Origin: Hyphomicrobium sp.
Lineage (GTDB): Bacteria > Pseudomonadota > Alphaproteobacteria > Rhizobiales > Hyphomicrobiaceae
DNA length: 52,492 bases
Direction: 5' to 3'
Assembly: GCF_003987855.1 (NCBI RefSeq)
Contig: NZ_RXIZ01000021.1
Span: 1 to 52,492, forward strand
The translations under genes and the position numbers were made by a program. The notes under the pieces were generated by a model. The model did not search any database and was not told the origin of the DNA. It worked only from the letters and a program-made list of their open reading frames with translations. Of the stretch, positions 1 through 52,492 are shown one piece after another (the first letter of the stretch is position 1; each line of letters starts with the position of its first letter).

Positions 1-208
1 TCGATGCCGGACCGGGAAGAAACTGGCAGAGAGCGACCAGATCAGCATAGCTTTCTTCGTCGATCCAGCGCCGCCGCAGCACCAGTTCATTGCGATAGTA
101 GCCGAGATGCGCGATAGGCCCTCCAAAAGACGAGAGGCCGAGCTTCAGAAAGACGCGAAACACCTCGAGCGAGCTTCCACGATGATCGCCCGTTCCCGCT
201 CCGCGCAC
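1..208 (-). CDS. chrA: Chromate transporter ChrA, 5' part only (runs off the window)
   Basis: The reverse strand reads into an N-terminal chromate-transporter (CHR) domain. It has a FLKLGLSSFGGP segment, then a conserved AHLGYYRNELV stretch, RRRWIDE, and LCQFLPGPAS at the window edge. This is the signature first membrane hairpin of ChrA, an inner-membrane protein that exports chromate. No ATG lies in frame. A GTG at 206-208 gives the usual short leader, and a TTG at 242-244 is the alternative. The rest of the gene lies outside the window, so its integrity cannot be judged. The identification is strong and the start is uncertain. Confidence 0.8.
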   Translation of the reverse strand, partial: MRGAGTGDHRGSSLEVFRVFLKLGLSSFGGPIAHLGYYRNELVLRRRWIDEESYADLVALCQFLPGPAS

Positions 209-436
209 AGCCGGATCATCGTTACCTTTGCTTTCGATAGTCAAATCCGCGGCGTCCCCAGGCGCAAGTTGCGCCAGCTATACACGCCACCCTAAGGGCT
301 TCCAATCCCTCGCCTCTAGAGTTTGGCAGCCCTACTGCGGACACAAATAAGCAGACGCCTTTGCTTGGCCGGTTCGGGGAGGCCGTTCTTGGCTGATCAT
401 GCGACAAGAACCGAATGCAGACGGCGACGAAGCTGA

Positions 437-709
437 TCAGTCCTTCTTCTTCCCAGTGAGCTTGGACGGATCGATATTATGGACCTGGCTGCTCGGGTCT
501 GTTCCCCGCTTTGCCGGCTGGTCTCCAGGCAGGATCGGCTTATCGCCTTCCGCGGGATTGCCGGGATGCGGTGTGCCGCTGCCCGACGTCTGCTGGCTCT
601 GTCCCGTCCGATTGACGTCCTCGGCCAGCGCTGCGCCCGTCAACGGCAACACAAACGCTAAAATGGCGGCCATGAGGGTTGGGACGGTTCTTGTCTCGAG
701 CGTTGCCAT
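437..709 (-). CDS. Small secreted hydrophilic protein (unknown function)
   Basis: A 90-residue protein with a clear Sec signal peptide. The hydrophobic stretch AILAFVLPLTG is followed by an ALA-type cleavage site near residue 30. The mature part is short, polar and rich in Gly, Pro, Ser and Gln, ending in a lysine-rich tail, and looks disordered. No known domain was recognised. It is divergent from the DUF4142 gene, and both sides of the shared intergenic region carry EcfG-like promoter elements, so it may belong to the general stress regulon. The existence of the gene is well supported by the signal peptide. The function is unknown. Confidence 0.65.
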   Translation of the reverse strand: MATLETRTVPTLMAAILAFVLPLTGAALAEDVNRTGQSQQTSGSGTPHPGNPAEGDKPILPGDQPAKRGTDPSSQVHNIDPSKLTGKKKD

Positions 710-724
710 GCCGATTGAACGAAA

Positions 725-750
725 AGCGGCACAATAAGTTGCGCTGTTCC
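725..750 (-). promoter_or_regulatory. Possible EcfG-type promoter for the 437-709 gene
   Basis: On the minus strand GGAAC (746-750) is followed after 17 bases by CGCT (725-728). This compares with the alphaproteobacterial general-stress consensus GGAAC-N16/17-CGTT, with one mismatch in the -10 box. It lies about 16-40 bp upstream of the start codon of the small secreted protein. Confidence 0.35.
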
Positions 751-761
751 ATGCGCAGCGA

Positions 762-787
762 GGAACTATCGCGTCTCACGAGTGGTT
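762..787 (+). promoter_or_regulatory. EcfG-type general stress promoter upstream of the DUF4142 gene
   Basis: GGAAC (762-766), a 17-base spacer and GGTT (784-787) match the EcfG consensus with one change in the -10 box. The ATG of the DUF4142 gene lies 30 bp downstream. The same architecture recurs before three more genes in the first 4.3 kb. Confidence 0.5.
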
Positions 788-816
788 GCCCGATCAATCA
801 ATGATGGAGAATTCTC

Positions 817-1323
817 ATGAGAAGTTTGCTCATAGTTCTGTCGCTGTTTTTCGCCCTGCCGGTGTTCGCGGATGACGTGCCGCCAGCCACGAAAACATTC
901 ATCGACAAGGTGGCTGTCGCGAACAAATTTGAAATCGACACAAGCCAGCTCGCCTTGAAGTATGGTCAGGCTGCGGACGTGAAATCTTTCGCTCAGCAGA
1001 TGATCACCGATCACACAACGGCTGGCCAGGATTTCAGGGCAGCACTAGCGGAAGCGAAGATCGAACCACCTTCCGACTCGCTAGACGTGACGCACACGGC
1101 GAAATACGCAAAGCTTCGTGTCTTCACGACCGAGAAGGGGTTTGACACTGCATACGTTGACGAGCAGCTTTCTGCTCACCAAGAGGCGGTCACTCTTTTC
1201 AAGGACTACTCCGCCAATGGGCCGACACCTGCGCTCAAGGCGTTCGCCACCAAAACTCTTCCCGTGCTCGAACATCATCTTATGATGGTCGAGAGCCTTC
1301 GTAAGCAAGTGCCGAAGTCGTAA
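817..1323 (+). CDS. DUF4142 periplasmic protein
   Basis: A 168-residue protein with a signal peptide (residues 1-18, cleavage after VFA) followed by one DUF4142 helical domain. Typical features are the segment starting TKTFIDKVAVANKFEI, the QMITDHTTA motif and a C-terminal HHLMMVESL helix. DUF4142 proteins are ferritin-like four-helix bundles found in the periplasm of soil Proteobacteria, often in stress regulons. The biochemical role is not established. The start is set by the signal peptide. A terminator follows, and an EcfG-type promoter precedes it. Confidence 0.85.
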   Translation: MRSLLIVLSLFFALPVFADDVPPATKTFIDKVAVANKFEIDTSQLALKYGQAADVKSFAQQMITDHTTAGQDFRAALAEAKIEPPSDSLDVTHTAKYAKLRVFTTEKGFDTAYVDEQLSAHQEAVTLFKDYSANGPTPALKAFATKTLPVLEHHLMMVESLRKQVPKS

Positions 1324-1328
1324 GAGAA

Positions 1329-1365
1329 GAAACGCCTTCGGCTGATATTCAGGCGTAGGCGTTTC
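1329..1365. terminator. Bidirectional hairpin between convergent genes
   Basis: A perfect 9-bp stem (GAAACGCCT at 1329-1337 with AGGCGTTTC at 1357-1365) and a 19-base loop, placed exactly between the stop of the DUF4142 gene and the stop of the convergent 86-residue gene. AAA/TTT ends on both strands suit a bidirectional terminator. Confidence 0.55.
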
Positions 1366-1366
1366 C

Positions 1367-1627
1367 TTATGCAGTGACTTCATCGGCGGCGGTCAGCAAC
1401 CAGCTATTCAGCATTTGCGACAAGCCAATGTGTTCGTGCAGCCCGACGTCTTGCGCATTGAGCACCCCCAACGTTATGGCCCTGTCTTCACCGACCGTGG
1501 CGTAAACCATGCCGCGAATATCCCCGTTTCGGGCCTTCCTCAAAAGCTCTTCCAGATTGTTGACGAGACGATCCTGCTCTTCCGTCAAGTTTGGGCGCAT
1601 GCCCTGGAGTACGACGAGTTCAGCCAT
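1367..1627 (-). CDS. Small hypothetical protein, 86 residues
   Basis: Starts at an ATG at 1625-1627 and ends at the shared terminator. The protein is soluble, with no signal peptide or membrane segment. It has an N-terminal strand (MAELVVLQG), a charged helix (TEEQDRLVNNLEELLRKAR) and a more hydrophobic second half with a YATVGEDRAIT strand. The composition looks like a real small alpha/beta protein, but no family was recognised. The next plus-strand gene is divergent, with about 130 bp between starts. Confidence 0.55.
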   Translation of the reverse strand: MAELVVLQGMRPNLTEEQDRLVNNLEELLRKARNGDIRGMVYATVGEDRAITLGVLNAQDVGLHEHIGLSQMLNSWLLTAADEVTA

Positions 1628-1711
1628 TATGGGTCTTTCCCGTGGTTTCGATCACGGATGAAACCCGAGGCTCGAACAAACAGTTCCGAGGAGCTGTTGG
1701 CGCGAAACCGC

Positions 1712-1736
1712 GGAACACCCCCATAGCTGGAGAGTT
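1712..1736 (+). promoter_or_regulatory. EcfG-type promoter upstream of a secreted protein gene
   Basis: GGAAC (1712-1716), a 16-base spacer and AGTT (1733-1736). It lies 25 bp before the ATG at 1762 and is close to the EcfG consensus. Confidence 0.45.
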
Positions 1737-1761
1737 GGTCTTACATAACCACAAAGGAGAT

Positions 1762-2052
1762 ATGAGCGTGAAAACATTGATATCGACCGCTGCCGCAATC
1801 GCACTATTTGCTGCTCCGGCGTTCGCGGCCGACACCAACACTAATCCCAACTCAACGGGCGGAAAGCCGTCGGCAAGCTCGAACCCTTCGACGGATTCCG
1901 CGGCGAAGAATGAGAAGGCCTACAATTCTACGGGAAACAGCGGGTCGTCCACCGGCGCCTCAGGCGCATCGGACCAGCAGATGCCAGGCGCGTCGGACAG
2001 CACCAAACCTGACAGCAGCCTTTCGACGAATGGCAACAAGATGAAGCAATAA
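1762..2052 (+). CDS. Secreted Ser/Asn/Gly-rich low-complexity protein
   Basis: The start at 1762 is chosen because AAAGGAG lies just upstream and a good signal peptide follows (MSVKTLISTAAAIALFAAP, cleavage after AFA). The mature ~73 residues are almost entirely Ser, Asn, Thr, Gly, Ala and Lys and are predicted to be disordered. Short exported proteins of this type are common in Hyphomicrobiales, and no biochemical role is known. Its EcfG-like promoter suggests stress induction. Confidence 0.65.
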   Translation: MSVKTLISTAAAIALFAAPAFAADTNTNPNSTGGKPSASSNPSTDSAAKNEKAYNSTGNSGSSTGASGASDQQMPGASDSTKPDSSLSTNGNKMKQ

Positions 2053-2147
2053 TCTTCCTGATGGCGGGTCGCCGGACACCTTCGGCGACCTTGCCACTGA
2101 CCGTGAAACACGTGTGGACGATCAACTGCAGGAGCGTGGAAGAGCGC

Positions 2148-2393
2148 ATGACTGAGCGAAGCCACACTGCTGCGGCGCGACGCAAGAAGGGCTCAGGGCT
2201 AGGCGGCTTTATTGTACTCGTCATCATCGTAGGCGCGGCAGTGTTCGGTTATCACGCGGTCGAAGATGAGATGAAGACTAAGCCATTCCTCGGAGCCAGC
2301 GTTGACTCCGTTTCAGATACCAAAAATGCGGGCGGTTCACTTTACACCGCGCCGTCTCGCAACCCGGGGCCAAGAAATGACACCGCTGAATAA
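2148..2393 (+). CDS. Small single-pass membrane protein
   Basis: An 81-residue protein starting at ATG 2148 with a GGAAGAG-type Shine-Dalgarno. A basic N-terminus (AAARRKKGSG) precedes one membrane helix (GGFIVLVIIVGAAVFGY), and a polar C-terminal tail follows. The charge distribution suggests the N-terminus is in the cytoplasm. The 3' end overlaps the next small membrane gene by 17 bp, so the two are probably translated together. The family was not recognised. Confidence 0.5.
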   Translation: MTERSHTAAARRKKGSGLGGFIVLVIIVGAAVFGYHAVEDEMKTKPFLGASVDSVSDTKNAGGSLYTAPSRNPGPRNDTAE

Positions 2394-2598
2394 TCCACAA
2401 GCACGAACAATGGTTTTTTATATTTCCGCCTTCGTCGTCACTCTTGCGGCCGCTGGATCCTTAGCGGCATATTTCGGAACCCACTTTGCCAAGCCGCCGA
2501 CAGTGGTGGGAGATCCGGTCAAAAGGATCGGCACCGGCGACGCGCCATCGCAAAATCCCGTGGTGCTAGACGGCGTGACCAAAGAGAGCAATCGATGA
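2377..2598 (+). CDS. Small single-pass membrane protein
   Basis: A 73-residue protein starting at ATG 2377 inside the end of the previous gene. One membrane helix (VFYISAFVVTLAAAGSLAAYF) is followed by a polar tail with Pro and Gly. It appears to be translationally coupled to the upstream small membrane protein. Both are short anchors with exposed tails, which suggests a small envelope module, but this is inference. No family was recognised. Confidence 0.5.
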   Translation: MTPLNNPQARTMVFYISAFVVTLAAAGSLAAYFGTHFAKPPTVVGDPVKRIGTGDAPSQNPVVLDGVTKESNR

Positions 2599-2845
2599 AA
2601 TCAGCGAATTGCTCCATTCCTTCCATTATGCGGGTTGCTGGCTTCGGCGAGATAAACCTCCGTTAGAACCAACTTCGCGTTGTGCAGAGCTCCATTCGCG
2701 CGGCGAGGCGAGTTCAGCCAAACGCCACCTCAGTTTCGGTCCGCGGTCGTTAGACGCTCACCGTGAAAATTAATCTTGCGCAACCGCAACTCTCACTGCG
2801 TTTCGGAGTCGTTGGATTGTTCCGTTTAGCACAGAGGAGAGTCCA

Positions 2846-3046
2846 ATGGCCGGAAATAACTTCAAAGACGATCCGCAAAAGGCTTCGGAGGCCGGCAAAA
2901 AAGGTGGCCAGCACTCGCACGGCAGCCAGCAGGATCAAAGTCATGAGCATGGCGGTCAGCAAGGCGGGTCGTCGTCGTCCGAACAGCGCGGAGGCTCTCG
3001 CGAGCAGCACGCGGAAGCTGGAAAGCAAAGTCATAAGAACCGGTAA
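2846..3046 (+). CDS. KGG-motif stress-induced hydrophilic protein
   Basis: A 66-residue, extremely hydrophilic protein rich in Gly, Ser, Gln, His and Lys, with the hallmark SEAGKKGGQ motif of the KGG stress-protein family (relatives of Bacillus GsiB and fungal Con-10). Members are unfolded and are induced by general stress. A good ribosome site (AGAGGAGAG) sits 5 bp before the ATG. A strong hairpin follows the stop codon. It sits between other stress-type genes, in keeping with a stress cluster. Confidence 0.75.
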   Translation: MAGNNFKDDPQKASEAGKKGGQHSHGSQQDQSHEHGGQQGGSSSSEQRGGSREQHAEAGKQSHKNR

Positions 3047-3054
3047 TACGCCTC

Positions 3055-3079
3055 GGGGTGGTTTATTCCGAACCACCCC
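3055..3079 (+). terminator. Hairpin after the KGG gene
   Basis: A perfect 9-bp stem, GGGGTGGTT (3055-3063) with AACCACCCC (3071-3079), and a 7-base loop. It starts 8 bp after the stop codon. The following bases are only partly T-rich, so termination may be incomplete. Confidence 0.6.
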
Positions 3080-3096
3080 TCCTTGTCTGAGCGGAA

Positions 3097-3360
3097 ATGA
3101 GCAAACTTCCTGATGACGCCACCAAGGCGTACCTCTTTGCCAATACCGAAGAACCAGTGAAGGCTATCTCGCGCGACAGGGAGGGGGCGAATTTGCCTCT
3201 TCTTCGTGGTCAGTGGGTGCGCGAAGGTGAGGTGACGGTCGGTGTGCAAGAGCCTTTGCAGGTGGACATAGATCCCGAGCCCGTTCTTCGCGGTTTGCGA
3301 TCCGACGGATATTTCATTTGGCCGGCCAGATCTATCGAGCCGTTCGGTACAAGCCAGTGA
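3097..3360 (+). CDS. Hypothetical protein, 87 residues
   Basis: ATG at 3097, 18 bp after the hairpin. The protein is acidic and soluble with no signal peptide. It contains repeated beta-like segments (GQWVREGEVTVGV) and ends SDGYFIWPARSIEPFGTSQ. No family was recognised. A stress-linked neighbour set is the only functional hint. Confidence 0.45.
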   Translation: MSKLPDDATKAYLFANTEEPVKAISRDREGANLPLLRGQWVREGEVTVGVQEPLQVDIDPEPVLRGLRSDGYFIWPARSIEPFGTSQ

Positions 3361-3453
3361 GATTGTGAGGGCTTGTTAGTCCGTGATGGATCAACACCGC
3401 GCCAGCTTCATTTTTTCCATGGTGCTCGGTCTTCGACTGCGGGCCAACGAAGG

Positions 3454-3478
3454 GGAACAGAAACCGGCCGGTGCGGTT
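3454..3478 (+). promoter_or_regulatory. EcfG-type promoter upstream of the DUF892 gene
   Basis: GGAAC (3454-3458), a 16-base spacer and GGTT (3475-3478). It lies 48 bp before the ATG at 3527. Confidence 0.45.
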
Positions 3479-3526
3479 GATCCTTCATACCCACAGAGCA
3501 AGCGGTTTCAGAAAAAGGAGGACCAA

Positions 3527-4030
3527 ATGGGCCTGTTTTCAAAGGACATTAAAACTTTCGACGATCTCTTCGTTCATACCCTTCGCGACATCTACTACGC
3601 AGAAAATCAGATACTGAAGGCGTTGCCGACGATGATCGACAGAGCAACGGACCCGACACTCAAGCAAGGGTTCGAGAAACACTTCAAGGAGACTCAAGGC
3701 CAAGTTCAGCGCCTTGAAAAGGTGTTTCAGCTGCATGGCGTCGAGGTCTCGGGTGTAACCTGTCCTGCAATCGATGGCATCATCGAAGAAGCTAACGAAG
3801 TGGCGGGAGAGGTCGCCGACAAGAATGTGCTTGACGCTGCACTGATCGCGGCAAGCCAAGCAGTCGAGCATTACGAGATTACGCGGTACGGCACGCTGGT
3901 TGCCTGGGCTGAGCTTCTTGGACGCAAGGACTGCGCCGCCCTGCTGCGTCAAAACCTCGAAGAGGAAAAGGCAACGGATGAGAAACTAACCTCATTGGCC
4001 GAGCGCAGCCTCAATCGAAAAGCAGCTTAG
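3527..4030 (+). CDS. Ferritin-like DUF892 (YciE/YciF) stress protein
   Basis: The start at 3527 is fixed by a near-perfect ribosome site (AAAAAGGAGGA, 4 bp spacing), and the longer upstream reading frame is not needed. The 167-residue product has the DUF892 pattern: FDDLFVHTLRDIYYAENQI with the metal-ligand Glu/Tyr region, KHFKETQGQVQRLEKVF and ASQAVEHYEITRYG, forming a four-helix ferritin-like bundle. Relatives (YciE and YciF of E. coli) are induced by osmotic and general stress and bind di-metal centres. An EcfG-like promoter and a strong terminator frame it as a single-gene unit. Confidence 0.88.
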   Translation: MGLFSKDIKTFDDLFVHTLRDIYYAENQILKALPTMIDRATDPTLKQGFEKHFKETQGQVQRLEKVFQLHGVEVSGVTCPAIDGIIEEANEVAGEVADKNVLDAALIAASQAVEHYEITRYGTLVAWAELLGRKDCAALLRQNLEEEKATDEKLTSLAERSLNRKAA

Positions 4031-4069
4031 TCCGAGTAGATGATACTGTAGATTGAGTAGATCAATTAA

Positions 4070-4097
4070 GGGCGGCGCAAACTGCGTCGCCCTTTTT
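4070..4097 (+). terminator. Rho-independent terminator after the DUF892 gene
   Basis: A 10-bp stem (GGGCGGCGCA at 4070-4079 with TGCGTCGCCC at 4083-4092, one G-T pair), a 3-base loop and a run of five T. This is a classical intrinsic terminator. Confidence 0.8.
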
Positions 4098-4165
4098 CAT
4101 GCCTTTTCAAGATATCCAATTTTGACATCGCGGCGGCCCACCGCGCATCGGATTGCGCACCTCTC

Positions 4166-4190
4166 GGAACGGATCACCGACGGAACCGTT
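4166..4190 (+). promoter_or_regulatory. Consensus EcfG promoter upstream of the catalase gene
   Basis: GGAAC (4166-4170), exactly 16 bases, then CGTT (4187-4190). This is a full match to the alphaproteobacterial EcfG consensus. It is placed 50 bp before the catalase ATG and is the best of the promoter set in this region. Confidence 0.65.
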
Positions 4191-4240
4191 GCGCCCTTTG
4201 GAGCGACGTTTCGAAATTGCCACGTTCTTTGGAGGCGCAG

Positions 4241-6400
4241 ATGGCGACAGCAAGAAAAAACAATTCATCACGTGGCACTGCTTCGAAGGGACCGTTCAAT
4301 CCTCTAGGTCCTTCCAATCCGACAAGCAGCTTCGAAACTGACACCGGCCATGGAGGCGAGGTTCATCAGCAGTCCACGGACACCGATGTGCATCTCACGA
4401 CCCAGCAGGGCATTCCAGTCGCCGACGATCAGAACTCTCTGAAAGCTGGCACGCGTGGCCCGACGCTTCTCGAGGACTTTCATTTTCGAGAGAAGATATT
4501 TCATTTCGACCACGAGCGGATTCCGGAGCGTGTCGTTCATGCTCGAGGCTACGGAGCGCACGGTTACTTCGAACTAACCAAGTCGCTGGCGGATGTCACG
4601 CGAGCGGATATCTTCCAAAGAGTGGGAGAGAAGACGGAAGCTTTCGTGCGCTTCTCAACGGTCGCCGGGAGCAAGGGCTCTTTCGATCTTGCGCGCGACG
4701 TTCGCGGCTTTGCCGTGAAGCTTTATACCAAACAGGGGAACTGGGATCTCGTTGGAAACAACATTCCTGTATTCTTCATTCAAGACGCAATTAAATTTCC
4801 CGATATCATTCATGCAGTGAAGCCCGAGCCTGATCGCGGTTTCCCGCAAGCCCAATCTGCACACGATACCTTCTGGGATTTTATTTCGCTCACGCCAGAG
4901 AGCATGCATATGATCATGTGGGTCATGTCAGACAGGGCGATTCCGCGATCATTCCGGTTCATGGAGGGATTCGGTGTCCACACGTTCCGCTTCCTCGATA
5001 CGAACGGCCGTTCCACGTTCGTGAAGTTTCATTGGAAGCCGAAGCTCGGCATGCAATCCGTCATGTGGAACGAGGCCGTGAAGATCAACGGCGCCGACCC
5101 AGACTTCCATCGTCGCGACCTGTGGGATGCCATCACCAGCGGCAACTTTCCCGAATGGGAGCTTGGCGTGCAGCTATTCGACGAGACTTTCGCCGAGAAG
5201 TTCGAATTCGACGTTCTAGACCCCACCAAACTCATTCCCGAGGAAGTGCTACCCGTCCAAGTCGTTGGCCGCCTGGTTCTGGACCGGGTTGTCGATAATT
5301 TCTTTGCAGAAACCGAGCAGGTGGCGTTCTGCACGCAGAACATTCCGCCAGGAATTGATTTCAGCAACGATCCGCTTCTTCAGGGGCGCAATTTTTCCTA
5401 CCTCGACACTCAGTTGAAGCGCTTGGGGAGCCCGAATTTCACTCACATACCTATCAACGCGCCGCGCTGTCCGTTCGCGCACTTTCAGCAGGATGGTCAC
5501 ATGGCGATGCACAATCCAAAAGGGCGCGCCAACTACGAACCAAATAGCTTGGGTGCAGAAGGCGGACCACGGGAAACGCCGGAACTCGGATTCCGCAGTT
5601 TCGCGGAACCTATCACCGGGACCAAAGAGCGTCTTCGCCCCGATAGCTTTGCAGATCACTATAGCCAGGCGCGCATGTTCTTTCGTAGCCAAACAGCGCC
5701 GGAACAAAAGCATATCGTCGACGCGCTCGTCTTTGAGCTTAGCAAGGTGGAGCACCCGCACATTCGTGAACGGATGGTGGCCCATCTTCTAACTCTTGAC
5801 GCAGCGCTCGGCGAAAAGGTGGGAGAAGGGCTCGGCATGGAGCTTCCCGATCCAGCGGTGCCAGCTAAGAAGCCGATCGATGTCAAAACCTCTGACGCCT
5901 TGAGCATTATTGCGCGCGGGCCTGAAAGCTTCGAGGGGCGCAAGCTGGGGATCCTCGCGACGTCAGGTGCGGATGCGAAGATTTTCAATGCACTTGTGAA
6001 AGCAGTCGAGAAAGCGGGAGCGGTCTATGAGATCATCGCGCCGAAGATCTCTGGGGTGACGCTGTCTGACGGAACAGCAGTGACGGCGAAGCAAAAGATC
6101 GACGGCGGGCCGTCGGTTCTTTACGACGCCGTCGCGATCCTGGTTGGCGTGGATGAACTTGGTGCTTTGCTCAAGGATGCGCCCACGCAAGACTTCGTTC
6201 GTGATGCATACGCCCATTGCAAATTCATAGCTTTTACAGCAGAGACAAAACCGTTGTTCGAGAAGTGCGGCTTTACGGAAGAAGATTTTGATGATGGTTG
6301 CTTCGAGCTCGGATCAGCAACAAACGTCAAGCAATTCCTAGAGGCTTGCGCCAAGCTCCGCGTGTGGGATCGCGAGTTGAAGGTGGACCTTGATGCATGA
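4241..6400 (+). CDS. katE: Large-subunit monofunctional catalase (KatE/HPII type)
   Basis: A 719-residue clade-2 heme catalase that decomposes H2O2. The start at 4241 follows TTTGGAGG. Visible motifs are the catalytic His region ([16 protein letters not shown]), the [11 protein letters not shown] strand, the distal Asn in [17 protein letters not shown], and the heme-ligand Tyr segment [14 protein letters not shown]. After about residue 580 a DJ-1/PfpI-like C-terminal domain ([17 protein letters not shown]...) is present, typical of large-subunit catalases, so the gene is full length. A consensus EcfG promoter suggests induction in the general stress response. Confidence 0.93.
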
Positions 6401-6778
6401 GCAAACGCGCTCAATAACTTGATCTTCCATTTGACGTGTCAAGATAAGATGCGAGTTCATCAGCTAGGGCTGGCGAGCTTCCCATGTTGGCATCGCGTTG
6501 CCGGGCACTTGCTTCAGCCCGTATGATCGGTTGGTGCCGTCAGCAGGGACGCACGTGGCACCCGGCCAAATGCGGACGTCGTCAAGCCCTGAAAAATTGA
6601 AATAAATCGTGTGTTGCGACCGCGGCACGTCTATGTTCGAATTGCGGCTAACGAAAGGGCCGACCAACGGGGGTTCTCTCGTCGATCAAAAATTTGGGTA
6701 GCGTCGCTAAGCTCTCAGCCAATGGGTTGATCAGCTGGTTGCGGAGCTATGTTCCTTGACGCGAGTGGGGCGAGGTAA
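6401..6778. other. Gene-poor stretch after the catalase gene
   Basis: No convincing gene was seen. A minus-strand frame at 6464-6667 starts only at TTG and has no ribosome site. A short inverted repeat (TTGAC, 2 bases, GTCAA at 6431-6442) lies just after the catalase stop and may be part of a weak terminator. Confidence 0.4.
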
Positions 6779-6955
6779 ATGAGCGTACAGCAGCACGCAA
6801 GCAGTACAAAGCATTTGCACGAGGAAGGTTTCATCACTCTCGGCGTTATCGGCTTTGTCTTCGCCACCGGTCTAATGGGCTGGTGCTTATTTGGCCATCA
6901 AAGACCAAACATGCCACGCGCTGAGATCATTCAGGATATTGGCTCGCCACGATAG
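6779..6955 (+). CDS. Possible small membrane protein, 58 residues
   Basis: An ATG at 6779 preceded by GCGAGG opens a 58-codon frame. The predicted peptide has a polar His/Ser/Gln N-terminus, one membrane helix (FITLGVIGFVFATGLMGWCLF) and a short basic tail (GHQRPNMPR). The clean amphipathic layout supports a real single-pass membrane peptide, but there is no family evidence. It sits between the catalase and the convergent end of the hydrogenase locus. Confidence 0.45.
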   Translation: MSVQQHASSTKHLHEEGFITLGVIGFVFATGLMGWCLFGHQRPNMPRAEIIQDIGSPR

Positions 6956-7244
6956 AGGCGCCCTAATCCGGAACTCCGGATATGGAGCCGTAAATTTGCT
7001 CCATATGATCACTGGAGGAAGCTCGCGGTCAGGTAGCGTTTCGCGGCTTTCGATATGCGCAGCACGGAAAGATGTCCGGACAATCCAGTCGCGTCCGAGA
7101 ATTTTGGGCCAACGCTCGTAATACTCCCCGGCGCGGCGTTCCGTATTGCCTAGGGCTGCTGATTGGGATCGGGCACTCCAAACTCCCCACGTTCGCGGCG
7201 AACCGAACCCTCGATCATCCGATGGAAATTAGAACTGATGCCTC

Positions 7245-8189
7245 TTAACTCCGCGAGTCGGCGGTCTCTGCACGAGCTATTTCCTGATTGCGTTTGACTG
7301 CTTCATTTTGCGCGCGAAGCCATGCGTACCATAGGTCAAGACCTTCACCCGTACGGGCCGACAGGCAGATGATCGTCGCTCGCGTATTTACAGCCCCAAG
7401 GTTCGCAATCGCTTTTTTGAGGTCGAATTCCAGGTGAGGCAGCAGGTCGATCTTGTTCAGTAATACGACGTCAGCTGCGCGAAACATGTGAGGATACTTC
7501 AGCGGTTTGTCCTCGCCCTCGGTCACCGAGAGAATTGCAATTTTTGATCGCTCCCCAAGGTCGAAGAGAGCAGGGCAGACGAGATTGCCGACGTTCTCGA
7601 TCAGCACGACCGAACCGAAAGTTGGACGAAGTTCTTCAATGCCGCGGGCGACCATATCGGCCTCGAGATGGCATCCCGTACCGGTATTGATCTGAACGCA
7701 GGGCGCGCCTGCAGAACGAATACGCTCTCCGTCGGCGGACGTCGCCTGATCGCCCTCAAGAACAAAAAGATCGTTCCTCGATTTCAAATCCAGGATCGTC
7801 CGTTCCAATAACGTCGTCTTGCCCGACCCTGGCGAGCTTACGATGTTGAGCGCGAGAATCTCTCTTCCCGCAAACCAGGCACGATTGACGTCCGCGAGCC
7901 TGTCATTCTTCTCCAACACCCGCGCCTCGAGTTCGACGATCGAAGCCGAACTGGACCTGTGTTTTGGATGCTCATGCGTGTGGTCGTGGGGGTGATCATG
8001 GTCGTGATCGTGGTCGTGATGATCGTGCCCATGGCTGTGCCCCTTCCCATCGGAATGGACATGCTCATGATGGTGATCGTGATGATGAATATGAGCGGGC
8101 GTGTCGTCGCGCAGCGGGCTTGTTTTTCCCGTTTCCAGATTGGTCAGCGTCGTTTTGGCTCCGGTGCTGCAACCGCATGTGGTGCACAT
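7245..8189 (-). CDS. hypB: Hydrogenase nickel-insertion GTPase HypB
   Basis: A 314-residue GTPase that delivers Ni to the hydrogenase large subunit together with HypA. The start at 8187-8189 overlaps the hypA stop by one base. It has the N-terminal high-affinity Ni motif CTTCGC (residues 2-7). A histidine-rich region follows (about 23 His between residues 33 and 77) that can store nickel. The SIMIBI GTPase core follows with a P-loop SSPGSGKTT, the ENVGNLVCPA metal-site segment and NKID. It is the last gene of the long hydrogenase operon. Complete. Confidence 0.96.
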   Translation of the reverse strand: MCTTCGCSTGAKTTLTNLETGKTSPLRDDTPAHIHHHDHHHEHVHSDGKGHSHGHDHHDHDHDHDHPHDHTHEHPKHRSSSASIVELEARVLEKNDRLADVNRAWFAGREILALNIVSSPGSGKTTLLERTILDLKSRNDLFVLEGDQATSADGERIRSAGAPCVQINTGTGCHLEADMVARGIEELRPTFGSVVLIENVGNLVCPALFDLGERSKIAILSVTEGEDKPLKYPHMFRAADVVLLNKIDLLPHLEFDLKKAIANLGAVNTRATIICLSARTGEGLDLWYAWLRAQNEAVKRNQEIARAETADSRS

Positions 8190-8527
8190 TAGGCCGCCTC
8201 CTCCAATTCCATCGATTTGATATTGAGCTCTTCGCCGCCGATCAGGTCGACTTCGCGACTGCCGCAAGGGCACGGCGAATAGAGCGAGGGCGCGACAAAC
8301 TCCGAGCCGCACGAACGACAGCGCCCGCGCCCCTCTACTGCACGAATATCGAGGCGGGCACCGTCCACCGGCGTTTCAGCGGAAATCACACCGAAGCAGA
8401 AGGCGATGGCGTCAGCCATAACGCCGGAAAGCGCTCCAACTTCGAGTGTAACGGCACGAACGCGGCGGCCCCGGGCAGCTTCGGATACGATTGCCACGAT
8501 ATTTCGCGTGATGCTGAGTTCGTGCAT
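8189..8527 (-). CDS. hypA: Hydrogenase nickel metallochaperone HypA
   Basis: A 112-residue HypA. The invariant N-terminus MHELS provides the Ni ligand His2. A C-terminal zinc ribbon carries CRSC and CPC pairs, so the second pair is compressed to C-x-C (CPCGS) where many HypA proteins have C-x2-C. It works with HypB to load Ni into apo-HupL. It overlaps hypB by one base (TAATG), indicating translational coupling. It lies 60 bp downstream of hupE. Confidence 0.95.
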   Translation of the reverse strand: MHELSITRNIVAIVSEAARGRRVRAVTLEVGALSGVMADAIAFCFGVISAETPVDGARLDIRAVEGRGRCRSCGSEFVAPSLYSPCPCGSREVDLIGGEELNIKSMELEEAA

Positions 8528-8587
8528 TGCCAGCCACTCCTGTTTGACGGCGCAGCTACGGATTTAGGCTGCGCCGCCCTTCGAAAC

Positions 8588-9193
8588 TCAGGTAGCGAGC
8601 CACCCCGCGAGAATAGACACGCCAGCGATAGCTCCGGCCGTGCCCGCACATCTCTTCAGGATCGTCGCGGGAGTTTCTCCAAGTCGGTCGAGGCTCAGCC
8701 CGAGAGCGATACCGGTTATGTGGAGAAGCGCGGTCGCGCAAACGAAACCCGCGGCATAAGGAAGAAAGCTGATGCCCAGACCGATCCCCTCTGAGCCGTG
8801 CGCGTGGCCGTGAAAGACAGCAAAGATGCCTACGAGCGCCATCGCGGCAATCGTTGGCAGCCTGACGCCGAGAGCAATGGCCAATCCCATGGCGACAACG
8901 GAAATGCCGATACCTTCTTCGACCATGGGCAACGGCCAGCCGCAATAGCCGAGCGCACCGCCAAAGATCATCGTGCCGACGAAGGCCGAAGGGACAAGCC
9001 AGATTGCAGCGCCGCCGAGGTTCACGGCAAACAAGCCTACGGCAACCATGGCCAGCACATGATCAATGCCGCTCAGCGGATGCATGAAGCCGCGGCTGAA
9101 AGTATCGACGGGTCCCACCCCGACGTGTGCGAACGCAGGTCCGGCGGTCATAAGGATCATGGCGCCTGCGAGCAGTGGCAATTTCCTTAGCAT
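8588..9193 (-). CDS. hupE: HupE/UreJ family membrane nickel protein
   Basis: The start at 9193 is chosen because GGGAG lies 7 bp upstream and a signal peptide follows at once (MLRKLPLLAGAMILMTAGPAFA, shown as two parts MLRKLPLLAGAM and ILMTAGPAFA). An ATG at 9232 would add 13 residues. The mature protein opens with HVGVG and carries the HPLSGIDHVLAM motif of HupE/UreJ, with His and Asp proposed to bind nickel. About six further membrane helices follow. HupE proteins are linked to nickel uptake for hydrogenase or urease. The gene sits between hypE and hypA in the operon. Confidence 0.9.
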   Translation of the reverse strand: MLRKLPLLAGAMILMTAGPAFAHVGVGPVDTFSRGFMHPLSGIDHVLAMVAVGLFAVNLGGAAIWLVPSAFVGTMIFGGALGYCGWPLPMVEEGIGISVVAMGLAIALGVRLPTIAAMALVGIFAVFHGHAHGSEGIGLGISFLPYAAGFVCATALLHITGIALGLSLDRLGETPATILKRCAGTAGAIAGVSILAGWLAT

Positions 9194-9225
9194 GGCATTT
9201 CTCCCGATAGAGGTTTCTTTAGACA

Positions 9226-10296
9226 TCAACAAATTCTTGGAAGCTGCTCGCCGACCAGCATGTCGACGATGCGCACGCCGCCGAATACCGTGCGCATCGT
9301 GACACGACCGGGCTCCCCTCGACCCACTTCACCGATGATCTCAGCATCCTGTCCCAATGGGTCGGAACGCAGAGCCCGAAGTGCGGCATCGGCCTCCTCG
9401 GGCGGAACGACCGCAACGAGCTTGCCTTCATTGGCGATATAAAGCGGGTCTAGTCCCAGGATCTCACAAAATCCCTTCACCTCAGGCCGTATCGGTGTGT
9501 GCTCCTCGTCGACTGAGATTGAGACACCAGACGCATCAGCAATCTCGTTCAGCACAGTTGCGATGCCGCCGCGCGTCGCGTCGCGGATCGCGCGGGTGTT
9601 TGGCGCAGCTTTGAGAAGGTCTGCAATCAAACCATGAAGCGATGCGCAATCACTCACGATTGGGCTATCGAGCGCCATGTCCCCTCGGGCGCCTAGGATA
9701 GCGGCCCCGTGATCGCCAAGAAGGCCGTTGACGAGGACGACGTCGCCGGGCCTTGCACGATCGACGCCGAGGGAGATGCATTCGGCGATAACGCCTATGC
9801 CGGTCGTCGTCAGGAATACCTTATCGCAGGCACCTTTATGGACGACCTTCGTATCGCCGGTGACGATCCTAACGCCGGCGGCTCGCGCCGTCTCGGCCAT
9901 CGAGCGGGCAATTTTTCGCAGAAGATCGACGGAAACGCCTTCCTCGATGATGGCCGCGCAGGAGATGTAGAGCGGCTTGGCGCCGCCAACCGCCAGATCA
10001 TTGATGGTGCCGCAGATCGCAAGCTTTCCGATGTCACCGCCAGGAAAGAAGAGCGGGTCCACGACGAACGCATCGGTCGTGAAGGCGATGCGGTCTCCAA
10101 GCTTGGTCAAGCTAAGAAGGTCTATACGCGCTTGGTCTTCAAGTGCGCTGGCGCCTTCGCCGTCGAACACCGAAATGAATACATCATCGATGAGGTCTTT
10201 CATCGCCTTGCCGCCACCGCCATGTGCCAGCGTGACGTTCGGTACTGAGACGGTGCCCAGCCTTCGCTTTGCCCGGCTGATCGGGATGACGTTCAT
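9226..10296 (-). CDS. hypE: Hydrogenase maturation factor HypE
   Basis: A 356-residue HypE that dehydrates a thiocarboxamide on its C-terminal Cys to a thiocyanate for the Fe(CN)2CO cofactor. The start at 10296 overlaps the hypD stop by four bases (ATGA). It shows the AIR-synthase-like pattern: LAHGGGGKAMKDLID near the N-terminus, FTTDAFVV, GTINDLAVGGA, and RDATRGGIATVLNEIA. It ends in the invariant PRIC, so the acceptor Cys is intact. The longer upstream reading frame overlapping hypD is not used. Confidence 0.96.
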   Translation of the reverse strand: MNVIPISRAKRRLGTVSVPNVTLAHGGGGKAMKDLIDDVFISVFDGEGASALEDQARIDLLSLTKLGDRIAFTTDAFVVDPLFFPGGDIGKLAICGTINDLAVGGAKPLYISCAAIIEEGVSVDLLRKIARSMAETARAAGVRIVTGDTKVVHKGACDKVFLTTTGIGVIAECISLGVDRARPGDVVLVNGLLGDHGAAILGARGDMALDSPIVSDCASLHGLIADLLKAAPNTRAIRDATRGGIATVLNEIADASGVSISVDEEHTPIRPEVKGFCEILGLDPLYIANEGKLVAVVPPEEADAALRALRSDPLGQDAEIIGEVGRGEPGRVTMRTVFGGVRIVDMLVGEQLPRIC

Positions 10297-11423
10297 GATG
10301 CCACCGCCTGTTTTTTGATTCCGCCATATTGGTAGTAAGCAGCACAGGCACCTTCGGAAGATACCATCAGCGCGCCGAGCGGCGTCTCGGGCGTGCATGC
10401 GGTGCCGAAAACTTGGCATTGCCAGGGCTTGATCAATCCCTTCAGGACGCCACCACATTGGCACGCGTGTGGATCGGCGACTTTCAGATGGGGCATGGCG
10501 AATTTTCGTTCGGCATCGTATTGCGCATAGGCGTCGCGAATGCGCACGCCGGAGTGCTCGATGGAGCCGAGGCCTCTCCATTCAAAGAATTCGCGCAACT
10601 CGTAGACCTTGTAGACGGCATCGAGTGCTTGCGCATTTCCCTCTTCCGGAACGATGCGCGTATATTGGTTTTCGATCTCGGCGCGGCCGTCCTTGATCTG
10701 CTTCAGGACCATCCAGATCGACTGCAAAACGTCGAGCGGCTCGAATCCAGCGACGACCATCGGCCGATTGTAGTAATGGGCGACGAATTCGTAGGGGTTT
10801 GTTCCGATTACCATCGAAACGTGGCCCGGCCCGAGGAAACCGTCGATCTGCATGTCGGGATCGTCGAGGATTGCTTTAATCGTTGGCACGATCGTGATGT
10901 GATTGCAGAACACTGAAAAGTTCGTGACGCCCTCTGCCTCCGCTTGCAGGATCGTCAAAGCCGTCGAGGGCATCGTCGTTTCAAAGCCGATGCCGAAGAA
11001 CACGACCTCACGATTTGGATTCTTGCGGGCTAAGGCAAGTGCGTCCATCGGCGAATAGACCATGCGGATATCGGCACCGCTGGCCTTGGCCTGCAACAGG
11101 CTCTTGCGCGAGCCAGGAACGCGCATGGCATCTCCGAAGGTTGTGCAGATAACATTCGGCTGCTCGGCGACCGCGACGCAATCGTCAATGCGCCCCATCG
11201 GCAGCACGCAAACGGGACAACCCGGTCCATGAACAAGCTCGATTTCCTTAGGCAGCATGCCTTCGATGCCGTAGCGGAAAATGGAATGCGTGTGGCCGCC
11301 ACAGACCTCCATGATCGCGATGGGTCGGTCCTTAGCGATATCGATCTCGCTGACGAGCGCCGCTATTTCCTTGACCAATGATTTGGCCCTGTCGCGATCG
11401 CGAAATTCATCGACGTACTTCAT
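10293..11423 (-). CDS. hypD: Hydrogenase Fe(CN)2CO assembly scaffold HypD
   Basis: A 376-residue HypD, a [4Fe-4S] protein on which the Fe(CN)2CO unit is built together with HypC and HypE. Conserved motifs are MEVCGGHTHS, HGPGCPVCVLP with the redox Cys pair, FGIGFETT, GPGHVS, and the C-terminal Cys set CQCGG, WQCQVFG, ACTPETPLG. Full length. Thirty-three bases separate it from hypC, and it overlaps hypE by four. Confidence 0.96.
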   Translation of the reverse strand: MKYVDEFRDRDRAKSLVKEIAALVSEIDIAKDRPIAIMEVCGGHTHSIFRYGIEGMLPKEIELVHGPGCPVCVLPMGRIDDCVAVAEQPNVICTTFGDAMRVPGSRKSLLQAKASGADIRMVYSPMDALALARKNPNREVVFFGIGFETTMPSTALTILQAEAEGVTNFSVFCNHITIVPTIKAILDDPDMQIDGFLGPGHVSMVIGTNPYEFVAHYYNRPMVVAGFEPLDVLQSIWMVLKQIKDGRAEIENQYTRIVPEEGNAQALDAVYKVYELREFFEWRGLGSIEHSGVRIRDAYAQYDAERKFAMPHLKVADPHACQCGGVLKGLIKPWQCQVFGTACTPETPLGALMVSSEGACAAYYQYGGIKKQAVAS

Positions 11424-11456
11424 CCCGACTCTCCCGGCAGTGTATTTGTTATCTTG

Positions 11457-11738
11457 CTATCGCAGTCCTGAAGAGCGCATCGCCTCCATCTCGGCTTGGG
11501 CTTCGCCGAGTTCGCGTAGGATTTTCAGCGTTTCGGCTGCTTCAGCCTCATCGATGCGACTCATGGCAAATCCGACGTGGATAAGGACCCAGGCGCCGAC
11601 GCAGGAGCTGACCGGGTTCGCCTCGTCGACGATGCACGCGACGTTCACTTGGCGCTTGATGCCGCTGACGTCCACGGTCGCCAGTTTCTTATCCGCATCG
11701 TCAATCTTTACGATGCGTCCTGGAATGCCGAGACACAT
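11457..11738 (-). CDS. hypC: Hydrogenase maturation chaperone HypC
   Basis: A 93-residue HypC starting at ATG 11736-11738 with the invariant MCLGIPG, whose Cys2 binds the iron cofactor and the large subunit. The OB-like body (VDVSGIKRQVNVACIVD, HVGFAMSRIDEAEA) is typical, with a C-terminal helix. The start lies 31 bp inside the end of hypF, so the two are coupled. HypC partners HypD in the next gene. Confidence 0.95.
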   Translation of the reverse strand: MCLGIPGRIVKIDDADKKLATVDVSGIKRQVNVACIVDEANPVSSCVGAWVLIHVGFAMSRIDEAEAAETLKILRELGEAQAEMEAMRSSGLR

Positions 11739-14164
11739 GGCGTCGATCCTCCGGCTTTCTTGTTCTTGCATTCTATGAGTTGGGCGGCTGCGATCGCCGC
11801 CTGACCGAGCGATAGTCCTCCGTCTCCCGACGGCACGTTGGCTTGGGTGAGAACTTTGAAATCCATCGATTCCAGACGGGCGGTAACCTGCTCGAGTAGA
11901 ACACGGTTGTGGAAGCAGCCACCAGACAGAGCGACGGTGTCGAAGCGCGGCCCTGCTTCGCTGTCGCGCGCTACGAGCTTCTCGCACATCGCGGATATGA
12001 CGCGAGCCAATCCCCGATGGAAACGTGCCGCCATGATACCGACGGGCGTTTTCAGAATGAGATCGCCAAGGATGGCGTTCCATGCTGCGAGCGGTTCTAC
12101 ATAGGGGAGCCGCGACCCCTTGAGGTTCGGGATGGTGAATGGGTAAGCGAGCGCTTCATCTTCATTCCAAAGCGCCTCACGATCGACGGCGGCTTCGAGC
12201 ATGGCGGCCGCTTCCCCCTCGTAGCCTTGCCGTTCGAAGCACAGGCCCATAGCTGCGGCGGCAGCGTCGAACAAACGCCCGCAAGACGAGGCTTTCGGTG
12301 AATTGACGCCGGCCTGCAGCATAGATTCGATTATCTCACGCGGCTTACTTTCGAGCAGATGGAAGATCTCAAGATCCGCAAAGTTCATCGCCAAGAACGA
12401 CCAGCCCATTTCGGCCGTTAGATGAGCGTAGAGATTGCGCCAAGGCTCGCGCGAGGCCGCGTCGCCTCCGATCATAGCAACGGGCTTGAACGTCCCCAGG
12501 CGTTCAAAGTGCCGATAGTCCGCAAGCAAAAATTCGCCGCCCCAGATTCCCCCGTCCGCACCGTAGCCGAGGCCGTCGAGCGAGATGCCGAGCACGCGAC
12601 CGCCATCTAACGGCCAACCGTTCTCAACGAGGCAGCTTGCGACGTGAGCGTGATGGTGTTGAACCTCGATGAGCGGCACGCCGAGACTGCGGCACATGCT
12701 TTCTGCGTGGCTCTTGCTGCTATATCCGGGATGGCGATCGCAGACGATGGCAGTCGGCGCCACGTCGGTCATGTCCCGGTAAAGGTTTATCGACCTGGTG
12801 TAATCATCAAACGTCCGCGCGTCGACTAGGTCGCCGATGTGCTGGGACAAAACTGCGCTTCCGGATTTGACGATGCAGAATGTGTTTTTCAAATCCCCGC
12901 CGGCGGCGAAGAGTTCAGGCGCTTGCTCGAAGCCTCGTGGCAGCCCGATGGCGGCCGGCGCGTAACCCCGCGAACGACGCAGAACTCTCGTCTTCCCCGC
13001 GGAATTCTGAACAACGGAGTCATCCACTCGGTTCAGTATGTCCCTGTCATGGGCAAGAACGTACGTCGCAATGCCTGAGAGCTCTTCTTGAGCGGCGACA
13101 TCGTCGATCACTTGCGGGGCATCGGAACAGTTTCCAGAGGTCATCACGACCGGGCGAGACATGCGCCGAAGGAGAAGCGCATGCAACGGCGTGTTGGGAA
13201 GCATGAATCCGAGCGTGCGTAGCCCGGGCGCGATGACCTCCGGAAGGGGCGCGCTGCCAGACGCGTCCAACAAGACGATTGGTGCACAAGCACTCTTTAG
13301 AACCGCTTCATCTTCAGCCGTTACGGTCACATAGCGTCTGATAACCTCGAGGTCGCGCGCCATGAGCGCAAACGGCTTGCGGTCGCGATGTTTCCGTTCC
13401 CGGAGGCTCTCTACCGCGTCGACGCGCGTGGCGTCGCAGGCGAGCTGATAGCCGCCTAGCCCCTTGATGGCGACAATCTCTCCCTTCTGGATAAGTCCCA
13501 AAGCAGCGTCGACCTCATCGAGCATTGAGGCTTGGTCGAAGTTGAATGGCTTACCGTCAAAACGGAAGAGGCGGGCTTTCGGGCCACAAACATGGCATGC
13601 AGTTGCTTCAGCGTGGAACCTGCGGTCCCGGGGATCGCCGTATTCGGCTGCGCAATCGGAACAGAGATCAAAGGCTGCCATACTCGTCGTCAGCCGATCG
13701 TAAGGGACGGACCGAACGATAGAGAGTCGTGGACCGCAATTGGTGCACGTCGTGAAAGGGTATCGGTAACGGCGCGAAAATGGATCGAAGATTTCCCGCT
13801 CACAATCCGCGCAGAGTGCGGCGTCAGGCGCAATCTCGGTGTTGCTCCTGCCTAACGTGCTTTCCGCGATTTCGAAGGTAGCGGGCAATTCCCCCAAGAA
13901 GCGCTGATGCTCGACGGATTGGATCGAAGCAAGCGATGGCGCGCCCATCCGAATTTGGCGGAGAAGCGCTTCGATGGCTGGGTGTTCACCACGTACGCGA
14001 ATAAGAACTCCCTCAGCGTCGTTGCGTACGTATCCCGAGAGTCCAATTTCGCGTGCGGTTCTCCAGACGAACGGACGGAAGCCCACGCCTTGCACGCGGC
14101 CACGTACTCGAATCTCGACGCTCTCGACTGCTGATCCTACATCGATACGGGGGGCGATGTTCAT
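11708..14164 (-). CDS. hypF: Carbamoyltransferase HypF
   Basis: An 818-residue HypF that makes the cyanide ligands from carbamoyl phosphate. The start at 14164 gives a four-base ATGA overlap with the NHL gene. Domains in order are an acylphosphatase-like domain (VRGRVQGVGFRPF, residues ~15-95), twin zinc fingers (CADCEREI...CTNCGPR and CSDCAAEYG...CHVCGPK), a YrdC-like domain, and a Kae1-like C-terminal domain with the metal motif HHHAHVASCL. Full length. Confidence 0.96.
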   Translation of the reverse strand: MNIAPRIDVGSAVESVEIRVRGRVQGVGFRPFVWRTAREIGLSGYVRNDAEGVLIRVRGEHPAIEALLRQIRMGAPSLASIQSVEHQRFLGELPATFEIAESTLGRSNTEIAPDAALCADCEREIFDPFSRRYRYPFTTCTNCGPRLSIVRSVPYDRLTTSMAAFDLCSDCAAEYGDPRDRRFHAEATACHVCGPKARLFRFDGKPFNFDQASMLDEVDAALGLIQKGEIVAIKGLGGYQLACDATRVDAVESLRERKHRDRKPFALMARDLEVIRRYVTVTAEDEAVLKSACAPIVLLDASGSAPLPEVIAPGLRTLGFMLPNTPLHALLLRRMSRPVVMTSGNCSDAPQVIDDVAAQEELSGIATYVLAHDRDILNRVDDSVVQNSAGKTRVLRRSRGYAPAAIGLPRGFEQAPELFAAGGDLKNTFCIVKSGSAVLSQHIGDLVDARTFDDYTRSINLYRDMTDVAPTAIVCDRHPGYSSKSHAESMCRSLGVPLIEVQHHHAHVASCLVENGWPLDGGRVLGISLDGLGYGADGGIWGGEFLLADYRHFERLGTFKPVAMIGGDAASREPWRNLYAHLTAEMGWSFLAMNFADLEIFHLLESKPREIIESMLQAGVNSPKASSCGRLFDAAAAAMGLCFERQGYEGEAAAMLEAAVDREALWNEDEALAYPFTIPNLKGSRLPYVEPLAAWNAILGDLILKTPVGIMAARFHRGLARVISAMCEKLVARDSEAGPRFDTVALSGGCFHNRVLLEQVTARLESMDFKVLTQANVPSGDGGLSLGQAAIAAAQLIECKNKKAGGSTPCVSAFQDAS

Positions 14165-15354
14165 GATGCAGCGTTCCAAAGAAGAACGCGGTTGTTGCCG
14201 CTGTCGGCGACGATCAGCGTTCGGCCGCAAGCCGCGATTCCGTAAGGCCAACACAGACTATCGCGCCGGGCAGAGCGCCACCTGTTATCGCCTTTGTCCG
14301 AAAATGCCGGCTGGCCGCCCAGGTAGCCGGCGCTGGCGAACATGTGAAGGTCGCCCCGTTCATGTGCGACGATGCGAGAATTCGCTGTATCCGCGATGAC
14401 GATTCGGTCGCCAAGGCAAGCAACGCCGTAAGGCATGTTGAGCGTCGCCGCCGTCGGATAATAAGCGCCGATGTTATGGTCTATTCCCGAGAATGATTTT
14501 TGACCCAGCACGAACGTGCAGGGCGATCCATTTTTTGCCGGAAGCTCGTTCCAGACCATGATGCGATTATTCCCGGCGTCGGCCACAAGCAGGCGGTCAT
14601 CGACGACCGTAACAGCGTGAGGCCATGTCATGCCGATGTCGGCGACCGCTCGGCCGGCATTGCCGTCGCGTGAGATAAAGTCCGTTTCTCCGAGCACCAG
14701 ATCGGCCGGTGTTCCATTGCCGGTCGGGATGCGATTCCATTTCAAGACGCGGCGATTACCGGTATCGGCTACCCAAAGTGCGCCTTGGTCGATGGTCACG
14801 CCGTAGCACCAGTTCAACGTGTCGGCTGCGGCAGAGGCCTCACCGCGGTTTGCAAGAATGCCATCGAAATCGCGTTGGCCGATCACCACGTCTGCCGGTT
14901 GATTGGAGCGCGTGGGCATTCCAATCCAGAGCAAAACGCGGTGGTTCCAGGCATCAGCGACGGCGAGCACATCGCCACTCACGGATACGCCCGTCGGCAC
15001 GTTGAGCGTCGCGGGTCCAGGGTCGCCCTTCGCGTTGCGGCCTTCACTTTCGAAATCCGGCTGGCCGATCAGCATGTCGGCCGGTGCTCCATCGTGAGCA
15101 GGCGCTTTGTTCCAGATCATCAAACGGTGATGGCCGGTATCGGAGACGAAGAGCGGACCTTCTTCGGACGCGAGCGCCGCCCCGCGCGGGCCAAACAGCG
15201 TCGACGGCGAAGGGGCAATCGGATTGACGAGGCCGTCGAGGTTCGAAGCATTCCCTAGAATGACCCTCGCGCCTTCGGATGCCAGAAATGCCGGAGCTTG
15301 GCCGTCCAAGGAAGGGCGCAGCTTTACCGGTGCAAGGGACACGCGCATGATCAT
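14161..15354 (-). CDS. NHL-repeat beta-propeller protein of the hydrogenase operon
   Basis: A 397-residue protein with six visible NHL blades of the form VADTGNRRVLKWNRIP, VADAGNNRIMVWNELP, VADSGNNRVLLWNAAS, each followed by G-x-P-(A)D-x-x-x-G. No signal peptide or heme motif was seen. NHL genes accompany several group 1h and 2a hydrogenase loci, where a scaffold or redox-partner role has been proposed but not shown. It overlaps the NifU-Rieske gene (four bases) and hypF (four bases), so it is made with both. Confidence 0.85.
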   Translation of the reverse strand: MIMRVSLAPVKLRPSLDGQAPAFLASEGARVILGNASNLDGLVNPIAPSPSTLFGPRGAALASEEGPLFVSDTGHHRLMIWNKAPAHDGAPADMLIGQPDFESEGRNAKGDPGPATLNVPTGVSVSGDVLAVADAWNHRVLLWIGMPTRSNQPADVVIGQRDFDGILANRGEASAAADTLNWCYGVTIDQGALWVADTGNRRVLKWNRIPTGNGTPADLVLGETDFISRDGNAGRAVADIGMTWPHAVTVVDDRLLVADAGNNRIMVWNELPAKNGSPCTFVLGQKSFSGIDHNIGAYYPTAATLNMPYGVACLGDRIVIADTANSRIVAHERGDLHMFASAGYLGGQPAFSDKGDNRWRSARRDSLCWPYGIAACGRTLIVADSGNNRVLLWNAAS

Positions 15355-16223
15355 CCCGCCAGCCTCACCTCAACTCGGGCTCCGATCACGCGAACGGCGT
15401 GCGGGCGAAGCTGAACGGTGGGCGCGGTCAAGCATTCGCCGGTCATGAGGTCATACTGAAAGTGATGGAATGGGCAGGTGATGATACCGTCTGCAATCTC
15501 GCCGCCGTCCAACGCCAGACCCAAATGCGCGCACGCGTTTTCGAAGCACGTCACGATCGAGCCGCGGCGAGAGAGTAGAATTCGCTCGCCCTCGATGATC
15601 TGGGACGTCACACCGCCTTCCGGAATTTCGGAGAGACGCGCCGCGTAGTGCCAAGTCCCGCCCGAGACGTTTGCAAATGGACTGACGAATCGCAGACTTC
15701 CGGCCTCGGCGTTCCCGTTCGCCGAGGACTTAACCTGCAGGATCTCAGTTATTTCCGGGCAGGCGTCTTCAACAGCCTTCTTAACGCCGGCGTGAAACGT
15801 CAGCGCCGAGGCGGGACAGCCGTCGCAAGAGCCGACGAAGCGAACTTCAATCGACGGCGGCGCGACGCTGATCAATTCGACGTCGCCACCGTGAGAGGCG
15901 AGCATCGGTCGAATGCTTTCAAGCGCCGATTCAACGCGCTCCGTGAGGCTCGGCTTGATGATGTTGTGGCGGCGTAAGACGCTGTAGACGACATCGTCGG
16001 CAACTGCCGTCTTCATTGCCTTAAGGGCCGCAGGATCCCGCTTTAACGCGGTCACGAGACGGCGGAGCGCTTCGGCATTCAAAGCTTCGATGGCACGGCC
16101 ATAGGCAGTCGCGGCGGCACGTGGAGCTTCATCCCAGCCTTCGAAGATCATCTCCAAACGCTCGATATCACCGACGAAGTCGACGATACCGCTTTTGATC
16201 TCGACGGCCTCGACTGCTGCCAT
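15351..16223 (-). CDS. NifU C-domain / Rieske fusion iron-sulfur protein (HucE/HhyE-like)
   Basis: A 290-residue protein with an N-terminal helical region (1-95), a NifU C-terminal type domain with C133-x2-C136 (GSCDGCPAS), and a Rieske domain (175-290) with C231-x-H233 and C250-x2-H253. The Rieske centre should hold a [2Fe-2S] cluster and the NifU pair can bridge another cluster. Related proteins (HucE, HhyE) are encoded with mycobacterial H2-scavenging hydrogenases and are proposed electron acceptors. No membrane anchor is visible, but two tiny membrane proteins are encoded just upstream in the operon. Confidence 0.88.
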   Translation of the reverse strand: MAAVEAVEIKSGIVDFVGDIERLEMIFEGWDEAPRAAATAYGRAIEALNAEALRRLVTALKRDPAALKAMKTAVADDVVYSVLRRHNIIKPSLTERVESALESIRPMLASHGGDVELISVAPPSIEVRFVGSCDGCPASALTFHAGVKKAVEDACPEITEILQVKSSANGNAEAGSLRFVSPFANVSGGTWHYAARLSEIPEGGVTSQIIEGERILLSRRGSIVTCFENACAHLGLALDGGEIADGIITCPFHHFQYDLMTGECLTAPTVQLRPHAVRVIGARVEVRLAG

Positions 16224-16228
16224 GACAA

Positions 16229-16456
16229 TTACCGATATCTAAGATCGCGAAAGAGACGCGGCTGCAGCGCGCCGCCCAGGAAGCCCGCAACTGCCGCTGA
16301 TGCCCAATAGGGAAGGCCGGCCACTCTCGCCGCCAGGACGAAGCAGAGCGCAGCGAAGATAATTCCGATTGCAAGTTGCATGTAGGCTCGCGTGGGCTCA
16401 GCAAAAAGCTGGCCACGGAAGAAGAGCCCAATCGCATTTCGAACCATCTCAAACAT
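16229..16456 (-). CDS. Small membrane protein of the hydrogenase operon, 75 residues
   Basis: Starts at MFEMVRNAIGLFFRGQLF (ATG at 16454-16456). The body has one long or two short membrane helices (YMQLAIGIIFAALCFVLAARV and YWASAAVAGFLGGAL) separated by a short turn, and a basic tail RLFRDLRYR. It lies 5 bp before the NifU-Rieske gene. No named family was recognised. Position and topology suggest a membrane anchor or quinone-side partner for the soluble redox proteins, but that is inference. Confidence 0.7.
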   Translation of the reverse strand: MFEMVRNAIGLFFRGQLFAEPTRAYMQLAIGIIFAALCFVLAARVAGLPYWASAAVAGFLGGALQPRLFRDLRYR

Positions 16457-16463
16457 TCTGGTC

Positions 16464-16673
16464 TTACCCAATGAAAGCGGAAACGATGATGCCGATGAGA
16501 ACGCCTGCTGTTCCAGCGACGACGCCGTAGAACGAGCCCATGTAAGCCGCCAGTTCGGTTCCAAGAGCCTTGCCGCCCGTCAGCACGCCGCCAAAAGCGC
16601 CGCCGGCGAGCGATGAGACGAATCCGACGACGAGAGCGAGAACGGCGGCTTCTATCGGGATATTTCCAATCAT
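16464..16673 (-). CDS. Small Gly-rich membrane protein of the hydrogenase operon, 69 residues
   Basis: A 69-residue protein that is almost wholly hydrophobic. Helix 1 is AAVLALVVGFVSSLAGGAFGG, then a GGKALGTELAAY linker, then helix 2 VVAGTAGVLIGIIVSAFIG. It is rich in small residues (Gly, Ala), which favours tight helix packing or oligomers. It is a candidate analogue of the membrane scaffold HucM of the mycobacterial Huc complex, but no sequence identity is claimed. Seven bases separate it from the next small membrane gene. Confidence 0.7.
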   Translation of the reverse strand: MIGNIPIEAAVLALVVGFVSSLAGGAFGGVLTGGKALGTELAAYMGSFYGVVAGTAGVLIGIIVSAFIG

Positions 16674-16705
16674 TGATCTCGTCTCCTTCGCGTACTTCTT
16701 ATTGG

Positions 16706-17722
16706 TCAGTCGGCTTCGAGCATCTGTCGCTGAGATACGCTGGGCGTCGCATAGGCGAGCATCTCGCGATCGATCTGATCGAGCGCCTCGGCGACGATCC
16801 GGGCTTTGCCGTGCTCGCCTGCGGCGACAAATATTTCTCTAGCCTCAAGGTACAAATTCCGCGCGGCCGAGACGTTTTGACGATTGCCTGATGTTGGGTC
16901 GCCGGCGTCATCTGGAAGATTCCAGAGGCAGTTGGCTTTGTTGGATATCGTGTTGGCGTATTCGAGCGGCGTTGATTTACGATCTCGAACCTTCAGTGCT
17001 TCATCGTAGGCTTCGATGGCGCGAAGATTGTTCTCCAAGACGTGGCTGGAGGACGCGTATTGGAGTGCGTTTCCGAGATTGTTCTGAAGCATCGCATATT
17101 CGGAAGGGTGATCGATCAAGCTTACGACCCTCAAGCCTTCTTCGAATGCTTGTACGGCGAGCGCCTCGCGCATTTTCGAGCGTTCGTCGGTGAATGGGAT
17201 TGAAAGAAAAGCCGCCGCGAGGTTGTTTTGTAGGATCGCATATTCTTTCGGAAACGCCACACGATCGAAGGTCCGGAGAGACCTCTGATAAGCGGAAATG
17301 GCGTCGGTGATCCGAGACTTTCCCTGGCCTGCGAGACTTTGCAAAACGAGACCGAGATTCATTTCGGCTTCTGCAAGCTCTTCCGCGGTTCCCTGCTCCC
17401 GAATGGCAGGAATCGCTGATTGCAACTCATCCCGCGCGCGTTCCAGTGATTCCGAGCCGTTCTCGGGCAAAGACTGAAGCGCGGTCGCCTTTCGCGCGCC
17501 GATGCGTGCATTCAGCAGCACATGCGTAGGCGGACAAATTTCTTGGGCTTTACTGTAGAGTTCGACGGCTGCTGCAAGGTCATCGGTGGATTGCGGCCTG
17601 ATCTGGAGACCGAGTGCGATTTCCATCAGCATCTCGGCACGCTCTTCAGGCGCGGCGGCATCGGCATCCGCTGCAGCCAAGGCGGCCCGCACCTGCTCTT
17701 GCGCACCGATCGCCACGCACAT
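16706..17722 (-). CDS. TPR-repeat protein of the hydrogenase operon
   Basis: A soluble protein of up to 338 residues built of tetratricopeptide-like helical pairs, for example AVELYSKAQEICPP, AISAYQRSLRTFDR, YAILQNNLAAAFLSI, YAMLQNNLGNALQYA and AIEAYDEALKVRDR. TPR genes recur in group 1h/2a loci and probably mediate protein contacts. A GGGAGG box touches the ATG at 17722, so the true start may be the GTG six bases further in (17716). No signal peptide was seen. Confidence 0.82.
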   Translation of the reverse strand: MCVAIGAQEQVRAALAAADADAAAPEERAEMLMEIALGLQIRPQSTDDLAAAVELYSKAQEICPPTHVLLNARIGARKATALQSLPENGSESLERARDELQSAIPAIREQGTAEELAEAEMNLGLVLQSLAGQGKSRITDAISAYQRSLRTFDRVAFPKEYAILQNNLAAAFLSIPFTDERSKMREALAVQAFEEGLRVVSLIDHPSEYAMLQNNLGNALQYASSSHVLENNLRAIEAYDEALKVRDRKSTPLEYANTISNKANCLWNLPDDAGDPTSGNRQNVSAARNLYLEAREIFVAAGEHGKARIVAEALDQIDREMLAYATPSVSQRQMLEAD

Positions 17723-17811
17723 CCTCCCAACCGTTTCGGCTCTTGCGAGCTCTTGATTACGGCTATGCCGCTTGGAACATCACTATTCTGCGTGCGGTCA
17801 GGAGCGTCTAT

Positions 17812-18150
17812 TCACATTTCAGTTTGCAAACCTAGTTGGCAGCCGAACGCTTGGCCTGCGATGAGTGCTGCGCGATCCTTGTCCCATGCTGCCAGCAGCG
17901 TAATTTCAACGGAGTCTTCGATGCCGTTGTCGCGGAAGAAATCAGCGGCGGTGACGACACGGCCGCCCGCGCTCGTGCTTACTTTGATGATGTAACCCCC
18001 AGCGGCGCGGTTCAGCACCGGGAGCATGACCAGATCGTCGCCGTCGCGAAGAAGAACGACGGTGTCGAGAGAGTTGAAAAAGCGCTCGTAAATCTCGCGA
18101 CTAAAGTGAAGGGCACCGCGGCGAATGACAAGTACTGCGGTCCCGGTCAT
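17812..18150 (-). CDS. Conserved-looking unknown protein coupled to the hydrogenase protease
   Basis: A 112-residue protein whose ATG overlaps the stop of the maturation protease by four bases. It is an alpha/beta protein without Cys clusters: LVIRRGALHFSREIYERF, then strands TVVLLRDGDDLVMLPVL, GGYIIKVSTSAGGRVV and an acidic region AADFFRDNGIEDSVEITL. No signal peptide or membrane helix was seen. No family was recognised. Tight coupling to the protease suggests a step in large-subunit processing or assembly. Confidence 0.75.
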   Translation of the reverse strand: MTGTAVLVIRRGALHFSREIYERFFNSLDTVVLLRDGDDLVMLPVLNRAAGGYIIKVSTSAGGRVVTAADFFRDNGIEDSVEITLLAAWDKDRAALIAGQAFGCQLGLQTEM

Positions 18151-18638
18151 GCGTCACCGACAGCGTCCGAGGGCGCGAAGGAAGCCAGTCGCGCCGCGAC
18201 GCGATCCGCAACGATTGCCGCCGCGGCGTCGATTTCGGGCGAAAGACCGATCCCAAGGCTGAGATCGCCCGCCTCGATCAAGAAGACGGTCACATCGGCG
18301 GGAAACTGATCGCGGTAGAGCTTCCGCCCGGCAAAAAGCGCATGGTCCCAGCGAAAATCGTGAAGATTGAGCGACGGGGAGTGCTGCGATTCGAGGTGTT
18401 CGCCCGGAACTTCAAAAATTGATCCAGGCTCGGAAGCCGTTCTCGAGCTGTCGACAATAATAAGCGCGTCACAGCCGCGCGCCGCGTACATCACGCTCAT
18501 TCCGTCGGTGCCCGCATCGAGGAGACGAACGTCCGCCCGGGTGCGAATATCGTCGCGGCGGCGGAGCAAGCGAATAACCTCGATGCCTACGGCATCATCC
18601 TTCCTGTTGGCGTTACCGCAACCAATCACCGCGATCAT
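18147..18638 (-). CDS. Hydrogenase maturation endopeptidase (HupW/HupD/HoxW type)
   Basis: A 164-residue protease that removes the C-terminal tail of HupL after Ni insertion. The start at 18638 (MIAVIGCGNANRKDDAVG) carries the family nucleotide-like loop GCGN-x4-DD with the nickel-sensing acidic residue. Also present are LLDAGTDGMSV with the second Asp and a HDFRWDHAL segment with the His ligand. Only one base separates it from the preceding gene stop. The ~44 residues upstream of this Met in the longer frame overlap the previous gene and are unlikely to be real. Confidence 0.9.
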   Translation of the reverse strand: MIAVIGCGNANRKDDAVGIEVIRLLRRRDDIRTRADVRLLDAGTDGMSVMYAARGCDALIIVDSSRTASEPGSIFEVPGEHLESQHSPSLNLHDFRWDHALFAGRKLYRDQFPADVTVFLIEAGDLSLGIGLSPEIDAAAAIVADRVAARLASFAPSDAVGDA

Positions 18639-18639
18639 G

Positions 18640-18969
18640 TCAAATCCGCCAGAGCCGGCACGACCATTCGGGCTCAACCGGGCAATCGAGCTCCGGCAGC
18701 TCGCAATATTTGCGGTGTACGAGATAGTACATGCAGGTTTCGCACGGTTGATCGATGCCGCCGTGCTCAATCGTGTGATCCGTAAACCCGGCGATCACGA
18801 GCTTGGCCTTGAGGTCGTCGCCGGCAGATCTCAGCCGCATGATGATAGCCTGCACCTCATCATGGGTATCGGCACGGGGAAAGACCTCGGTTTCAAGGCC
18901 CGAACGGAGAAGCGATCGGATTTCTTCCCGCCGCTGCTCGTCGTTCGTCGTTTCGAGAGTTATCGCCAC
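18640..18969 (-). CDS. Four-Cys HiPIP-like protein B of the hydrogenase operon
   Basis: A 109-residue paralogue of the gene just upstream. The C-terminal half shares the block C-x2-C-MYYLVHRK-x-C-x-LPEL, then PVEP-x-W-x-CRLWRI. Cys are at 76, 79, 89 and 104, plus an extra Cys at 95. The spacing and the aromatic residue at the last Cys recall high-potential iron-sulfur proteins, and a zinc or rubredoxin-like site is the alternative. No signal peptide is present, unlike classical HiPIP. It probably acts as an electron relay or assembly factor for HupSL. Confidence 0.75.
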   Translation of the reverse strand: MAITLETTNDEQRREEIRSLLRSGLETEVFPRADTHDEVQAIIMRLRSAGDDLKAKLVIAGFTDHTIEHGGIDQPCETCMYYLVHRKYCELPELDCPVEPEWSCRLWRI

Positions 18970-18996
18970 GGCACCACCTCGGTTATCTCTCTGCTC

Positions 18997-19314
18997 TCAG
19001 ATCCTCCACAACCGGCACCACCAGTCCGGCTCGACGGGGACCGAAAGCTCCGGCAGGTCGCACCATTTCCGATGCACGAGATAATACATGCACTCGAGGC
19101 ATCGCTGCTGGTCGGGTCCATAGGGATGATTGACGAAGCCGCTGATTACGAGCTTCGACTTTAGATCTTCCGAATCAAGATGACGAAGTTCGGTCAGAAT
19201 CGCGCCGAACTCCTTCTCGGTTTCCGGAAACGGTTCTGTTTGCGTCTCGAGACCTGCCGCCATCATGTCGGAAATGGTTTTAAGCACAGCCTCGTCTTTT
19301 CCGTTCGCGCTCAT
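18997..19314 (-). CDS. Four-Cys HiPIP-like protein A of the hydrogenase operon
   Basis: The start at 19312-19314 (MSANGKDEAV) is preferred over the longer frame because of the GGTGGAAG box just upstream and because the paralogue has the same length. It is 105 residues with Cys at 72, 75, 85 and 100 (C-x2-C-x9-C-x14-C, ending WWCRLWRI). The N-terminal half is helical and acidic. It is the first gene after hupL and 27 bp before its paralogue. The resemblance to HiPIP is from spacing only. Confidence 0.75.
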   Translation of the reverse strand: MSANGKDEAVLKTISDMMAAGLETQTEPFPETEKEFGAILTELRHLDSEDLKSKLVISGFVNHPYGPDQQRCLECMYYLVHRKWCDLPELSVPVEPDWWCRLWRI

Positions 19315-19408
19315 TCTTCCACCTTGATGCCAGACGCGCGCCGTCCCCGACGTACCAGACGAAAGGCTCCCCTCTCTGACCGGTACTTCGGAAGTACGCC
19401 ACGCCTTA

Positions 19409-21007
19409 TCAGGCTGTACGGAAGCGAGCGAGCTGCTCCCCGGATTTCGCATCATATGCATGCACCGTGCAAACGAGACAGCTATCGTATGATCGGCAGA
19501 CATGCCCGACCTCGACCGGATCGTGCGGATCGGTTATCGGCGTCCCGATCAGGGCTTCCTCGATGGGCCCGCGGATCCCGTCCCCCGTTCGTGGACCGAC
19601 ATTCCAAGTGGTCGGTGCGATGATTTGATAATTCTTGATCTTGCCGCCCTGCACGTCGATCCAGTGGCAAAGTGCCCCGCGCGCCGCTTCAGTGGCGCCC
19701 CAGCCGCGGCCGTCCTTTTCGGTCGGCTTGATGTACCACTGATCCTTAAGTTTTAATTCGCGCAGGATGCGCTCCGCTTCACGATAGAGCTTCACCGCTT
19801 CGTGCATGCGTGCGAAATGGCGAAGCACGATGCTGGCTCCACCCATCTTCTGGTACATGTCAAGCACAAGCGGGTCGTAATGCTGCCAGCTCTCGCCATG
19901 CTTGCCGCCGGCGATCAACTGTCGCGACAGCGGGCCAGCTTCGAGACGGCCGTCCTGAAGGTGCATGACGGCCGAGGCCCACGAGTACTTGCCATCGTGG
20001 TCGATGACATTTTTCTGTACCGGCTTCGTGGTGCGGTCGAAAGGATGAACCGGCTGCGGTTCGTCATACCAAGCGTGGCGCAGATCCTCGCGCGTATACT
20101 GCTGATCCATCAGCTTATGTGTGTTTGTTGCGCCGTCAAACACACCGCTCTTCATGATGACCGCAGCGTTGCGGCCTTCGATCGTTGGCTTGTTGTAGCG
20201 ATCTTCGTGCGGCAGATATCCCCACGAGATGTATTTGTGGTGGCCGCGCCCGTATTTGTCGAGGCCAATGTCCATCGACATGCGCCAGAATAGACCGAGA
20301 TCGGAGTTCGCGTGCTCCGGGCGCTCATCGAGCCAAGCCATAAAATCGTCGTAGGAACGGATCTGCTCGTAACGCTCGAGCGTGCAGCCCAACCAGATTG
20401 GTTCAAGCCAATTGCGGCGGAAATGCTCGAGGATCGACCAGGCACGGGTCACGTCCGTCAACGTCGGTGCGCACATGACGCCGCCGGGGACCATGTAGCT
20501 CGAATGCGGCCACTGGCCGCCAAGCAGCGCATAAATTTCTACCGGCCGCCCCGATATTGTGACGCCGACCTCATAATTCTTGCCTGTGAATGGCGCCCAG
20601 CGCTTTACCGCTTCCTCAAAGAACGGCGACTTTGAATAATTCTTGTTGGTGTAGTCGATCATGAAGAGGCCGTAGTGGTGGCGTGGCTGGCTCTGGATCG
20701 TTTCCACGATTTGCCCGAGATTGCGGGCGAGGATGGCGTTCCTCGGCACCTCAGTTTTCCAAGCCGTATCGAGCGCCCAAGCGGCACACGAAAGATGGGA
20801 AGCGCCACAGATACCGCAGGCGCGCGGCGTAACCACGAGCCCCGCTTGCGGGTCCTTGTCGCGTAGGATGACTTCAAAACCGCGGAATAATTCGGCGTTG
20901 GTCCAGGCATTGACGACAACGCCGTCCTGGATATCGACGCGAACGTCAAGGTCGCCCTCGACTCGTCCGACCGGCGAAATGTCCAGGGTTTGAACTGCTG
21001 CTGACAT
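19409..21007 (-). CDS. hupL: [NiFe]-hydrogenase large subunit, group 2a
   Basis: The 532-residue catalytic subunit. It opens MSAAVQTLDISPVGRVEGDL, the characteristic start of the cyanobacterial HupL lineage. The L1 Cys pair is in RACGICGASH. The L2 pair is in DSCLVCTVHA near the C-terminus, and the 15-16 residues after the His (ending LARFRTA) form the processed tail, so protease cleavage is expected. Ni is held by the four Cys. The length and internal blocks (YALLGGQWPHSSYMVPGG, ATEAARGALCHWI) match group 2a rather than groups 1d or 3. Oxidises H2, in aerobes often at low concentration. Confidence 0.96.
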   Translation of the reverse strand: MSAAVQTLDISPVGRVEGDLDVRVDIQDGVVVNAWTNAELFRGFEVILRDKDPQAGLVVTPRACGICGASHLSCAAWALDTAWKTEVPRNAILARNLGQIVETIQSQPRHHYGLFMIDYTNKNYSKSPFFEEAVKRWAPFTGKNYEVGVTISGRPVEIYALLGGQWPHSSYMVPGGVMCAPTLTDVTRAWSILEHFRRNWLEPIWLGCTLERYEQIRSYDDFMAWLDERPEHANSDLGLFWRMSMDIGLDKYGRGHHKYISWGYLPHEDRYNKPTIEGRNAAVIMKSGVFDGATNTHKLMDQQYTREDLRHAWYDEPQPVHPFDRTTKPVQKNVIDHDGKYSWASAVMHLQDGRLEAGPLSRQLIAGGKHGESWQHYDPLVLDMYQKMGGASIVLRHFARMHEAVKLYREAERILRELKLKDQWYIKPTEKDGRGWGATEAARGALCHWIDVQGGKIKNYQIIAPTTWNVGPRTGDGIRGPIEEALIGTPITDPHDPVEVGHVCRSYDSCLVCTVHAYDAKSGEQLARFRTA

Positions 21008-21057
21008 TGATTGACTCGCTCCCTACGAGGATCTGATCGAAATGTTTATTGGTTGGA

Positions 21058-22020
21058 TCAAACGACGAAGATGTCTTCTTCGGCCCATTTCGGAGACGCC
21101 GCCTTCGCGGCCGCAGTCAGCTTCACGTAGCCGGTCTTGTCGACGCCTAGCGGCATGTCTCTCGGGACGCCCATCACTGTCTGGGTTTTAAAGACGGTGC
21201 CGGGCGCGAGGTCATAAAAGGGGAATTCCGGCTCGGTGCAGCCCATGCATGGCATACCAGCGCGGGTCTTGGACGATTGGCGATTCCAGAGAATGCGGTT
21301 GCACGGCGAATGCGTCATCGGTCCGCGGCAGCCAAGGTCGTAGAACAGGCATCCCTTGCGCTGACCGAATTCCGTTGCGGAAACCTTGTAGGCGAAGTGC
21401 ATGTTCCGAGTGCAGCCTGTTTGCGTAAAGCTCTGAAAGAACGTTTTCGGCCGCTGGAATTCATCGAGCGTGAGATCGCCGCCACGGCCGGTGGCAACGG
21501 CGACGACGATCTGCGTGATCCAGTCTGGATGGGCCGGGCAGCCTGGGATGTTGATGACGGGAAGCCCGGCTTTCGATTTGTAATCTTTACCGAGAAAGCC
21601 GCCGTGTCCGCGCTTCAAAAATTGCAGGCCAACGCTCTCAGATGGGTTCGGCGCTGTCGCCGGAATGCCGCCCCACGTGGCGCAATCTCCGACGGCGACG
21701 GTGAAGGAAGCGACATTGGCAAGCTCGCGTACCCAATCCATCATCGGGCGCCCGGCGAAGCGGTTCCATTCTCCGGTTCCGTTCGGAGCTTTGACGACGC
21801 TTCCTTCGAAAACAAAGATGTCGAGAGGCACCTGCCCGCTCACGAGCGCGCGCATCAGCTTCTGGAGATTTTCTCCGAGCTCCATTCCGAGAGACGGATG
21901 CCAGAGAACATTGATGCCGAAATCAGTGACGAGATCGCACGCACTCGGCTCCTCGGCATTGAGAAACGACATCGTATTGCCAGAACATGCGCCGCCCTGG
22001 AGCCACAAAAGATTGGCCAT
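21058..22020 (-). CDS. hupS: [NiFe]-hydrogenase small subunit, group 2a
   Basis: The 320-residue Fe-S subunit, beginning MANLLWLQGGACSGNTMSF without a Tat signal, as in group 2a. Cluster-binding residues seen are C in GGACSGN, GDCATWGG and IPGCPAHPDW (proximal), then the C-terminal set FTQTGCTRN, RKGCLFYDLGCRG, SPCNRILW and GMPCMGCTEPEFPF (medial and distal). The usual C-x2-C of the proximal site reads C-S-G-N, so one Cys is missing, as expected for this lineage. Ribosome site GGGGAGGA. A sigma-54 promoter lies about 50 bp upstream. Confidence 0.96.
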   Translation of the reverse strand: MANLLWLQGGACSGNTMSFLNAEEPSACDLVTDFGINVLWHPSLGMELGENLQKLMRALVSGQVPLDIFVFEGSVVKAPNGTGEWNRFAGRPMMDWVRELANVASFTVAVGDCATWGGIPATAPNPSESVGLQFLKRGHGGFLGKDYKSKAGLPVINIPGCPAHPDWITQIVVAVATGRGGDLTLDEFQRPKTFFQSFTQTGCTRNMHFAYKVSATEFGQRKGCLFYDLGCRGPMTHSPCNRILWNRQSSKTRAGMPCMGCTEPEFPFYDLAPGTVFKTQTVMGVPRDMPLGVDKTGYVKLTAAAKAASPKWAEEDIFVV

Positions 22021-22070
22021 TTAATCCTCCCCTGAGCCCGGCGATTGAATTCGCCTTCATCGTTAAGGGG

Positions 22071-22087
22071 AGCAAGAAGCAGGCCAG
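22071..22087 (-). promoter_or_regulatory. Sigma-54 (-24/-12) promoter of hupSL
   Basis: The minus strand reads CTGGCCTGCTTCTTGCT (22087 to 22071). It has GG at -24 and GC at -12 with the required ten bases between, matching TGGCAYG-N4-TTGCW except for two positions in the -24 box. A start near 22060 would give a 40-base leader ending in a strong ribosome site. The gene upstream encodes a sigma-54-dependent activator with GAFTGA, which fits. Confidence 0.75.
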
Positions 22088-22161
22088 TCCAAAAAAAATT
22101 TTGAATGCCTCGCGATTTCAAAATCTTCCCGCGCTGCGTCGGAAGAATCTCGCGAGCCGAG

Positions 22162-22176
22162 AGCGTGAACGACGCT
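22162..22176 (-). promoter_or_regulatory. Candidate upstream activator site for hupSL
   Basis: The inverted repeat AGCGT-N5-ACGCT is centred about 85-110 bp upstream of the predicted sigma-54 start, the usual distance for an enhancer-binding-protein site. An A-tract (22091-22098) between it and the promoter could bend the DNA or bind IHF. This rests on symmetry and position only. Confidence 0.35.
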
Positions 22177-22226
22177 GTAAAGTATCTAAGCAGCCGCAAA
22201 CTTGCTTTGCTAAACCGCGCGCCAAG

Positions 22227-22469
22227 TCAGCCTTGGCGGCTGCCGCATGTGGGGCACGCAACTTCAAGCAAGTAGCCGAACCATATTTTCCGACAGTAGC
22301 TGCACCAGTGTCCCGTCGTCTGCTCGATGGGAAGGCCGATTTCCCGCGCGAGCGTTCCAAACGTCGCGCGCTCCAAATCGGACGTCGGGTTCGGCCTGAC
22401 CCGCGAATAAGGAAATGAAACGATCTCTGCCGGGCCGTTTTTATTGTCGCCAGCCCCCCCACTCATCAT
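22227..22469 (-). CDS. Small zinc-ribbon protein coupled to the hydrogenase regulator
   Basis: An 80-residue protein whose ATG overlaps the regulator stop by four bases (ATGA). The N-terminal 50 residues are polar. The C-terminal part has C56-x2-C59 (WCSYC) and C72-x2-C75 (CPTC) with an aromatic-rich link (KIWFGYLLEVA), a compact zinc-ribbon or rubredoxin-like site. The family was not recognised. Placement between the regulator and the hupSL promoter suggests a regulatory or metal-sensing role, which is inference. Confidence 0.7.
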   Translation of the reverse strand: MMSGGAGDNKNGPAEIVSFPYSRVRPNPTSDLERATFGTLAREIGLPIEQTTGHWCSYCRKIWFGYLLEVACPTCGSRQG

Positions 22470-23920
22470 GACGCGTTTTCCTCGTTGAGGCGGTAACGCC
22501 GGATCTTATTCGAAAGTCCTACCCGGGATAAACCGAGTTCCTCAGCAGCCCTGCTTTGGTTCCACCGATAACGCTTCAACGTCTGCTCCACCAAATGCCG
22601 CTCGAGGCTCTCGACCTGGTCTTTCAGCGTCTTGCCATCGGGTACAAATCCTCGATCCCGGTTCGCGGAACCGCGGCGGGGGGCGTCCTGAATGTTCGGC
22701 GACAGATGTCGCGTCGTAAGGTATTCGCCGTCACCGGTCAGCGCGACAAGGCGCCGGATCTCGTTCTCCAATTCGCGCACGTTGCCGGGGAAGTCGTAAT
22801 GCGAGAGCTTTTCCAATAAATTTGCCGAGAGACCGAGAATCTTGCGGCCCATGCTTTCGCTGTGCTTCGCCGCGAAAAACTCAGCGAGCGCCGGAATATC
22901 GGCGACGCGATCGCGGAGAGCCGGGACCTCGAACTCTATTCCTTTTAAGCGGTAATAAAGATCGCGACGGTATTCGCGCGCGGCCACCAACTCCGAGAGC
23001 GACCGGTTCGAGGCGGCGATGATGCGCACGTTCGAGTGCGTTGTCCGGTCCGAACCCAAAGGCTTCACTTCCCCTTCCTGCAAGAAGCGCAGCAGCGAAA
23101 CCTGAAATGATGGCGAGACCTCGGAAATCTCATCAAGAAAGACTGTACCGCCGTCGGCGGCGCGAAAGAGGCCCAGGCGATCGGAAATGGCGCCGGTGAA
23201 GGCGCCGCGCTTATGCCCGAAGAGTTCCGACTGCAACAGGTCATCGTTCATACCACCGCAGTTCTGCATCAGAAGCGGGCTCGATTTGCGTGGCGAGTTA
23301 TAATGGATCGCCCGCGCGAGGAGCTCTTTGCCCGTTCCTGTTTCGCCTAGAATGAGGATCGGCAGGTCCGTTCTCGCAGCCGTCTTCGCCATCGCGCAGA
23401 TCGTTGCCATCTTCTCGCTGACGTAGACGAGCTTTTCAAACTGCTGCCCCTCGCGGATCAAACGCAAGTCATGCGGTTGCTGAGAGGTCATACTGTCCTC
23501 GCTCATCTTGAACTCGCGCGATATTAGCCGATGGCGACGAGCGAGTTCTCTGCTTTCCAGCCCCCGCTTGACGATGAGTGCGATCTGCTCGACCTCAAGA
23601 GGTTTGCGGACGTACTGATAGACCGAGGCTTCCTTAAACGCCTTCGATTGGCGGCTTGCGGCTTGGGCAAGCACGAGGACACGAACGATGTCGGGATGGG
23701 AGATGCGCAAATTGGAAAGAAAGGCGCAGCCATCAAAATCCTTTGTTCCCTCTTCGGCAACCACCAAGTCAATGTGGACGTCCCTGATGAGCTGCTGGGC
23801 ATCCGAACCGGTAGTCGCAAAGAGCACGCGATAGCCGTTGCGATCAGCTAGAACCTCTGCGAGCTCGGTCCAGGCGCCCGCATCGCGCGCCACGATCAAG
23901 ATTGTGTAGTCCCGGTCCAT
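22466..23920 (-). CDS. Sigma-54-dependent response regulator of hydrogenase genes (HoxA/HupR type)
   Basis: A 484-residue enhancer-binding protein. An N-terminal receiver-like domain (5-125), a AAA+ domain with Walker A GETGTGKE, the sigma-54 contact loop GAFTGA and Walker [10 protein letters not shown], and a C-terminal Fis-type HTH ([20 protein letters not shown]). In the receiver the phospho-acceptor position is Glu (E56 in DLVVAEEG) and the N-terminal acidic pair is Ala-Arg. The Lys of RKP is kept. It therefore probably acts without phosphorylation, as reported for some HoxA proteins. It is the likely activator of the downstream sigma-54 promoter. Confidence 0.92.
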
Positions 23921-24464
23921 GAAACTAGCTTTTCATTTTGTCAGCTAAGTAATCAATAGCGTCGGCCGCCCAAATGCACAATGAGTCGGGTGACCGTCCT
24001 CCGTAGTGATCCGTAAGGATGGGGACGAGATGGAAAATCGCGTGATGCGATCAGCTCGAGCGCTCGGAAGGACCCATAGGCTGGGGTTGGTCTGAGAGAG
24101 AACCGGATCGAAACTATCGCGCCGAAATTCAATTGATCGGCGGCCATGCGCTCCACCAAACAGACTGGGCCCGCCTGCATGCGTGGCTAGGCGATCCCGT
24201 TATCGAGCAATCAAGCCTGAATAGAAGCTTTGCCCGATAAGAGGGTTGTCGCAGAGGAAGCCGCAAAGTCCGCTCCTGCGTAAGAGAGCGGATTGATCGC
24301 AACCGGCGAGTTTTTAGACAGCGATGGATGCGCCGCCGGAAGCGACAGGGCACCGGTGGAACTGAACGAGCATTCAGCTTCTATAAATTCTCGTAAGCGC
24401 AAACGATGACCTATTTTTCGATTTATTCAGTCGCTTCCATCGGAGTTTGATTGGAGAGACTTCA
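23921..24464. other. Intergenic region between the hydrogenase regulator and the integration relic
   Basis: No convincing gene was seen. Short minus-strand frames here lack ribosome sites and family features. The first ~100 bp must hold the regulator promoter, but no clear -35/-10 or sigma-54 box was recognised. The stretch may include remnants of the decayed element to its right. Confidence 0.4.
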
Positions 24465-24773
24465 ATGAAAAAAATCGTGTTCGGGTTAGTTGCGCTTGCG
24501 AGCGTCTTGTCCACTTCAGCAATGGCCGCGCCAAGCGTCGGTGATGTGGCTTCCGTGACGGTATCGAGCGGTCAGCCGCTGGTGCAGAAGGCATACTACT
24601 ATCGCCGTTGGCATGGCCCCTGGTACGGTCCTGGATACGGCTATGGGTACGGCTTCTATGGCGGACCAGGCTACGGATATGGCCGTTGCTATAGGTGGCG
24701 CCATATCTGCGCGGATCGTTGGGGTTGGGGTGGACCAGGTTTCCGCCGGTGCCTATGGCGCCACGGCTGCTAA
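24465..24773 (+). CDS. Secreted Gly/Tyr/Trp-rich small protein
   Basis: A 102-residue protein with a signal peptide (MKKIVFGLVALASVLSTSAMA) and a ribosome site GGAGA 7 bp upstream. The mature part has a spacer and then a Gly-Tyr-rich core (GPWYGPGYGYGYGFYGG), followed by a Cys/Trp/Arg tail with CYRWRHIC and RRCLWRHGC, which could form disulfides. Many such exported GY-rich proteins exist in Hyphomicrobiales with unknown function. The tail recalls the WRHG/GYVW ends of the two hexapeptide-repeat proteins later in the window. Confidence 0.7.
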   Translation: MKKIVFGLVALASVLSTSAMAAPSVGDVASVTVSSGQPLVQKAYYYRRWHGPWYGPGYGYGYGFYGGPGYGYGRCYRWRHICADRWGWGGPGFRRCLWRHGC

Positions 24774-24999
24774 ACGCGTCAAATATTTGCATTCAACTTT
24801 GAGGCTGGGAAGCTCCAACTTCCTGGCCTCGCGCCATGGTTCGTCTCCCCAATCGCCTGACAACGTTGCCGGTGATTTGGGTGGAACCACAAAAGCTCAA
24901 AATCGTGCGGTTTTAGGCGTTGGTATTTGCCAACAAAAGGCAAAATTCGCGGCCAAATCTGGCAGGATCTATCTCGGCTATAAATCGTTACAAATCAGT

Positions 25000-25030
25000 T
25001 GGTTGCGGGGGCTGGATTTGAACCAACGAC
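25000..25030 (-). other. 3' fragment of an initiator tRNA-fMet (probable att site)
   Basis: Read on the minus strand, the 31 bases end in CCCCGCAACCA and include the T-arm GTTGG-TTCAAAT-CCAGC. This matches the 3' end of bacterial initiator tRNA, including the encoded CCA and the C1-A72-type end. The 5' part of a tRNA is not present next to it. A 3' tRNA fragment beside an integrase relic is the classical scar of site-specific integration. Confidence 0.65.
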
Positions 25031-25051
25031 ACGCGAGCGCTTCGCAGTCTT

Positions 25052-25812
25052 CGCTCTTGCGTCGCCCTTGGGCGCTGAGCAGAGACATCGTCCAAACGGA
25101 TCCCACCGCAGGCCTGTCTCCCACCGATAAAGCGAGAGAAGGTTCGCGAGCGGGAGCTTGAAGCCGTCGAGCTTCGTCGTTTATGGAGCTCGCTCGAAGC
25201 CACGCCCACAGCACGTCGCAAGCTCACAAAGGGATGCCAGACGGGCGATCGTGTAGTTATGAACGGCGAGTTGAAGATGACGCGCGCGACCGCGTTGATC
25301 ATTCAGCTAGCTCTGGTGACGGCCCAGCGTATCGGCGAAGTCGCTGGAATCGCGAAGTCGGAACTCAGTATCGACGGTGACTCACCCGTATGGATTGTTC
25401 CGGGGGCTCGAACGAAAAACGGTCATTCCAATCGAGTGCCGTTGACACCGCTGGCGGTGAAACTGATCAAGAACGCCATCCAGCTGAGCAATGGCAATGA
25501 ACACTGGCTGTTCCCTAGCTTTACCGATCCAAAAAAGAGAGGATCGACGCTCACGCGCCCACAAAAGCCTTGGAGCGGTCTCGCAACGCGCTCGGGATTG
25601 ATAATTTCCGCATCCACGATTTGAGGCGAACAGGCGCGACTGGAATGGCGAGCTTGGGAGTAAGTCCATTTATCGTGTCGCTGGTGCTAAATCATGTAAG
25701 CGTCCGGCGTGGCACGGTGACGGGTCGCGTATATGACCAATACACCTACGACAATGAAAAGCGGGAAGCACTGACCAAGTGGAACAATCATCTCGAACCG
25801 ATCTTAGCCTGA
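25052..25812 (+). pseudogene. Tyrosine recombinase (integrase) relic with at least two frameshifts
   Basis: Homologous protein can be followed in three frames. The first is RDIVQTDPTAGLSPTDKARE (around 25080-25140). The second is RERELEAVELRRLWSSLE through TAQRIGEVAGI (catalytic Arg) to RPQKPW (to about 25570). The third is NALGIDNFRIHDLRRTGATG (His and Arg box), VLNHVS and the Tyr of YDQYTYDN, ending at 25812. All catalytic residues survive but the frames do not join, and the N-terminal arm-binding domain is missing. It is therefore an inactive remnant of a tRNA-targeting island or prophage integrase. Confidence 0.8.
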
Positions 25813-25814
25813 CG

Positions 25815-25864
25815 CCAGACTACGAATCGGGGGGTCGTAAGTTCGAATCCTTACTGGCGCGTCA
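25815..25864 (+). other. Degenerate 3' half of a tRNA-Arg(ACG)-like sequence
   Basis: The loop CTACGAA (25820-25826) has the form of an anticodon loop with anticodon ACG. Flanking bases give an imperfect five-pair stem (CCAGA with TCGGG, one mismatch). A T-arm-like GTAAG-TTCGAATC-CTTAC with an eight-base loop follows, then TGGCGCGTCA in place of a proper acceptor end with CCA. It begins two bases after the integrase stop. It looks like a decayed attachment site and not a working tRNA. Confidence 0.45.
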
Positions 25865-25900
25865 GCTAAATCAATTGGTCGGCCAATTTCCGATTATTCT

Positions 25901-25938
25901 TGATTTATGTGGGGTTCCGCTGGGGGTTCCATAAATCA
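25901..25938. repeat. Inverted repeat with internal direct repeat
   Basis: A perfect 9-bp inverted repeat (TGATTTATG at 25901-25909 with CATAAATCA at 25930-25938) encloses two near-identical GGGGTTCC units. It sits in the gene-free DNA between the integrase relic and the histidine kinase. It could be a terminator or part of the recombination site. Confidence 0.5.
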
Positions 25939-26182
25939 CCGACAATGCGCTCCGGCGTAACTTGCGGCTATCTCGGCGTTGCGACGGCGCGGCAGGCTGC
26001 TTTATCTCAATAGCAGAAGTTGGCTGGCAAAAGCGGAAACCATCGACGGCCAGGTTAGCTTATTGAGGCCAGCGGACTGCTCAACTTGGCCGCAAGATAC
26101 AAGTTGAAGGCATTTTAGCATTTGGACTCAACTCAGTCGCGCATTTCGCTGACATTAGCGTTTGGATATCGACGCCGACGTT

Positions 26183-27523
26183 TCAGTCAATTCCTGAGGG
26201 CAACTCGACGACGACGCGCAATCCCCCTTTAGGGGAATCGGCCATAATGATCGCGCCGCTGTGCAAATCGACGATTTGCTTTGCGATGGCGAGTCCAAGA
26301 CCCGTCCCACCTGTTTCGCGACTCCGTGAGTGCTCGCGTCGATAAAAGGGCTCGAACACGAGGGCGCGCTCGGCCGGAGGTATTCCGGGCCCGTCATCAT
26401 CGATCGTGATCCGCACCCGGTCGCCCCTCGCGTCCGCCGTAACCTTTGGTGATTTACCGCCATAACGTAGGGCGTTGTCGATGAGGTTCGTAAATAGACG
26501 CCGAAGTGCAACCGGGCTACCCGTCAGGATCAACGGCGCATCTGGCATAGAAAGCTCTATACTCGGGTGATCGGTGCGGAGCAGATAAAAAAGTTCGGTG
26601 AGATCGACGATGCTAGCTCGATCTTGTTCCGATCCGCCGCGCGCGACGGCGAGCGCATCTTCAATCAGAATGGTCATCTCGTCGAGATCGCCCACGGCGC
26701 GCGCCTGCTGATCCGGGTCTGAGATCATCTCCGCGCGCAGCTTCAGCCGCGTGATGTAGGTCTTGAGATCGTGCGAGACCGCGCCCAGTAAGATGGTTCG
26801 TCCTTTGAGCAGCGTCGCGATCCGCTCCTGCATGCGATTGGTTTCATCGATAAGCCGTTTCAACTCCGGCGCGCCACGCGGGACAATCAGAAGCGGATTG
26901 CCATCGCCCGAGAAGCGCGAGACGGCGCGCGATAGCTCCCTGAGCGGTTGGGCCTCCCGCCAAACTGCAAACAAGGCCGCAATACCGACGAGCGCGCCAA
27001 GGAAGCCGAGCCAATATCCAGGGGGCACGCCGAAAAGACGGCGCGATATCTCACCGCGAGGCTGGAAGATGACGTATCCGCCACCGTTAAGGGCTACGCC
27101 GATGCGGATCGACCCAGAAAGACGTCCAATCGGACTGTCAGGCAGAGTTCCCGCAAAATTACCCGACGGAATCGTCGCGATCAACTCACGCGGTCCTAGG
27201 GCATTGACGTATTGCCCGACGAGCCATTCGATACCCTTGAGGCGGCGTTGTCCCGGCGTTGCCTCCGGGGCCATTTCGGATAGCGTAACCTGCAGTGTGT
27301 CGGTGTTTACCGCACTCAGAATGATCTTCCTCTGTTCGGCATCGCCCTTTTCGAGGAGTTCAACAATCGCTGCGATTTGGTGCGGAAGAGGGAAAGGGCT
27401 CGGAGCTGGGACGAGCGGCGCTCGTGTGACGTAGCTGAGAGCAGCGCCGAGCGCCCAAAGAGCTAGCAGGGCAAGTAGGAGAATAGAGGAGATACGTCCG
27501 GCAAAACCGAGGCGCGACAGCAC
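26183..27523 (-). CDS. Membrane sensor histidine kinase (EnvZ-like)
   Basis: A 446-residue kinase. Two membrane helices (about 10-32 and 168-190) flank a periplasmic domain and are followed by a HAMP region. A HisKA box (GAVSHDLKTYITRLKLR) has the phospho-His in HDLKT, where most relatives have HDLRTPL. The ATPase domain has the N-box NLIDNALRYGG, DDGPGIPP and GGTGLGLAI. It is two bases downstream of the partner regulator, forming an operon. The signal is unknown. Confidence 0.93.
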   Translation of the reverse strand: MLSRLGFAGRISSILLLALLALWALGAALSYVTRAPLVPAPSPFPLPHQIAAIVELLEKGDAEQRKIILSAVNTDTLQVTLSEMAPEATPGQRRLKGIEWLVGQYVNALGPRELIATIPSGNFAGTLPDSPIGRLSGSIRIGVALNGGGYVIFQPRGEISRRLFGVPPGYWLGFLGALVGIAALFAVWREAQPLRELSRAVSRFSGDGNPLLIVPRGAPELKRLIDETNRMQERIATLLKGRTILLGAVSHDLKTYITRLKLRAEMISDPDQQARAVGDLDEMTILIEDALAVARGGSEQDRASIVDLTELFYLLRTDHPSIELSMPDAPLILTGSPVALRRLFTNLIDNALRYGGKSPKVTADARGDRVRITIDDDGPGIPPAERALVFEPFYRREHSRSRETGGTGLGLAIAKQIVDLHSGAIIMADSPKGGLRVVVELPSGID

Positions 27524-27525
27524 GT

Positions 27526-28227
27526 TCAGGCCTCCTCGACGCGCGCTGTGAGGATGTAGCCGGCATTACGCATGGTTTTGAATAGTGGCGGTTCGCTTTG
27601 ATCAATCTTTTTGCGCAGACGGCTGAGTTGGACGTCGATCGTGCGGTCGAAGGGTTCCGAACGCCGCCCACGCGTCCAGTCCATCAACTGCTCGCGAGAT
27701 AGAACCCGGCCCGGCCGTGTCAGGAAACATTCTAGCAGATCAAATTCCGCACTCGTCAGTTCAACGACACTGCCTTCCGCGTCGATGACCGACCGAGCTT
27801 CTAAATCGACAACGAAATCGCGAAGCTTGAGACGCTTCTTCGCGACGGGACGGGGCTCATTTCGGCGCAGGATAGCTCGAATGCGCGCGGTGAGCTCGCG
27901 CGGGTTGAACGGCTTAGGAAGATAATCATCGGCGCCGATCTCAAGTCCGATGATGCGGTCAATGTCTTCACCCCGTGCCGTCAGCATGAGGATGGGCACG
28001 CGCGATGACGCTCGCAGCCGCCGGCAGATCGACAGTCCATCCTCGCCGGGAAGCATGATGTCGAGCACAATAAGGTCGGGTTCGCCAAAGACCGACAGAT
28101 GCCGATCGAGCGCCGCTCCACCGTCCCCCATTTCAGCGCGAAAACCGTGCTTTTGGAGGTAATCTTGGACGAGGGATCGAATTTCCGGATCGTCCTCGAT
28201 GATGAGGATATGAGGTCGTTTCGTCAT
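27526..28227 (-). CDS. OmpR-family response regulator
   Basis: A 233-residue regulator. The receiver domain has IIEDDPEI, the phospho-acceptor Asp in DLIVLDIMLPGEDG, and YLPKPFNP with the conserved Lys. A winged-helix DNA-binding domain follows (LTSAEFDLLECFLTRPGRVLSREQLMD and TIDVQLSRLRKKI). It is the partner of the histidine kinase downstream. It is divergent from a small secreted protein gene, a possible target, with 164 bp of shared promoter DNA. Confidence 0.94.
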   Translation of the reverse strand: MTKRPHILIIEDDPEIRSLVQDYLQKHGFRAEMGDGGAALDRHLSVFGEPDLIVLDIMLPGEDGLSICRRLRASSRVPILMLTARGEDIDRIIGLEIGADDYLPKPFNPRELTARIRAILRRNEPRPVAKKRLKLRDFVVDLEARSVIDAEGSVVELTSAEFDLLECFLTRPGRVLSREQLMDWTRGRRSEPFDRTIDVQLSRLRKKIDQSEPPLFKTMRNAGYILTARVEEA

Positions 28228-28391
28228 GACAGGATGTGACGGAAGCCATGCCTCCGGCGCAAGCCCTTCGAGGACCTGTTACAAAACGTAAAGATTAACG
28301 CCGTTCTTGAAACACCACCGATACGACCTGCCGCCAATCTCCTGATCGTCACGCCAACAGGGGCTGTGACGAAATACAAGGAGACGACCCC

Positions 28392-28712
28392 ATGTTCCTG
28401 AAAAAGAGGTTGGCTGCGCAATTTTGCGTCGCCGCCGCACTGATGGTTGCGGGCGCTTCGGTCGCCGAAGCTGGCTGGCAGCGTTCCGGGGGCGGCAGCG
28501 GCCCTCGCGGCAATAGCTGGCATTCTTCGGGATCCGGTTCCTGCGCCAATGGTTCGTGCAGCTCATCACAGAGTTTCACAGGGCCTCGCGGACTGACTGC
28601 GACGCGCAACGGCAGCACGAGCTGCTCCGGAGGGACGTGCAATCATTCCGCGACAATTAATGGACCATACGGTGGCGCCGTGACGCGCGACAGCAGCGTG
28701 TCTCGCTACTGA
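28392..28712 (+). CDS. Secreted Ser/Gly/Cys-containing small protein
   Basis: A 106-residue protein with a signal peptide (cleavage after VAEAG or nearby, residues ~25-28). The mature region is a low-complexity Ser-Gly-Asn-Thr chain with four Cys in two pairs (GSCANGSCSS and TSCSGGTCNH), separated by similar GPRG/GPYGGAVTRD segments, so it looks like an internal duplication. No known family. Divergent from the two-component operon, it may be controlled by it. Confidence 0.65.
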   Translation: MFLKKRLAAQFCVAAALMVAGASVAEAGWQRSGGGSGPRGNSWHSSGSGSCANGSCSSSQSFTGPRGLTATRNGSTSCSGGTCNHSATINGPYGGAVTRDSSVSRY

Positions 28713-28793
28713 GATTATTGCAAAGGGGCAAGGCTGAGCGCGCGGGGCGCTCGGCCGCCCGCCCGACTACCATTTTCGCAAAAAGAGTACGCC

Positions 28794-29108
28794 ATGCGCC
28801 CTACAATCCTTGCTGCCTTGATGACATTTGCCGCGTTGGCGGCAACGTCGAACGTTGCACTCGCTCACTCGGTGCCGCCGCCCAATCTGACCCAGGCGGA
28901 AATCGACGCGATTGTCCATAATCCGGCTGCGCGCGCCGCCGTATCGGCGTGCAGCGACGACCGTTTCAGACTGTGCGGAGGCATCTTTCCCGGAGGCGGC
29001 CGCATACTTCGTTGTCTGGCTGCGAACGCGGACAGAGTTAGCGCAGAATGTCGTTCGGCGATCGATTTAGCGATCCAATCCGTCGCGGCCGCCCGAGAAC
29101 CTCGCTGA
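28794..29108 (+). CDS. Secreted Cys-rich protein (Cys_rich_FGFR-like repeat)
   Basis: A 104-residue protein with a signal peptide ending near ALAHS. The mature part contains the pattern C-x-DD-x4-LC-x3-PGGGR-x2-RCL, then a later AEC, which matches the short Cys-rich repeat (Golgi-apparatus protein/GLG1-like) found in many alphaproteobacterial periplasmic proteins. Two disulfides are likely. The function of the bacterial members is unknown. Confidence 0.7.
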   Translation: MRPTILAALMTFAALAATSNVALAHSVPPPNLTQAEIDAIVHNPAARAAVSACSDDRFRLCGGIFPGGGRILRCLAANADRVSAECRSAIDLAIQSVAAAREPR

Positions 29109-29150
29109 GCGTAGCTGAACTTTGGCATTTCACTTAAGCGAGATACTTTG

Positions 29151-29993
29151 ATGCCTGATCTGCCGGCATTTCTGAGCAGCACGCCCAAACCGCTCTTTGC
29201 ATTTTTTCCCATCGCGCTCGTCTTCATTGCGGTTGAATTAATCTACGTGAAGCTGGCCCTTCACCGAGACGATCACGATGCAAAAGAGACAGTAGCGTCC
29301 ATAGGCGTTGCTGTCGGCGACCTCACGACCCGCATCCTGACGGGAAGTATCGTCGCAATCCCCCTATACGTTAGTTATCAGCGCCGGCTGTTCGATATTC
29401 CGCTGAATACCGTATGGAGCTGGATCGTTCTCTTCATTGGCGTTGAGTTTTTCTACTATTGGTTCCATCGCGCCTCGCATCGGATACGCTGGTTCTGGGC
29501 CACCCATGCAGTTCACCATTCCGCGACGCGCTTTAATTTGTCCGCAGCCGTAAGATTGGGTTGGACGGGTACAATGAGCGGCGCATTTCTGTTTTTCGTC
29601 CCACTTGCTTTCGTGGGCTTTCATCCGGTTTCAATCGGCCTCGTCCTAGGGCTAGGCCTCATCTACCAGTTCTTTTTGCATACGGCTTTTCCGATCGGGC
29701 TCGGACCACTTGAATGGATACTGAACACGCCGACGCATCACCGCGTACATCACGCTTCTAATGAAAGCTGCCTCGATAAGAACTATGGTTCGATACTCAT
29801 TGTGTTCGACCGAATGTTCGGAACGTTTGCGAAGGCACCTGAAACCGAGCCTCTGAAGTTTGGCCTCAAGGGCCGAGAGCCAAGTAACAATCCATTCCGC
29901 ATAGCTCTCTCGGAATGGCGTTTCCTTTGGCAAGACTTCCGACGTGCGCCATCGCTGCGACGGAAGCTTAGTGTCCTCTTTGGATCGCCGTGA
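29151..29993 (+). CDS. Fatty acid hydroxylase / sterol desaturase family membrane protein
   Basis: The start at ATG 29151 is preferred to the adjacent TTG at 29148. The 280-residue integral membrane di-iron enzyme has the family His motifs YYWFHRASHRIRW, HAVHHSATRFN and HRVHHASN for two irons. Four or more membrane helices surround them. Members hydroxylate or desaturate lipid-like substrates (sterols, fatty acids, carotenoids, hopanoids). The exact substrate cannot be read from sequence. Confidence 0.88.
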   Translation: MPDLPAFLSSTPKPLFAFFPIALVFIAVELIYVKLALHRDDHDAKETVASIGVAVGDLTTRILTGSIVAIPLYVSYQRRLFDIPLNTVWSWIVLFIGVEFFYYWFHRASHRIRWFWATHAVHHSATRFNLSAAVRLGWTGTMSGAFLFFVPLAFVGFHPVSIGLVLGLGLIYQFFLHTAFPIGLGPLEWILNTPTHHRVHHASNESCLDKNYGSILIVFDRMFGTFAKAPETEPLKFGLKGREPSNNPFRIALSEWRFLWQDFRRAPSLRRKLSVLFGSP

Positions 29994-30058
29994 GCTTCCG
30001 CTGCTATTTTAGCGCCGTACATACGCACTCGGATCGCTCGTCGCGAGCTCTTGCGCCG

Positions 30059-30859
30059 TCACCGCAAATTTGCAGGCAGCCCTTTCGCCTGGGCTAAGTT
30101 TTTCGCCTCATTGAGGTTCTTGATCTCGGCAGTGCCAGCTGACGTGAAGTCGGCGCCATTCACGTCGGCGCCGGAAAGATTCGCACCGTCGAAATTGGAA
30201 CCTCCGAGTTCCGCGTTTGTCAAATCGGCGCCCGTAAGATCAGCCCCGCGAAGGGACGAAAACTCTATCAGTGACCGGCGCATTTTGGCGTTCTTGAAAG
30301 AGGCTCCGTCGAGTGCTGTGTTGCGGAATGTGCCCCGCATCAGACCCATCGATTGGTTGCTCTCATTGGGCGAAAGGTCGGCACCATCGAAAATCGCGTT
30401 CTTGAGGCTAGCTTTCGAAAAATCACCCGCGATGTGCGCACCTGACAGATTGGCACCGTCGAGGTTTGCACCTTGAAGCTGGGTCTGAAACATGCCGGCG
30501 CCCTTAAGATTGGCACCTTTCCAAGTTGAATTCAGCGACCACGCAGAGTCAAGGTTCACGCCTTCTAGGTTGGCATTGGAAAGATTGGCGCGCATGAGGC
30601 GGGCCGCCTGCAGGTTCGTCCGGCGGAGGTCGATACCAGACAGATCGAGCCCATTGAGAGCTTTCCCTGAAAGATCGAGTTTTTCGCCGACTTTGAGCTT
30701 CGAGATCGCAGCGACAATCTCATCCCGACTCATCTCAGCCTTGGAGTAGGCGTCGGAAGAAAAATCGACCTGATCCATCATGCTTTGAGCTCGGGCCGGC
30801 AATGCAAGAAGGGCCGCCGCAACGGCGATTATGACCACGATCAGTGACTTTTCTTTCAT
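30059..30859 (-). CDS. Exported pentapeptide-repeat protein
   Basis: A 266-residue protein with a signal peptide (MKEKSLIVVIIAVAAALLALPARA). From about residue 60 it is a run of A(N/D)LxG-type pentapeptides, such as LNGLDLSGIDLRRTNL, ANLKGAGMFQTQLQGANL and ADLTGADLTNAELGGSNF, which form a right-handed quadrilateral beta-helix. Export to the periplasm is the main functional clue. No enzymatic motif was seen. Confidence 0.88.
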   Translation of the reverse strand: MKEKSLIVVIIAVAAALLALPARAQSMMDQVDFSSDAYSKAEMSRDEIVAAISKLKVGEKLDLSGKALNGLDLSGIDLRRTNLQAARLMRANLSNANLEGVNLDSAWSLNSTWKGANLKGAGMFQTQLQGANLDGANLSGAHIAGDFSKASLKNAIFDGADLSPNESNQSMGLMRGTFRNTALDGASFKNAKMRRSLIEFSSLRGADLTGADLTNAELGGSNFDGANLSGADVNGADFTSAGTAEIKNLNEAKNLAQAKGLPANLR

Positions 30860-30923
30860 TCTTGGTTCCTCCCGTGATCGCTATTCGCGTGAAAGCCAAT
30901 ACCCGTTACAGGGGTCGCGGAAA

Positions 30924-31715
30924 TTAGCCGGCGACCTCCGGCAAGGCGCGAACGACTACGAAAAGACCGGCAAGCAAGACGATCGTTGCGAAGACCTGAG
31001 AAAGCAGTTGCTTTTCGCCGGAAAGATATCGTCCTGCAAGCCGGCCAAAAAAGCTGCCAGCGATGCCGCCGCAAATGAAGTAGCCGACAAGCACCCAGTC
31101 GACCATTCCTGATACGGCGTAGTTGCCCGCCGTCGTTAGGCCGAACGCGGCCACAGAGACGAGCGATGAACCGATGGCGTAAATCATCGGCATGCCGGTG
31201 GCCGCCATAAGTCCGGGCACCACGAGGAACCCTCCGCCGATCCCGAAAAATCCGGATAAGGCGCCGACGCCAACGCCGTACAGAAGCAGGTATGGCAAGA
31301 GATTGGGCGCTGTCGACGCACTCAACCTGACAGCGGCGTTGCCGTCGCCGCTCCGCTTCCAATACATGCGCCCTGCGATCACGATCATCAGCATGCCGAA
31401 CAAGAGCAGCAATTTCTGACCGTCAAATGCCTTGCCGAGCGAGGAGCCGAGGATGGCACCCGCGACGCCGGCGCAGGCAAAGACAACGGCACAACGCCAT
31501 TTGACGTGATGCTCGCGCGCGTGTCCCGCAAGCGACGCCAGCGCACTGAGCGCAACTGCGACGGCGCTCGTGCCTATTGCGACATGGGGCGACTGGACGC
31601 CGACAAGATACACGAGCAATGGAACCGCAAGGATAGAGCCGCCGCCACCTATTAGGCCAAGCACAAACCCGACAATCGAACCGGAGAACGTTGCCAGCGC
31701 ATCATGTGCGAACAT
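30924..31715 (-). CDS. TauE/SafE family sulfite/anion exporter
   Basis: The start at 31713-31715 overlaps the upstream DUF442-SQR stop (TGATG). A longer frame to 31808 would lie inside that gene. The 263-residue product is a membrane protein with 7-8 helices and the TauE repeat motif GFVLGLIGGGGSILAVPLLVY, repeated as GALSGFFGIGGGFLVVPGLM. It probably exports sulfite or thiosulfate made by the persulfide oxidation enzymes encoded upstream in the same operon. Confidence 0.88.
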   Translation of the reverse strand: MFAHDALATFSGSIVGFVLGLIGGGGSILAVPLLVYLVGVQSPHVAIGTSAVAVALSALASLAGHAREHHVKWRCAVVFACAGVAGAILGSSLGKAFDGQKLLLLFGMLMIVIAGRMYWKRSGDGNAAVRLSASTAPNLLPYLLLYGVGVGALSGFFGIGGGFLVVPGLMAATGMPMIYAIGSSLVSVAAFGLTTAGNYAVSGMVDWVLVGYFICGGIAGSFFGRLAGRYLSGEKQLLSQVFATIVLLAGLFVVVRALPEVAG

Positions 31716-33382
31716 CACGCCATGACCTTGGGTTTCGCGAGCCACTCGCGGCCCTTCAGCATGGCTTTCCAATAGATCGGTGGAAGAATGCGCTCCTTCA
31801 GTATCCACGCGGCGCGGGAAGGCTTGGTGCCATCGACGATGAAAGACGGGAACGACGGCGCGACTTTGCCCCCGTATGTGAACTCAGCGAGAACGATCTT
31901 GCCTCGTTCAACCGTGAGCGGGCACGATCCATATCCGTCGTACTCGCATTGCACGGCGCGCTCGCCCATGTCGTAGAGGATATTTTCAGCAACGACGGGC
32001 GCTTGCTTTCGAGCTGCCGCCGCGGTCTTCGCGTTTGGAGTGTTCGTCGCGTCGCCCAGGCCATAGATGTTGGCGTAACGCTTGTGCCGCAAGGTTGACG
32101 GATCGACGTCAATCCAGCCTGCGCTGTCGCTCAGCGGACTATTGCGAATGATGTCCGGCGCAATCTGCGGCGGCGCGATGTGGATCATATCGAAGTTTGA
32201 CTTGATCGTGTCGGAACTCCCGTCAGGTCCACTCCTATTGAAGTACGCAACCTTCGCATGACCGTCGATCGCCACGAGGTTAAGCGAAAACTTCAACGCC
32301 ACATCGTAGGCACGCACATACTCCATGAGCGCAGGCACATAATCTGGCACGCCAAACAAAACGCCGCCGGCGCTGTAGAATTCGATGTCGATATTGTCGA
32401 GTGTCCCTGAACGACGCCAGTGGTCGGCTGAGAGATACATGGCTTTTTGCGGCGCGCCTGCGCACTTGATCGGCATCGGCGGCTGAGTGAACAGAGCTCG
32501 TCCGGATTTCATCGAGCGGACGAGTTCCCAGGTATAAGGTGCGAGATCGTAGCGGTAGTTCGACGTAACGCCGTTCTTGCCGAGCGTCTCCGGCAGGCCT
32601 TCGATAGCAGTCCAGTTGAGCTTGATGCCCGGGCAAACGATCAAATGGCGGTAGCGGATCGCGCGGCAGCCTTCGACAATCACCGCGTTGTGGTCAGGGT
32701 TGAAGCCGGCAACCGCCGCTTTGATCCAGGTGACATGGCGCGGAAGCACAGCACCCAAGGGTTTCGCCGTAGAAGGAGCCTGGAAGATGCCACCGCCGAC
32801 CATCGTCCATCCGGGTTGATAATAGTGCGTATCCGCCGGATCGATCACGGCAATGTCCAGTTTGCTATTCCGGCGCAGCAGGCTCGCTGCTACGGCCGCA
32901 CCCGCAGCACCTCCGCCGACGATCACGATTTCATGGCTGGCAGCCGGCTTGTCGGTCGCGATCACTCCAGCCTTGGCGAGGCGCTTGGCGACGCCGGACA
33001 AATCGTAACCCGCGGCAGCGGCCGAGGCGACGATCTCGTTGATCGGTTGATGGCCTGCGCGCGCGAGTGCCCAGAGCGTGGTGGAGCGCGTGCCGCTCCG
33101 GCAATAGGCAAGAACGGGCTTTGGCAGCTGGGCCAGCGCCTTCGCGAATTGCACCGCCTGCTCGTCTGTCACCATCCCTGACGACACGGGAATGTAGATC
33201 GATTCGATGCCTGCCGCCTTGGCCGCCTTTTCGACCTCGGCGAACAAAGGCTGATCCGATCCTTCGCCGTCGGGACGGTTGCAGATGATGGACGCGAAAC
33301 CGCACGCCTTGACATCGGCAATATCGGAGACGCTCAATTGCCCCATGACGGACAGTTCAGGCGTCAGTTGTTTCGGCTGCAT
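31715..33382 (-). CDS. DUF442 (sulfurtransferase-like) / sulfide:quinone oxidoreductase-like fusion
   Basis: A 555-residue fusion, start set by GGAGG before ATG 33382. Residues 5-110 form a DUF442 domain related to protein tyrosine phosphatases and rhodaneses, with catalytic loop CRSGTRS (C94). Residues 148-520 form an FAD disulfide reductase of the SQR type: dinucleotide motif VIVGGGAAGAAVA, a redox Cys in MPIKCAGAPQ and the second FAD motif NIYGLGDAT. It likely oxidises sulfide and passes sulfur on. The dioxygenase upstream and the exporter downstream fit a detoxification route. Confidence 0.87.
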   Translation of the reverse strand: MQPKQLTPELSVMGQLSVSDIADVKACGFASIICNRPDGEGSDQPLFAEVEKAAKAAGIESIYIPVSSGMVTDEQAVQFAKALAQLPKPVLAYCRSGTRSTTLWALARAGHQPINEIVASAAAAGYDLSGVAKRLAKAGVIATDKPAASHEIVIVGGGAAGAAVAASLLRRNSKLDIAVIDPADTHYYQPGWTMVGGGIFQAPSTAKPLGAVLPRHVTWIKAAVAGFNPDHNAVIVEGCRAIRYRHLIVCPGIKLNWTAIEGLPETLGKNGVTSNYRYDLAPYTWELVRSMKSGRALFTQPPMPIKCAGAPQKAMYLSADHWRRSGTLDNIDIEFYSAGGVLFGVPDYVPALMEYVRAYDVALKFSLNLVAIDGHAKVAYFNRSGPDGSSDTIKSNFDMIHIAPPQIAPDIIRNSPLSDSAGWIDVDPSTLRHKRYANIYGLGDATNTPNAKTAAAARKQAPVVAENILYDMGERAVQCEYDGYGSCPLTVERGKIVLAEFTYGGKVAPSFPSFIVDGTKPSRAAWILKERILPPIYWKAMLKGREWLAKPKVMA

Positions 33383-33413
33383 CGGCCCTCCGCGAAAGCT
33401 GGTGATTTCAAAA

Positions 33414-34307
33414 TCAAAGCTGATTGATCGGCACTTTGAGGTGGCGGTTGCCCGCAGCATCGGGCTCGGGGAGGTTGCCGCCTCGGATGTTGACTTGAAT
33501 TGATGGAATGATGAGTCTCGGAAGTCCAAGTGTCGCGTCGCGCTCCTGGCGCATATTCGCAAACGCGTCCTCGCTCATACCGTCGCGCACGTGAATATTG
33601 CTCGCGCGTTCTTCGCCCACGGTCGTCTCCCATTTGATCTCCCGCCCGTTCGGAGCGTAGTCGTGGCACATGAAGAGACGCGTTTCGCGCGGCAGTTCGA
33701 GGACGCGCCTGATCGATTTGTAAAGAACGCGCGCGTCGCCGCCTGGAAAGTCCGCGCGTGCCGTACCGCCGTCGGGCATGAAGAGCGTATCGCCAACGAA
33801 GGCCGCATCTCCGATGACGTGCGTCATGCAAGCGGGCGTATGACCCGGCGTCAACATGGCGAACGCTGTCACGGTACCGATGTTGTAGGTATCGCCGTCT
33901 TTGAAAAGCCGGTCGAACTGGCTGCCGTCGCGTTGAAACTCGGTGCCCTCATTGAAGATCTTGCCGAACACCGACTGCACGATCGTGATGTTTTCGCCGA
34001 TACCGAGTTTGCCGCCGAGCTTCCCTTGAATGTAGGGCGCGGCCGACAAATGATCGGCATGCGCGTGCGTTTCGATGAGCCACTCGACTTTCAGCCCGCG
34101 CTCTTTCACGAACGCGATGATCCTATCTGCCGATTCATAGCTGATGCGGCCCGCCGCGTAGTCGATGTCCATGACGCTGTCGATGATGGCGCATGACGGC
34201 GACTTGGGGTCCTTGACCACGTAGCTGACCGTATTGGTCTGCTCGTCGAAGAAGCCGGTGACCTCGGGTTTGATACTGAGATCGACGGGATGGGGAATTG
34301 CGGTCAT
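33414..34307 (-). CDS. Persulfide dioxygenase, MBL fold (ETHE1/Blh family)
   Basis: A 297-residue iron-dependent metallo-beta-lactamase-fold enzyme that oxidises glutathione persulfide to sulfite. The start at 34307 has CAGGAGA upstream. Motifs are ETHAHADHLSAA, LTPGHTPACMTH, FVGDTLFMPDGGTARADFPGGD and CHDYAP. The ARADF-x-GG block is typical of persulfide dioxygenases. It is 31 bp upstream of the DUF442-SQR gene. Confidence 0.92.
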   Translation of the reverse strand: MTAIPHPVDLSIKPEVTGFFDEQTNTVSYVVKDPKSPSCAIIDSVMDIDYAAGRISYESADRIIAFVKERGLKVEWLIETHAHADHLSAAPYIQGKLGGKLGIGENITIVQSVFGKIFNEGTEFQRDGSQFDRLFKDGDTYNIGTVTAFAMLTPGHTPACMTHVIGDAAFVGDTLFMPDGGTARADFPGGDARVLYKSIRRVLELPRETRLFMCHDYAPNGREIKWETTVGEERASNIHVRDGMSEDAFANMRQERDATLGLPRLIIPSIQVNIRGGNLPEPDAAGNRHLKVPINQL

Positions 34308-34414
34308 CTGAGGTCTCCTGAGTAAGGTCTGACCGAGCGGGCCCACCCGTCGCCGAGATCGCCGACGACTTCGCTCGGAAAAACGAAGACAAAAAGCATG
34401 CCGACGCTCGTCTG

Positions 34415-34606
34415 TTACTTGCCCTGGTGCCGACAAGTGTCGACCCCGGCGACGCGATAGGCCGGGCAAAATCCGGCAAGGCCCGTGAGCAGCGGCACAA
34501 GACCCACCAGCCCCCAAAGCGACTTCGGCCCCACGAAAACAAGGCTAAGCAGCACGACGCCCAGCAAGATCCGGGCGTAACGGTCGAATGATCCCATGTT
34601 CGTCAT
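34415..34606 (-). CDS. DUF2892 (YgaP-like) inner membrane protein
   Basis: A 63-residue protein with the DUF2892 pattern: N-terminal GSFDRYARILLGVVLL, a second hydrophobic hairpin (LWGLVGLVPLLTGLAGFCPAY) and a conserved Cys. These domains often sit beside or are fused to rhodaneses. It is the first gene of the persulfide operon, 107 bp before the dioxygenase, with a palindromic operator upstream. Confidence 0.85.
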   Translation of the reverse strand: MTNMGSFDRYARILLGVVLLSLVFVGPKSLWGLVGLVPLLTGLAGFCPAYRVAGVDTCRHQGK

Positions 34607-34664
34607 TATCGGCGCCTCCTCCCTTGTGGATTGGAATACTACTATGCGCCGGCAGCGTAGAAGT

Positions 34665-34681
34665 ATGTGACCAAGTCACAT
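34665..34681 (-). promoter_or_regulatory. Crp/Fnr-type operator upstream of the persulfide operon
   Basis: A perfect palindrome ATGTGAC-CAA-GTCACAT, equal to TGTGA-N5-TCACA, resembling a CRP/FNR half-site pair with one base less spacing than CRP. It lies 59 bp before the DUF2892 start and 72 bp after the stop of the Crp/Fnr regulator gene. Confidence 0.6.
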
Positions 34682-34752
34682 TACTAAAAGAGGAAATTTT
34701 TTTGTTATTGTGGCGCGAAAGAGTATTGATCGCCGCAGATGGGCAGCTTTAT

Positions 34753-35418
34753 CTAAGGGGCGGCCGCGAGCTGTCTCAACGCTTGCGGCTGTTTGATATC
34801 GATAATGCCGCGCGACGTTGCGATCCATCCGCGGCGCTGAAACTCGTTGAGCTGACGGCTGATGACTTCCCGCGCGGTGCCGAGCTCTGACGCCATCTGC
34901 TGATGCGTGAATTCGATACGTCCCCGATCGCCGCCAAGTTCGAGCAGACGCTGCGCCAGACGGACATCGATGCGCGAAAATGCGATATCTTCGATCACGC
35001 GACAAAGATTGGTGATGCGAACGCCGAACGCAGTGAAAACGAATTTTCTGAATTCCGGCGATCTAGTGATGAGATCGTCAAACGTCGCGCGCGGAATCGT
35101 GACGGCTTCGACGTCGGTTTCGGCGATCCCTTCGGCCTGATAGTCCTCAAAACCCATCAGACACGCCGTCGTCAGCGCGCAGCTCTCGCCGGGCGACACG
35201 CGATAGAGCACGATCTCCCGTCCGCTGTCGGATGTTTGCTGGATTCGAACACGTCCTGCCGTGACGAGCAGATAGGCTTGAGGCGCCTGACCAGGTCCGA
35301 AGATCCGCGTGCCTGCCGGGAGATGCACCACCTTGCTGGCCTCGATGAGCGATTTGGTGATCTCAGGGTCGAGCTTGTTGAGTCCAGGGAACGCAGAGAT
35401 CCAGTCCGCAGTGGTCAT
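34753..35418 (-). CDS. Crp/Fnr-family transcriptional regulator
   Basis: The start at ATG 35416-35418 gives 221 residues. The N-terminal cyclic-nucleotide-binding-like beta barrel (LPAGTRIFGPGQAPQAYLLVTAGRVRI) leads to a long dimer helix and a winged-helix HTH with recognition segment ELGTAREVISRQLNEF. Cys occur in ESCALTTACLMG and NLCRVI but not as an Fnr N-terminal cluster, so oxygen sensing by Fe-S is not evident. It is the likely activator of the persulfide operon downstream. Confidence 0.9.
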   Translation of the reverse strand: MTTADWISAFPGLNKLDPEITKSLIEASKVVHLPAGTRIFGPGQAPQAYLLVTAGRVRIQQTSDSGREIVLYRVSPGESCALTTACLMGFEDYQAEGIAETDVEAVTIPRATFDDLITRSPEFRKFVFTAFGVRITNLCRVIEDIAFSRIDVRLAQRLLELGGDRGRIEFTHQQMASELGTAREVISRQLNEFQRRGWIATSRGIIDIKQPQALRQLAAAP

Positions 35419-35619
35419 GTGATGCACTCTCAGCGCCAGCCGGAGTGCACTAGCACGACGTAGGGCCCGCGCCAACTTGCAGACATTTTAGCCGAAAGCA
35501 GAGCTACAGCTTCGCACGCGTTGGTGATGCCCGCTTTCCAATCGGAGTTCGCATCACCGTGGCTGGACAACGTGTGGACTGCCGCGGCCCGCAAAAATCG
35601 TGACGAGCCTGCCCGGTGG

Positions 35620-35640
35620 ATATAGGGTACCGCCCTATAT
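35620..35640 (+). promoter_or_regulatory. Predicted RcnR operator
   Basis: A perfect 8-bp inverted repeat ATATAGGG-N5-CCCTATAT, 20 bp before the rcnR ATG. G/C-tract cores flanked by AT-rich arms are typical operators of the CsoR/RcnR/FrmR family. Autoregulation of rcnR with rcnA is expected. Confidence 0.6.
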
Positions 35641-35660
35641 TATTGTCGGGAGACGCGGTG

Positions 35661-35933
35661 ATGGCGCACATGATCAAGGAAAAATCGAGGCTCATGGCCC
35701 GGGTGCGGCGTCTAAAGGGTCAGATCGAAGCGATTGAACGGGGCCTGGAAGCTGAGGTCGGCTGTGCAGACATTCTGCAACTCGTCGCTTCCGTCCGTGG
35801 TGCTTTCAACGGATTAACCGTCGAGCTGATCGAAGACCACATTCGAAATCATGTCGTCGCGGCCAAGAACAACGAGGAGCGCTCGGCGGGTGCCGATGAA
35901 CTCATCGACGTCGTGAGGTCGTATCTGAAGTGA
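35661..35933 (+). CDS. rcnR: Ni/Co-responsive repressor RcnR
   Basis: A 90-residue all-helical DUF156/CsoR-family repressor. The start at 35661 places the ligand residues exactly as in E. coli RcnR: His3, Cys35, His60 and His64. This is the Ni/Co fingerprint, unlike FrmR (which lacks His64) or the Cu sensor CsoR. The conserved basic DNA-contact stretch LMARVRRLKGQIEAIERGLE is present. Metal binding releases the operator and allows expression of the efflux gene that follows. Confidence 0.88.
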   Translation: MAHMIKEKSRLMARVRRLKGQIEAIERGLEAEVGCADILQLVASVRGAFNGLTVELIEDHIRNHVVAAKNNEERSAGADELIDVVRSYLK

Positions 35934-36046
35934 AAGTATTTGCCGTGAAGTCGACGCAAAACCCAACGTTTGCCCATTGACGAGCTGTCCCCCGCCCTGG
36001 CGCAGGGGTGTTTTGATGGGTTAGGCTTAAAACGTCTGTCAAAGTG

Positions 36047-37141
36047 ATGACCGATTTCTCCTCTCTCCTCCAATCCGGCAACGCTTGGCTATTCATCCCG
36101 AGCGCGATCCTCCTTGGCGCGCTTCATGGCCTCGAGCCTGGACACTCCAAGACGATGATGGCGGCTTTTATCGTTGCGATTCGCGGCACCGTTGGCCAGG
36201 CCGTGCTGCTCGGACTGGCGGCCACCCTGTCCCACACAGCCGTGGTGTGGGCGATCGCGCTGGCTGGGCTTCATTTTGGTGCGAAATTTAATACCGAAGC
36301 GACCGAGCCTTACCTGCAGCTGGTCTCCGCAATGCTGATCATCGGTGTGGCGCTATGGATGGTGTGGCGCACCCGTCGCGAGGTCGTGGCCCACAGTCAT
36401 CATCACGGCGAGGAGGTACGGGAGATAAACACGGGCCACGGCGTGCTGAGTCTCGAAGTGTTCGAGAACGGTGTCCCGCCTCGCTGGCGCATCCGTTTCC
36501 TCTCCGGCACTGAGATTGTGGCGGCCGACCTCACGGTCGAAACCAAAAGGAACGATGGCGCCCAGCAGATTTTCAAATTCATTTCGCGAGGGGATTACCT
36601 TGAATCCATTGAAGAGATCCCTGAACCGCATGAGTTCAATGCAACTCTCAGGTTGAGCCATGGCAATCATGCGCACAGCTATGTCGTTGAGTTTCATGAG
36701 CACGACCACCATCAAGCTGATAGCGACGGCCTCGACGTAAGCGATGGGGAGTATGCGGATGCTCATGAGCGTGAGCATGCCGAGGACATCCGCCGGCGTT
36801 TCGCCAATCAGCATGCGACGACCGGGCAGATTGTCATGTTCGGCCTGACCGGTGGACTGATCCCCTGCCCCGCCTCGATAACGGTGCTCTTGCTGTGCCT
36901 GCAGCTGAAGAAGTTCACACTGGGTTTGGCATTGGTTCTATGCTTTAGCATCGGGTTGGCGGCGACAATGGTGGCTGTAGGGGCAGCAGCCGCATTGAGC
37001 GTCCAGCACGCCTCCAAGCGTTGGTCAGGATTGGGGGAAGTCGCGCGCCGTGCTCCCTACTTTTCCAGCGTGCTGATCTTTCTGGTGGGTCTATACACGG
37101 CATATCTCGGCGCGAGGGGAATCGGAGTGACCCATTTTTAG
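36047..37141 (+). CDS. rcnA: Nickel/cobalt efflux protein RcnA
   Basis: ATG 36047 is the likely start (a GTG precedes it by three bases). The 364-residue membrane protein of the NicO/RcnA type has the helix motif HGLEPGHSKTMMAAF, ATLSHTAVVWAIAL, a long cytoplasmic His/Asp/Glu loop (HSHHHGEEV, HEHDHHQAD, HEREHAED) and a second GLIPCPASITVLLL motif. It exports Ni and Co. With HypB and HupE it makes this locus unusually rich in nickel handling. Confidence 0.92.
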   Translation: MTDFSSLLQSGNAWLFIPSAILLGALHGLEPGHSKTMMAAFIVAIRGTVGQAVLLGLAATLSHTAVVWAIALAGLHFGAKFNTEATEPYLQLVSAMLIIGVALWMVWRTRREVVAHSHHHGEEVREINTGHGVLSLEVFENGVPPRWRIRFLSGTEIVAADLTVETKRNDGAQQIFKFISRGDYLESIEEIPEPHEFNATLRLSHGNHAHSYVVEFHEHDHHQADSDGLDVSDGEYADAHEREHAEDIRRRFANQHATTGQIVMFGLTGGLIPCPASITVLLLCLQLKKFTLGLALVLCFSIGLAATMVAVGAAAALSVQHASKRWSGLGEVARRAPYFSSVLIFLVGLYTAYLGARGIGVTHF

Positions 37142-37552
37142 GCTTACTTGTTCTTGCGTTGCTTGCACGTTCCAACAGCCCCAAACGCCCGGAACAGGCT
37201 ACGAGACTCAAGGCATGATGGGCGGCCCCGGCCACATGGTTGTGATGCGACCGCCAGACTGCTCAGCGCACGTGATGCAGATGTCGGGTTCCTCTGCTTA
37301 GCTGAGTTTCAGTGATTACCTAACGGCGGAACCGCCAATGTTAGCTTTGGATTATATGCTAGCGCTCGCATGGCCGAATTTCCTTCCACTCTTCATACAA
37401 AAGCAGACGTGTCTATAGACGCGCATGCGCGCCGCCGGACCAGCACGGTCAGTGTCTGCTAATGGAATCTTACGGCTATGCTAGGCAAAAAAGCGAGGTC
37501 AAAACCAAAAATTCAACGATCCGTCTGTACTGCAGTTACTACGCTCGTGAAC
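37142..37552. other. Intergenic, no gene seen
   Basis: Between rcnA and the convergent EamA gene. The plus-strand frame starting at 37478 runs antisense into the transporter and shows no ribosome site. No clear terminator, repeat or RNA was recognised. Confidence 0.4.
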
Positions 37553-38413
37553 CTACGCAGCCGGCATGCGAACGGTGGGCACGAGATACCAAAAAACCGC
37601 GATCAGCACGATAGCACCCCCAGCCAAAACGGTCACGCCGGGTTGTTCTCCGAAGAATATCCACACCAGAAGCGGGCCGAGCACGACGTCGAGCATTTGG
37701 ATAAACCCAGCTTCGCCTGCGGCAATGTAGCGACCGCCGTTGAGGGCTAGTACATAGGCAAAACCAGACGTCAATCCACCATACAGTGCGCAGGCCAGAA
37801 GTGACTCTGGCGGCGGAAGTCCGGGCTCCATGAAGGGAATCGCAATCAAACCGCAAGCCCCCGCCGCCAAAGCCATCGCTACGTTCAAGTCAAGCTTGGG
37901 ATGAACCTTGGTGTGCACAATCTGAGCCGCGAAAGTCGCCGTCATAACGAAGGCCCAGAAGATGCCGACGACATCGTGCGCGGTCGCCGCCGCTCCAGCC
38001 ATGATGAAAATGCCGGTAAGGGCCGCAAGCCCTGCGCCGAGCAAGCGCAACGTGACCCGTTCCTCGATCCAGACATAACTGATAAGCGCGGCGATGAATG
38101 GCAACGTCGCATAGACAATCATGACGTTGGCAACAGTCGTCAAGTTCAACGCGAAGATGTAGGCGATCGTGGACAGAACTGAGATTGCAACCGCCACAAT
38201 ACCCGCAGACCCCATGTCCAATACGGCTATCGGCAAGCGGGTCCGGTGTTGGTAAGCCGCGACGCCTGCCAGCGTTAGAAAGGCGAACAAGGATCGCCAA
38301 CCAATCAGTGTCCAAGATTCAAGATTGGCCATCCGGACGAACGGCCCTGCCGTGCTCCAAAAAAGAGCCGACAAGGTGACGAGAATAATCCCATAGGTCC
38401 TGCTCGCCATCAT
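37553..38413 (-). CDS. EamA/DMT-family metabolite transporter
   Basis: A 286-residue membrane protein with ten predicted helices arranged as two EamA repeats. The first begins YGIILVTLSALFWSTAGPFVRM and ends ALLSYVWIEERVTLR-like (here ALISYVWIEERVTL). The second ends LLVWIFFGEQPGVTVLAGGAIVLIAV. The substrate is unknown (members export amino acids, sugars or metabolites). A start at 38413 or 38410 is equally possible (ATG ATG). Isolated gene with no operon partner. Confidence 0.9.
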   Translation of the reverse strand: MMASRTYGIILVTLSALFWSTAGPFVRMANLESWTLIGWRSLFAFLTLAGVAAYQHRTRLPIAVLDMGSAGIVAVAISVLSTIAYIFALNLTTVANVMIVYATLPFIAALISYVWIEERVTLRLLGAGLAALTGIFIMAGAAATAHDVVGIFWAFVMTATFAAQIVHTKVHPKLDLNVAMALAAGACGLIAIPFMEPGLPPPESLLACALYGGLTSGFAYVLALNGGRYIAAGEAGFIQMLDVVLGPLLVWIFFGEQPGVTVLAGGAIVLIAVFWYLVPTVRMPAA

Positions 38414-38807
38414 GTCCTCGGGTGATACGCGGTTTGTCTCGGTCCAATTTGCTCAAGCAGCAATTTGACACCATCCCAAAGACGACCTGGATTTGGATTT
38501 TGCCCCGAAGTGTACTGGTGTGCTCGCTCGCTGGATGGAGGAGTTCCTGCTCGATTTCAGGGGGAAAGCTAGCGTTAAAAGACGGTCCGTTGTGGCTTCT
38601 GGGGCGACCGAAATGTCTCCAGTGGGTCAAACGCGGTTATTGATGTCATCAGGAACGCCTCTGATTGACTACTGAACGCCGAAGACTGCTTCTGGGATGA
38701 GCCCGAGAAGTTAGTACGCCACTTCAATCACATAAGTGTTCGCACTTTCATCCTGCCCGGCGCGCCAATCATGACTTTAGCGTTCTCGCCTTCGCCTGAG
38801 CTGCCCG
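38414..38807. other. Intergenic, no convincing gene
   Basis: Only short frames on both strands, without ribosome sites or signal peptides. The EamA promoter should lie at the left edge. The region may be decayed coding DNA together with the relic on its right. Confidence 0.35.
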
Positions 38808-39196
38808 TCATTGGTCCATAATTGGGCCCACCATTCCATCGCTCGCTAACGCGACTTTGCACCGTACGGTCGAACAGCCGAGGAAGCGGAAGTCGTGCAG
38901 CGATCGTTGGTGTGCCCAAAACATCAGAAGCGACAGCGCTCGAATGAGCGCATTGCGGAAGGGCTCAAATTCCCGTTCGCTGCCGTCATACGCAATATCA
39001 GCGAGTTCTGTACCAAAGGCGATTGCTTCACTCCAGCGAGGTGGCAAGGCCGTCAAAGCGGCCATGAACACCCGGAGCGTATCGGCAAGCGCGTATTTCT
39101 TGCATCGCCTAACCGCTGGAGTTCAGAGGCCAAATCGAATTCTTCTTCCAGGATACTGTAATAGCGATCGTCGATTTGGTCCGAATAGGATTTCAT
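38808..39196 (-). pseudogene. Frameshifted small gene of unknown family
   Basis: An ATG at 39194-39196 starts MKSYSDQIDDRYYSILEEEFDLASELQRLGD and then loses frame near 39100. The neighbouring frame carries on smoothly with KYALADTLRVFMAALTALPP, WSEAIAFGTELADIAYDG and FRNALIRALSLLMFWAHQRS. The amphipathic character continues across the shift, so a single-base indel in an ~125-residue helical protein is likely. No family was recognised, hence only moderate confidence. Confidence 0.35.
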
Positions 39197-39961
39197 GAGA
39201 GTTCTCCAAGACTAGAACTCTCATCAGCTATGCTGCGTGCCCACTGGCGTAAATAGCGAATGCTAAGACCGCTTTGCTTTTTGCAGGACACGATTCTCCG
39301 GGCGTATCACGCGCGCCCAGTCGGTACACGAAAGTGGCGCAAGCGGCACAACCCGCGAATTTAATCGGTGTGCCGTTAGCAGTGTTGGCCGTTACTCGAG
39401 CAAAAACTTAGCACTCGCACATATTCTGCTTAAGTAACCCGGCGAAAGTAGTCTCGACCGCGCTCGCGAACAACATCGCCTTGGGCTTCATGCCACCTCC
39501 GCGCAATCGGCTTTCAGCGGGTACACCCATGTTGGATCATCTCTTGTTGCGAAACGTGTCGCCTAAACCAATAACCTGCTCGCCGTTCGCCTCGATCGGT
39601 TGATCGGTCCCAACACAGAGGTCCACGCTATAATCGGCCGGCGACGCAGGGCTCCGCCCGCTCTAATTCGTCCTTACCCCCGAATATTGGATTATAATTC
39701 GAAACGATGGCCGGTGCAGCCACATAGTCGTTGAAGTCGGGCTCTCGTGCTTTTTGAATCTCACAGAAGTGAGACGTTTGACGTGCGTCATCGAGTTCAA
39801 TGAACTGCACTGCTGATAGTTGAGCCGTCCGGTTCCCTTCTGGTTGGCGTTGGGTTGCTCTCGTTGATCCCGGCGGCGAGACTTCGGACTTATCGAAGCA
39901 ATGCCCAAGCGTCGTCAAGCTTCTCCCGGCTTGATGCCGAGTTCAACAAAGGAAGATGAGT
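39197..39961. other. Long intergenic stretch, no gene seen
   Basis: About 765 bases with only short, unsupported frames. The minus-strand frame at 39628-39918 has no ribosome site or recognisable domain. No RNA gene, repeat array or insertion sequence end was found by eye. Confidence 0.4.
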
Positions 39962-40198
39962 ATGAATTCGCCCAAGATCATCGATCCATTGGCGAGCCAG
40001 TTAGCAGGCGATTGCCGCGTTTGGAATGACGCGTTGCAAGCCGCTGTTCTCAGCATAGCTTGCGATGATGCCGGTCCATTGTGTCAACATAGGTTGCTCA
40101 AATCCGATCCGTGCAGGGATTGTCCTAAAAAAGACTCGGCGCGGGAGACGTTGATCAAAAGGCTACTGGGACTGAAACGGAGCCCAACTTCCCGGTAG
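39962..40198 (+). CDS. Small Cys-containing hypothetical protein, 78 residues
   Basis: The start at ATG 39962 gives a 7-base spacing to AAAGGAAG. The upstream ATG at 39956 is too close. The acidic-to-basic protein has five Cys in DCRVW, ACDDAGPLCQ and DPCRDCPKK, which could bind a metal. No signal peptide or membrane helix was seen. The family was not recognised. Confidence 0.5.
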   Translation: MNSPKIIDPLASQLAGDCRVWNDALQAAVLSIACDDAGPLCQHRLLKSDPCRDCPKKDSARETLIKRLLGLKRSPTSR

Positions 40199-40276
40199 AG
40201 ATGGCTGCTCTAAACCGCCGTATCCGTCGGCGTCCTATCTCGAAAGAGCCATAATAAAAAGAAGAGAGGTGAAGCT

Positions 40277-40623
40277 ATGAAACAGCCCATTAACCGCGCC
40301 CTCGTATTCGGAGCAGCTCTAATCTTCGGAGTCGCTGCAGCATTGTCCCAGGCCGACGCGCGGCGCGGAGGCGGCGGACACCGCGGCCAAGCTGTCCACC
40401 GCAGCGGAAACGTTCATGTGAACAGGAATGTTGGAGTCAATCGTAATGTCAACGTTCACCGAAACGTAAACGTAAGCCGAAACGTGGTTGTCGGCCGTCG
40501 TACTACGGTGGCGTATATTACGGACACGGTCGGCGTTACTGGCACGGCCGGTGGTGGGCCTACGGCGTTGGCTCATGCTGGCGAATGACCCCTGATGGTT
40601 ATTACGTTTGGGTCTGTTTCTGA
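40277..40623 (+). pseudogene. Secreted NVxVxR hexapeptide-repeat protein, copy 1 (frameshifted)
   Basis: A signal peptide (MKQPINRALVFGAALIFGVA, cleavage near ADA) is followed by tandem hexapeptides of the form NVHVNR-NVGVNR-NVNVHR-NVNVSR. After VVVGRR the frame is lost by one missing base near 40499. The next frame gives YYGGVYYGHGRRYWHGRW, AYGVGSCWRMTPDGYYVWVC and a stop at 40621-40623, matching the C-terminus of the second copy at 43.9 kb. Without the shift the protein would be ~115 residues. It is a pseudogene or a sequence error. Confidence 0.75.
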
Positions 40624-40837
40624 GGTCGCACCAGAATAGCTGCGACCTGCAGGAAAACGCGTGCGATGCGCTCGGACATCGCACGACCCAAAGACGGTTG
40701 CCGGGACGATCAAGACACGTCACGTGCGATCCGCATGAATTACACCTCTCTGTTTGCATTCTGTTATTTGCTCGCACGCTGCAGCTCTTCGTTTGTGAGA
40801 ATGCCTGCAAACATGAAAGCTCGAAGAGGCCAAGTCC

Positions 40838-41899
40838 ATGACTAAGCTCATGCGCATAACTGCTTACCTGCTCGCGATTTTGGGAGGGCTACCCGCTGCG
40901 TATGGTACGCAAGCCGCGCCCTGTCTTGTGGTCACTTTGACCGGCACAAGCGGCCCACCGCCTTTTAACGGCCTCGCTGGGCCCGGGACGCTGGTACGGT
41001 ATGGCGACGACGCCAACGACTGTCGGTCCGTCCTGATGCAATTCGACGCCGGGCGCGGCACGCTTATGCGGCTATCGCAAGTGGGTGTCCAAGCTTCGCA
41101 GCTCAACGCTGTCTTCTTTACCCACATGCACTCCGACCATATGGAAGGATTTTCCGATATCGTTCAGATGCGCTGGATTTTTGGCGGTCATCAAAAACTC
41201 GACGTCGTCTGCAGCACGGATGCAAAAACGCAGCTGGGGTTCGCTTTGAGCTGCAGCAAATTCGTCGCGCACATCAACGACGCCTATGAGCAGTCAGGTG
41301 AAACCGCCTACCGCAACGCCGAAATGAAAGGTCTAATCGATGCGGCCGGACCCGTCGCAGGGTTGAATGTCATTACGTTCGATCCCAAGGACGATTCTCA
41401 GGCCGTGTGGACGTCGGGTGACGTGAAGGTCAGCGCGGTCCGAACAACTCACATCCCAGGGTATGTGGCCTTCCGCGTCGACACGCCGGCGGGCAGCATC
41501 GCGATCGGTGGAGACTCTTCTAACGACGTTCAGGAACCGCCGCGCAAGACGTCAACATCGGACGAATTCGAAAAGCTGGCAAAGGGCGCAGACGTCATCG
41601 TGAACACGACTATTCATCCCGTTCTCTCTCCAGAGAGAGGCGCCACCACGCCGCCACCGGTCTACTACCGCCAAAGCAACGCCACTGATCTTGGCGCAAT
41701 GGCGCAAAGAGACGGAGCCAAGTACCTTATGCTCACTCATCTAGCGCCGCCTATCGGTGCCACGATGCAAGGGACCGTGAAGGTTCAAGGCGGACCGCTA
41801 ACAGCGCAGGATTACAAGAAGGCTGCCCAAGATGGTGGCTTTACCGGAGATGTCATCGTGGGAACAGACCTTGCGAGCGTGAAGCTGCCACCGAAATGA
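40838..41899 (+). CDS. Exported MBL-fold hydrolase (arylsulfatase/RNase Z-like)
   Basis: A 353-residue protein with a signal peptide (residues 1-27, ending YGTQAA). The metallo-beta-lactamase motif is THMHSDHMEG, with a further metal-ligand His in TTHIPGYVAF, Asp in IGGDSSND and His in LTHLAPP. The layout resembles the zinc-dependent arylsulfatase/tRNase Z-like branch. It is periplasmic by its leader. Proximity to three type I sulfatases supports a role in ester hydrolysis, but substrate and exact class are unknown. Confidence 0.82.
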   Translation: MTKLMRITAYLLAILGGLPAAYGTQAAPCLVVTLTGTSGPPPFNGLAGPGTLVRYGDDANDCRSVLMQFDAGRGTLMRLSQVGVQASQLNAVFFTHMHSDHMEGFSDIVQMRWIFGGHQKLDVVCSTDAKTQLGFALSCSKFVAHINDAYEQSGETAYRNAEMKGLIDAAGPVAGLNVITFDPKDDSQAVWTSGDVKVSAVRTTHIPGYVAFRVDTPAGSIAIGGDSSNDVQEPPRKTSTSDEFEKLAKGADVIVNTTIHPVLSPERGATTPPPVYYRQSNATDLGAMAQRDGAKYLMLTHLAPPIGATMQGTVKVQGGPLTAQDYKKAAQDGGFTGDVIVGTDLASVKLPPK

Positions 41900-41906
41900 C
41901 GGTAAC

Positions 41907-41930
41907 AAACCCCGCACTTGTGTGGAGTTT
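41907..41930 (+). terminator. Hairpin after the MBL hydrolase gene
   Basis: An 11-bp stem with one mismatch and one G-T pair (41907-41917 with 41920-41930) and a two-base loop starting 8 bp after the stop. It lies between convergent genes and is only weakly followed by T residues. Confidence 0.4.
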
Positions 41931-42005
41931 ATCAACTTTGACACGGCAATCTATGCGGCCGTGCAACCATTGCTGACGCGTCTTTGAAGAAGCACAGTAA
42001 GCGGC

Positions 42006-42971
42006 TCAGTGTCCCCCGCCGGAGAGCGGGATCGTGAAATTCAGGTAGCCAGCATCACCTTCGAGACGGTTTTCAACGGCGAATTCGTGAAAGTATTTCA
42101 CATTGCCGCTGACCGGGGTCTTGCCCAATGCGAACGAGAAATCCAGCGCGGGACCGAGCGCAACGACTCTGCCTTTAAAATCACCGAGGAACTTCGTTCC
42201 GGGGCCACTGTCCCCCGTCACTTGCTGGTAGTAGTAGCCTTGGAGACCGAAGGAGAGCGTCTTCGAGAAGTGCTGCATTGCAGCGCCCTCAAGATGGAAC
42301 TCCGTGCCGGTTGTGTAGTCGGTAGCTTCGTTCGTACCGTTGAACGTGAACCCAGCAGCGCTAGACAATTCGATACCGGTCTTCATATCGAGGTAGGTGA
42401 CGGCACCGGTCAGATCTCCTGCCCAACGATTGAAGCCGATGTTGGTGACATCTCCCTTCTTCCAGTATCCAACCGGGACATTGAGGAGCGTACCGACACT
42501 CCAGTGCCAGCTGCCCTCGTGCCATCCTAACGACGCCCCTAGGACAGGATCGCCGATATGAGCGCCATCATCCTCGAATTTTGGCTGTAAAACGTGGCCC
42601 AACACATCCACGGCCGCGCCAGCCGAGACATCTTTCCAGCCGATCGGGACCGAAACGCTGAAGGCGATGTTGCCACTCAGTACCTTGTCGGGCGCGGTCC
42701 AGAGCCCGGTAAACAATTTGATGTATGCGTTCGCGTCAACGCCACCGGTGACATCAACGCCACCGATATTGAAATTGATTGGGGCGCTGCCGCTGTAAAA
42801 GTAGTTGTAGTCCGCAACGTAGGTTCCGGGCGGCGGAACAAAGCCTGCAAGGCTTGTCTTTGAGCCCAGAAGATAGAAACCCAATCCTCCCTCTGCTGCT
42901 TGCGTCTCTTGTGAGCCCGCAACGAACTGTAAAGTGAGGCCCGCCAACAAAAATGCCGTTGTTTGTTTCAT
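42006..42971 (-). CDS. Outer-membrane SphA/MetA-pathway-type protein
   Basis: A 321-residue protein with a signal peptide (cleavage after ETQAA) and alternating aromatic and glycine-rich beta strands, such as TYVADYNYFYSGSAP, GDPVLGASLGWHEGSWHWSVG and GLQGYYYQQVTG, typical of the phenol-degradation MetA/SphA family of outer-membrane beta barrels. It ends in a short Gly/His tail and not a classical C-terminal Phe. It likely lets hydrophobic or sulfated substrates pass. Convergent with the MBL hydrolase and close to the sulfatases. Confidence 0.8.
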   Translation of the reverse strand: MKQTTAFLLAGLTLQFVAGSQETQAAEGGLGFYLLGSKTSLAGFVPPPGTYVADYNYFYSGSAPINFNIGGVDVTGGVDANAYIKLFTGLWTAPDKVLSGNIAFSVSVPIGWKDVSAGAAVDVLGHVLQPKFEDDGAHIGDPVLGASLGWHEGSWHWSVGTLLNVPVGYWKKGDVTNIGFNRWAGDLTGAVTYLDMKTGIELSSAAGFTFNGTNEATDYTTGTEFHLEGAAMQHFSKTLSFGLQGYYYQQVTGDSGPGTKFLGDFKGRVVALGPALDFSFALGKTPVSGNVKYFHEFAVENRLEGDAGYLNFTIPLSGGGH

Positions 42972-43858
42972 AGCTATTCAGCTCGCTGACGGGACCCACA
43001 TCTGTTGATTTTGAACTCCGAAAGCTGCGCTCACGATTTGGGAACCAAACGACTCCAACTCTTAGGCTAACGGATGTTGACGTGAAATAACGTGTTCCCC
43101 GAGATACATCGGGGCATGTGAACGTGATTCTCTGATCTATCTCAGTAGGCAGATGACACGTCAGAGCCGTTCAATCGTCGGGTGCCACTGACAGGCTCCG
43201 GTCTTTCAGCGGGCGATGAAAAGGCCGTTTAGGAGGGAGCGATCAAACGCGATCAGTGTCCGACAGCGCTAAGAATTCCAGTCTGCGGCGGAGGTATCAT
43301 TCGAGCGAAGAAATCCGATGGAACACGTCACTTGATGGCCCTCAGTCGACAAACCATCATTGTCCGCTTTCGTGAGAGCAGCTGACGCACATCGCACCGG
43401 AATGATCCGCAATGAGATCGAGCGGTGGACGAATGCTTTCTCTCCAAAGCTACTCTTGCGAAATGTCCGTTTGATCCCACTTGCCGACATTTGAGCCTAA
43501 CACGGAGCGGAACTCTGCGCGTGTTAGCCGATTCCTACTTTCGGTTCAGAAACGGACGTTGAGGCGGTCTGAGCCCAGTCTTTTTGTAACCCATTCCAGA
43601 CCTTGCGGCGGATATTGACTGGGTTACGCGCTCATGGTTCCAAACGATCTTGGCCAATCGGCGAGATGGGCCCAGCGTTGAAATCGCATTGCGAAGCGAC
43701 TTTCCGGCAATGACCTGGCAATTGCTGAATTCTATCCAGGCAAGCAATCGCCGCTTGTTCTAGATCAACACTCGTGATTTATCAGTATGCTGACGTACTT
43801 GGCAGACGCGCGCCACGAAATCGTCCTTCGTGTTGCGTCCATACCGGGAGCGGAGCGT
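42972..43858. other. Long intergenic region with degenerate repeats
   Basis: No gene was supported. The minus-strand frame at 43269-43490 (MSASGIKRTF...) has the look of a ghost frame seen in repeated intergenic DNA of related bacteria. Scattered TGTCCG(C/T)TT motifs (for example near 43360 and 43460) support a decayed repeat family, but no intact unit could be delimited. Confidence 0.35.
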
Positions 43859-44181
43859 ATGCTAAAAAAATAACAATAATATGTGGGCTATCTGCTGGAT
43901 TGCTGTCACCTTTGTCGGCGTACGCGGCTCATGTGCATGGCCGAACCAATGCACACGTTGGCAGAAATGCGCGTGTTAACAGAAATGTCCATGTCGACAG
44001 AAACGTGCGTGTCAATAAGAACGTGCATGTCGGGACGAATAGTCTTGTAGTCGGCCATCGTTACCATGGCGGCGTCTGGTACGGCACAGGGCGGCGATAC
44101 TGGCATGGCCGCTGGTACGACTATGGTGTCGGTGCGTGCTGGTTGCTCACGCCCATCGGTTACGTCTGGACCTGCAGTTGA
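43859..44181 (+). CDS. Secreted NVxVxR hexapeptide-repeat protein, copy 2 (frame change at an A7 run)
   Basis: The natural start ATG 43859, with GGAG boxes upstream, reads M-L-K-K and then a stop because the run holds seven A (43864-43870). With one A more it continues KITIICGLSAGLLSPLSAYA, a complete signal peptide, followed by NARVNR-NVHVDR-NVRVNK-NVHVGT repeats and the tail GGVWYGTGRRYWHGRW...GYVWTCS. The mature frame is open from 43774 through a GTG, but that start has no leader. The gene is expressed by slippage, broken, or miscalled by one base. Confidence 0.65.
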
Positions 44182-44249
44182 TTGCTTTGACAGGGCAGCT
44201 CAGGTCGAGATTGCCTGAGCGAAAAGCACCGAGTTCGCGGCGCTTGGCA

Positions 44250-46610
44250 GTGGCCTTTTATGTAAAGAGCATCGTCGTCCTGACCCCAATTTTGCTGTTC
44301 ACATGCTCTGCGAAGGCAGCTTCGAACGACGGATCCGTACTGCCGTTCCCGCCGACACCATCAGCGAGCATTGCGGCCCCGAGGCTCCAAGATTCCAAAC
44401 ATCAGAGGCGGGTAGAGCAGGACCACCTACCTAAAGACGCACCGAATATCCTGATCATACTATTGGACGACGTCGGCTTCGGACTTCCTGATACATATGG
44501 CGGACCAATCCATACGCCGACGCTCTCTCGGATTGCAAACGACGGCATCAGCTACAACGCTTTTCACACGACTTCGATCTGCTCGCCAACGCGCGCCGCT
44601 CTTTTGACAGGGCGTAATCACCAGCGCGTGGGTTCGGGAACCATCGCCGAACGTGCCGTCGATTGGGACGGCTATACGGGCGTTATTCCAAGAACATCGG
44701 CGAGCATCGCCAAAGTCCTTGGTGATTACGGCTACAAAACTGCGGCCCTCGGCAAGTGGCACAACACACCCGCCACCGAAACCACGCCGATGGGACCGTT
44801 CACGCTATGGCCGACCGGTGAAGGCATCGGCTTTGACTACTTCTATGGCTTCTTGGCGGGCGAAACTTCGCAATGGGAGCCGCGTCTCTTCGAGAATTTC
44901 AATCCGATCGAGCCCCCGCAGGTTGAGAAGTATCATCTGAGCGAGGACTTGGCGGATAAAGCGATCACGTGGATGCGCAAGCAACGTGCGTATTCGCCCG
45001 ATAAACCGTTCCTCATGTACTGGGCTCCAGGCGCAGCGCACGGTCCCCACCACATCTTCAAAGAATGGGCTGACAAATACAAAGGTCAATTCGATGACGG
45101 ATGGGATGCGCTCCGCGAGCGTACATTCGAGCGACAAAAGCAACTTGGCTGGATTCCCGCAGATACCAAGTTGACGCCACGTCCCGAGACGATGGCGGCG
45201 TGGAACAGCGTTCCGGAAAATCAGCGCGCGTTCCAACGGCGGTTGATGGAAGTATTCGCAGGCTTTGTGGAGCACATTGATGTTCAGGCCGGCAAAGTCA
45301 TCGACGAATTGGATCGCCTAAATATCCGGGACAACACGATCGTCTTCTATATTTTCGGGGACAATGGTGCGAGTGCCGAGGGACAAAACGGCAGCATCAG
45401 CGAGCTGTTGGCGCAGAACCAGATTCCGAACACCATAGAGCAGCAAATCGATGCAATGAACCAATTGGGTGGTTTAGACGCCCTCGGTGGCCCGAAGATG
45501 GATAACATGTATCACGCCGGCTGGGCGTGGGCGGGCGATACACCATTTAAATACACGAAGTTGATTGCGTCGCACTTCGGCGGCACTCGGAATCCCATGG
45601 CTATTTCATGGCCCGCCCGCATCAAGCCGGATAAGACGCCGCGCTCCCAATTTCACCACGTCAATGACATTGTGCCCACGATTTATGACATCCTGGGTAT
45701 CAAGCCGCCAAGAGTCGTCGATGGTTTCCAGCAAGACCCGATCGATGGCGTCAGCATGGTGTATACATTCGCCGACGCAACGGCGCCGACTCGCAAGGTT
45801 ACACAATATTTTGATAATAACGGCAGTCGCGGCATCTACCACGACGGTTGGTTTGCTTCGACGTTCGGCCCGTTGACGCCGTGGCTCACCATTTCGCCAG
45901 GTCTCGCAGCCTGGGATTCAGCAAAAGACAAGTGGGAGCTCTACAAGCTCAATTCCGATTTTTCGCAGGCAGAAGATCTCGCCGGCAAGGAACCGCAGCG
46001 CTTAAGCGAGATGAAGTCTTTGTTTCTAAAGGAAGCAGAGACTAACAATGCATTCCCCATCGGCGCGGGAATTTGGCTGCGCATTCATCCCGAAGATCGG
46101 GCAAAGACACCCTATAGGAGCTGGGATTTCGATGCGACGACGACGCGGATGCCCGAGTTTGCCGCTCCTGGCGTAGGTCGAGAAAGCAATCGCGTCACGA
46201 TCGACGCTGTATTCGGTGAGAATGCGTCCGGCGTTCTCTATGCTCTCGGCGGCGCGAGCGGCGGCCTCACGCTCTACATGGACGACGGCCACCTCGTCTA
46301 CGAATACAACATGATGATAATCGAGCGGTACACCGCGCGCTCCGCGCAAAAGCTATCCCCCGGCAAACACCGGATCGAAGTCGGCACCAGCATCGCCAAG
46401 CCGGGAGCGCCTGCACTCGTTGTTCTAAATGTTGATGGACATGAGGTCGCGCGCGCCGACGTCAAGCGCACCGTTCCTGCCGCATTCACCGCCAGCGAAA
46501 CGTTCGACGTAGGCGTCGATCTCGGATCGCCTGTTTCTCTCAAATATTTCGATAAACGGCCATTTCCATTCAATGGCACGATCAACCGCGTTCACGTTGA
46601 GCTTCAATAA
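44250..46610 (+). CDS. Type I sulfatase (large arylsulfatase)
   Basis: About 786 residues if begun at GTG 44250, which gives a signal peptide (AFYVKSIVVLTPILLFTCSAKAA) and avoids overlap with the previous gene. The upstream frame to 44136 is unlikely. Sulfatase motifs are LLDDVGFG (metal Asp pair), the formylglycine signature ICSPTRAALLTGRNHQR with C-S-P-T-R, and FGDNGAS. A C-terminal ~180-residue extension with beta-rich carbohydrate-binding character follows. It hydrolyses sulfate esters in the periplasm. The formylglycine-generating enzyme is not in this window. Confidence 0.9.
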   Translation: MAFYVKSIVVLTPILLFTCSAKAASNDGSVLPFPPTPSASIAAPRLQDSKHQRRVEQDHLPKDAPNILIILLDDVGFGLPDTYGGPIHTPTLSRIANDGISYNAFHTTSICSPTRAALLTGRNHQRVGSGTIAERAVDWDGYTGVIPRTSASIAKVLGDYGYKTAALGKWHNTPATETTPMGPFTLWPTGEGIGFDYFYGFLAGETSQWEPRLFENFNPIEPPQVEKYHLSEDLADKAITWMRKQRAYSPDKPFLMYWAPGAAHGPHHIFKEWADKYKGQFDDGWDALRERTFERQKQLGWIPADTKLTPRPETMAAWNSVPENQRAFQRRLMEVFAGFVEHIDVQAGKVIDELDRLNIRDNTIVFYIFGDNGASAEGQNGSISELLAQNQIPNTIEQQIDAMNQLGGLDALGGPKMDNMYHAGWAWAGDTPFKYTKLIASHFGGTRNPMAISWPARIKPDKTPRSQFHHVNDIVPTIYDILGIKPPRVVDGFQQDPIDGVSMVYTFADATAPTRKVTQYFDNNGSRGIYHDGWFASTFGPLTPWLTISPGLAAWDSAKDKWELYKLNSDFSQAEDLAGKEPQRLSEMKSLFLKEAETNNAFPIGAGIWLRIHPEDRAKTPYRSWDFDATTTRMPEFAAPGVGRESNRVTIDAVFGENASGVLYALGGASGGLTLYMDDGHLVYEYNMMIIERYTARSAQKLSPGKHRIEVGTSIAKPGAPALVVLNVDGHEVARADVKRTVPAAFTASETFDVGVDLGSPVSLKYFDKRPFPFNGTINRVHVELQ

Positions 46611-46635
46611 GTAAGGGTCGCATGGAGTAAACAAT

Positions 46636-48237
46636 ATGGATATCAGAGGACTTCTAGGCTTACCCGCGCTTGCCATTGTAGGTCTTTCATTAGCGGCGCC
46701 TGCACACGCTCAATCTCCGAAACCCAACGTCGTTATAATCTGGGGCGATGATATCGGAATTTCAGACATCAGCGCCTACTCGCACGGGTTGATGGGTTTC
46801 AAGACGCCCAACATCGATCGCGTCGCGAAAGAGGGCGTCATCTTCACCGATTACTACGGCGAACAGAGTTGCACCGCCGGCCGCGCTTCTTTCATCACCG
46901 GACAATCTGGCCTGCGAACGGGCATGACCAAGGTGGGCTTGCCGGGCGCCACACTGGGGCTTCAGAAAGAAGATCCGACGATCGCCGAATTGCTCAAGCC
47001 GCTTGGCTACGCGACTGGCCAATTCGGAAAAAATCACCTCGGCGATCGCAACGAATTTCTGCCAACCGTGCATGGCTTCGATGAATTCTACGGCAACCTC
47101 TATCACCTCAACGCTGAGGAAGAACCTGAATTACCCGACTACCCGACGGACCCGCAGTTTCGAGCGAGGTTCGGTCCGCGCGGAGTCATGGACTGCAAAG
47201 CGTCCGATAAGGACGACGAAACAGTCGATCCTCGTTTCGGCAAGGTCGGCAAGCAAGTCTGTGTCGATACCGGCCCCTTGACGCGGGCGCGGATGGTAAC
47301 GATCGATGACGACATCACCAATCGCGCCGTAGACTTCATGCAGCGCCAAAAGAACGCGGGCAAACCGTTCTTCGTTTGGATCAACACCACCCACATGCAC
47401 TTCCGTACTCACACCAAGCCCGAGAGCGTCGGACAGGCTGGGCGTTGGCAAAGTCCCTATCACGATACGATGATCGACCACGATAGGAACGTCGGACAGA
47501 TCCTGAAGGCGTTGGATGATCTAGGCATCGCCGACAATACGTTCGTGATGTACTCGACCGACAATGGCCCGCACATCAACAGTTGGCCCGACGCCGCAAT
47601 GACGCCGTTCCGCAACGAGAAAAATTCGAATTGGGAAGGCGCCTATCGAATCCCGGCGATGTGCCGGTGGCCAGGCAAGATCAAGCCGGGAGAAGTGTCC
47701 AACGACCTCGCCGCGCACCTCGACATGCTACCGACAATCCTAGCTATCGCTGGCGACACGCAGGTCAAGGACAAGCTAATCACTGGATACAAAGTCGGCG
47801 ATATGACGTACAAGGTTCATCTCGACGGCGACAATCTGGTGCCGTACTTATCGGGACAGACCGCGAAGAGTCCGAGAGAGTCGTTCTTGTACGTCAACGA
47901 CGATCAGCAGTTGACGGGCCTTCGATACGATAACTGGAAGTTTGTCTTCATGGAGCAACGCGCACCAGGTACGTTGCGCGTTTGGGCGGAGCCATTTACC
48001 AACCTTCGCGTTCCAAAAATCTTCAATCTTAGAACGGATCCCTACGAACGCGCCGACATTACCTCTAATACCTACTACGATTGGCTGCTGGACCATGCAT
48101 TCGCGTTAGTGCCAGCGCAGGGCTACGTGGGACAATTCCTGTCGACGTTTAAGGACTTTCCCCAACGGCAGAAGTCGGCGAGCTTCAACATGGATGAAGT
48201 CTTTGCAAAGCTGAAGGAAACACCGATCGAAAAGTAA
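46636..48237 (+). CDS. Type I arylsulfatase with C-T-A-G-R signature
   Basis: A 533-residue protein with a signal peptide (MDIRGLLGLPALAIVGLSLA, cleavage after AHA). Motifs are IWGDDIGISD, the formylglycine signature QSCTAGRASFITGQSG (Ala replacing Pro, an allowed variant), GKNHLGDRNEFLPT and YSTDNGPHIN. C-terminal blocks (FDLRTDPYERA-like, here NLRTDPYERADIT) are present. It is 25 bp after sulfatase 1, so probably in the same operon. Confidence 0.9.
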   Translation: MDIRGLLGLPALAIVGLSLAAPAHAQSPKPNVVIIWGDDIGISDISAYSHGLMGFKTPNIDRVAKEGVIFTDYYGEQSCTAGRASFITGQSGLRTGMTKVGLPGATLGLQKEDPTIAELLKPLGYATGQFGKNHLGDRNEFLPTVHGFDEFYGNLYHLNAEEEPELPDYPTDPQFRARFGPRGVMDCKASDKDDETVDPRFGKVGKQVCVDTGPLTRARMVTIDDDITNRAVDFMQRQKNAGKPFFVWINTTHMHFRTHTKPESVGQAGRWQSPYHDTMIDHDRNVGQILKALDDLGIADNTFVMYSTDNGPHINSWPDAAMTPFRNEKNSNWEGAYRIPAMCRWPGKIKPGEVSNDLAAHLDMLPTILAIAGDTQVKDKLITGYKVGDMTYKVHLDGDNLVPYLSGQTAKSPRESFLYVNDDQQLTGLRYDNWKFVFMEQRAPGTLRVWAEPFTNLRVPKIFNLRTDPYERADITSNTYYDWLLDHAFALVPAQGYVGQFLSTFKDFPQRQKSASFNMDEVFAKLKETPIEK

Positions 48238-48252
48238 ACCTTCTATTGGCGA

Positions 48253-48275
48253 GGGCGCTTCGACCGAAAGCGCCC
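48253..48275 (+). terminator. Hairpin between sulfatase genes 2 and 3
   Basis: A perfect 8-bp G+C-rich stem GGGCGCTT (48253-48260) with AAGCGCCC (48268-48275) and a 7-base loop, 16 bp after the stop of sulfatase 2. No T run follows, so it may be an RNA-processing or stability hairpin in a polycistronic message. Confidence 0.45.
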
Positions 48276-48315
48276 AGCCATCTCTAACGCGTGCAGTCGG
48301 TTGGAGATCTCCGCA

Positions 48316-49797
48316 ATGAATTTTAGGCTCATTACATTGGCGGCCGTTTCGGGGCTTCTATTCACTGCGCCGGTCAATGCGCAAGAGAGCCGACCGAACA
48401 TCATCTTCATCATGGCGGACGATCTCGGCAACGCTGACCTTGGCTACCGAGGCGGCGAAGTTAAAACCCCCAATATCGACAAGCTCGCCAATGAAGGAGT
48501 TCGACTGGAGTCGTATTATGGCGAGCCGGTCTGTACCCCGTCACGTGCAGCGCTCATGACTGGCCGCTATCCCATGCGCTATGGCCTGCAAACGTTGGTT
48601 ATCTTTCCCAGTCACACCTACGGATTGCCAATGGACGAGCGCACGTTGCCGCAAGCTTTGAAGGATGCCGGCTACAAGACTCTCATGGTCGGAAAGTGGC
48701 ACCTCGGACATGCCGATAGGAAATACTGGCCGCAGAACCGGGGCTTCGACTATTTCTACGGCAACGTCGTCGGAGAAGTTGAATATTTTACCCGCGAGCG
48801 TGGCGGCCTGATCGACTGGCAACGAAACGGCACGTTCCTGAAAGAGCACGGCTACTACACGGACCTTATTGGAGACGATGCCGTCAAACTTATCGATCAA
48901 CAGGACGGCAAGGCGCCGTTCTTTCTCTATTTCGCCTCTTTGGCGCCTCACGCGCCGTATCAGGCGCCTCAGAGCGTCATCGATCAATACAAGAACGTGC
49001 CTGACAAACTCCGACGAACCTACATGGCTATGATCACCGTTCTTGATACGCAGGTCGGACGAGTTGTGGCCGAACTCGACAGGAAGGGATTGCGCGACAA
49101 CACGATCATCCTTTTCGCCAGCGATAATGGCGGAGCAACGAGTGGTCTCTTCGCGCAAGGAGCTAAAAGCAACGAGGAGAGGAGAACGGAGGAGGGTGGC
49201 ATCGGGCAAGGTGAGAAAGCGCCGGCCTCCAACGCCCCGTTCAGCGGCGGCAAAGGGAGCCTCCGCGAAGGCGGAGTGCGCGTACCCGCATTCGTCAATT
49301 GGCCAGCCAAGCTCAAACCTCGTGTTGTCAGCGAGCCGCTGCACATGGTCGACGTGATGCCGACGCTGCTGGCGCTCGCGGGCGGCAAAGGCAGCGCCGA
49401 TCATCCCTTTGATGGAAAGGACATGTGGCAAACTCTTTCCGACGGAGTGCCGTCCCCGAATGAGGACATTCTGATCAACGTTGAAGCATTCCGAGGGGCC
49501 GTCCGCAAAGGCGACTGGAAACTTCTCAGAATTGCTCTTCTGCCGGGTAAGACTTTGTTGTTTAATATCGCCACAGACCCCGGGGAGACGACTAACGTAG
49601 CAGACCAGAACCCCGAGATCGTCCGTGATCTCGATGCTCGGCTCCTTGCCTATGCCAAGCAGCAGAAGCCCAGCTTGTGGATCAAAGCGCAGCCTGCATT
49701 TGTCGGCGTCCAGGGGAAAACAATCCTAGACCCTGACTTTGATATCGACGATAGCGGGCTACCCAAAGAAAAGATGAGGCTTCCAGACAGTAAGTGA
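48316..49797 (+). CDS. Type I sulfatase with C-T-P-S-R signature
   Basis: The start at ATG 48316 (MNFRLITLAAVSGLLFTAPVNA, a signal peptide) has GGAGA upstream. A longer frame starts at 48301. The 493-residue protein has MADDLGNADLGYRGGE, the formylglycine signature PVCTPSRAALMTGRYP, VGKWHLGHA and FASDNGGATSGLF. The closest type is the compact arylsulfatase/N-acetylgalactosamine-sulfatase branch. It completes a set of three tandem periplasmic sulfatases with different signatures and sizes. Confidence 0.92.
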   Translation: MNFRLITLAAVSGLLFTAPVNAQESRPNIIFIMADDLGNADLGYRGGEVKTPNIDKLANEGVRLESYYGEPVCTPSRAALMTGRYPMRYGLQTLVIFPSHTYGLPMDERTLPQALKDAGYKTLMVGKWHLGHADRKYWPQNRGFDYFYGNVVGEVEYFTRERGGLIDWQRNGTFLKEHGYYTDLIGDDAVKLIDQQDGKAPFFLYFASLAPHAPYQAPQSVIDQYKNVPDKLRRTYMAMITVLDTQVGRVVAELDRKGLRDNTIILFASDNGGATSGLFAQGAKSNEERRTEEGGIGQGEKAPASNAPFSGGKGSLREGGVRVPAFVNWPAKLKPRVVSEPLHMVDVMPTLLALAGGKGSADHPFDGKDMWQTLSDGVPSPNEDILINVEAFRGAVRKGDWKLLRIALLPGKTLLFNIATDPGETTNVADQNPEIVRDLDARLLAYAKQQKPSLWIKAQPAFVGVQGKTILDPDFDIDDSGLPKEKMRLPDSK

Positions 49798-50002
49798 AGG
49801 CCTTTCGTGGACGCTTGGGGTCCAAGGGCAGCATTAGAAAAAGAGCGTGACTTGAAGTTCGGGGTCTGTCCGACGTACGGAAGTGACGGTGACCTGCCCC
49901 AGTCGAGTGGCGACACACGGCAGTAGCCCGCGAGTGAGGCCAAGCAGCTAGCGTTGGCACGCATACTTTCGATGCCGGCGGCTTATAGCCAAGCCACAAG
50001 CT

Positions 50003-51619
50003 TCAATTCCATTGCTTGAGCTTCTTTGCAGCCGTGCCAAACGCGCCTAACTGGTATACGGCCGCGCCAGCTGGCGAGAACGTGAACGGTTGGAACGGTT
50101 CGGCTATCATCTTATCGAGGTAAGTGCGCGGGGCGACGCCCGTGCTGACATGCGGATTGAAGTTCTCTCCAGACAATTTCGGTACGAACGTTGACACATA
50201 ATCGATAATGGCTGCATCGATAGCGGAATCCGCGTGCGACGCGGTAAATGCGCCAATGGGGCCGGTTTGCAGCATAAACGGCTTCGCTGCGTCAATGATC
50301 TCGGCCTGTAGTTTCAATATTACCGGCGTTGGCTTCGCTCTGATGCCGGCGACGCCAGTCGCGCCGGTGGGAGCATAGTAGAATTTGAACGCCTCCAGTT
50401 TCATCGTGTTCACGTTGGAGGTCGAGAGTACCTTTTCCACGGCAGCATATAATTTGTCCAAGTCCGCAGTGCGGACGAAGCACTGAAGCATCGTAATGTG
50501 CGGACGGTGCGCGGCATCCAGAGCGAATCCTTGCGGGTAAATCTGGAGGAGCCGGGTGTTGTTGGCTTCGGCATGTTGAAGCATCGTTGCATCCGGTTCC
50601 AGCAAGATGTCGATGGCCGTGACCGACGAATCGTCAGAAGCAAAGACCGTATTCCAGTCGTTCTTCATGTCGACAATGGTCCAGCCGCGCTGCGGCGCTT
50701 CCTTCAGAGCTTCGACAAGCTTGCCGCTGCTCTTTGGATTGACGTCATAGGCGTATTCCCGCTCGCTGTCAGTGTGGTGGACGATGAGGCCGAAGCTCGG
50801 GCGCGGGTTGTTGATGGTGGTGTATTCCAGCATGGCTTGGTCGCCATCGCTGTTACCAAAACAGGCGATGGGGCGGCGGCCGATAAATTCCCAAATTCCC
50901 ACCGGCTTGCCTGTCTTGTCGTCGACGAACAAGTAGTCCAGCGTTTTTACTAGCACGGGTCCACTGTCGCGCAGTTCGAACACCGTGCGCCCCGTGGAGC
51001 CGACGACCTGATCGGGCGGAATGCCGTAAACGCGCTCCGACCAGACGCGCATGAAATCCGCGCCGCCACCCGAGACGATGAATGTCTTGAAGCCATTCGC
51101 CCGCAGGTAACGCAGGAGTTCCTGCATCGGCTGATAGGTGAGCTGATCGTAGGGCCTGCCGAAGCGCGGGTGTTTAGCAGAGGCAAGCCACGCCTCCACC
51201 CGAGCGCGGAAGTCGTCGGTCGTAATACCGGCATGAGTGAGCGCCACGATACGTAGCAGGCCGTCGTGATGCTCGCCTGCGAGGAGTTTGCCTATGTCGC
51301 CCGCAAGGGCCGCCTGCACCATGGGATCGGCAGCCAGCTTGGGCTCGTTCGGCGAGCGGCGCTTCAGCTCATCAAAGACGTACGCCATTTGAAACGGTAC
51401 AGGATTTTCGGGCCACAACGTACCATCGTTGTCAAAGACGGCGATGCGCTCGGCGGGCGGCACAAAATCAGCCGAACCTTCCTGAGTAACCCTTTCAACG
51501 AATGCTTTGATAGCTGCCTTCGGCGCGGTGTCGTTCCAAGATGGAAGCGGGTCGGCGGCGCAGGCGGCGCTGGTGAGCGCGAGCAGGAAAAGCAGCGACT
51601 CTATGAGCAATCGTTTCAT
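50003..51619 (-). CDS. Exported HAD phosphatase fused to a 2H-phosphoesterase-like domain
   Basis: The start at ATG 51617-51619 follows AAGGAAG. The 538-residue product has a signal peptide (MKRLLIESLLFLLALTSAAC, cleavage after CA-A). The HAD phosphatase domain follows: motif I VFDNDGTLWP (Asp63), motif II FIVSGGG, and motif IV GNSDGDQAML. After residue ~330 a second domain carries two H-x-T/S-x motifs, PHITML and NPHVSTG, with a central strand-helix layout typical of 2H phosphoesterases (RNA ligase/CPDase fold). The fusion suggests sequential action on a phosphodiester or cyclic phosphate, which is inference. Confidence 0.82.
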   Translation of the reverse strand: MKRLLIESLLFLLALTSAACAADPLPSWNDTAPKAAIKAFVERVTQEGSADFVPPAERIAVFDNDGTLWPENPVPFQMAYVFDELKRRSPNEPKLAADPMVQAALAGDIGKLLAGEHHDGLLRIVALTHAGITTDDFRARVEAWLASAKHPRFGRPYDQLTYQPMQELLRYLRANGFKTFIVSGGGADFMRVWSERVYGIPPDQVVGSTGRTVFELRDSGPVLVKTLDYLFVDDKTGKPVGIWEFIGRRPIACFGNSDGDQAMLEYTTINNPRPSFGLIVHHTDSEREYAYDVNPKSSGKLVEALKEAPQRGWTIVDMKNDWNTVFASDDSSVTAIDILLEPDATMLQHAEANNTRLLQIYPQGFALDAAHRPHITMLQCFVRTADLDKLYAAVEKVLSTSNVNTMKLEAFKFYYAPTGATGVAGIRAKPTPVILKLQAEIIDAAKPFMLQTGPIGAFTASHADSAIDAAIIDYVSTFVPKLSGENFNPHVSTGVAPRTYLDKMIAEPFQPFTFSPAGAAVYQLGAFGTAAKKLKQWN

Positions 51620-51867
51620 GATCTTCCTTAGCCTGCGACGAAGATCGTCTCCTCTTCGCCCTTCCGCAATCTGGCAGCGCTGCAAGGGACCGCTACAAAA
51701 GGACGGTCCCAAGTCTACTCGTTCAAAACGACAGCCAGCCTGACATTCTGGACTTGGGAAAGCGAACACCTTTCGTCAGCGTCGTGTCGGAATCAGAAGC
51801 ATCAAAGTTGGCGGTGGATGCCGGCGGCCGCGTCCCACCTCCCCCCAATGCACTAGAAACACCACTT

Positions 51868-52394
51868 TTAGAAGATCACTTTGCGGGGCTCGAAGTTTTT
51901 CGTCACGTCGCCTGTCAGGTTGATGTCGTCGGGGCGAGAATGAGGACGGCGCCGCAGGCATCAGATCGAATTTGGAGAGTTCCATCCAAATGACGTTAGG
52001 GCTGGTCGTCAGCTCGAAATAATAGGCGTGGTTCGTGAGGTCGATGGCCGTGCGAACTGAGTATTATAGAGGCTTCCCGGGGCCTGTTCGGCGCACCGAA
52101 CGGGACAGAGACGTTGCGGACGATCGCAAGGATGGCGGCAATGGCCTCTCGCGTGTTCTTTGGCTCCGGGAGCCACTCGCGATAGTAATCGGCCCGTATG
52201 AAGCGATCCTTCGCGTCCGTGTTGCCGGGAATGGGGGTTTGGCGCGTCGCGTTATCAAAGTTGAACGTGGCACGGTAGGCGAGCTGCTGGTGGTAGGATG
52301 GGTCGTTCGTCATGATGCGATATTCGCGGCTGTGATAAACCGTCTTCTTCCCGCCGGCGACGTATTCAATGATGGCGCTGTCGCCAGTTGCATC
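51868..52394 (-). pseudogene. Choloylglycine hydrolase / penicillin acylase family relic
   Basis: Ntn-hydrolase protein can be followed on the minus strand through several frames. DATGDSAIIEYVAGGK, YHSREYRIMTNDPSYHQQL and YYREWLPEPKNTREA up to RNVSVPFG are in one frame. LYNTQF, DLTNHAYYFELTTSPNVIW and DDINLTGDVTKNFEP to the stop at 51868-51870 lie in others. At least three frameshifts and loss of the N-terminus with the catalytic Cys show it is dead. The 5' side joins a short-chain dehydrogenase fragment. Confidence 0.8.
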
Positions 52395-52400
52395 CTCTCT

Positions 52401-52492
52401 GCTTATTATTCTGCGACCAAACATGCGCTGGAAGGCTATTCGGAGTCGCTGGATCACGAGGTCCGCGCCTTCAACATTCGCGTCTCAATTGT
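52401..52492 (+). CDS. Short-chain dehydrogenase/reductase, internal fragment
   Basis: The plus strand reads AYYSATKHALEGYSESLDHE, then VRAFNIRVSI to the window end. This is the SDR catalytic Tyr-x3-Lys helix and the following strand. The N-terminal Rossmann half is absent, so the gene is truncated at the junction with the choloylglycine hydrolase relic. The remainder continues beyond the window, so whether it is a fragment at that end is unknown. Confidence 0.65.

Follow-up and report, generated by a model that had tools for sequence, protein, structure and literature searches.

A complete group 2a [NiFe] hydrogenase operon in Hyphomicrobium sp. with a twin four-Cys gene pair of the proteobacterial branch

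A 20-gene operon for a group 2a [NiFe] uptake hydrogenase (Huc/Hup) lies intact at 7245-23920 on the minus strand of Hyphomicrobium sp. contig NZ_RXIZ01000021.1, within a window (the whole stretch of DNA analysed) of 52,492 nucleotides. Judged by its sequences, the run of structural, maturation and regulatory genes is complete and belongs to the Proteobacteria-associated clade of group 2a that has already been described (PMC7784904). The first-pass annotation had put the locus forward as a poorly described system, which was mostly wrong: the extended hyp-operon (PMC2408588), HucE (PMC6883350) and the clade have all been published. The enzyme type is already known, as is most of the cassette. 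The under-described component of the operon is a twin pair of four-Cys proteins. The features are as follows.

22466..23920, minus: sigma-54 activator, receiver + AAA + Fis-type HTH (Pfam Sigma54_activat 3.5e-62, HTH_8, Response_reg)
22227..22469, minus: 80-aa zinc-ribbon-like protein, two CxxC pairs (52% identity to the MCHK_8361 product of Mesorhizobium)
22071..22086, minus: -24/-12 sigma-54 promoter-like site TGGCCTGCTTCTTGCT, 51 bases upstream of the hupS ATG
21058..22020, minus: HupS/HucS small subunit (Pfam; HucS match; K212, Y227 and Y298 equal HucS quinone contacts)
19409..21007, minus: HupL/HucL large subunit, with a 16-residue tail past residue 516 (Pfam; HucL match)
18997..19314, minus: four-Cys protein A, 105 aa, C-x2-C-x9-C-x14-C, HiPIP-like end (profile comparison)
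18640..18969, minus: four-Cys protein B, 109 aa, old paralogue of A (sequence comparison)
18147..18638, minus: hydrogenase maturation protease, HycI family (Pfam HycI 1.6e-11)
17812..18150, minus: 112-aa group 2a accessory protein with conserved GG, K, N and GDR residues (model mostly beta)
16706..17722, minus: TPR-like protein, alr0691 type (TPR_12 1.7e-5, below cut-off; gene set as in Nostoc)
16464..16673, minus: tiny membrane protein 1, asr0689-like, two hydrophobic stretches (NCBIfam asr0689_fam E 7.3e-9)
16229..16456, minus: tiny membrane protein 2, in the asr0690 place, one hydrophobic stretch; accompanies tiny protein 1 in related loci
15351..16223, minus: HucE type, NifU domain + Rieske domain, CAH-x16-CPFH (Pfam NifU 6.3e-21, Rieske 8.7e-15)
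14161..15354, minus: NHL-repeat protein (Pfam)
11708..14164, minus: hypF (Pfam)
11457..11738, minus: hypC (Pfam)
10293..11423, minus: hypD (Pfam)
9226..10302, minus: hypE (Pfam)
8588..9232, minus: hupE, HupE/UreJ family (Pfam)
8189..8527, minus: hypA (Pfam)
7245..8192, minus: hypB, with a His-rich stretch (Pfam)

All genes named in the first-pass annotation were open frames on the minus strand, and its description of a complete group 2a operon with regulator, catalytic subunits, six Hyp factors, protease and HupE agreed with these frames and with the Pfam matches. The total rose to 20 because the 80-aa gene (22227-22469) had been overlooked. Pfam matches above the cut-off were obtained for HypA, HypB (cobW/HypB domain), HypC, HypD, HypE (AIRS domains), HypF and HupE, as well as for NifU + Rieske, NHL, the protease, HupL, HupS and the sigma-54 activator. 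The TPR match stayed under its Pfam cut-off (25.4 of 30.1 bits), and tiny membrane protein 1 reached 35.6 bits against asr0689_fam, for which the cut-off is 95. Adjacent genes overlapped or were separated by 1-94 bases, with the sole exception of 206 bases ahead of hupS, and this close spacing supports the predicted co-transcription of the operon. The likely starts of hypB, hypE, hypC and hypF were downstream of the longest-frame starts, and the coordinates given use the likely starts. We take HupE to be a nickel permease.

The best match of both HupS and HupL was M. smegmatis Huc (HucSLM, PDB 7utd/7uus). HupL matched Mycobacterium HucL at 634 bits and the next solved hydrogenase at 203 bits; the corresponding values for HupS were 527 bits with HucS and 124 bits. 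In a HupL tree that also held cyanobacterial and mycobacterial 2a rows, but none of group 1h, 2b or 2e, the window row was placed among proteobacterial 2a rows. The group 2a class and the mycobacterial/cyanobacterial kinship of HupSL, which had been claimed earlier, are thus supported at the level of sequence. The HucS match began at residue 2 of HupS, indicating no N-terminal (export) extension beyond HucS. The cluster ligands are kept: of the ten Cys residues of the window HupS, nine were invariant wherever the proteobacterial, cyanobacterial or actinobacterial-type rows had a letter, and Cys28 varied.

The accessory genes recurred in other group 2a loci, of which we surveyed 90, window included: 64 from Proteobacteria/Nitrospirota and 26 others (one of unnamed phylum). 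One of the closest known systems is the 28.5-kb plasmid of Sphingopyxis alaskensis RB2256, which has the regulator, zinc ribbon, hupS, hupL, two four-Cys genes, protease and 112-aa gene as in the window, and also the TPR, two tiny proteins, HucE, NHL and hyp genes. It differs in its plasmid location, in a SIS-domain gene between hypC and hypD, in the lack of a HupE match and in the two tiny genes, which score in swapped order; its HupL is 83% identical. The S. alaskensis strain with this orthologous operon brings H2 below the atmospheric level (PMC10305171), which supports the earlier proposal of a low-H2 oxidation role for the Hyphomicrobium operon by analogy. In Nostoc, the extended hyp-operon consists of tiny membrane proteins, TPR, NifU and NHL ahead of hypF (PMC2408588). 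The cyanobacterial HupSL type (asr0689-alr0693-hypF) resembles the window in having TPR, two tiny genes, NifU, NHL and hypF in one run, whereas TPR comes first in the window, unlike the gene order of Nostoc PCC 7120. The main cyanobacterial branch further differed in that the zinc ribbon was not found in 16/16 loci with enough upstream DNA, the 112-aa protein was not found in the 19 loci, and none of the loci counted had a sigma-54-like site. HucE, which is defined by NifU + Rieske motifs (PMC6883350), recurred in the Mycobacterium plasmid locus L025 along with TPR, NHL and hyp genes, but this locus yielded neither the four-Cys pair nor the zinc ribbon, and no tiny membrane proteins or sigma-54 regulator either.

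Four-Cys genes were present in at least one copy in 64/64 Proteobacteria/Nitrospirota loci, five of which had seeded the profile, and were not found by the profile survey in the 26 other group 2a loci. Among 398 genomes of the phylum, only four (own included) carried four-Cys genes, and the identical four carried a HupL of at least 79% identity, the next best HupL being 41% identical. The operon type was present in many alphaproteobacterial genera and also in 12 plasmid records; these 12 records had four-Cys genes and, without exception, a HupL of at least 78%, seven of them being Bradyrhizobium plasmids with equal score. The Cys spacing of 2-9-14 was uniform in 119/119 readable copies, and A and B were separated by one branch, indicating two old paralogues. 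L067, a four-Cys-free locus whose phylum is not named, lay among the proteobacterial rows of the HupL tree, and so did L085 and L097; given this placement, the pair is probably dispensable for the enzyme.

The Cys-bearing end of the four-Cys proteins has HiPIP-like Cys spacing with an aromatic residue following the last Cys. A profile comparison by hhalign with 13 HiPIP copies, chosen by Cys/GWC motif among PF01355 loci, aligned Cys for Cys with a score of 28.6 and E 1.3e-4, at a probability of only 54. When the profile was shuffled with the Cys columns kept, none of 200 shuffles reached 28.6 (maximum 24.9). HIPIP was also the Pfam family touched by most four-Cys members, weakly and in 4/52 cases (best E 0.039). 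Pfam HIPIP gave no match for A and B of the window at E 0.1 and none anywhere in the host genome, an NCBIfam scan of the 52 members returned no HiPIP model, and Foldseek with the four-Cys structure model found no similar solved structure. The HiPIP reading is further weakened in that the known HiPIPs are carriers of the periplasm (PMC7735108), whereas neither A nor B of the window had a hydrophobic export stretch. In Acidithiobacillus ferrooxidans group 2a, another of the closest known systems, a putative HiPIP (DN052_04130) lies near hupLS with a NifU-Rieske gene in the operon (PMC7735108).

K212, Y227 and Y298 of the window HupS correspond to the HucS quinone contacts Lys212, Tyr229 and Tyr301, and these residues were unchanged in every aligned HupS row with a letter there, in all branches sampled. 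Because the contacts are kept, HupS can probably reduce quinone itself, and since HucS itself holds quinone in Mycobacterium, a further Fe-S relay may be unneeded. M. smegmatis Huc is HucM-scaffolded and menaquinone-reducing, whereas neither HucM nor a menaquinone route was found in the Hyphomicrobium host: DUF1641 (HucM) had no match in the genome, menD reached 57.8 bits, below its cut-off of 244.2, and no futalosine-route family was found. UbiG scored 277.7 bits against a cut-off of 103. Among the 58 Proteobacteria/Nitrospirota loci that extended 3 kb upstream, the window being one of them, the HucM profile hit none, a search that a very diverged scaffold could escape, and HucM was detected in three loci only, each of which is also a profile seed. 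Considering that neither HucM nor a menaquinone route was found, together with the ubiG gene and the kept contacts, HupS probably delivers its electrons to ubiquinone, and the putative partners in this step are the four-Cys pair and HucE. No cytochrome b family of Pfam matched any of the 20 operon proteins, consistent with the earlier remark that no such partner is encoded, and the M. smegmatis Huc operon is likewise described as being without a cytochrome b gene (PMC6883350), which suggests that this lack is usual for the group.

We take the sigma-54 activator to be HoxA/HupR-like; its receiver has Glu where the phospho-Asp usually stands. A sigma-54-like site was located 50-150 bases upstream of HupS in 40 of 61 four-Cys loci, versus 0/25 loci without four-Cys genes. 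The zinc-ribbon gene sits between the regulator and hupS, overlapping the regulator end by 4 bases, and was found in 53/90 group 2a loci, window included, and in 51/58 Proteobacteria/Nitrospirota loci with 2.5 kb upstream of HupL.

Several readings of the accessory genes were weighed; their likelihoods overlap and need not sum to one. That the four-Cys pair are structural zinc-binding adaptors, linking HupSL lobes to one another or to the membrane in the manner of HucM and carrying no electrons, seems rather unlikely. Their genes stand directly behind hupL, as expected of a subunit gene, occurred among the loci examined only where HucM was not found, and are predicted to encode a confident three-helix N-terminal part (pLDDT 94.9); in addition, Huc remains active without being oligomeric after hucM deletion (PMC10017518). 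The HiPIP likeness across the Cys-bearing end argues against such adaptors, as does the lack of likeness to the HucM profile (score 14.2, E 0.17). So do the cyanobacterial loci, which had neither HucM (0/16) nor four-Cys genes (0/19), and therefore neither seems needed for a 2a enzyme. An unlikely alternative is that the four-Cys proteins and the zinc ribbon are maturation factors outside the finished enzyme, for instance helping to assemble clusters or acting as chaperones for HupS or HupL. Their genes do stand among maturation genes, and in group 1 hydrogenases HupS is the target of helpers like HupH, which has rubredoxin-like features (PMC2408588). This alternative is weakened by the cyanobacterial 2a loci, where they were not found although several of these loci share the maturation genes, and by the position of the pair, which adjoins hupL away from the hyp genes.

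It is quite improbable that quinone reduction in this clade bypasses HupS, with HucE and the remaining cassette forming the entire path to the quinone pool and replacing cytochrome b. In M. smegmatis, deletion of either hucE or hhyE lowers H2 oxidation and the double deletion abolishes it (PMC6883350). HucE was earlier proposed as an electron link (PMC6883350), and NifU-Rieske with the putative HiPIP was proposed as one in Acidithiobacillus (PMC7735108). The earlier suggestion that the cassette may replace cytochrome b has precedent and is partly supported, but the three quinone contacts kept in HupS speak against it, and HucE goes unmentioned (0 occurrences) in the main text of the paper on the Huc structure.

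On balance, we lean towards a proteobacterial group 2a high-affinity hydrogenase in which HupS reduces ubiquinone, the four-Cys pair and HucE serve as partners instead of HucM, and transcription depends on sigma-54. Cytoplasmic HupSL would oxidise trace H2 during aerobic growth, and HupS would hand electrons to ubiquinone at the site occupied by menaquinone in Mycobacterium Huc. The stand-ins for the HucM scaffold in this clade would be the four-Cys pair, HucE (Rieske) and the two tiny membrane proteins, with HucE and the tiny proteins giving membrane contact. The four-Cys pair may be cytoplasmic HiPIP-like [4Fe-4S] proteins docked on the enzyme, relaying or buffering electrons. hupS would be transcribed from the sigma-54 promoter, driven by the activator encoded immediately upstream. 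A bolder version, which we hold as doubtful, is that a duplicated cytoplasmic HiPIP-like pair, tied strictly to the proteobacterial 2a branch, took over from the HucM quinone conduit by docking on the enzyme as subunits that handle electrons. If true, this would be a cytoplasmic, hydrogenase-bound HiPIP-like branch outside the Pfam and NCBIfam models searched.

The quinone contacts are common to all branches sampled, whereas the HucM scaffold was found in three loci only. For the electron hand-over of group 2a hydrogenases outside Mycobacterium, the survey yields a small testable gene set, the four-Cys genes, and one or two small iron-sulphur-like proteins of the proteobacterial branch may help couple the enzyme to respiration.

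Translations and Pfam matches bore out the substance of the first-pass annotation, which had described a complete hydrogenase operon here: positions 7245-23920 hold a single run of minus-strand genes. The genes it named were all recovered, and one that it had missed, encoding an 80-aa zinc-ribbon-like protein, brought the total to 20. Neighbouring genes overlap by at most 31 bases or stand at most 94 bases apart, with the sole exception of 206 bases before hupS.

Genes of the operon at 7245-23920, minus strand, in order of transcription (high to low coordinates)
22466-23920, minus: sigma-54 activator
22227-22469, minus: zinc-ribbon-like protein, 80 aa
22071-22086: -24/-12 sigma-54-like site TGGCCTGCTTCTTGCT, 51 bases before the hupS ATG
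Following, minus: hupS, hupL
18997-19314, minus: first four-Cys protein
18640-18969, minus: second four-Cys protein
Following, minus: protease, 112-aa protein, TPR-like protein, two tiny membrane proteins, NifU-Rieske protein (HucE), NHL protein, hypF, hypC, hypD, hypE, hupE, hypA, hypB

The Hyp set, the protease, HupE, HupS and HupL passed the Pfam cut-offs, and the ligand motifs CGICG and DSCLVC were readable in the HupL translation. Residue 516 of HupL aligned with the final residue of the solved HucL chains, and the 16 residues beyond it are presumably the tail cut off by the protease. Selenocysteine was considered on account of one in-frame TGA, TAA or TAG in the HupL matches of other genomes; it was dropped and the stops were read as natural, since each of the three codons is represented and the matches run out near query residue 517, the point at which a large subunit lacking the C-terminal tail would end. 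No RNA families or tRNAs were found in the window.

The assignment to group 2a was upheld: HupL scored 634 bits against Mycobacterium HucL versus 203 against the next solved hydrogenase, and HupS 527 versus 124. HupL identity was 78-83% to five alphaproteobacterial plasmid copies, 56% to the Mycobacterium plasmid HucL, and 56-57% to those of Thermus, Sulfobacillus and Runella. In a rapid tree built from 90 HupL rows (best 80 of 422 relatives included), which carries a long-branch warning, the window fell among alphaproteobacteria, beside locus L032. The sections of Islam et al. (PMC7784904) covered here describe a Proteobacteria-associated group 2a radiation with HucE, NHL and other hypothetical proteins, which the window fits. 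On sequence grounds, the locus is an intact proteobacterial group 2a hydrogenase operon of a known kind. Six genomes (G147, G093, G194, G073, G159 and G115) had a relative of HupL, uninterrupted by stops, at about 41% identity and gave no four-Cys match.

For the zinc-ribbon-like protein, no family exceeded the cut-off when the window protein and 6 further members were scanned, and comparison with solved structures gave one match only (E 0.65). The incomplete PLSDB table listed the gene for one (L024) of the five alphaproteobacterial plasmid records viewed; the DNA is present between the regulator and hupS in L023, L026, L027 and L031, yet the table holds no gene there. The locus tags of L026 skip one number, and the gene may be annotated in the original record. 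In L035 (Methylocapsa acidiphila) it is apparently split over two frames (8441-8698). The model of the 112-aa protein (pLDDT 91.2) had no Foldseek match at 0.001 or better, and a likeness to the plant B3 domain (probability about 0.6, TM 0.41-0.47) was too weak to use.

Gene neighbourhoods were surveyed with profiles in 90 group 2a loci: the window, 9 plasmids and 80 genome contigs (the best 80 of 422 relatives). L001-L022 were excluded as fragments or other hydrogenases, and the actinobacterial/mixed and Bacteroidota branches were represented by four plasmids alone. For the accessory counts and the HupS alignment, loci were grouped by record title once the gene table was known; the uncultured bacterium L067, which has no named phylum, went with the non-proteobacterial rows, though the tree places its HupL in the proteobacterial part. 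The accessory genes recurred in other group 2a loci of this survey (best 80 of 422 relatives). Of the 51 Proteobacteria and Nitrospirota loci that extend 8 kb or more beyond HupL on the downstream side, all had the protease and 50 had the 112-aa protein, while TPR, HucE and NHL were found in 47 each and each tiny protein in 45; among 12 cyanobacterial loci with 8 kb downstream, each tiny protein was found in 11, TPR in 10, NHL in 9, the protease in 7, HucE in 5 and the 112-aa protein in none (best 80 of 422 throughout), all counts being lower bounds as loci are finite and some accessory genes lie upstream, where a flank condition on downstream length only is not ideal. In Nostoc, the extended hyp-operon likewise joins genes for tiny membrane proteins, TPR, NifU and NHL to hypF (PMC2408588). 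The first tiny protein matched the NCBIfam asr0689 family below the cut-off. According to the part of PMC6883350 covered here, single deletion of hucE or hhyE in Mycobacterium smegmatis lowers H2 oxidation, and double deletion abolishes it. The operon with its cassette between hupL and hypF had been picked as the best candidate for a poorly described system; most of the cassette is known already, and the part that is under-described is the four-Cys pair.

Among the loci surveyed by profiles (best 80 of 422 relatives), all 64 from Proteobacteria and Nitrospirota had four-Cys genes; they comprise the window, 56 contigs from Proteobacteria, 2 from Nitrospirota and 5 alphaproteobacterial plasmids, and 5 of the 64 seeded the profile. 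No four-Cys gene was found in the 26 remaining loci: 20 from Cyanobacteria (with the REEB67 MAG counted among them), a single Melainabacterium, L067, and plasmids of Mycobacterium, Thermus, Sulfobacillus and Runella. On the HupL tree, the four-Cys label needed at least 4 changes versus a mean of 22 for shuffled labels. L067, L085 (REEB67) and L097 (Melainabacterium), all free of four-Cys genes, have a HupL inside the proteobacterial part of the tree, indicating that the pair can be missing there. No copy was found anywhere in three cyanobacterial genomes or in the REEB67 and Melainabacteria genomes, and the only copies in the window's own genome were the two described here. In a phylum sample of 398 genomes (own included), 94 had some HupL match and 4 had four-Cys genes, the latter being the 4 with HupL of at least 79% identity. 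Likewise, the 12 plasmid records with four-Cys genes were the 12 with HupL of 78% or more.

The spacing C-x2-C-x9-C-x14-C was present in all 119 readable copies of the 120. First and second copies were parted by one branch with a support of 97 in a short alignment, indicating that the duplication is old, and 8 single-copy loci, two of them cut by a contig end, grouped with the first copy. In L034 (2304-2531) and L042 (11958-12281), the second protein keeps the Cys-rich end with a shortened or different N-terminal part. The genome of L035 holds a further four-Cys gene far off (G458:C2:82154-82456).

The Cys-bearing end of these proteins resembles HiPIP (C-x2-C ... C ... WC-x-x-W). HiPIP (PF01355) occurred in 10 of 150 phylum genomes, and 13 copies from 11 loci were picked by the Cys/GWC motif. 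Profile comparison aligned Cys to Cys with a score of 28.6 (E 1.3e-4, probability 54), which was reached by none of 200 shuffles of the HiPIP columns with the Cys columns kept (mean 11.6, maximum 24.9) and none of 200 with all columns shuffled (maximum 25.7); 15 other profiles made here scored 8.3 to 16.1. Counting against the likeness, Pfam HIPIP touched just 4 of 52 four-Cys members, with a best E of 0.039. The NCBIfam scan gave no HiPIP model among the matches listed, and Foldseek found nothing for the structure model, built from 52 sequences (the survey copies number 120), despite a pLDDT of 94.9. The second protein had no match among solved structures at E 1, and the family profile had two at E 10, which is chance level. 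A HucM-like origin was dropped, the profile comparison giving E 0.17. No export-type hydrophobic stretch was found in the window's two proteins. The part of PMC7735108 covered here proposes, as the missing electron link in Acidithiobacillus ferrooxidans, the NifU-Rieske protein together with a putative HiPIP close to hupLS. The HiPIP idea is thus in print for one species; neither clade-wide strictness nor any description of the pair was found in the portions of the literature searched. We regard the four-Cys pair as strict, under-described and, by profile, HiPIP-like.

The degenerate -24/-12 pattern, loosened to fit the site before hupS, matched only there in the window versus 0.03 expected, and the strict consensus with two mismatches gave 13 matches versus 9.9 expected; the window alone therefore proves little about the promoter. 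Across loci (best 80 of 422 relatives), 40 of the 61 with four-Cys genes and none of the 25 without had a site that matched at 9 or more of 12 positions and lay 50-150 bases before HupS, limits set post hoc; the count omits 3 of 89 HupS-bearing loci, which have less than 300 bases upstream. The weight of evidence for the predicted site lies in this comparison. The receiver of the sigma-54 activator (22466-23920) has Glu at the expected phospho-Asp position, where 54 aligned regulators have Asp in 32 and Glu in 17.

The host genome (3.78 Mb, 23 contigs, 99.6% complete) is probably Hyphomicrobium. A search of 21 further genomes of the genus found HupL of at least 90% identity in 4, and in two of these the DNA likeness spans the operon (window 7313-23961 in G013, 7405-23782 in G005). 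The flanks compared (about 4.6 and 18 kb in G013, 2.3 and 1.1 kb in G005) gave no match longer than 200 bases, which suggests different surroundings of the block in related genomes. Together with 12 plasmid records bearing this operon type, including 7 Bradyrhizobium plasmids with identical scores, this makes the intact operon look like a moving unit, and it is probably mobile. G+C was 58.7% in the operon, 56.5% in the remainder of the window, 56.8% just past it on the same contig and 58.2-61.4% in four 20-kb pieces taken from other contigs, giving no clear sign for or against transfer. Virus contigs held no HupL relative. Close to the operon on its upstream side, a short tyrosine-recombinase-like frame (Phage_integrase, 121 aa, 25259-25624) may be left over from the element with which the operon arrived. 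A NicO-type nickel transporter gene (36044-37141), some 12 kb away from the operon, possibly supplies the hydrogenase with nickel.

In M. smegmatis, as described in the part of PMC10017518 covered here, HucS holds menaquinone via Lys212, Tyr229 and Tyr301, and HucM forms a conduit. None of these three residues varied among HupS rows ungapped at the position (best 80 of 422 relatives); they were kept in 62, 62 and 63 of 63 proteobacterial and Nitrospirota rows, one being gapped at two positions, and in 19/19, 3/3 and 4/4 of the other groups. In the survey (best 80 of 422), HucM-type genes were confined to three plasmids, those of Mycobacterium, Thermus and Sulfobacillus, all profile seeds; sequence comparison identifies the Mycobacterium gene as HucM (E 2.9e-34 against 7uus chain Q). 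Among loci with 3 kb upstream, HucM-type genes were found in 0 of 58 from Proteobacteria and Nitrospirota and 0 of 16 from Cyanobacteria. The own genome had no DUF1641 match. The tiny membrane protein pair turned up in loci where HucM was unseen, and neither member was found in the three loci with HucM (best 80 of 422); with so few HucM loci, this pattern is a lead only. Ubiquinone is the likely acceptor, since UbiG was found in the genome (277.7 bits versus a cut-off of 103), and neither menD over the cut-off nor any futalosine-route family was. HupS would then reduce ubiquinone directly, with other partners standing in for HucM. The strict four-Cys pair makes this question of the electron path testable.
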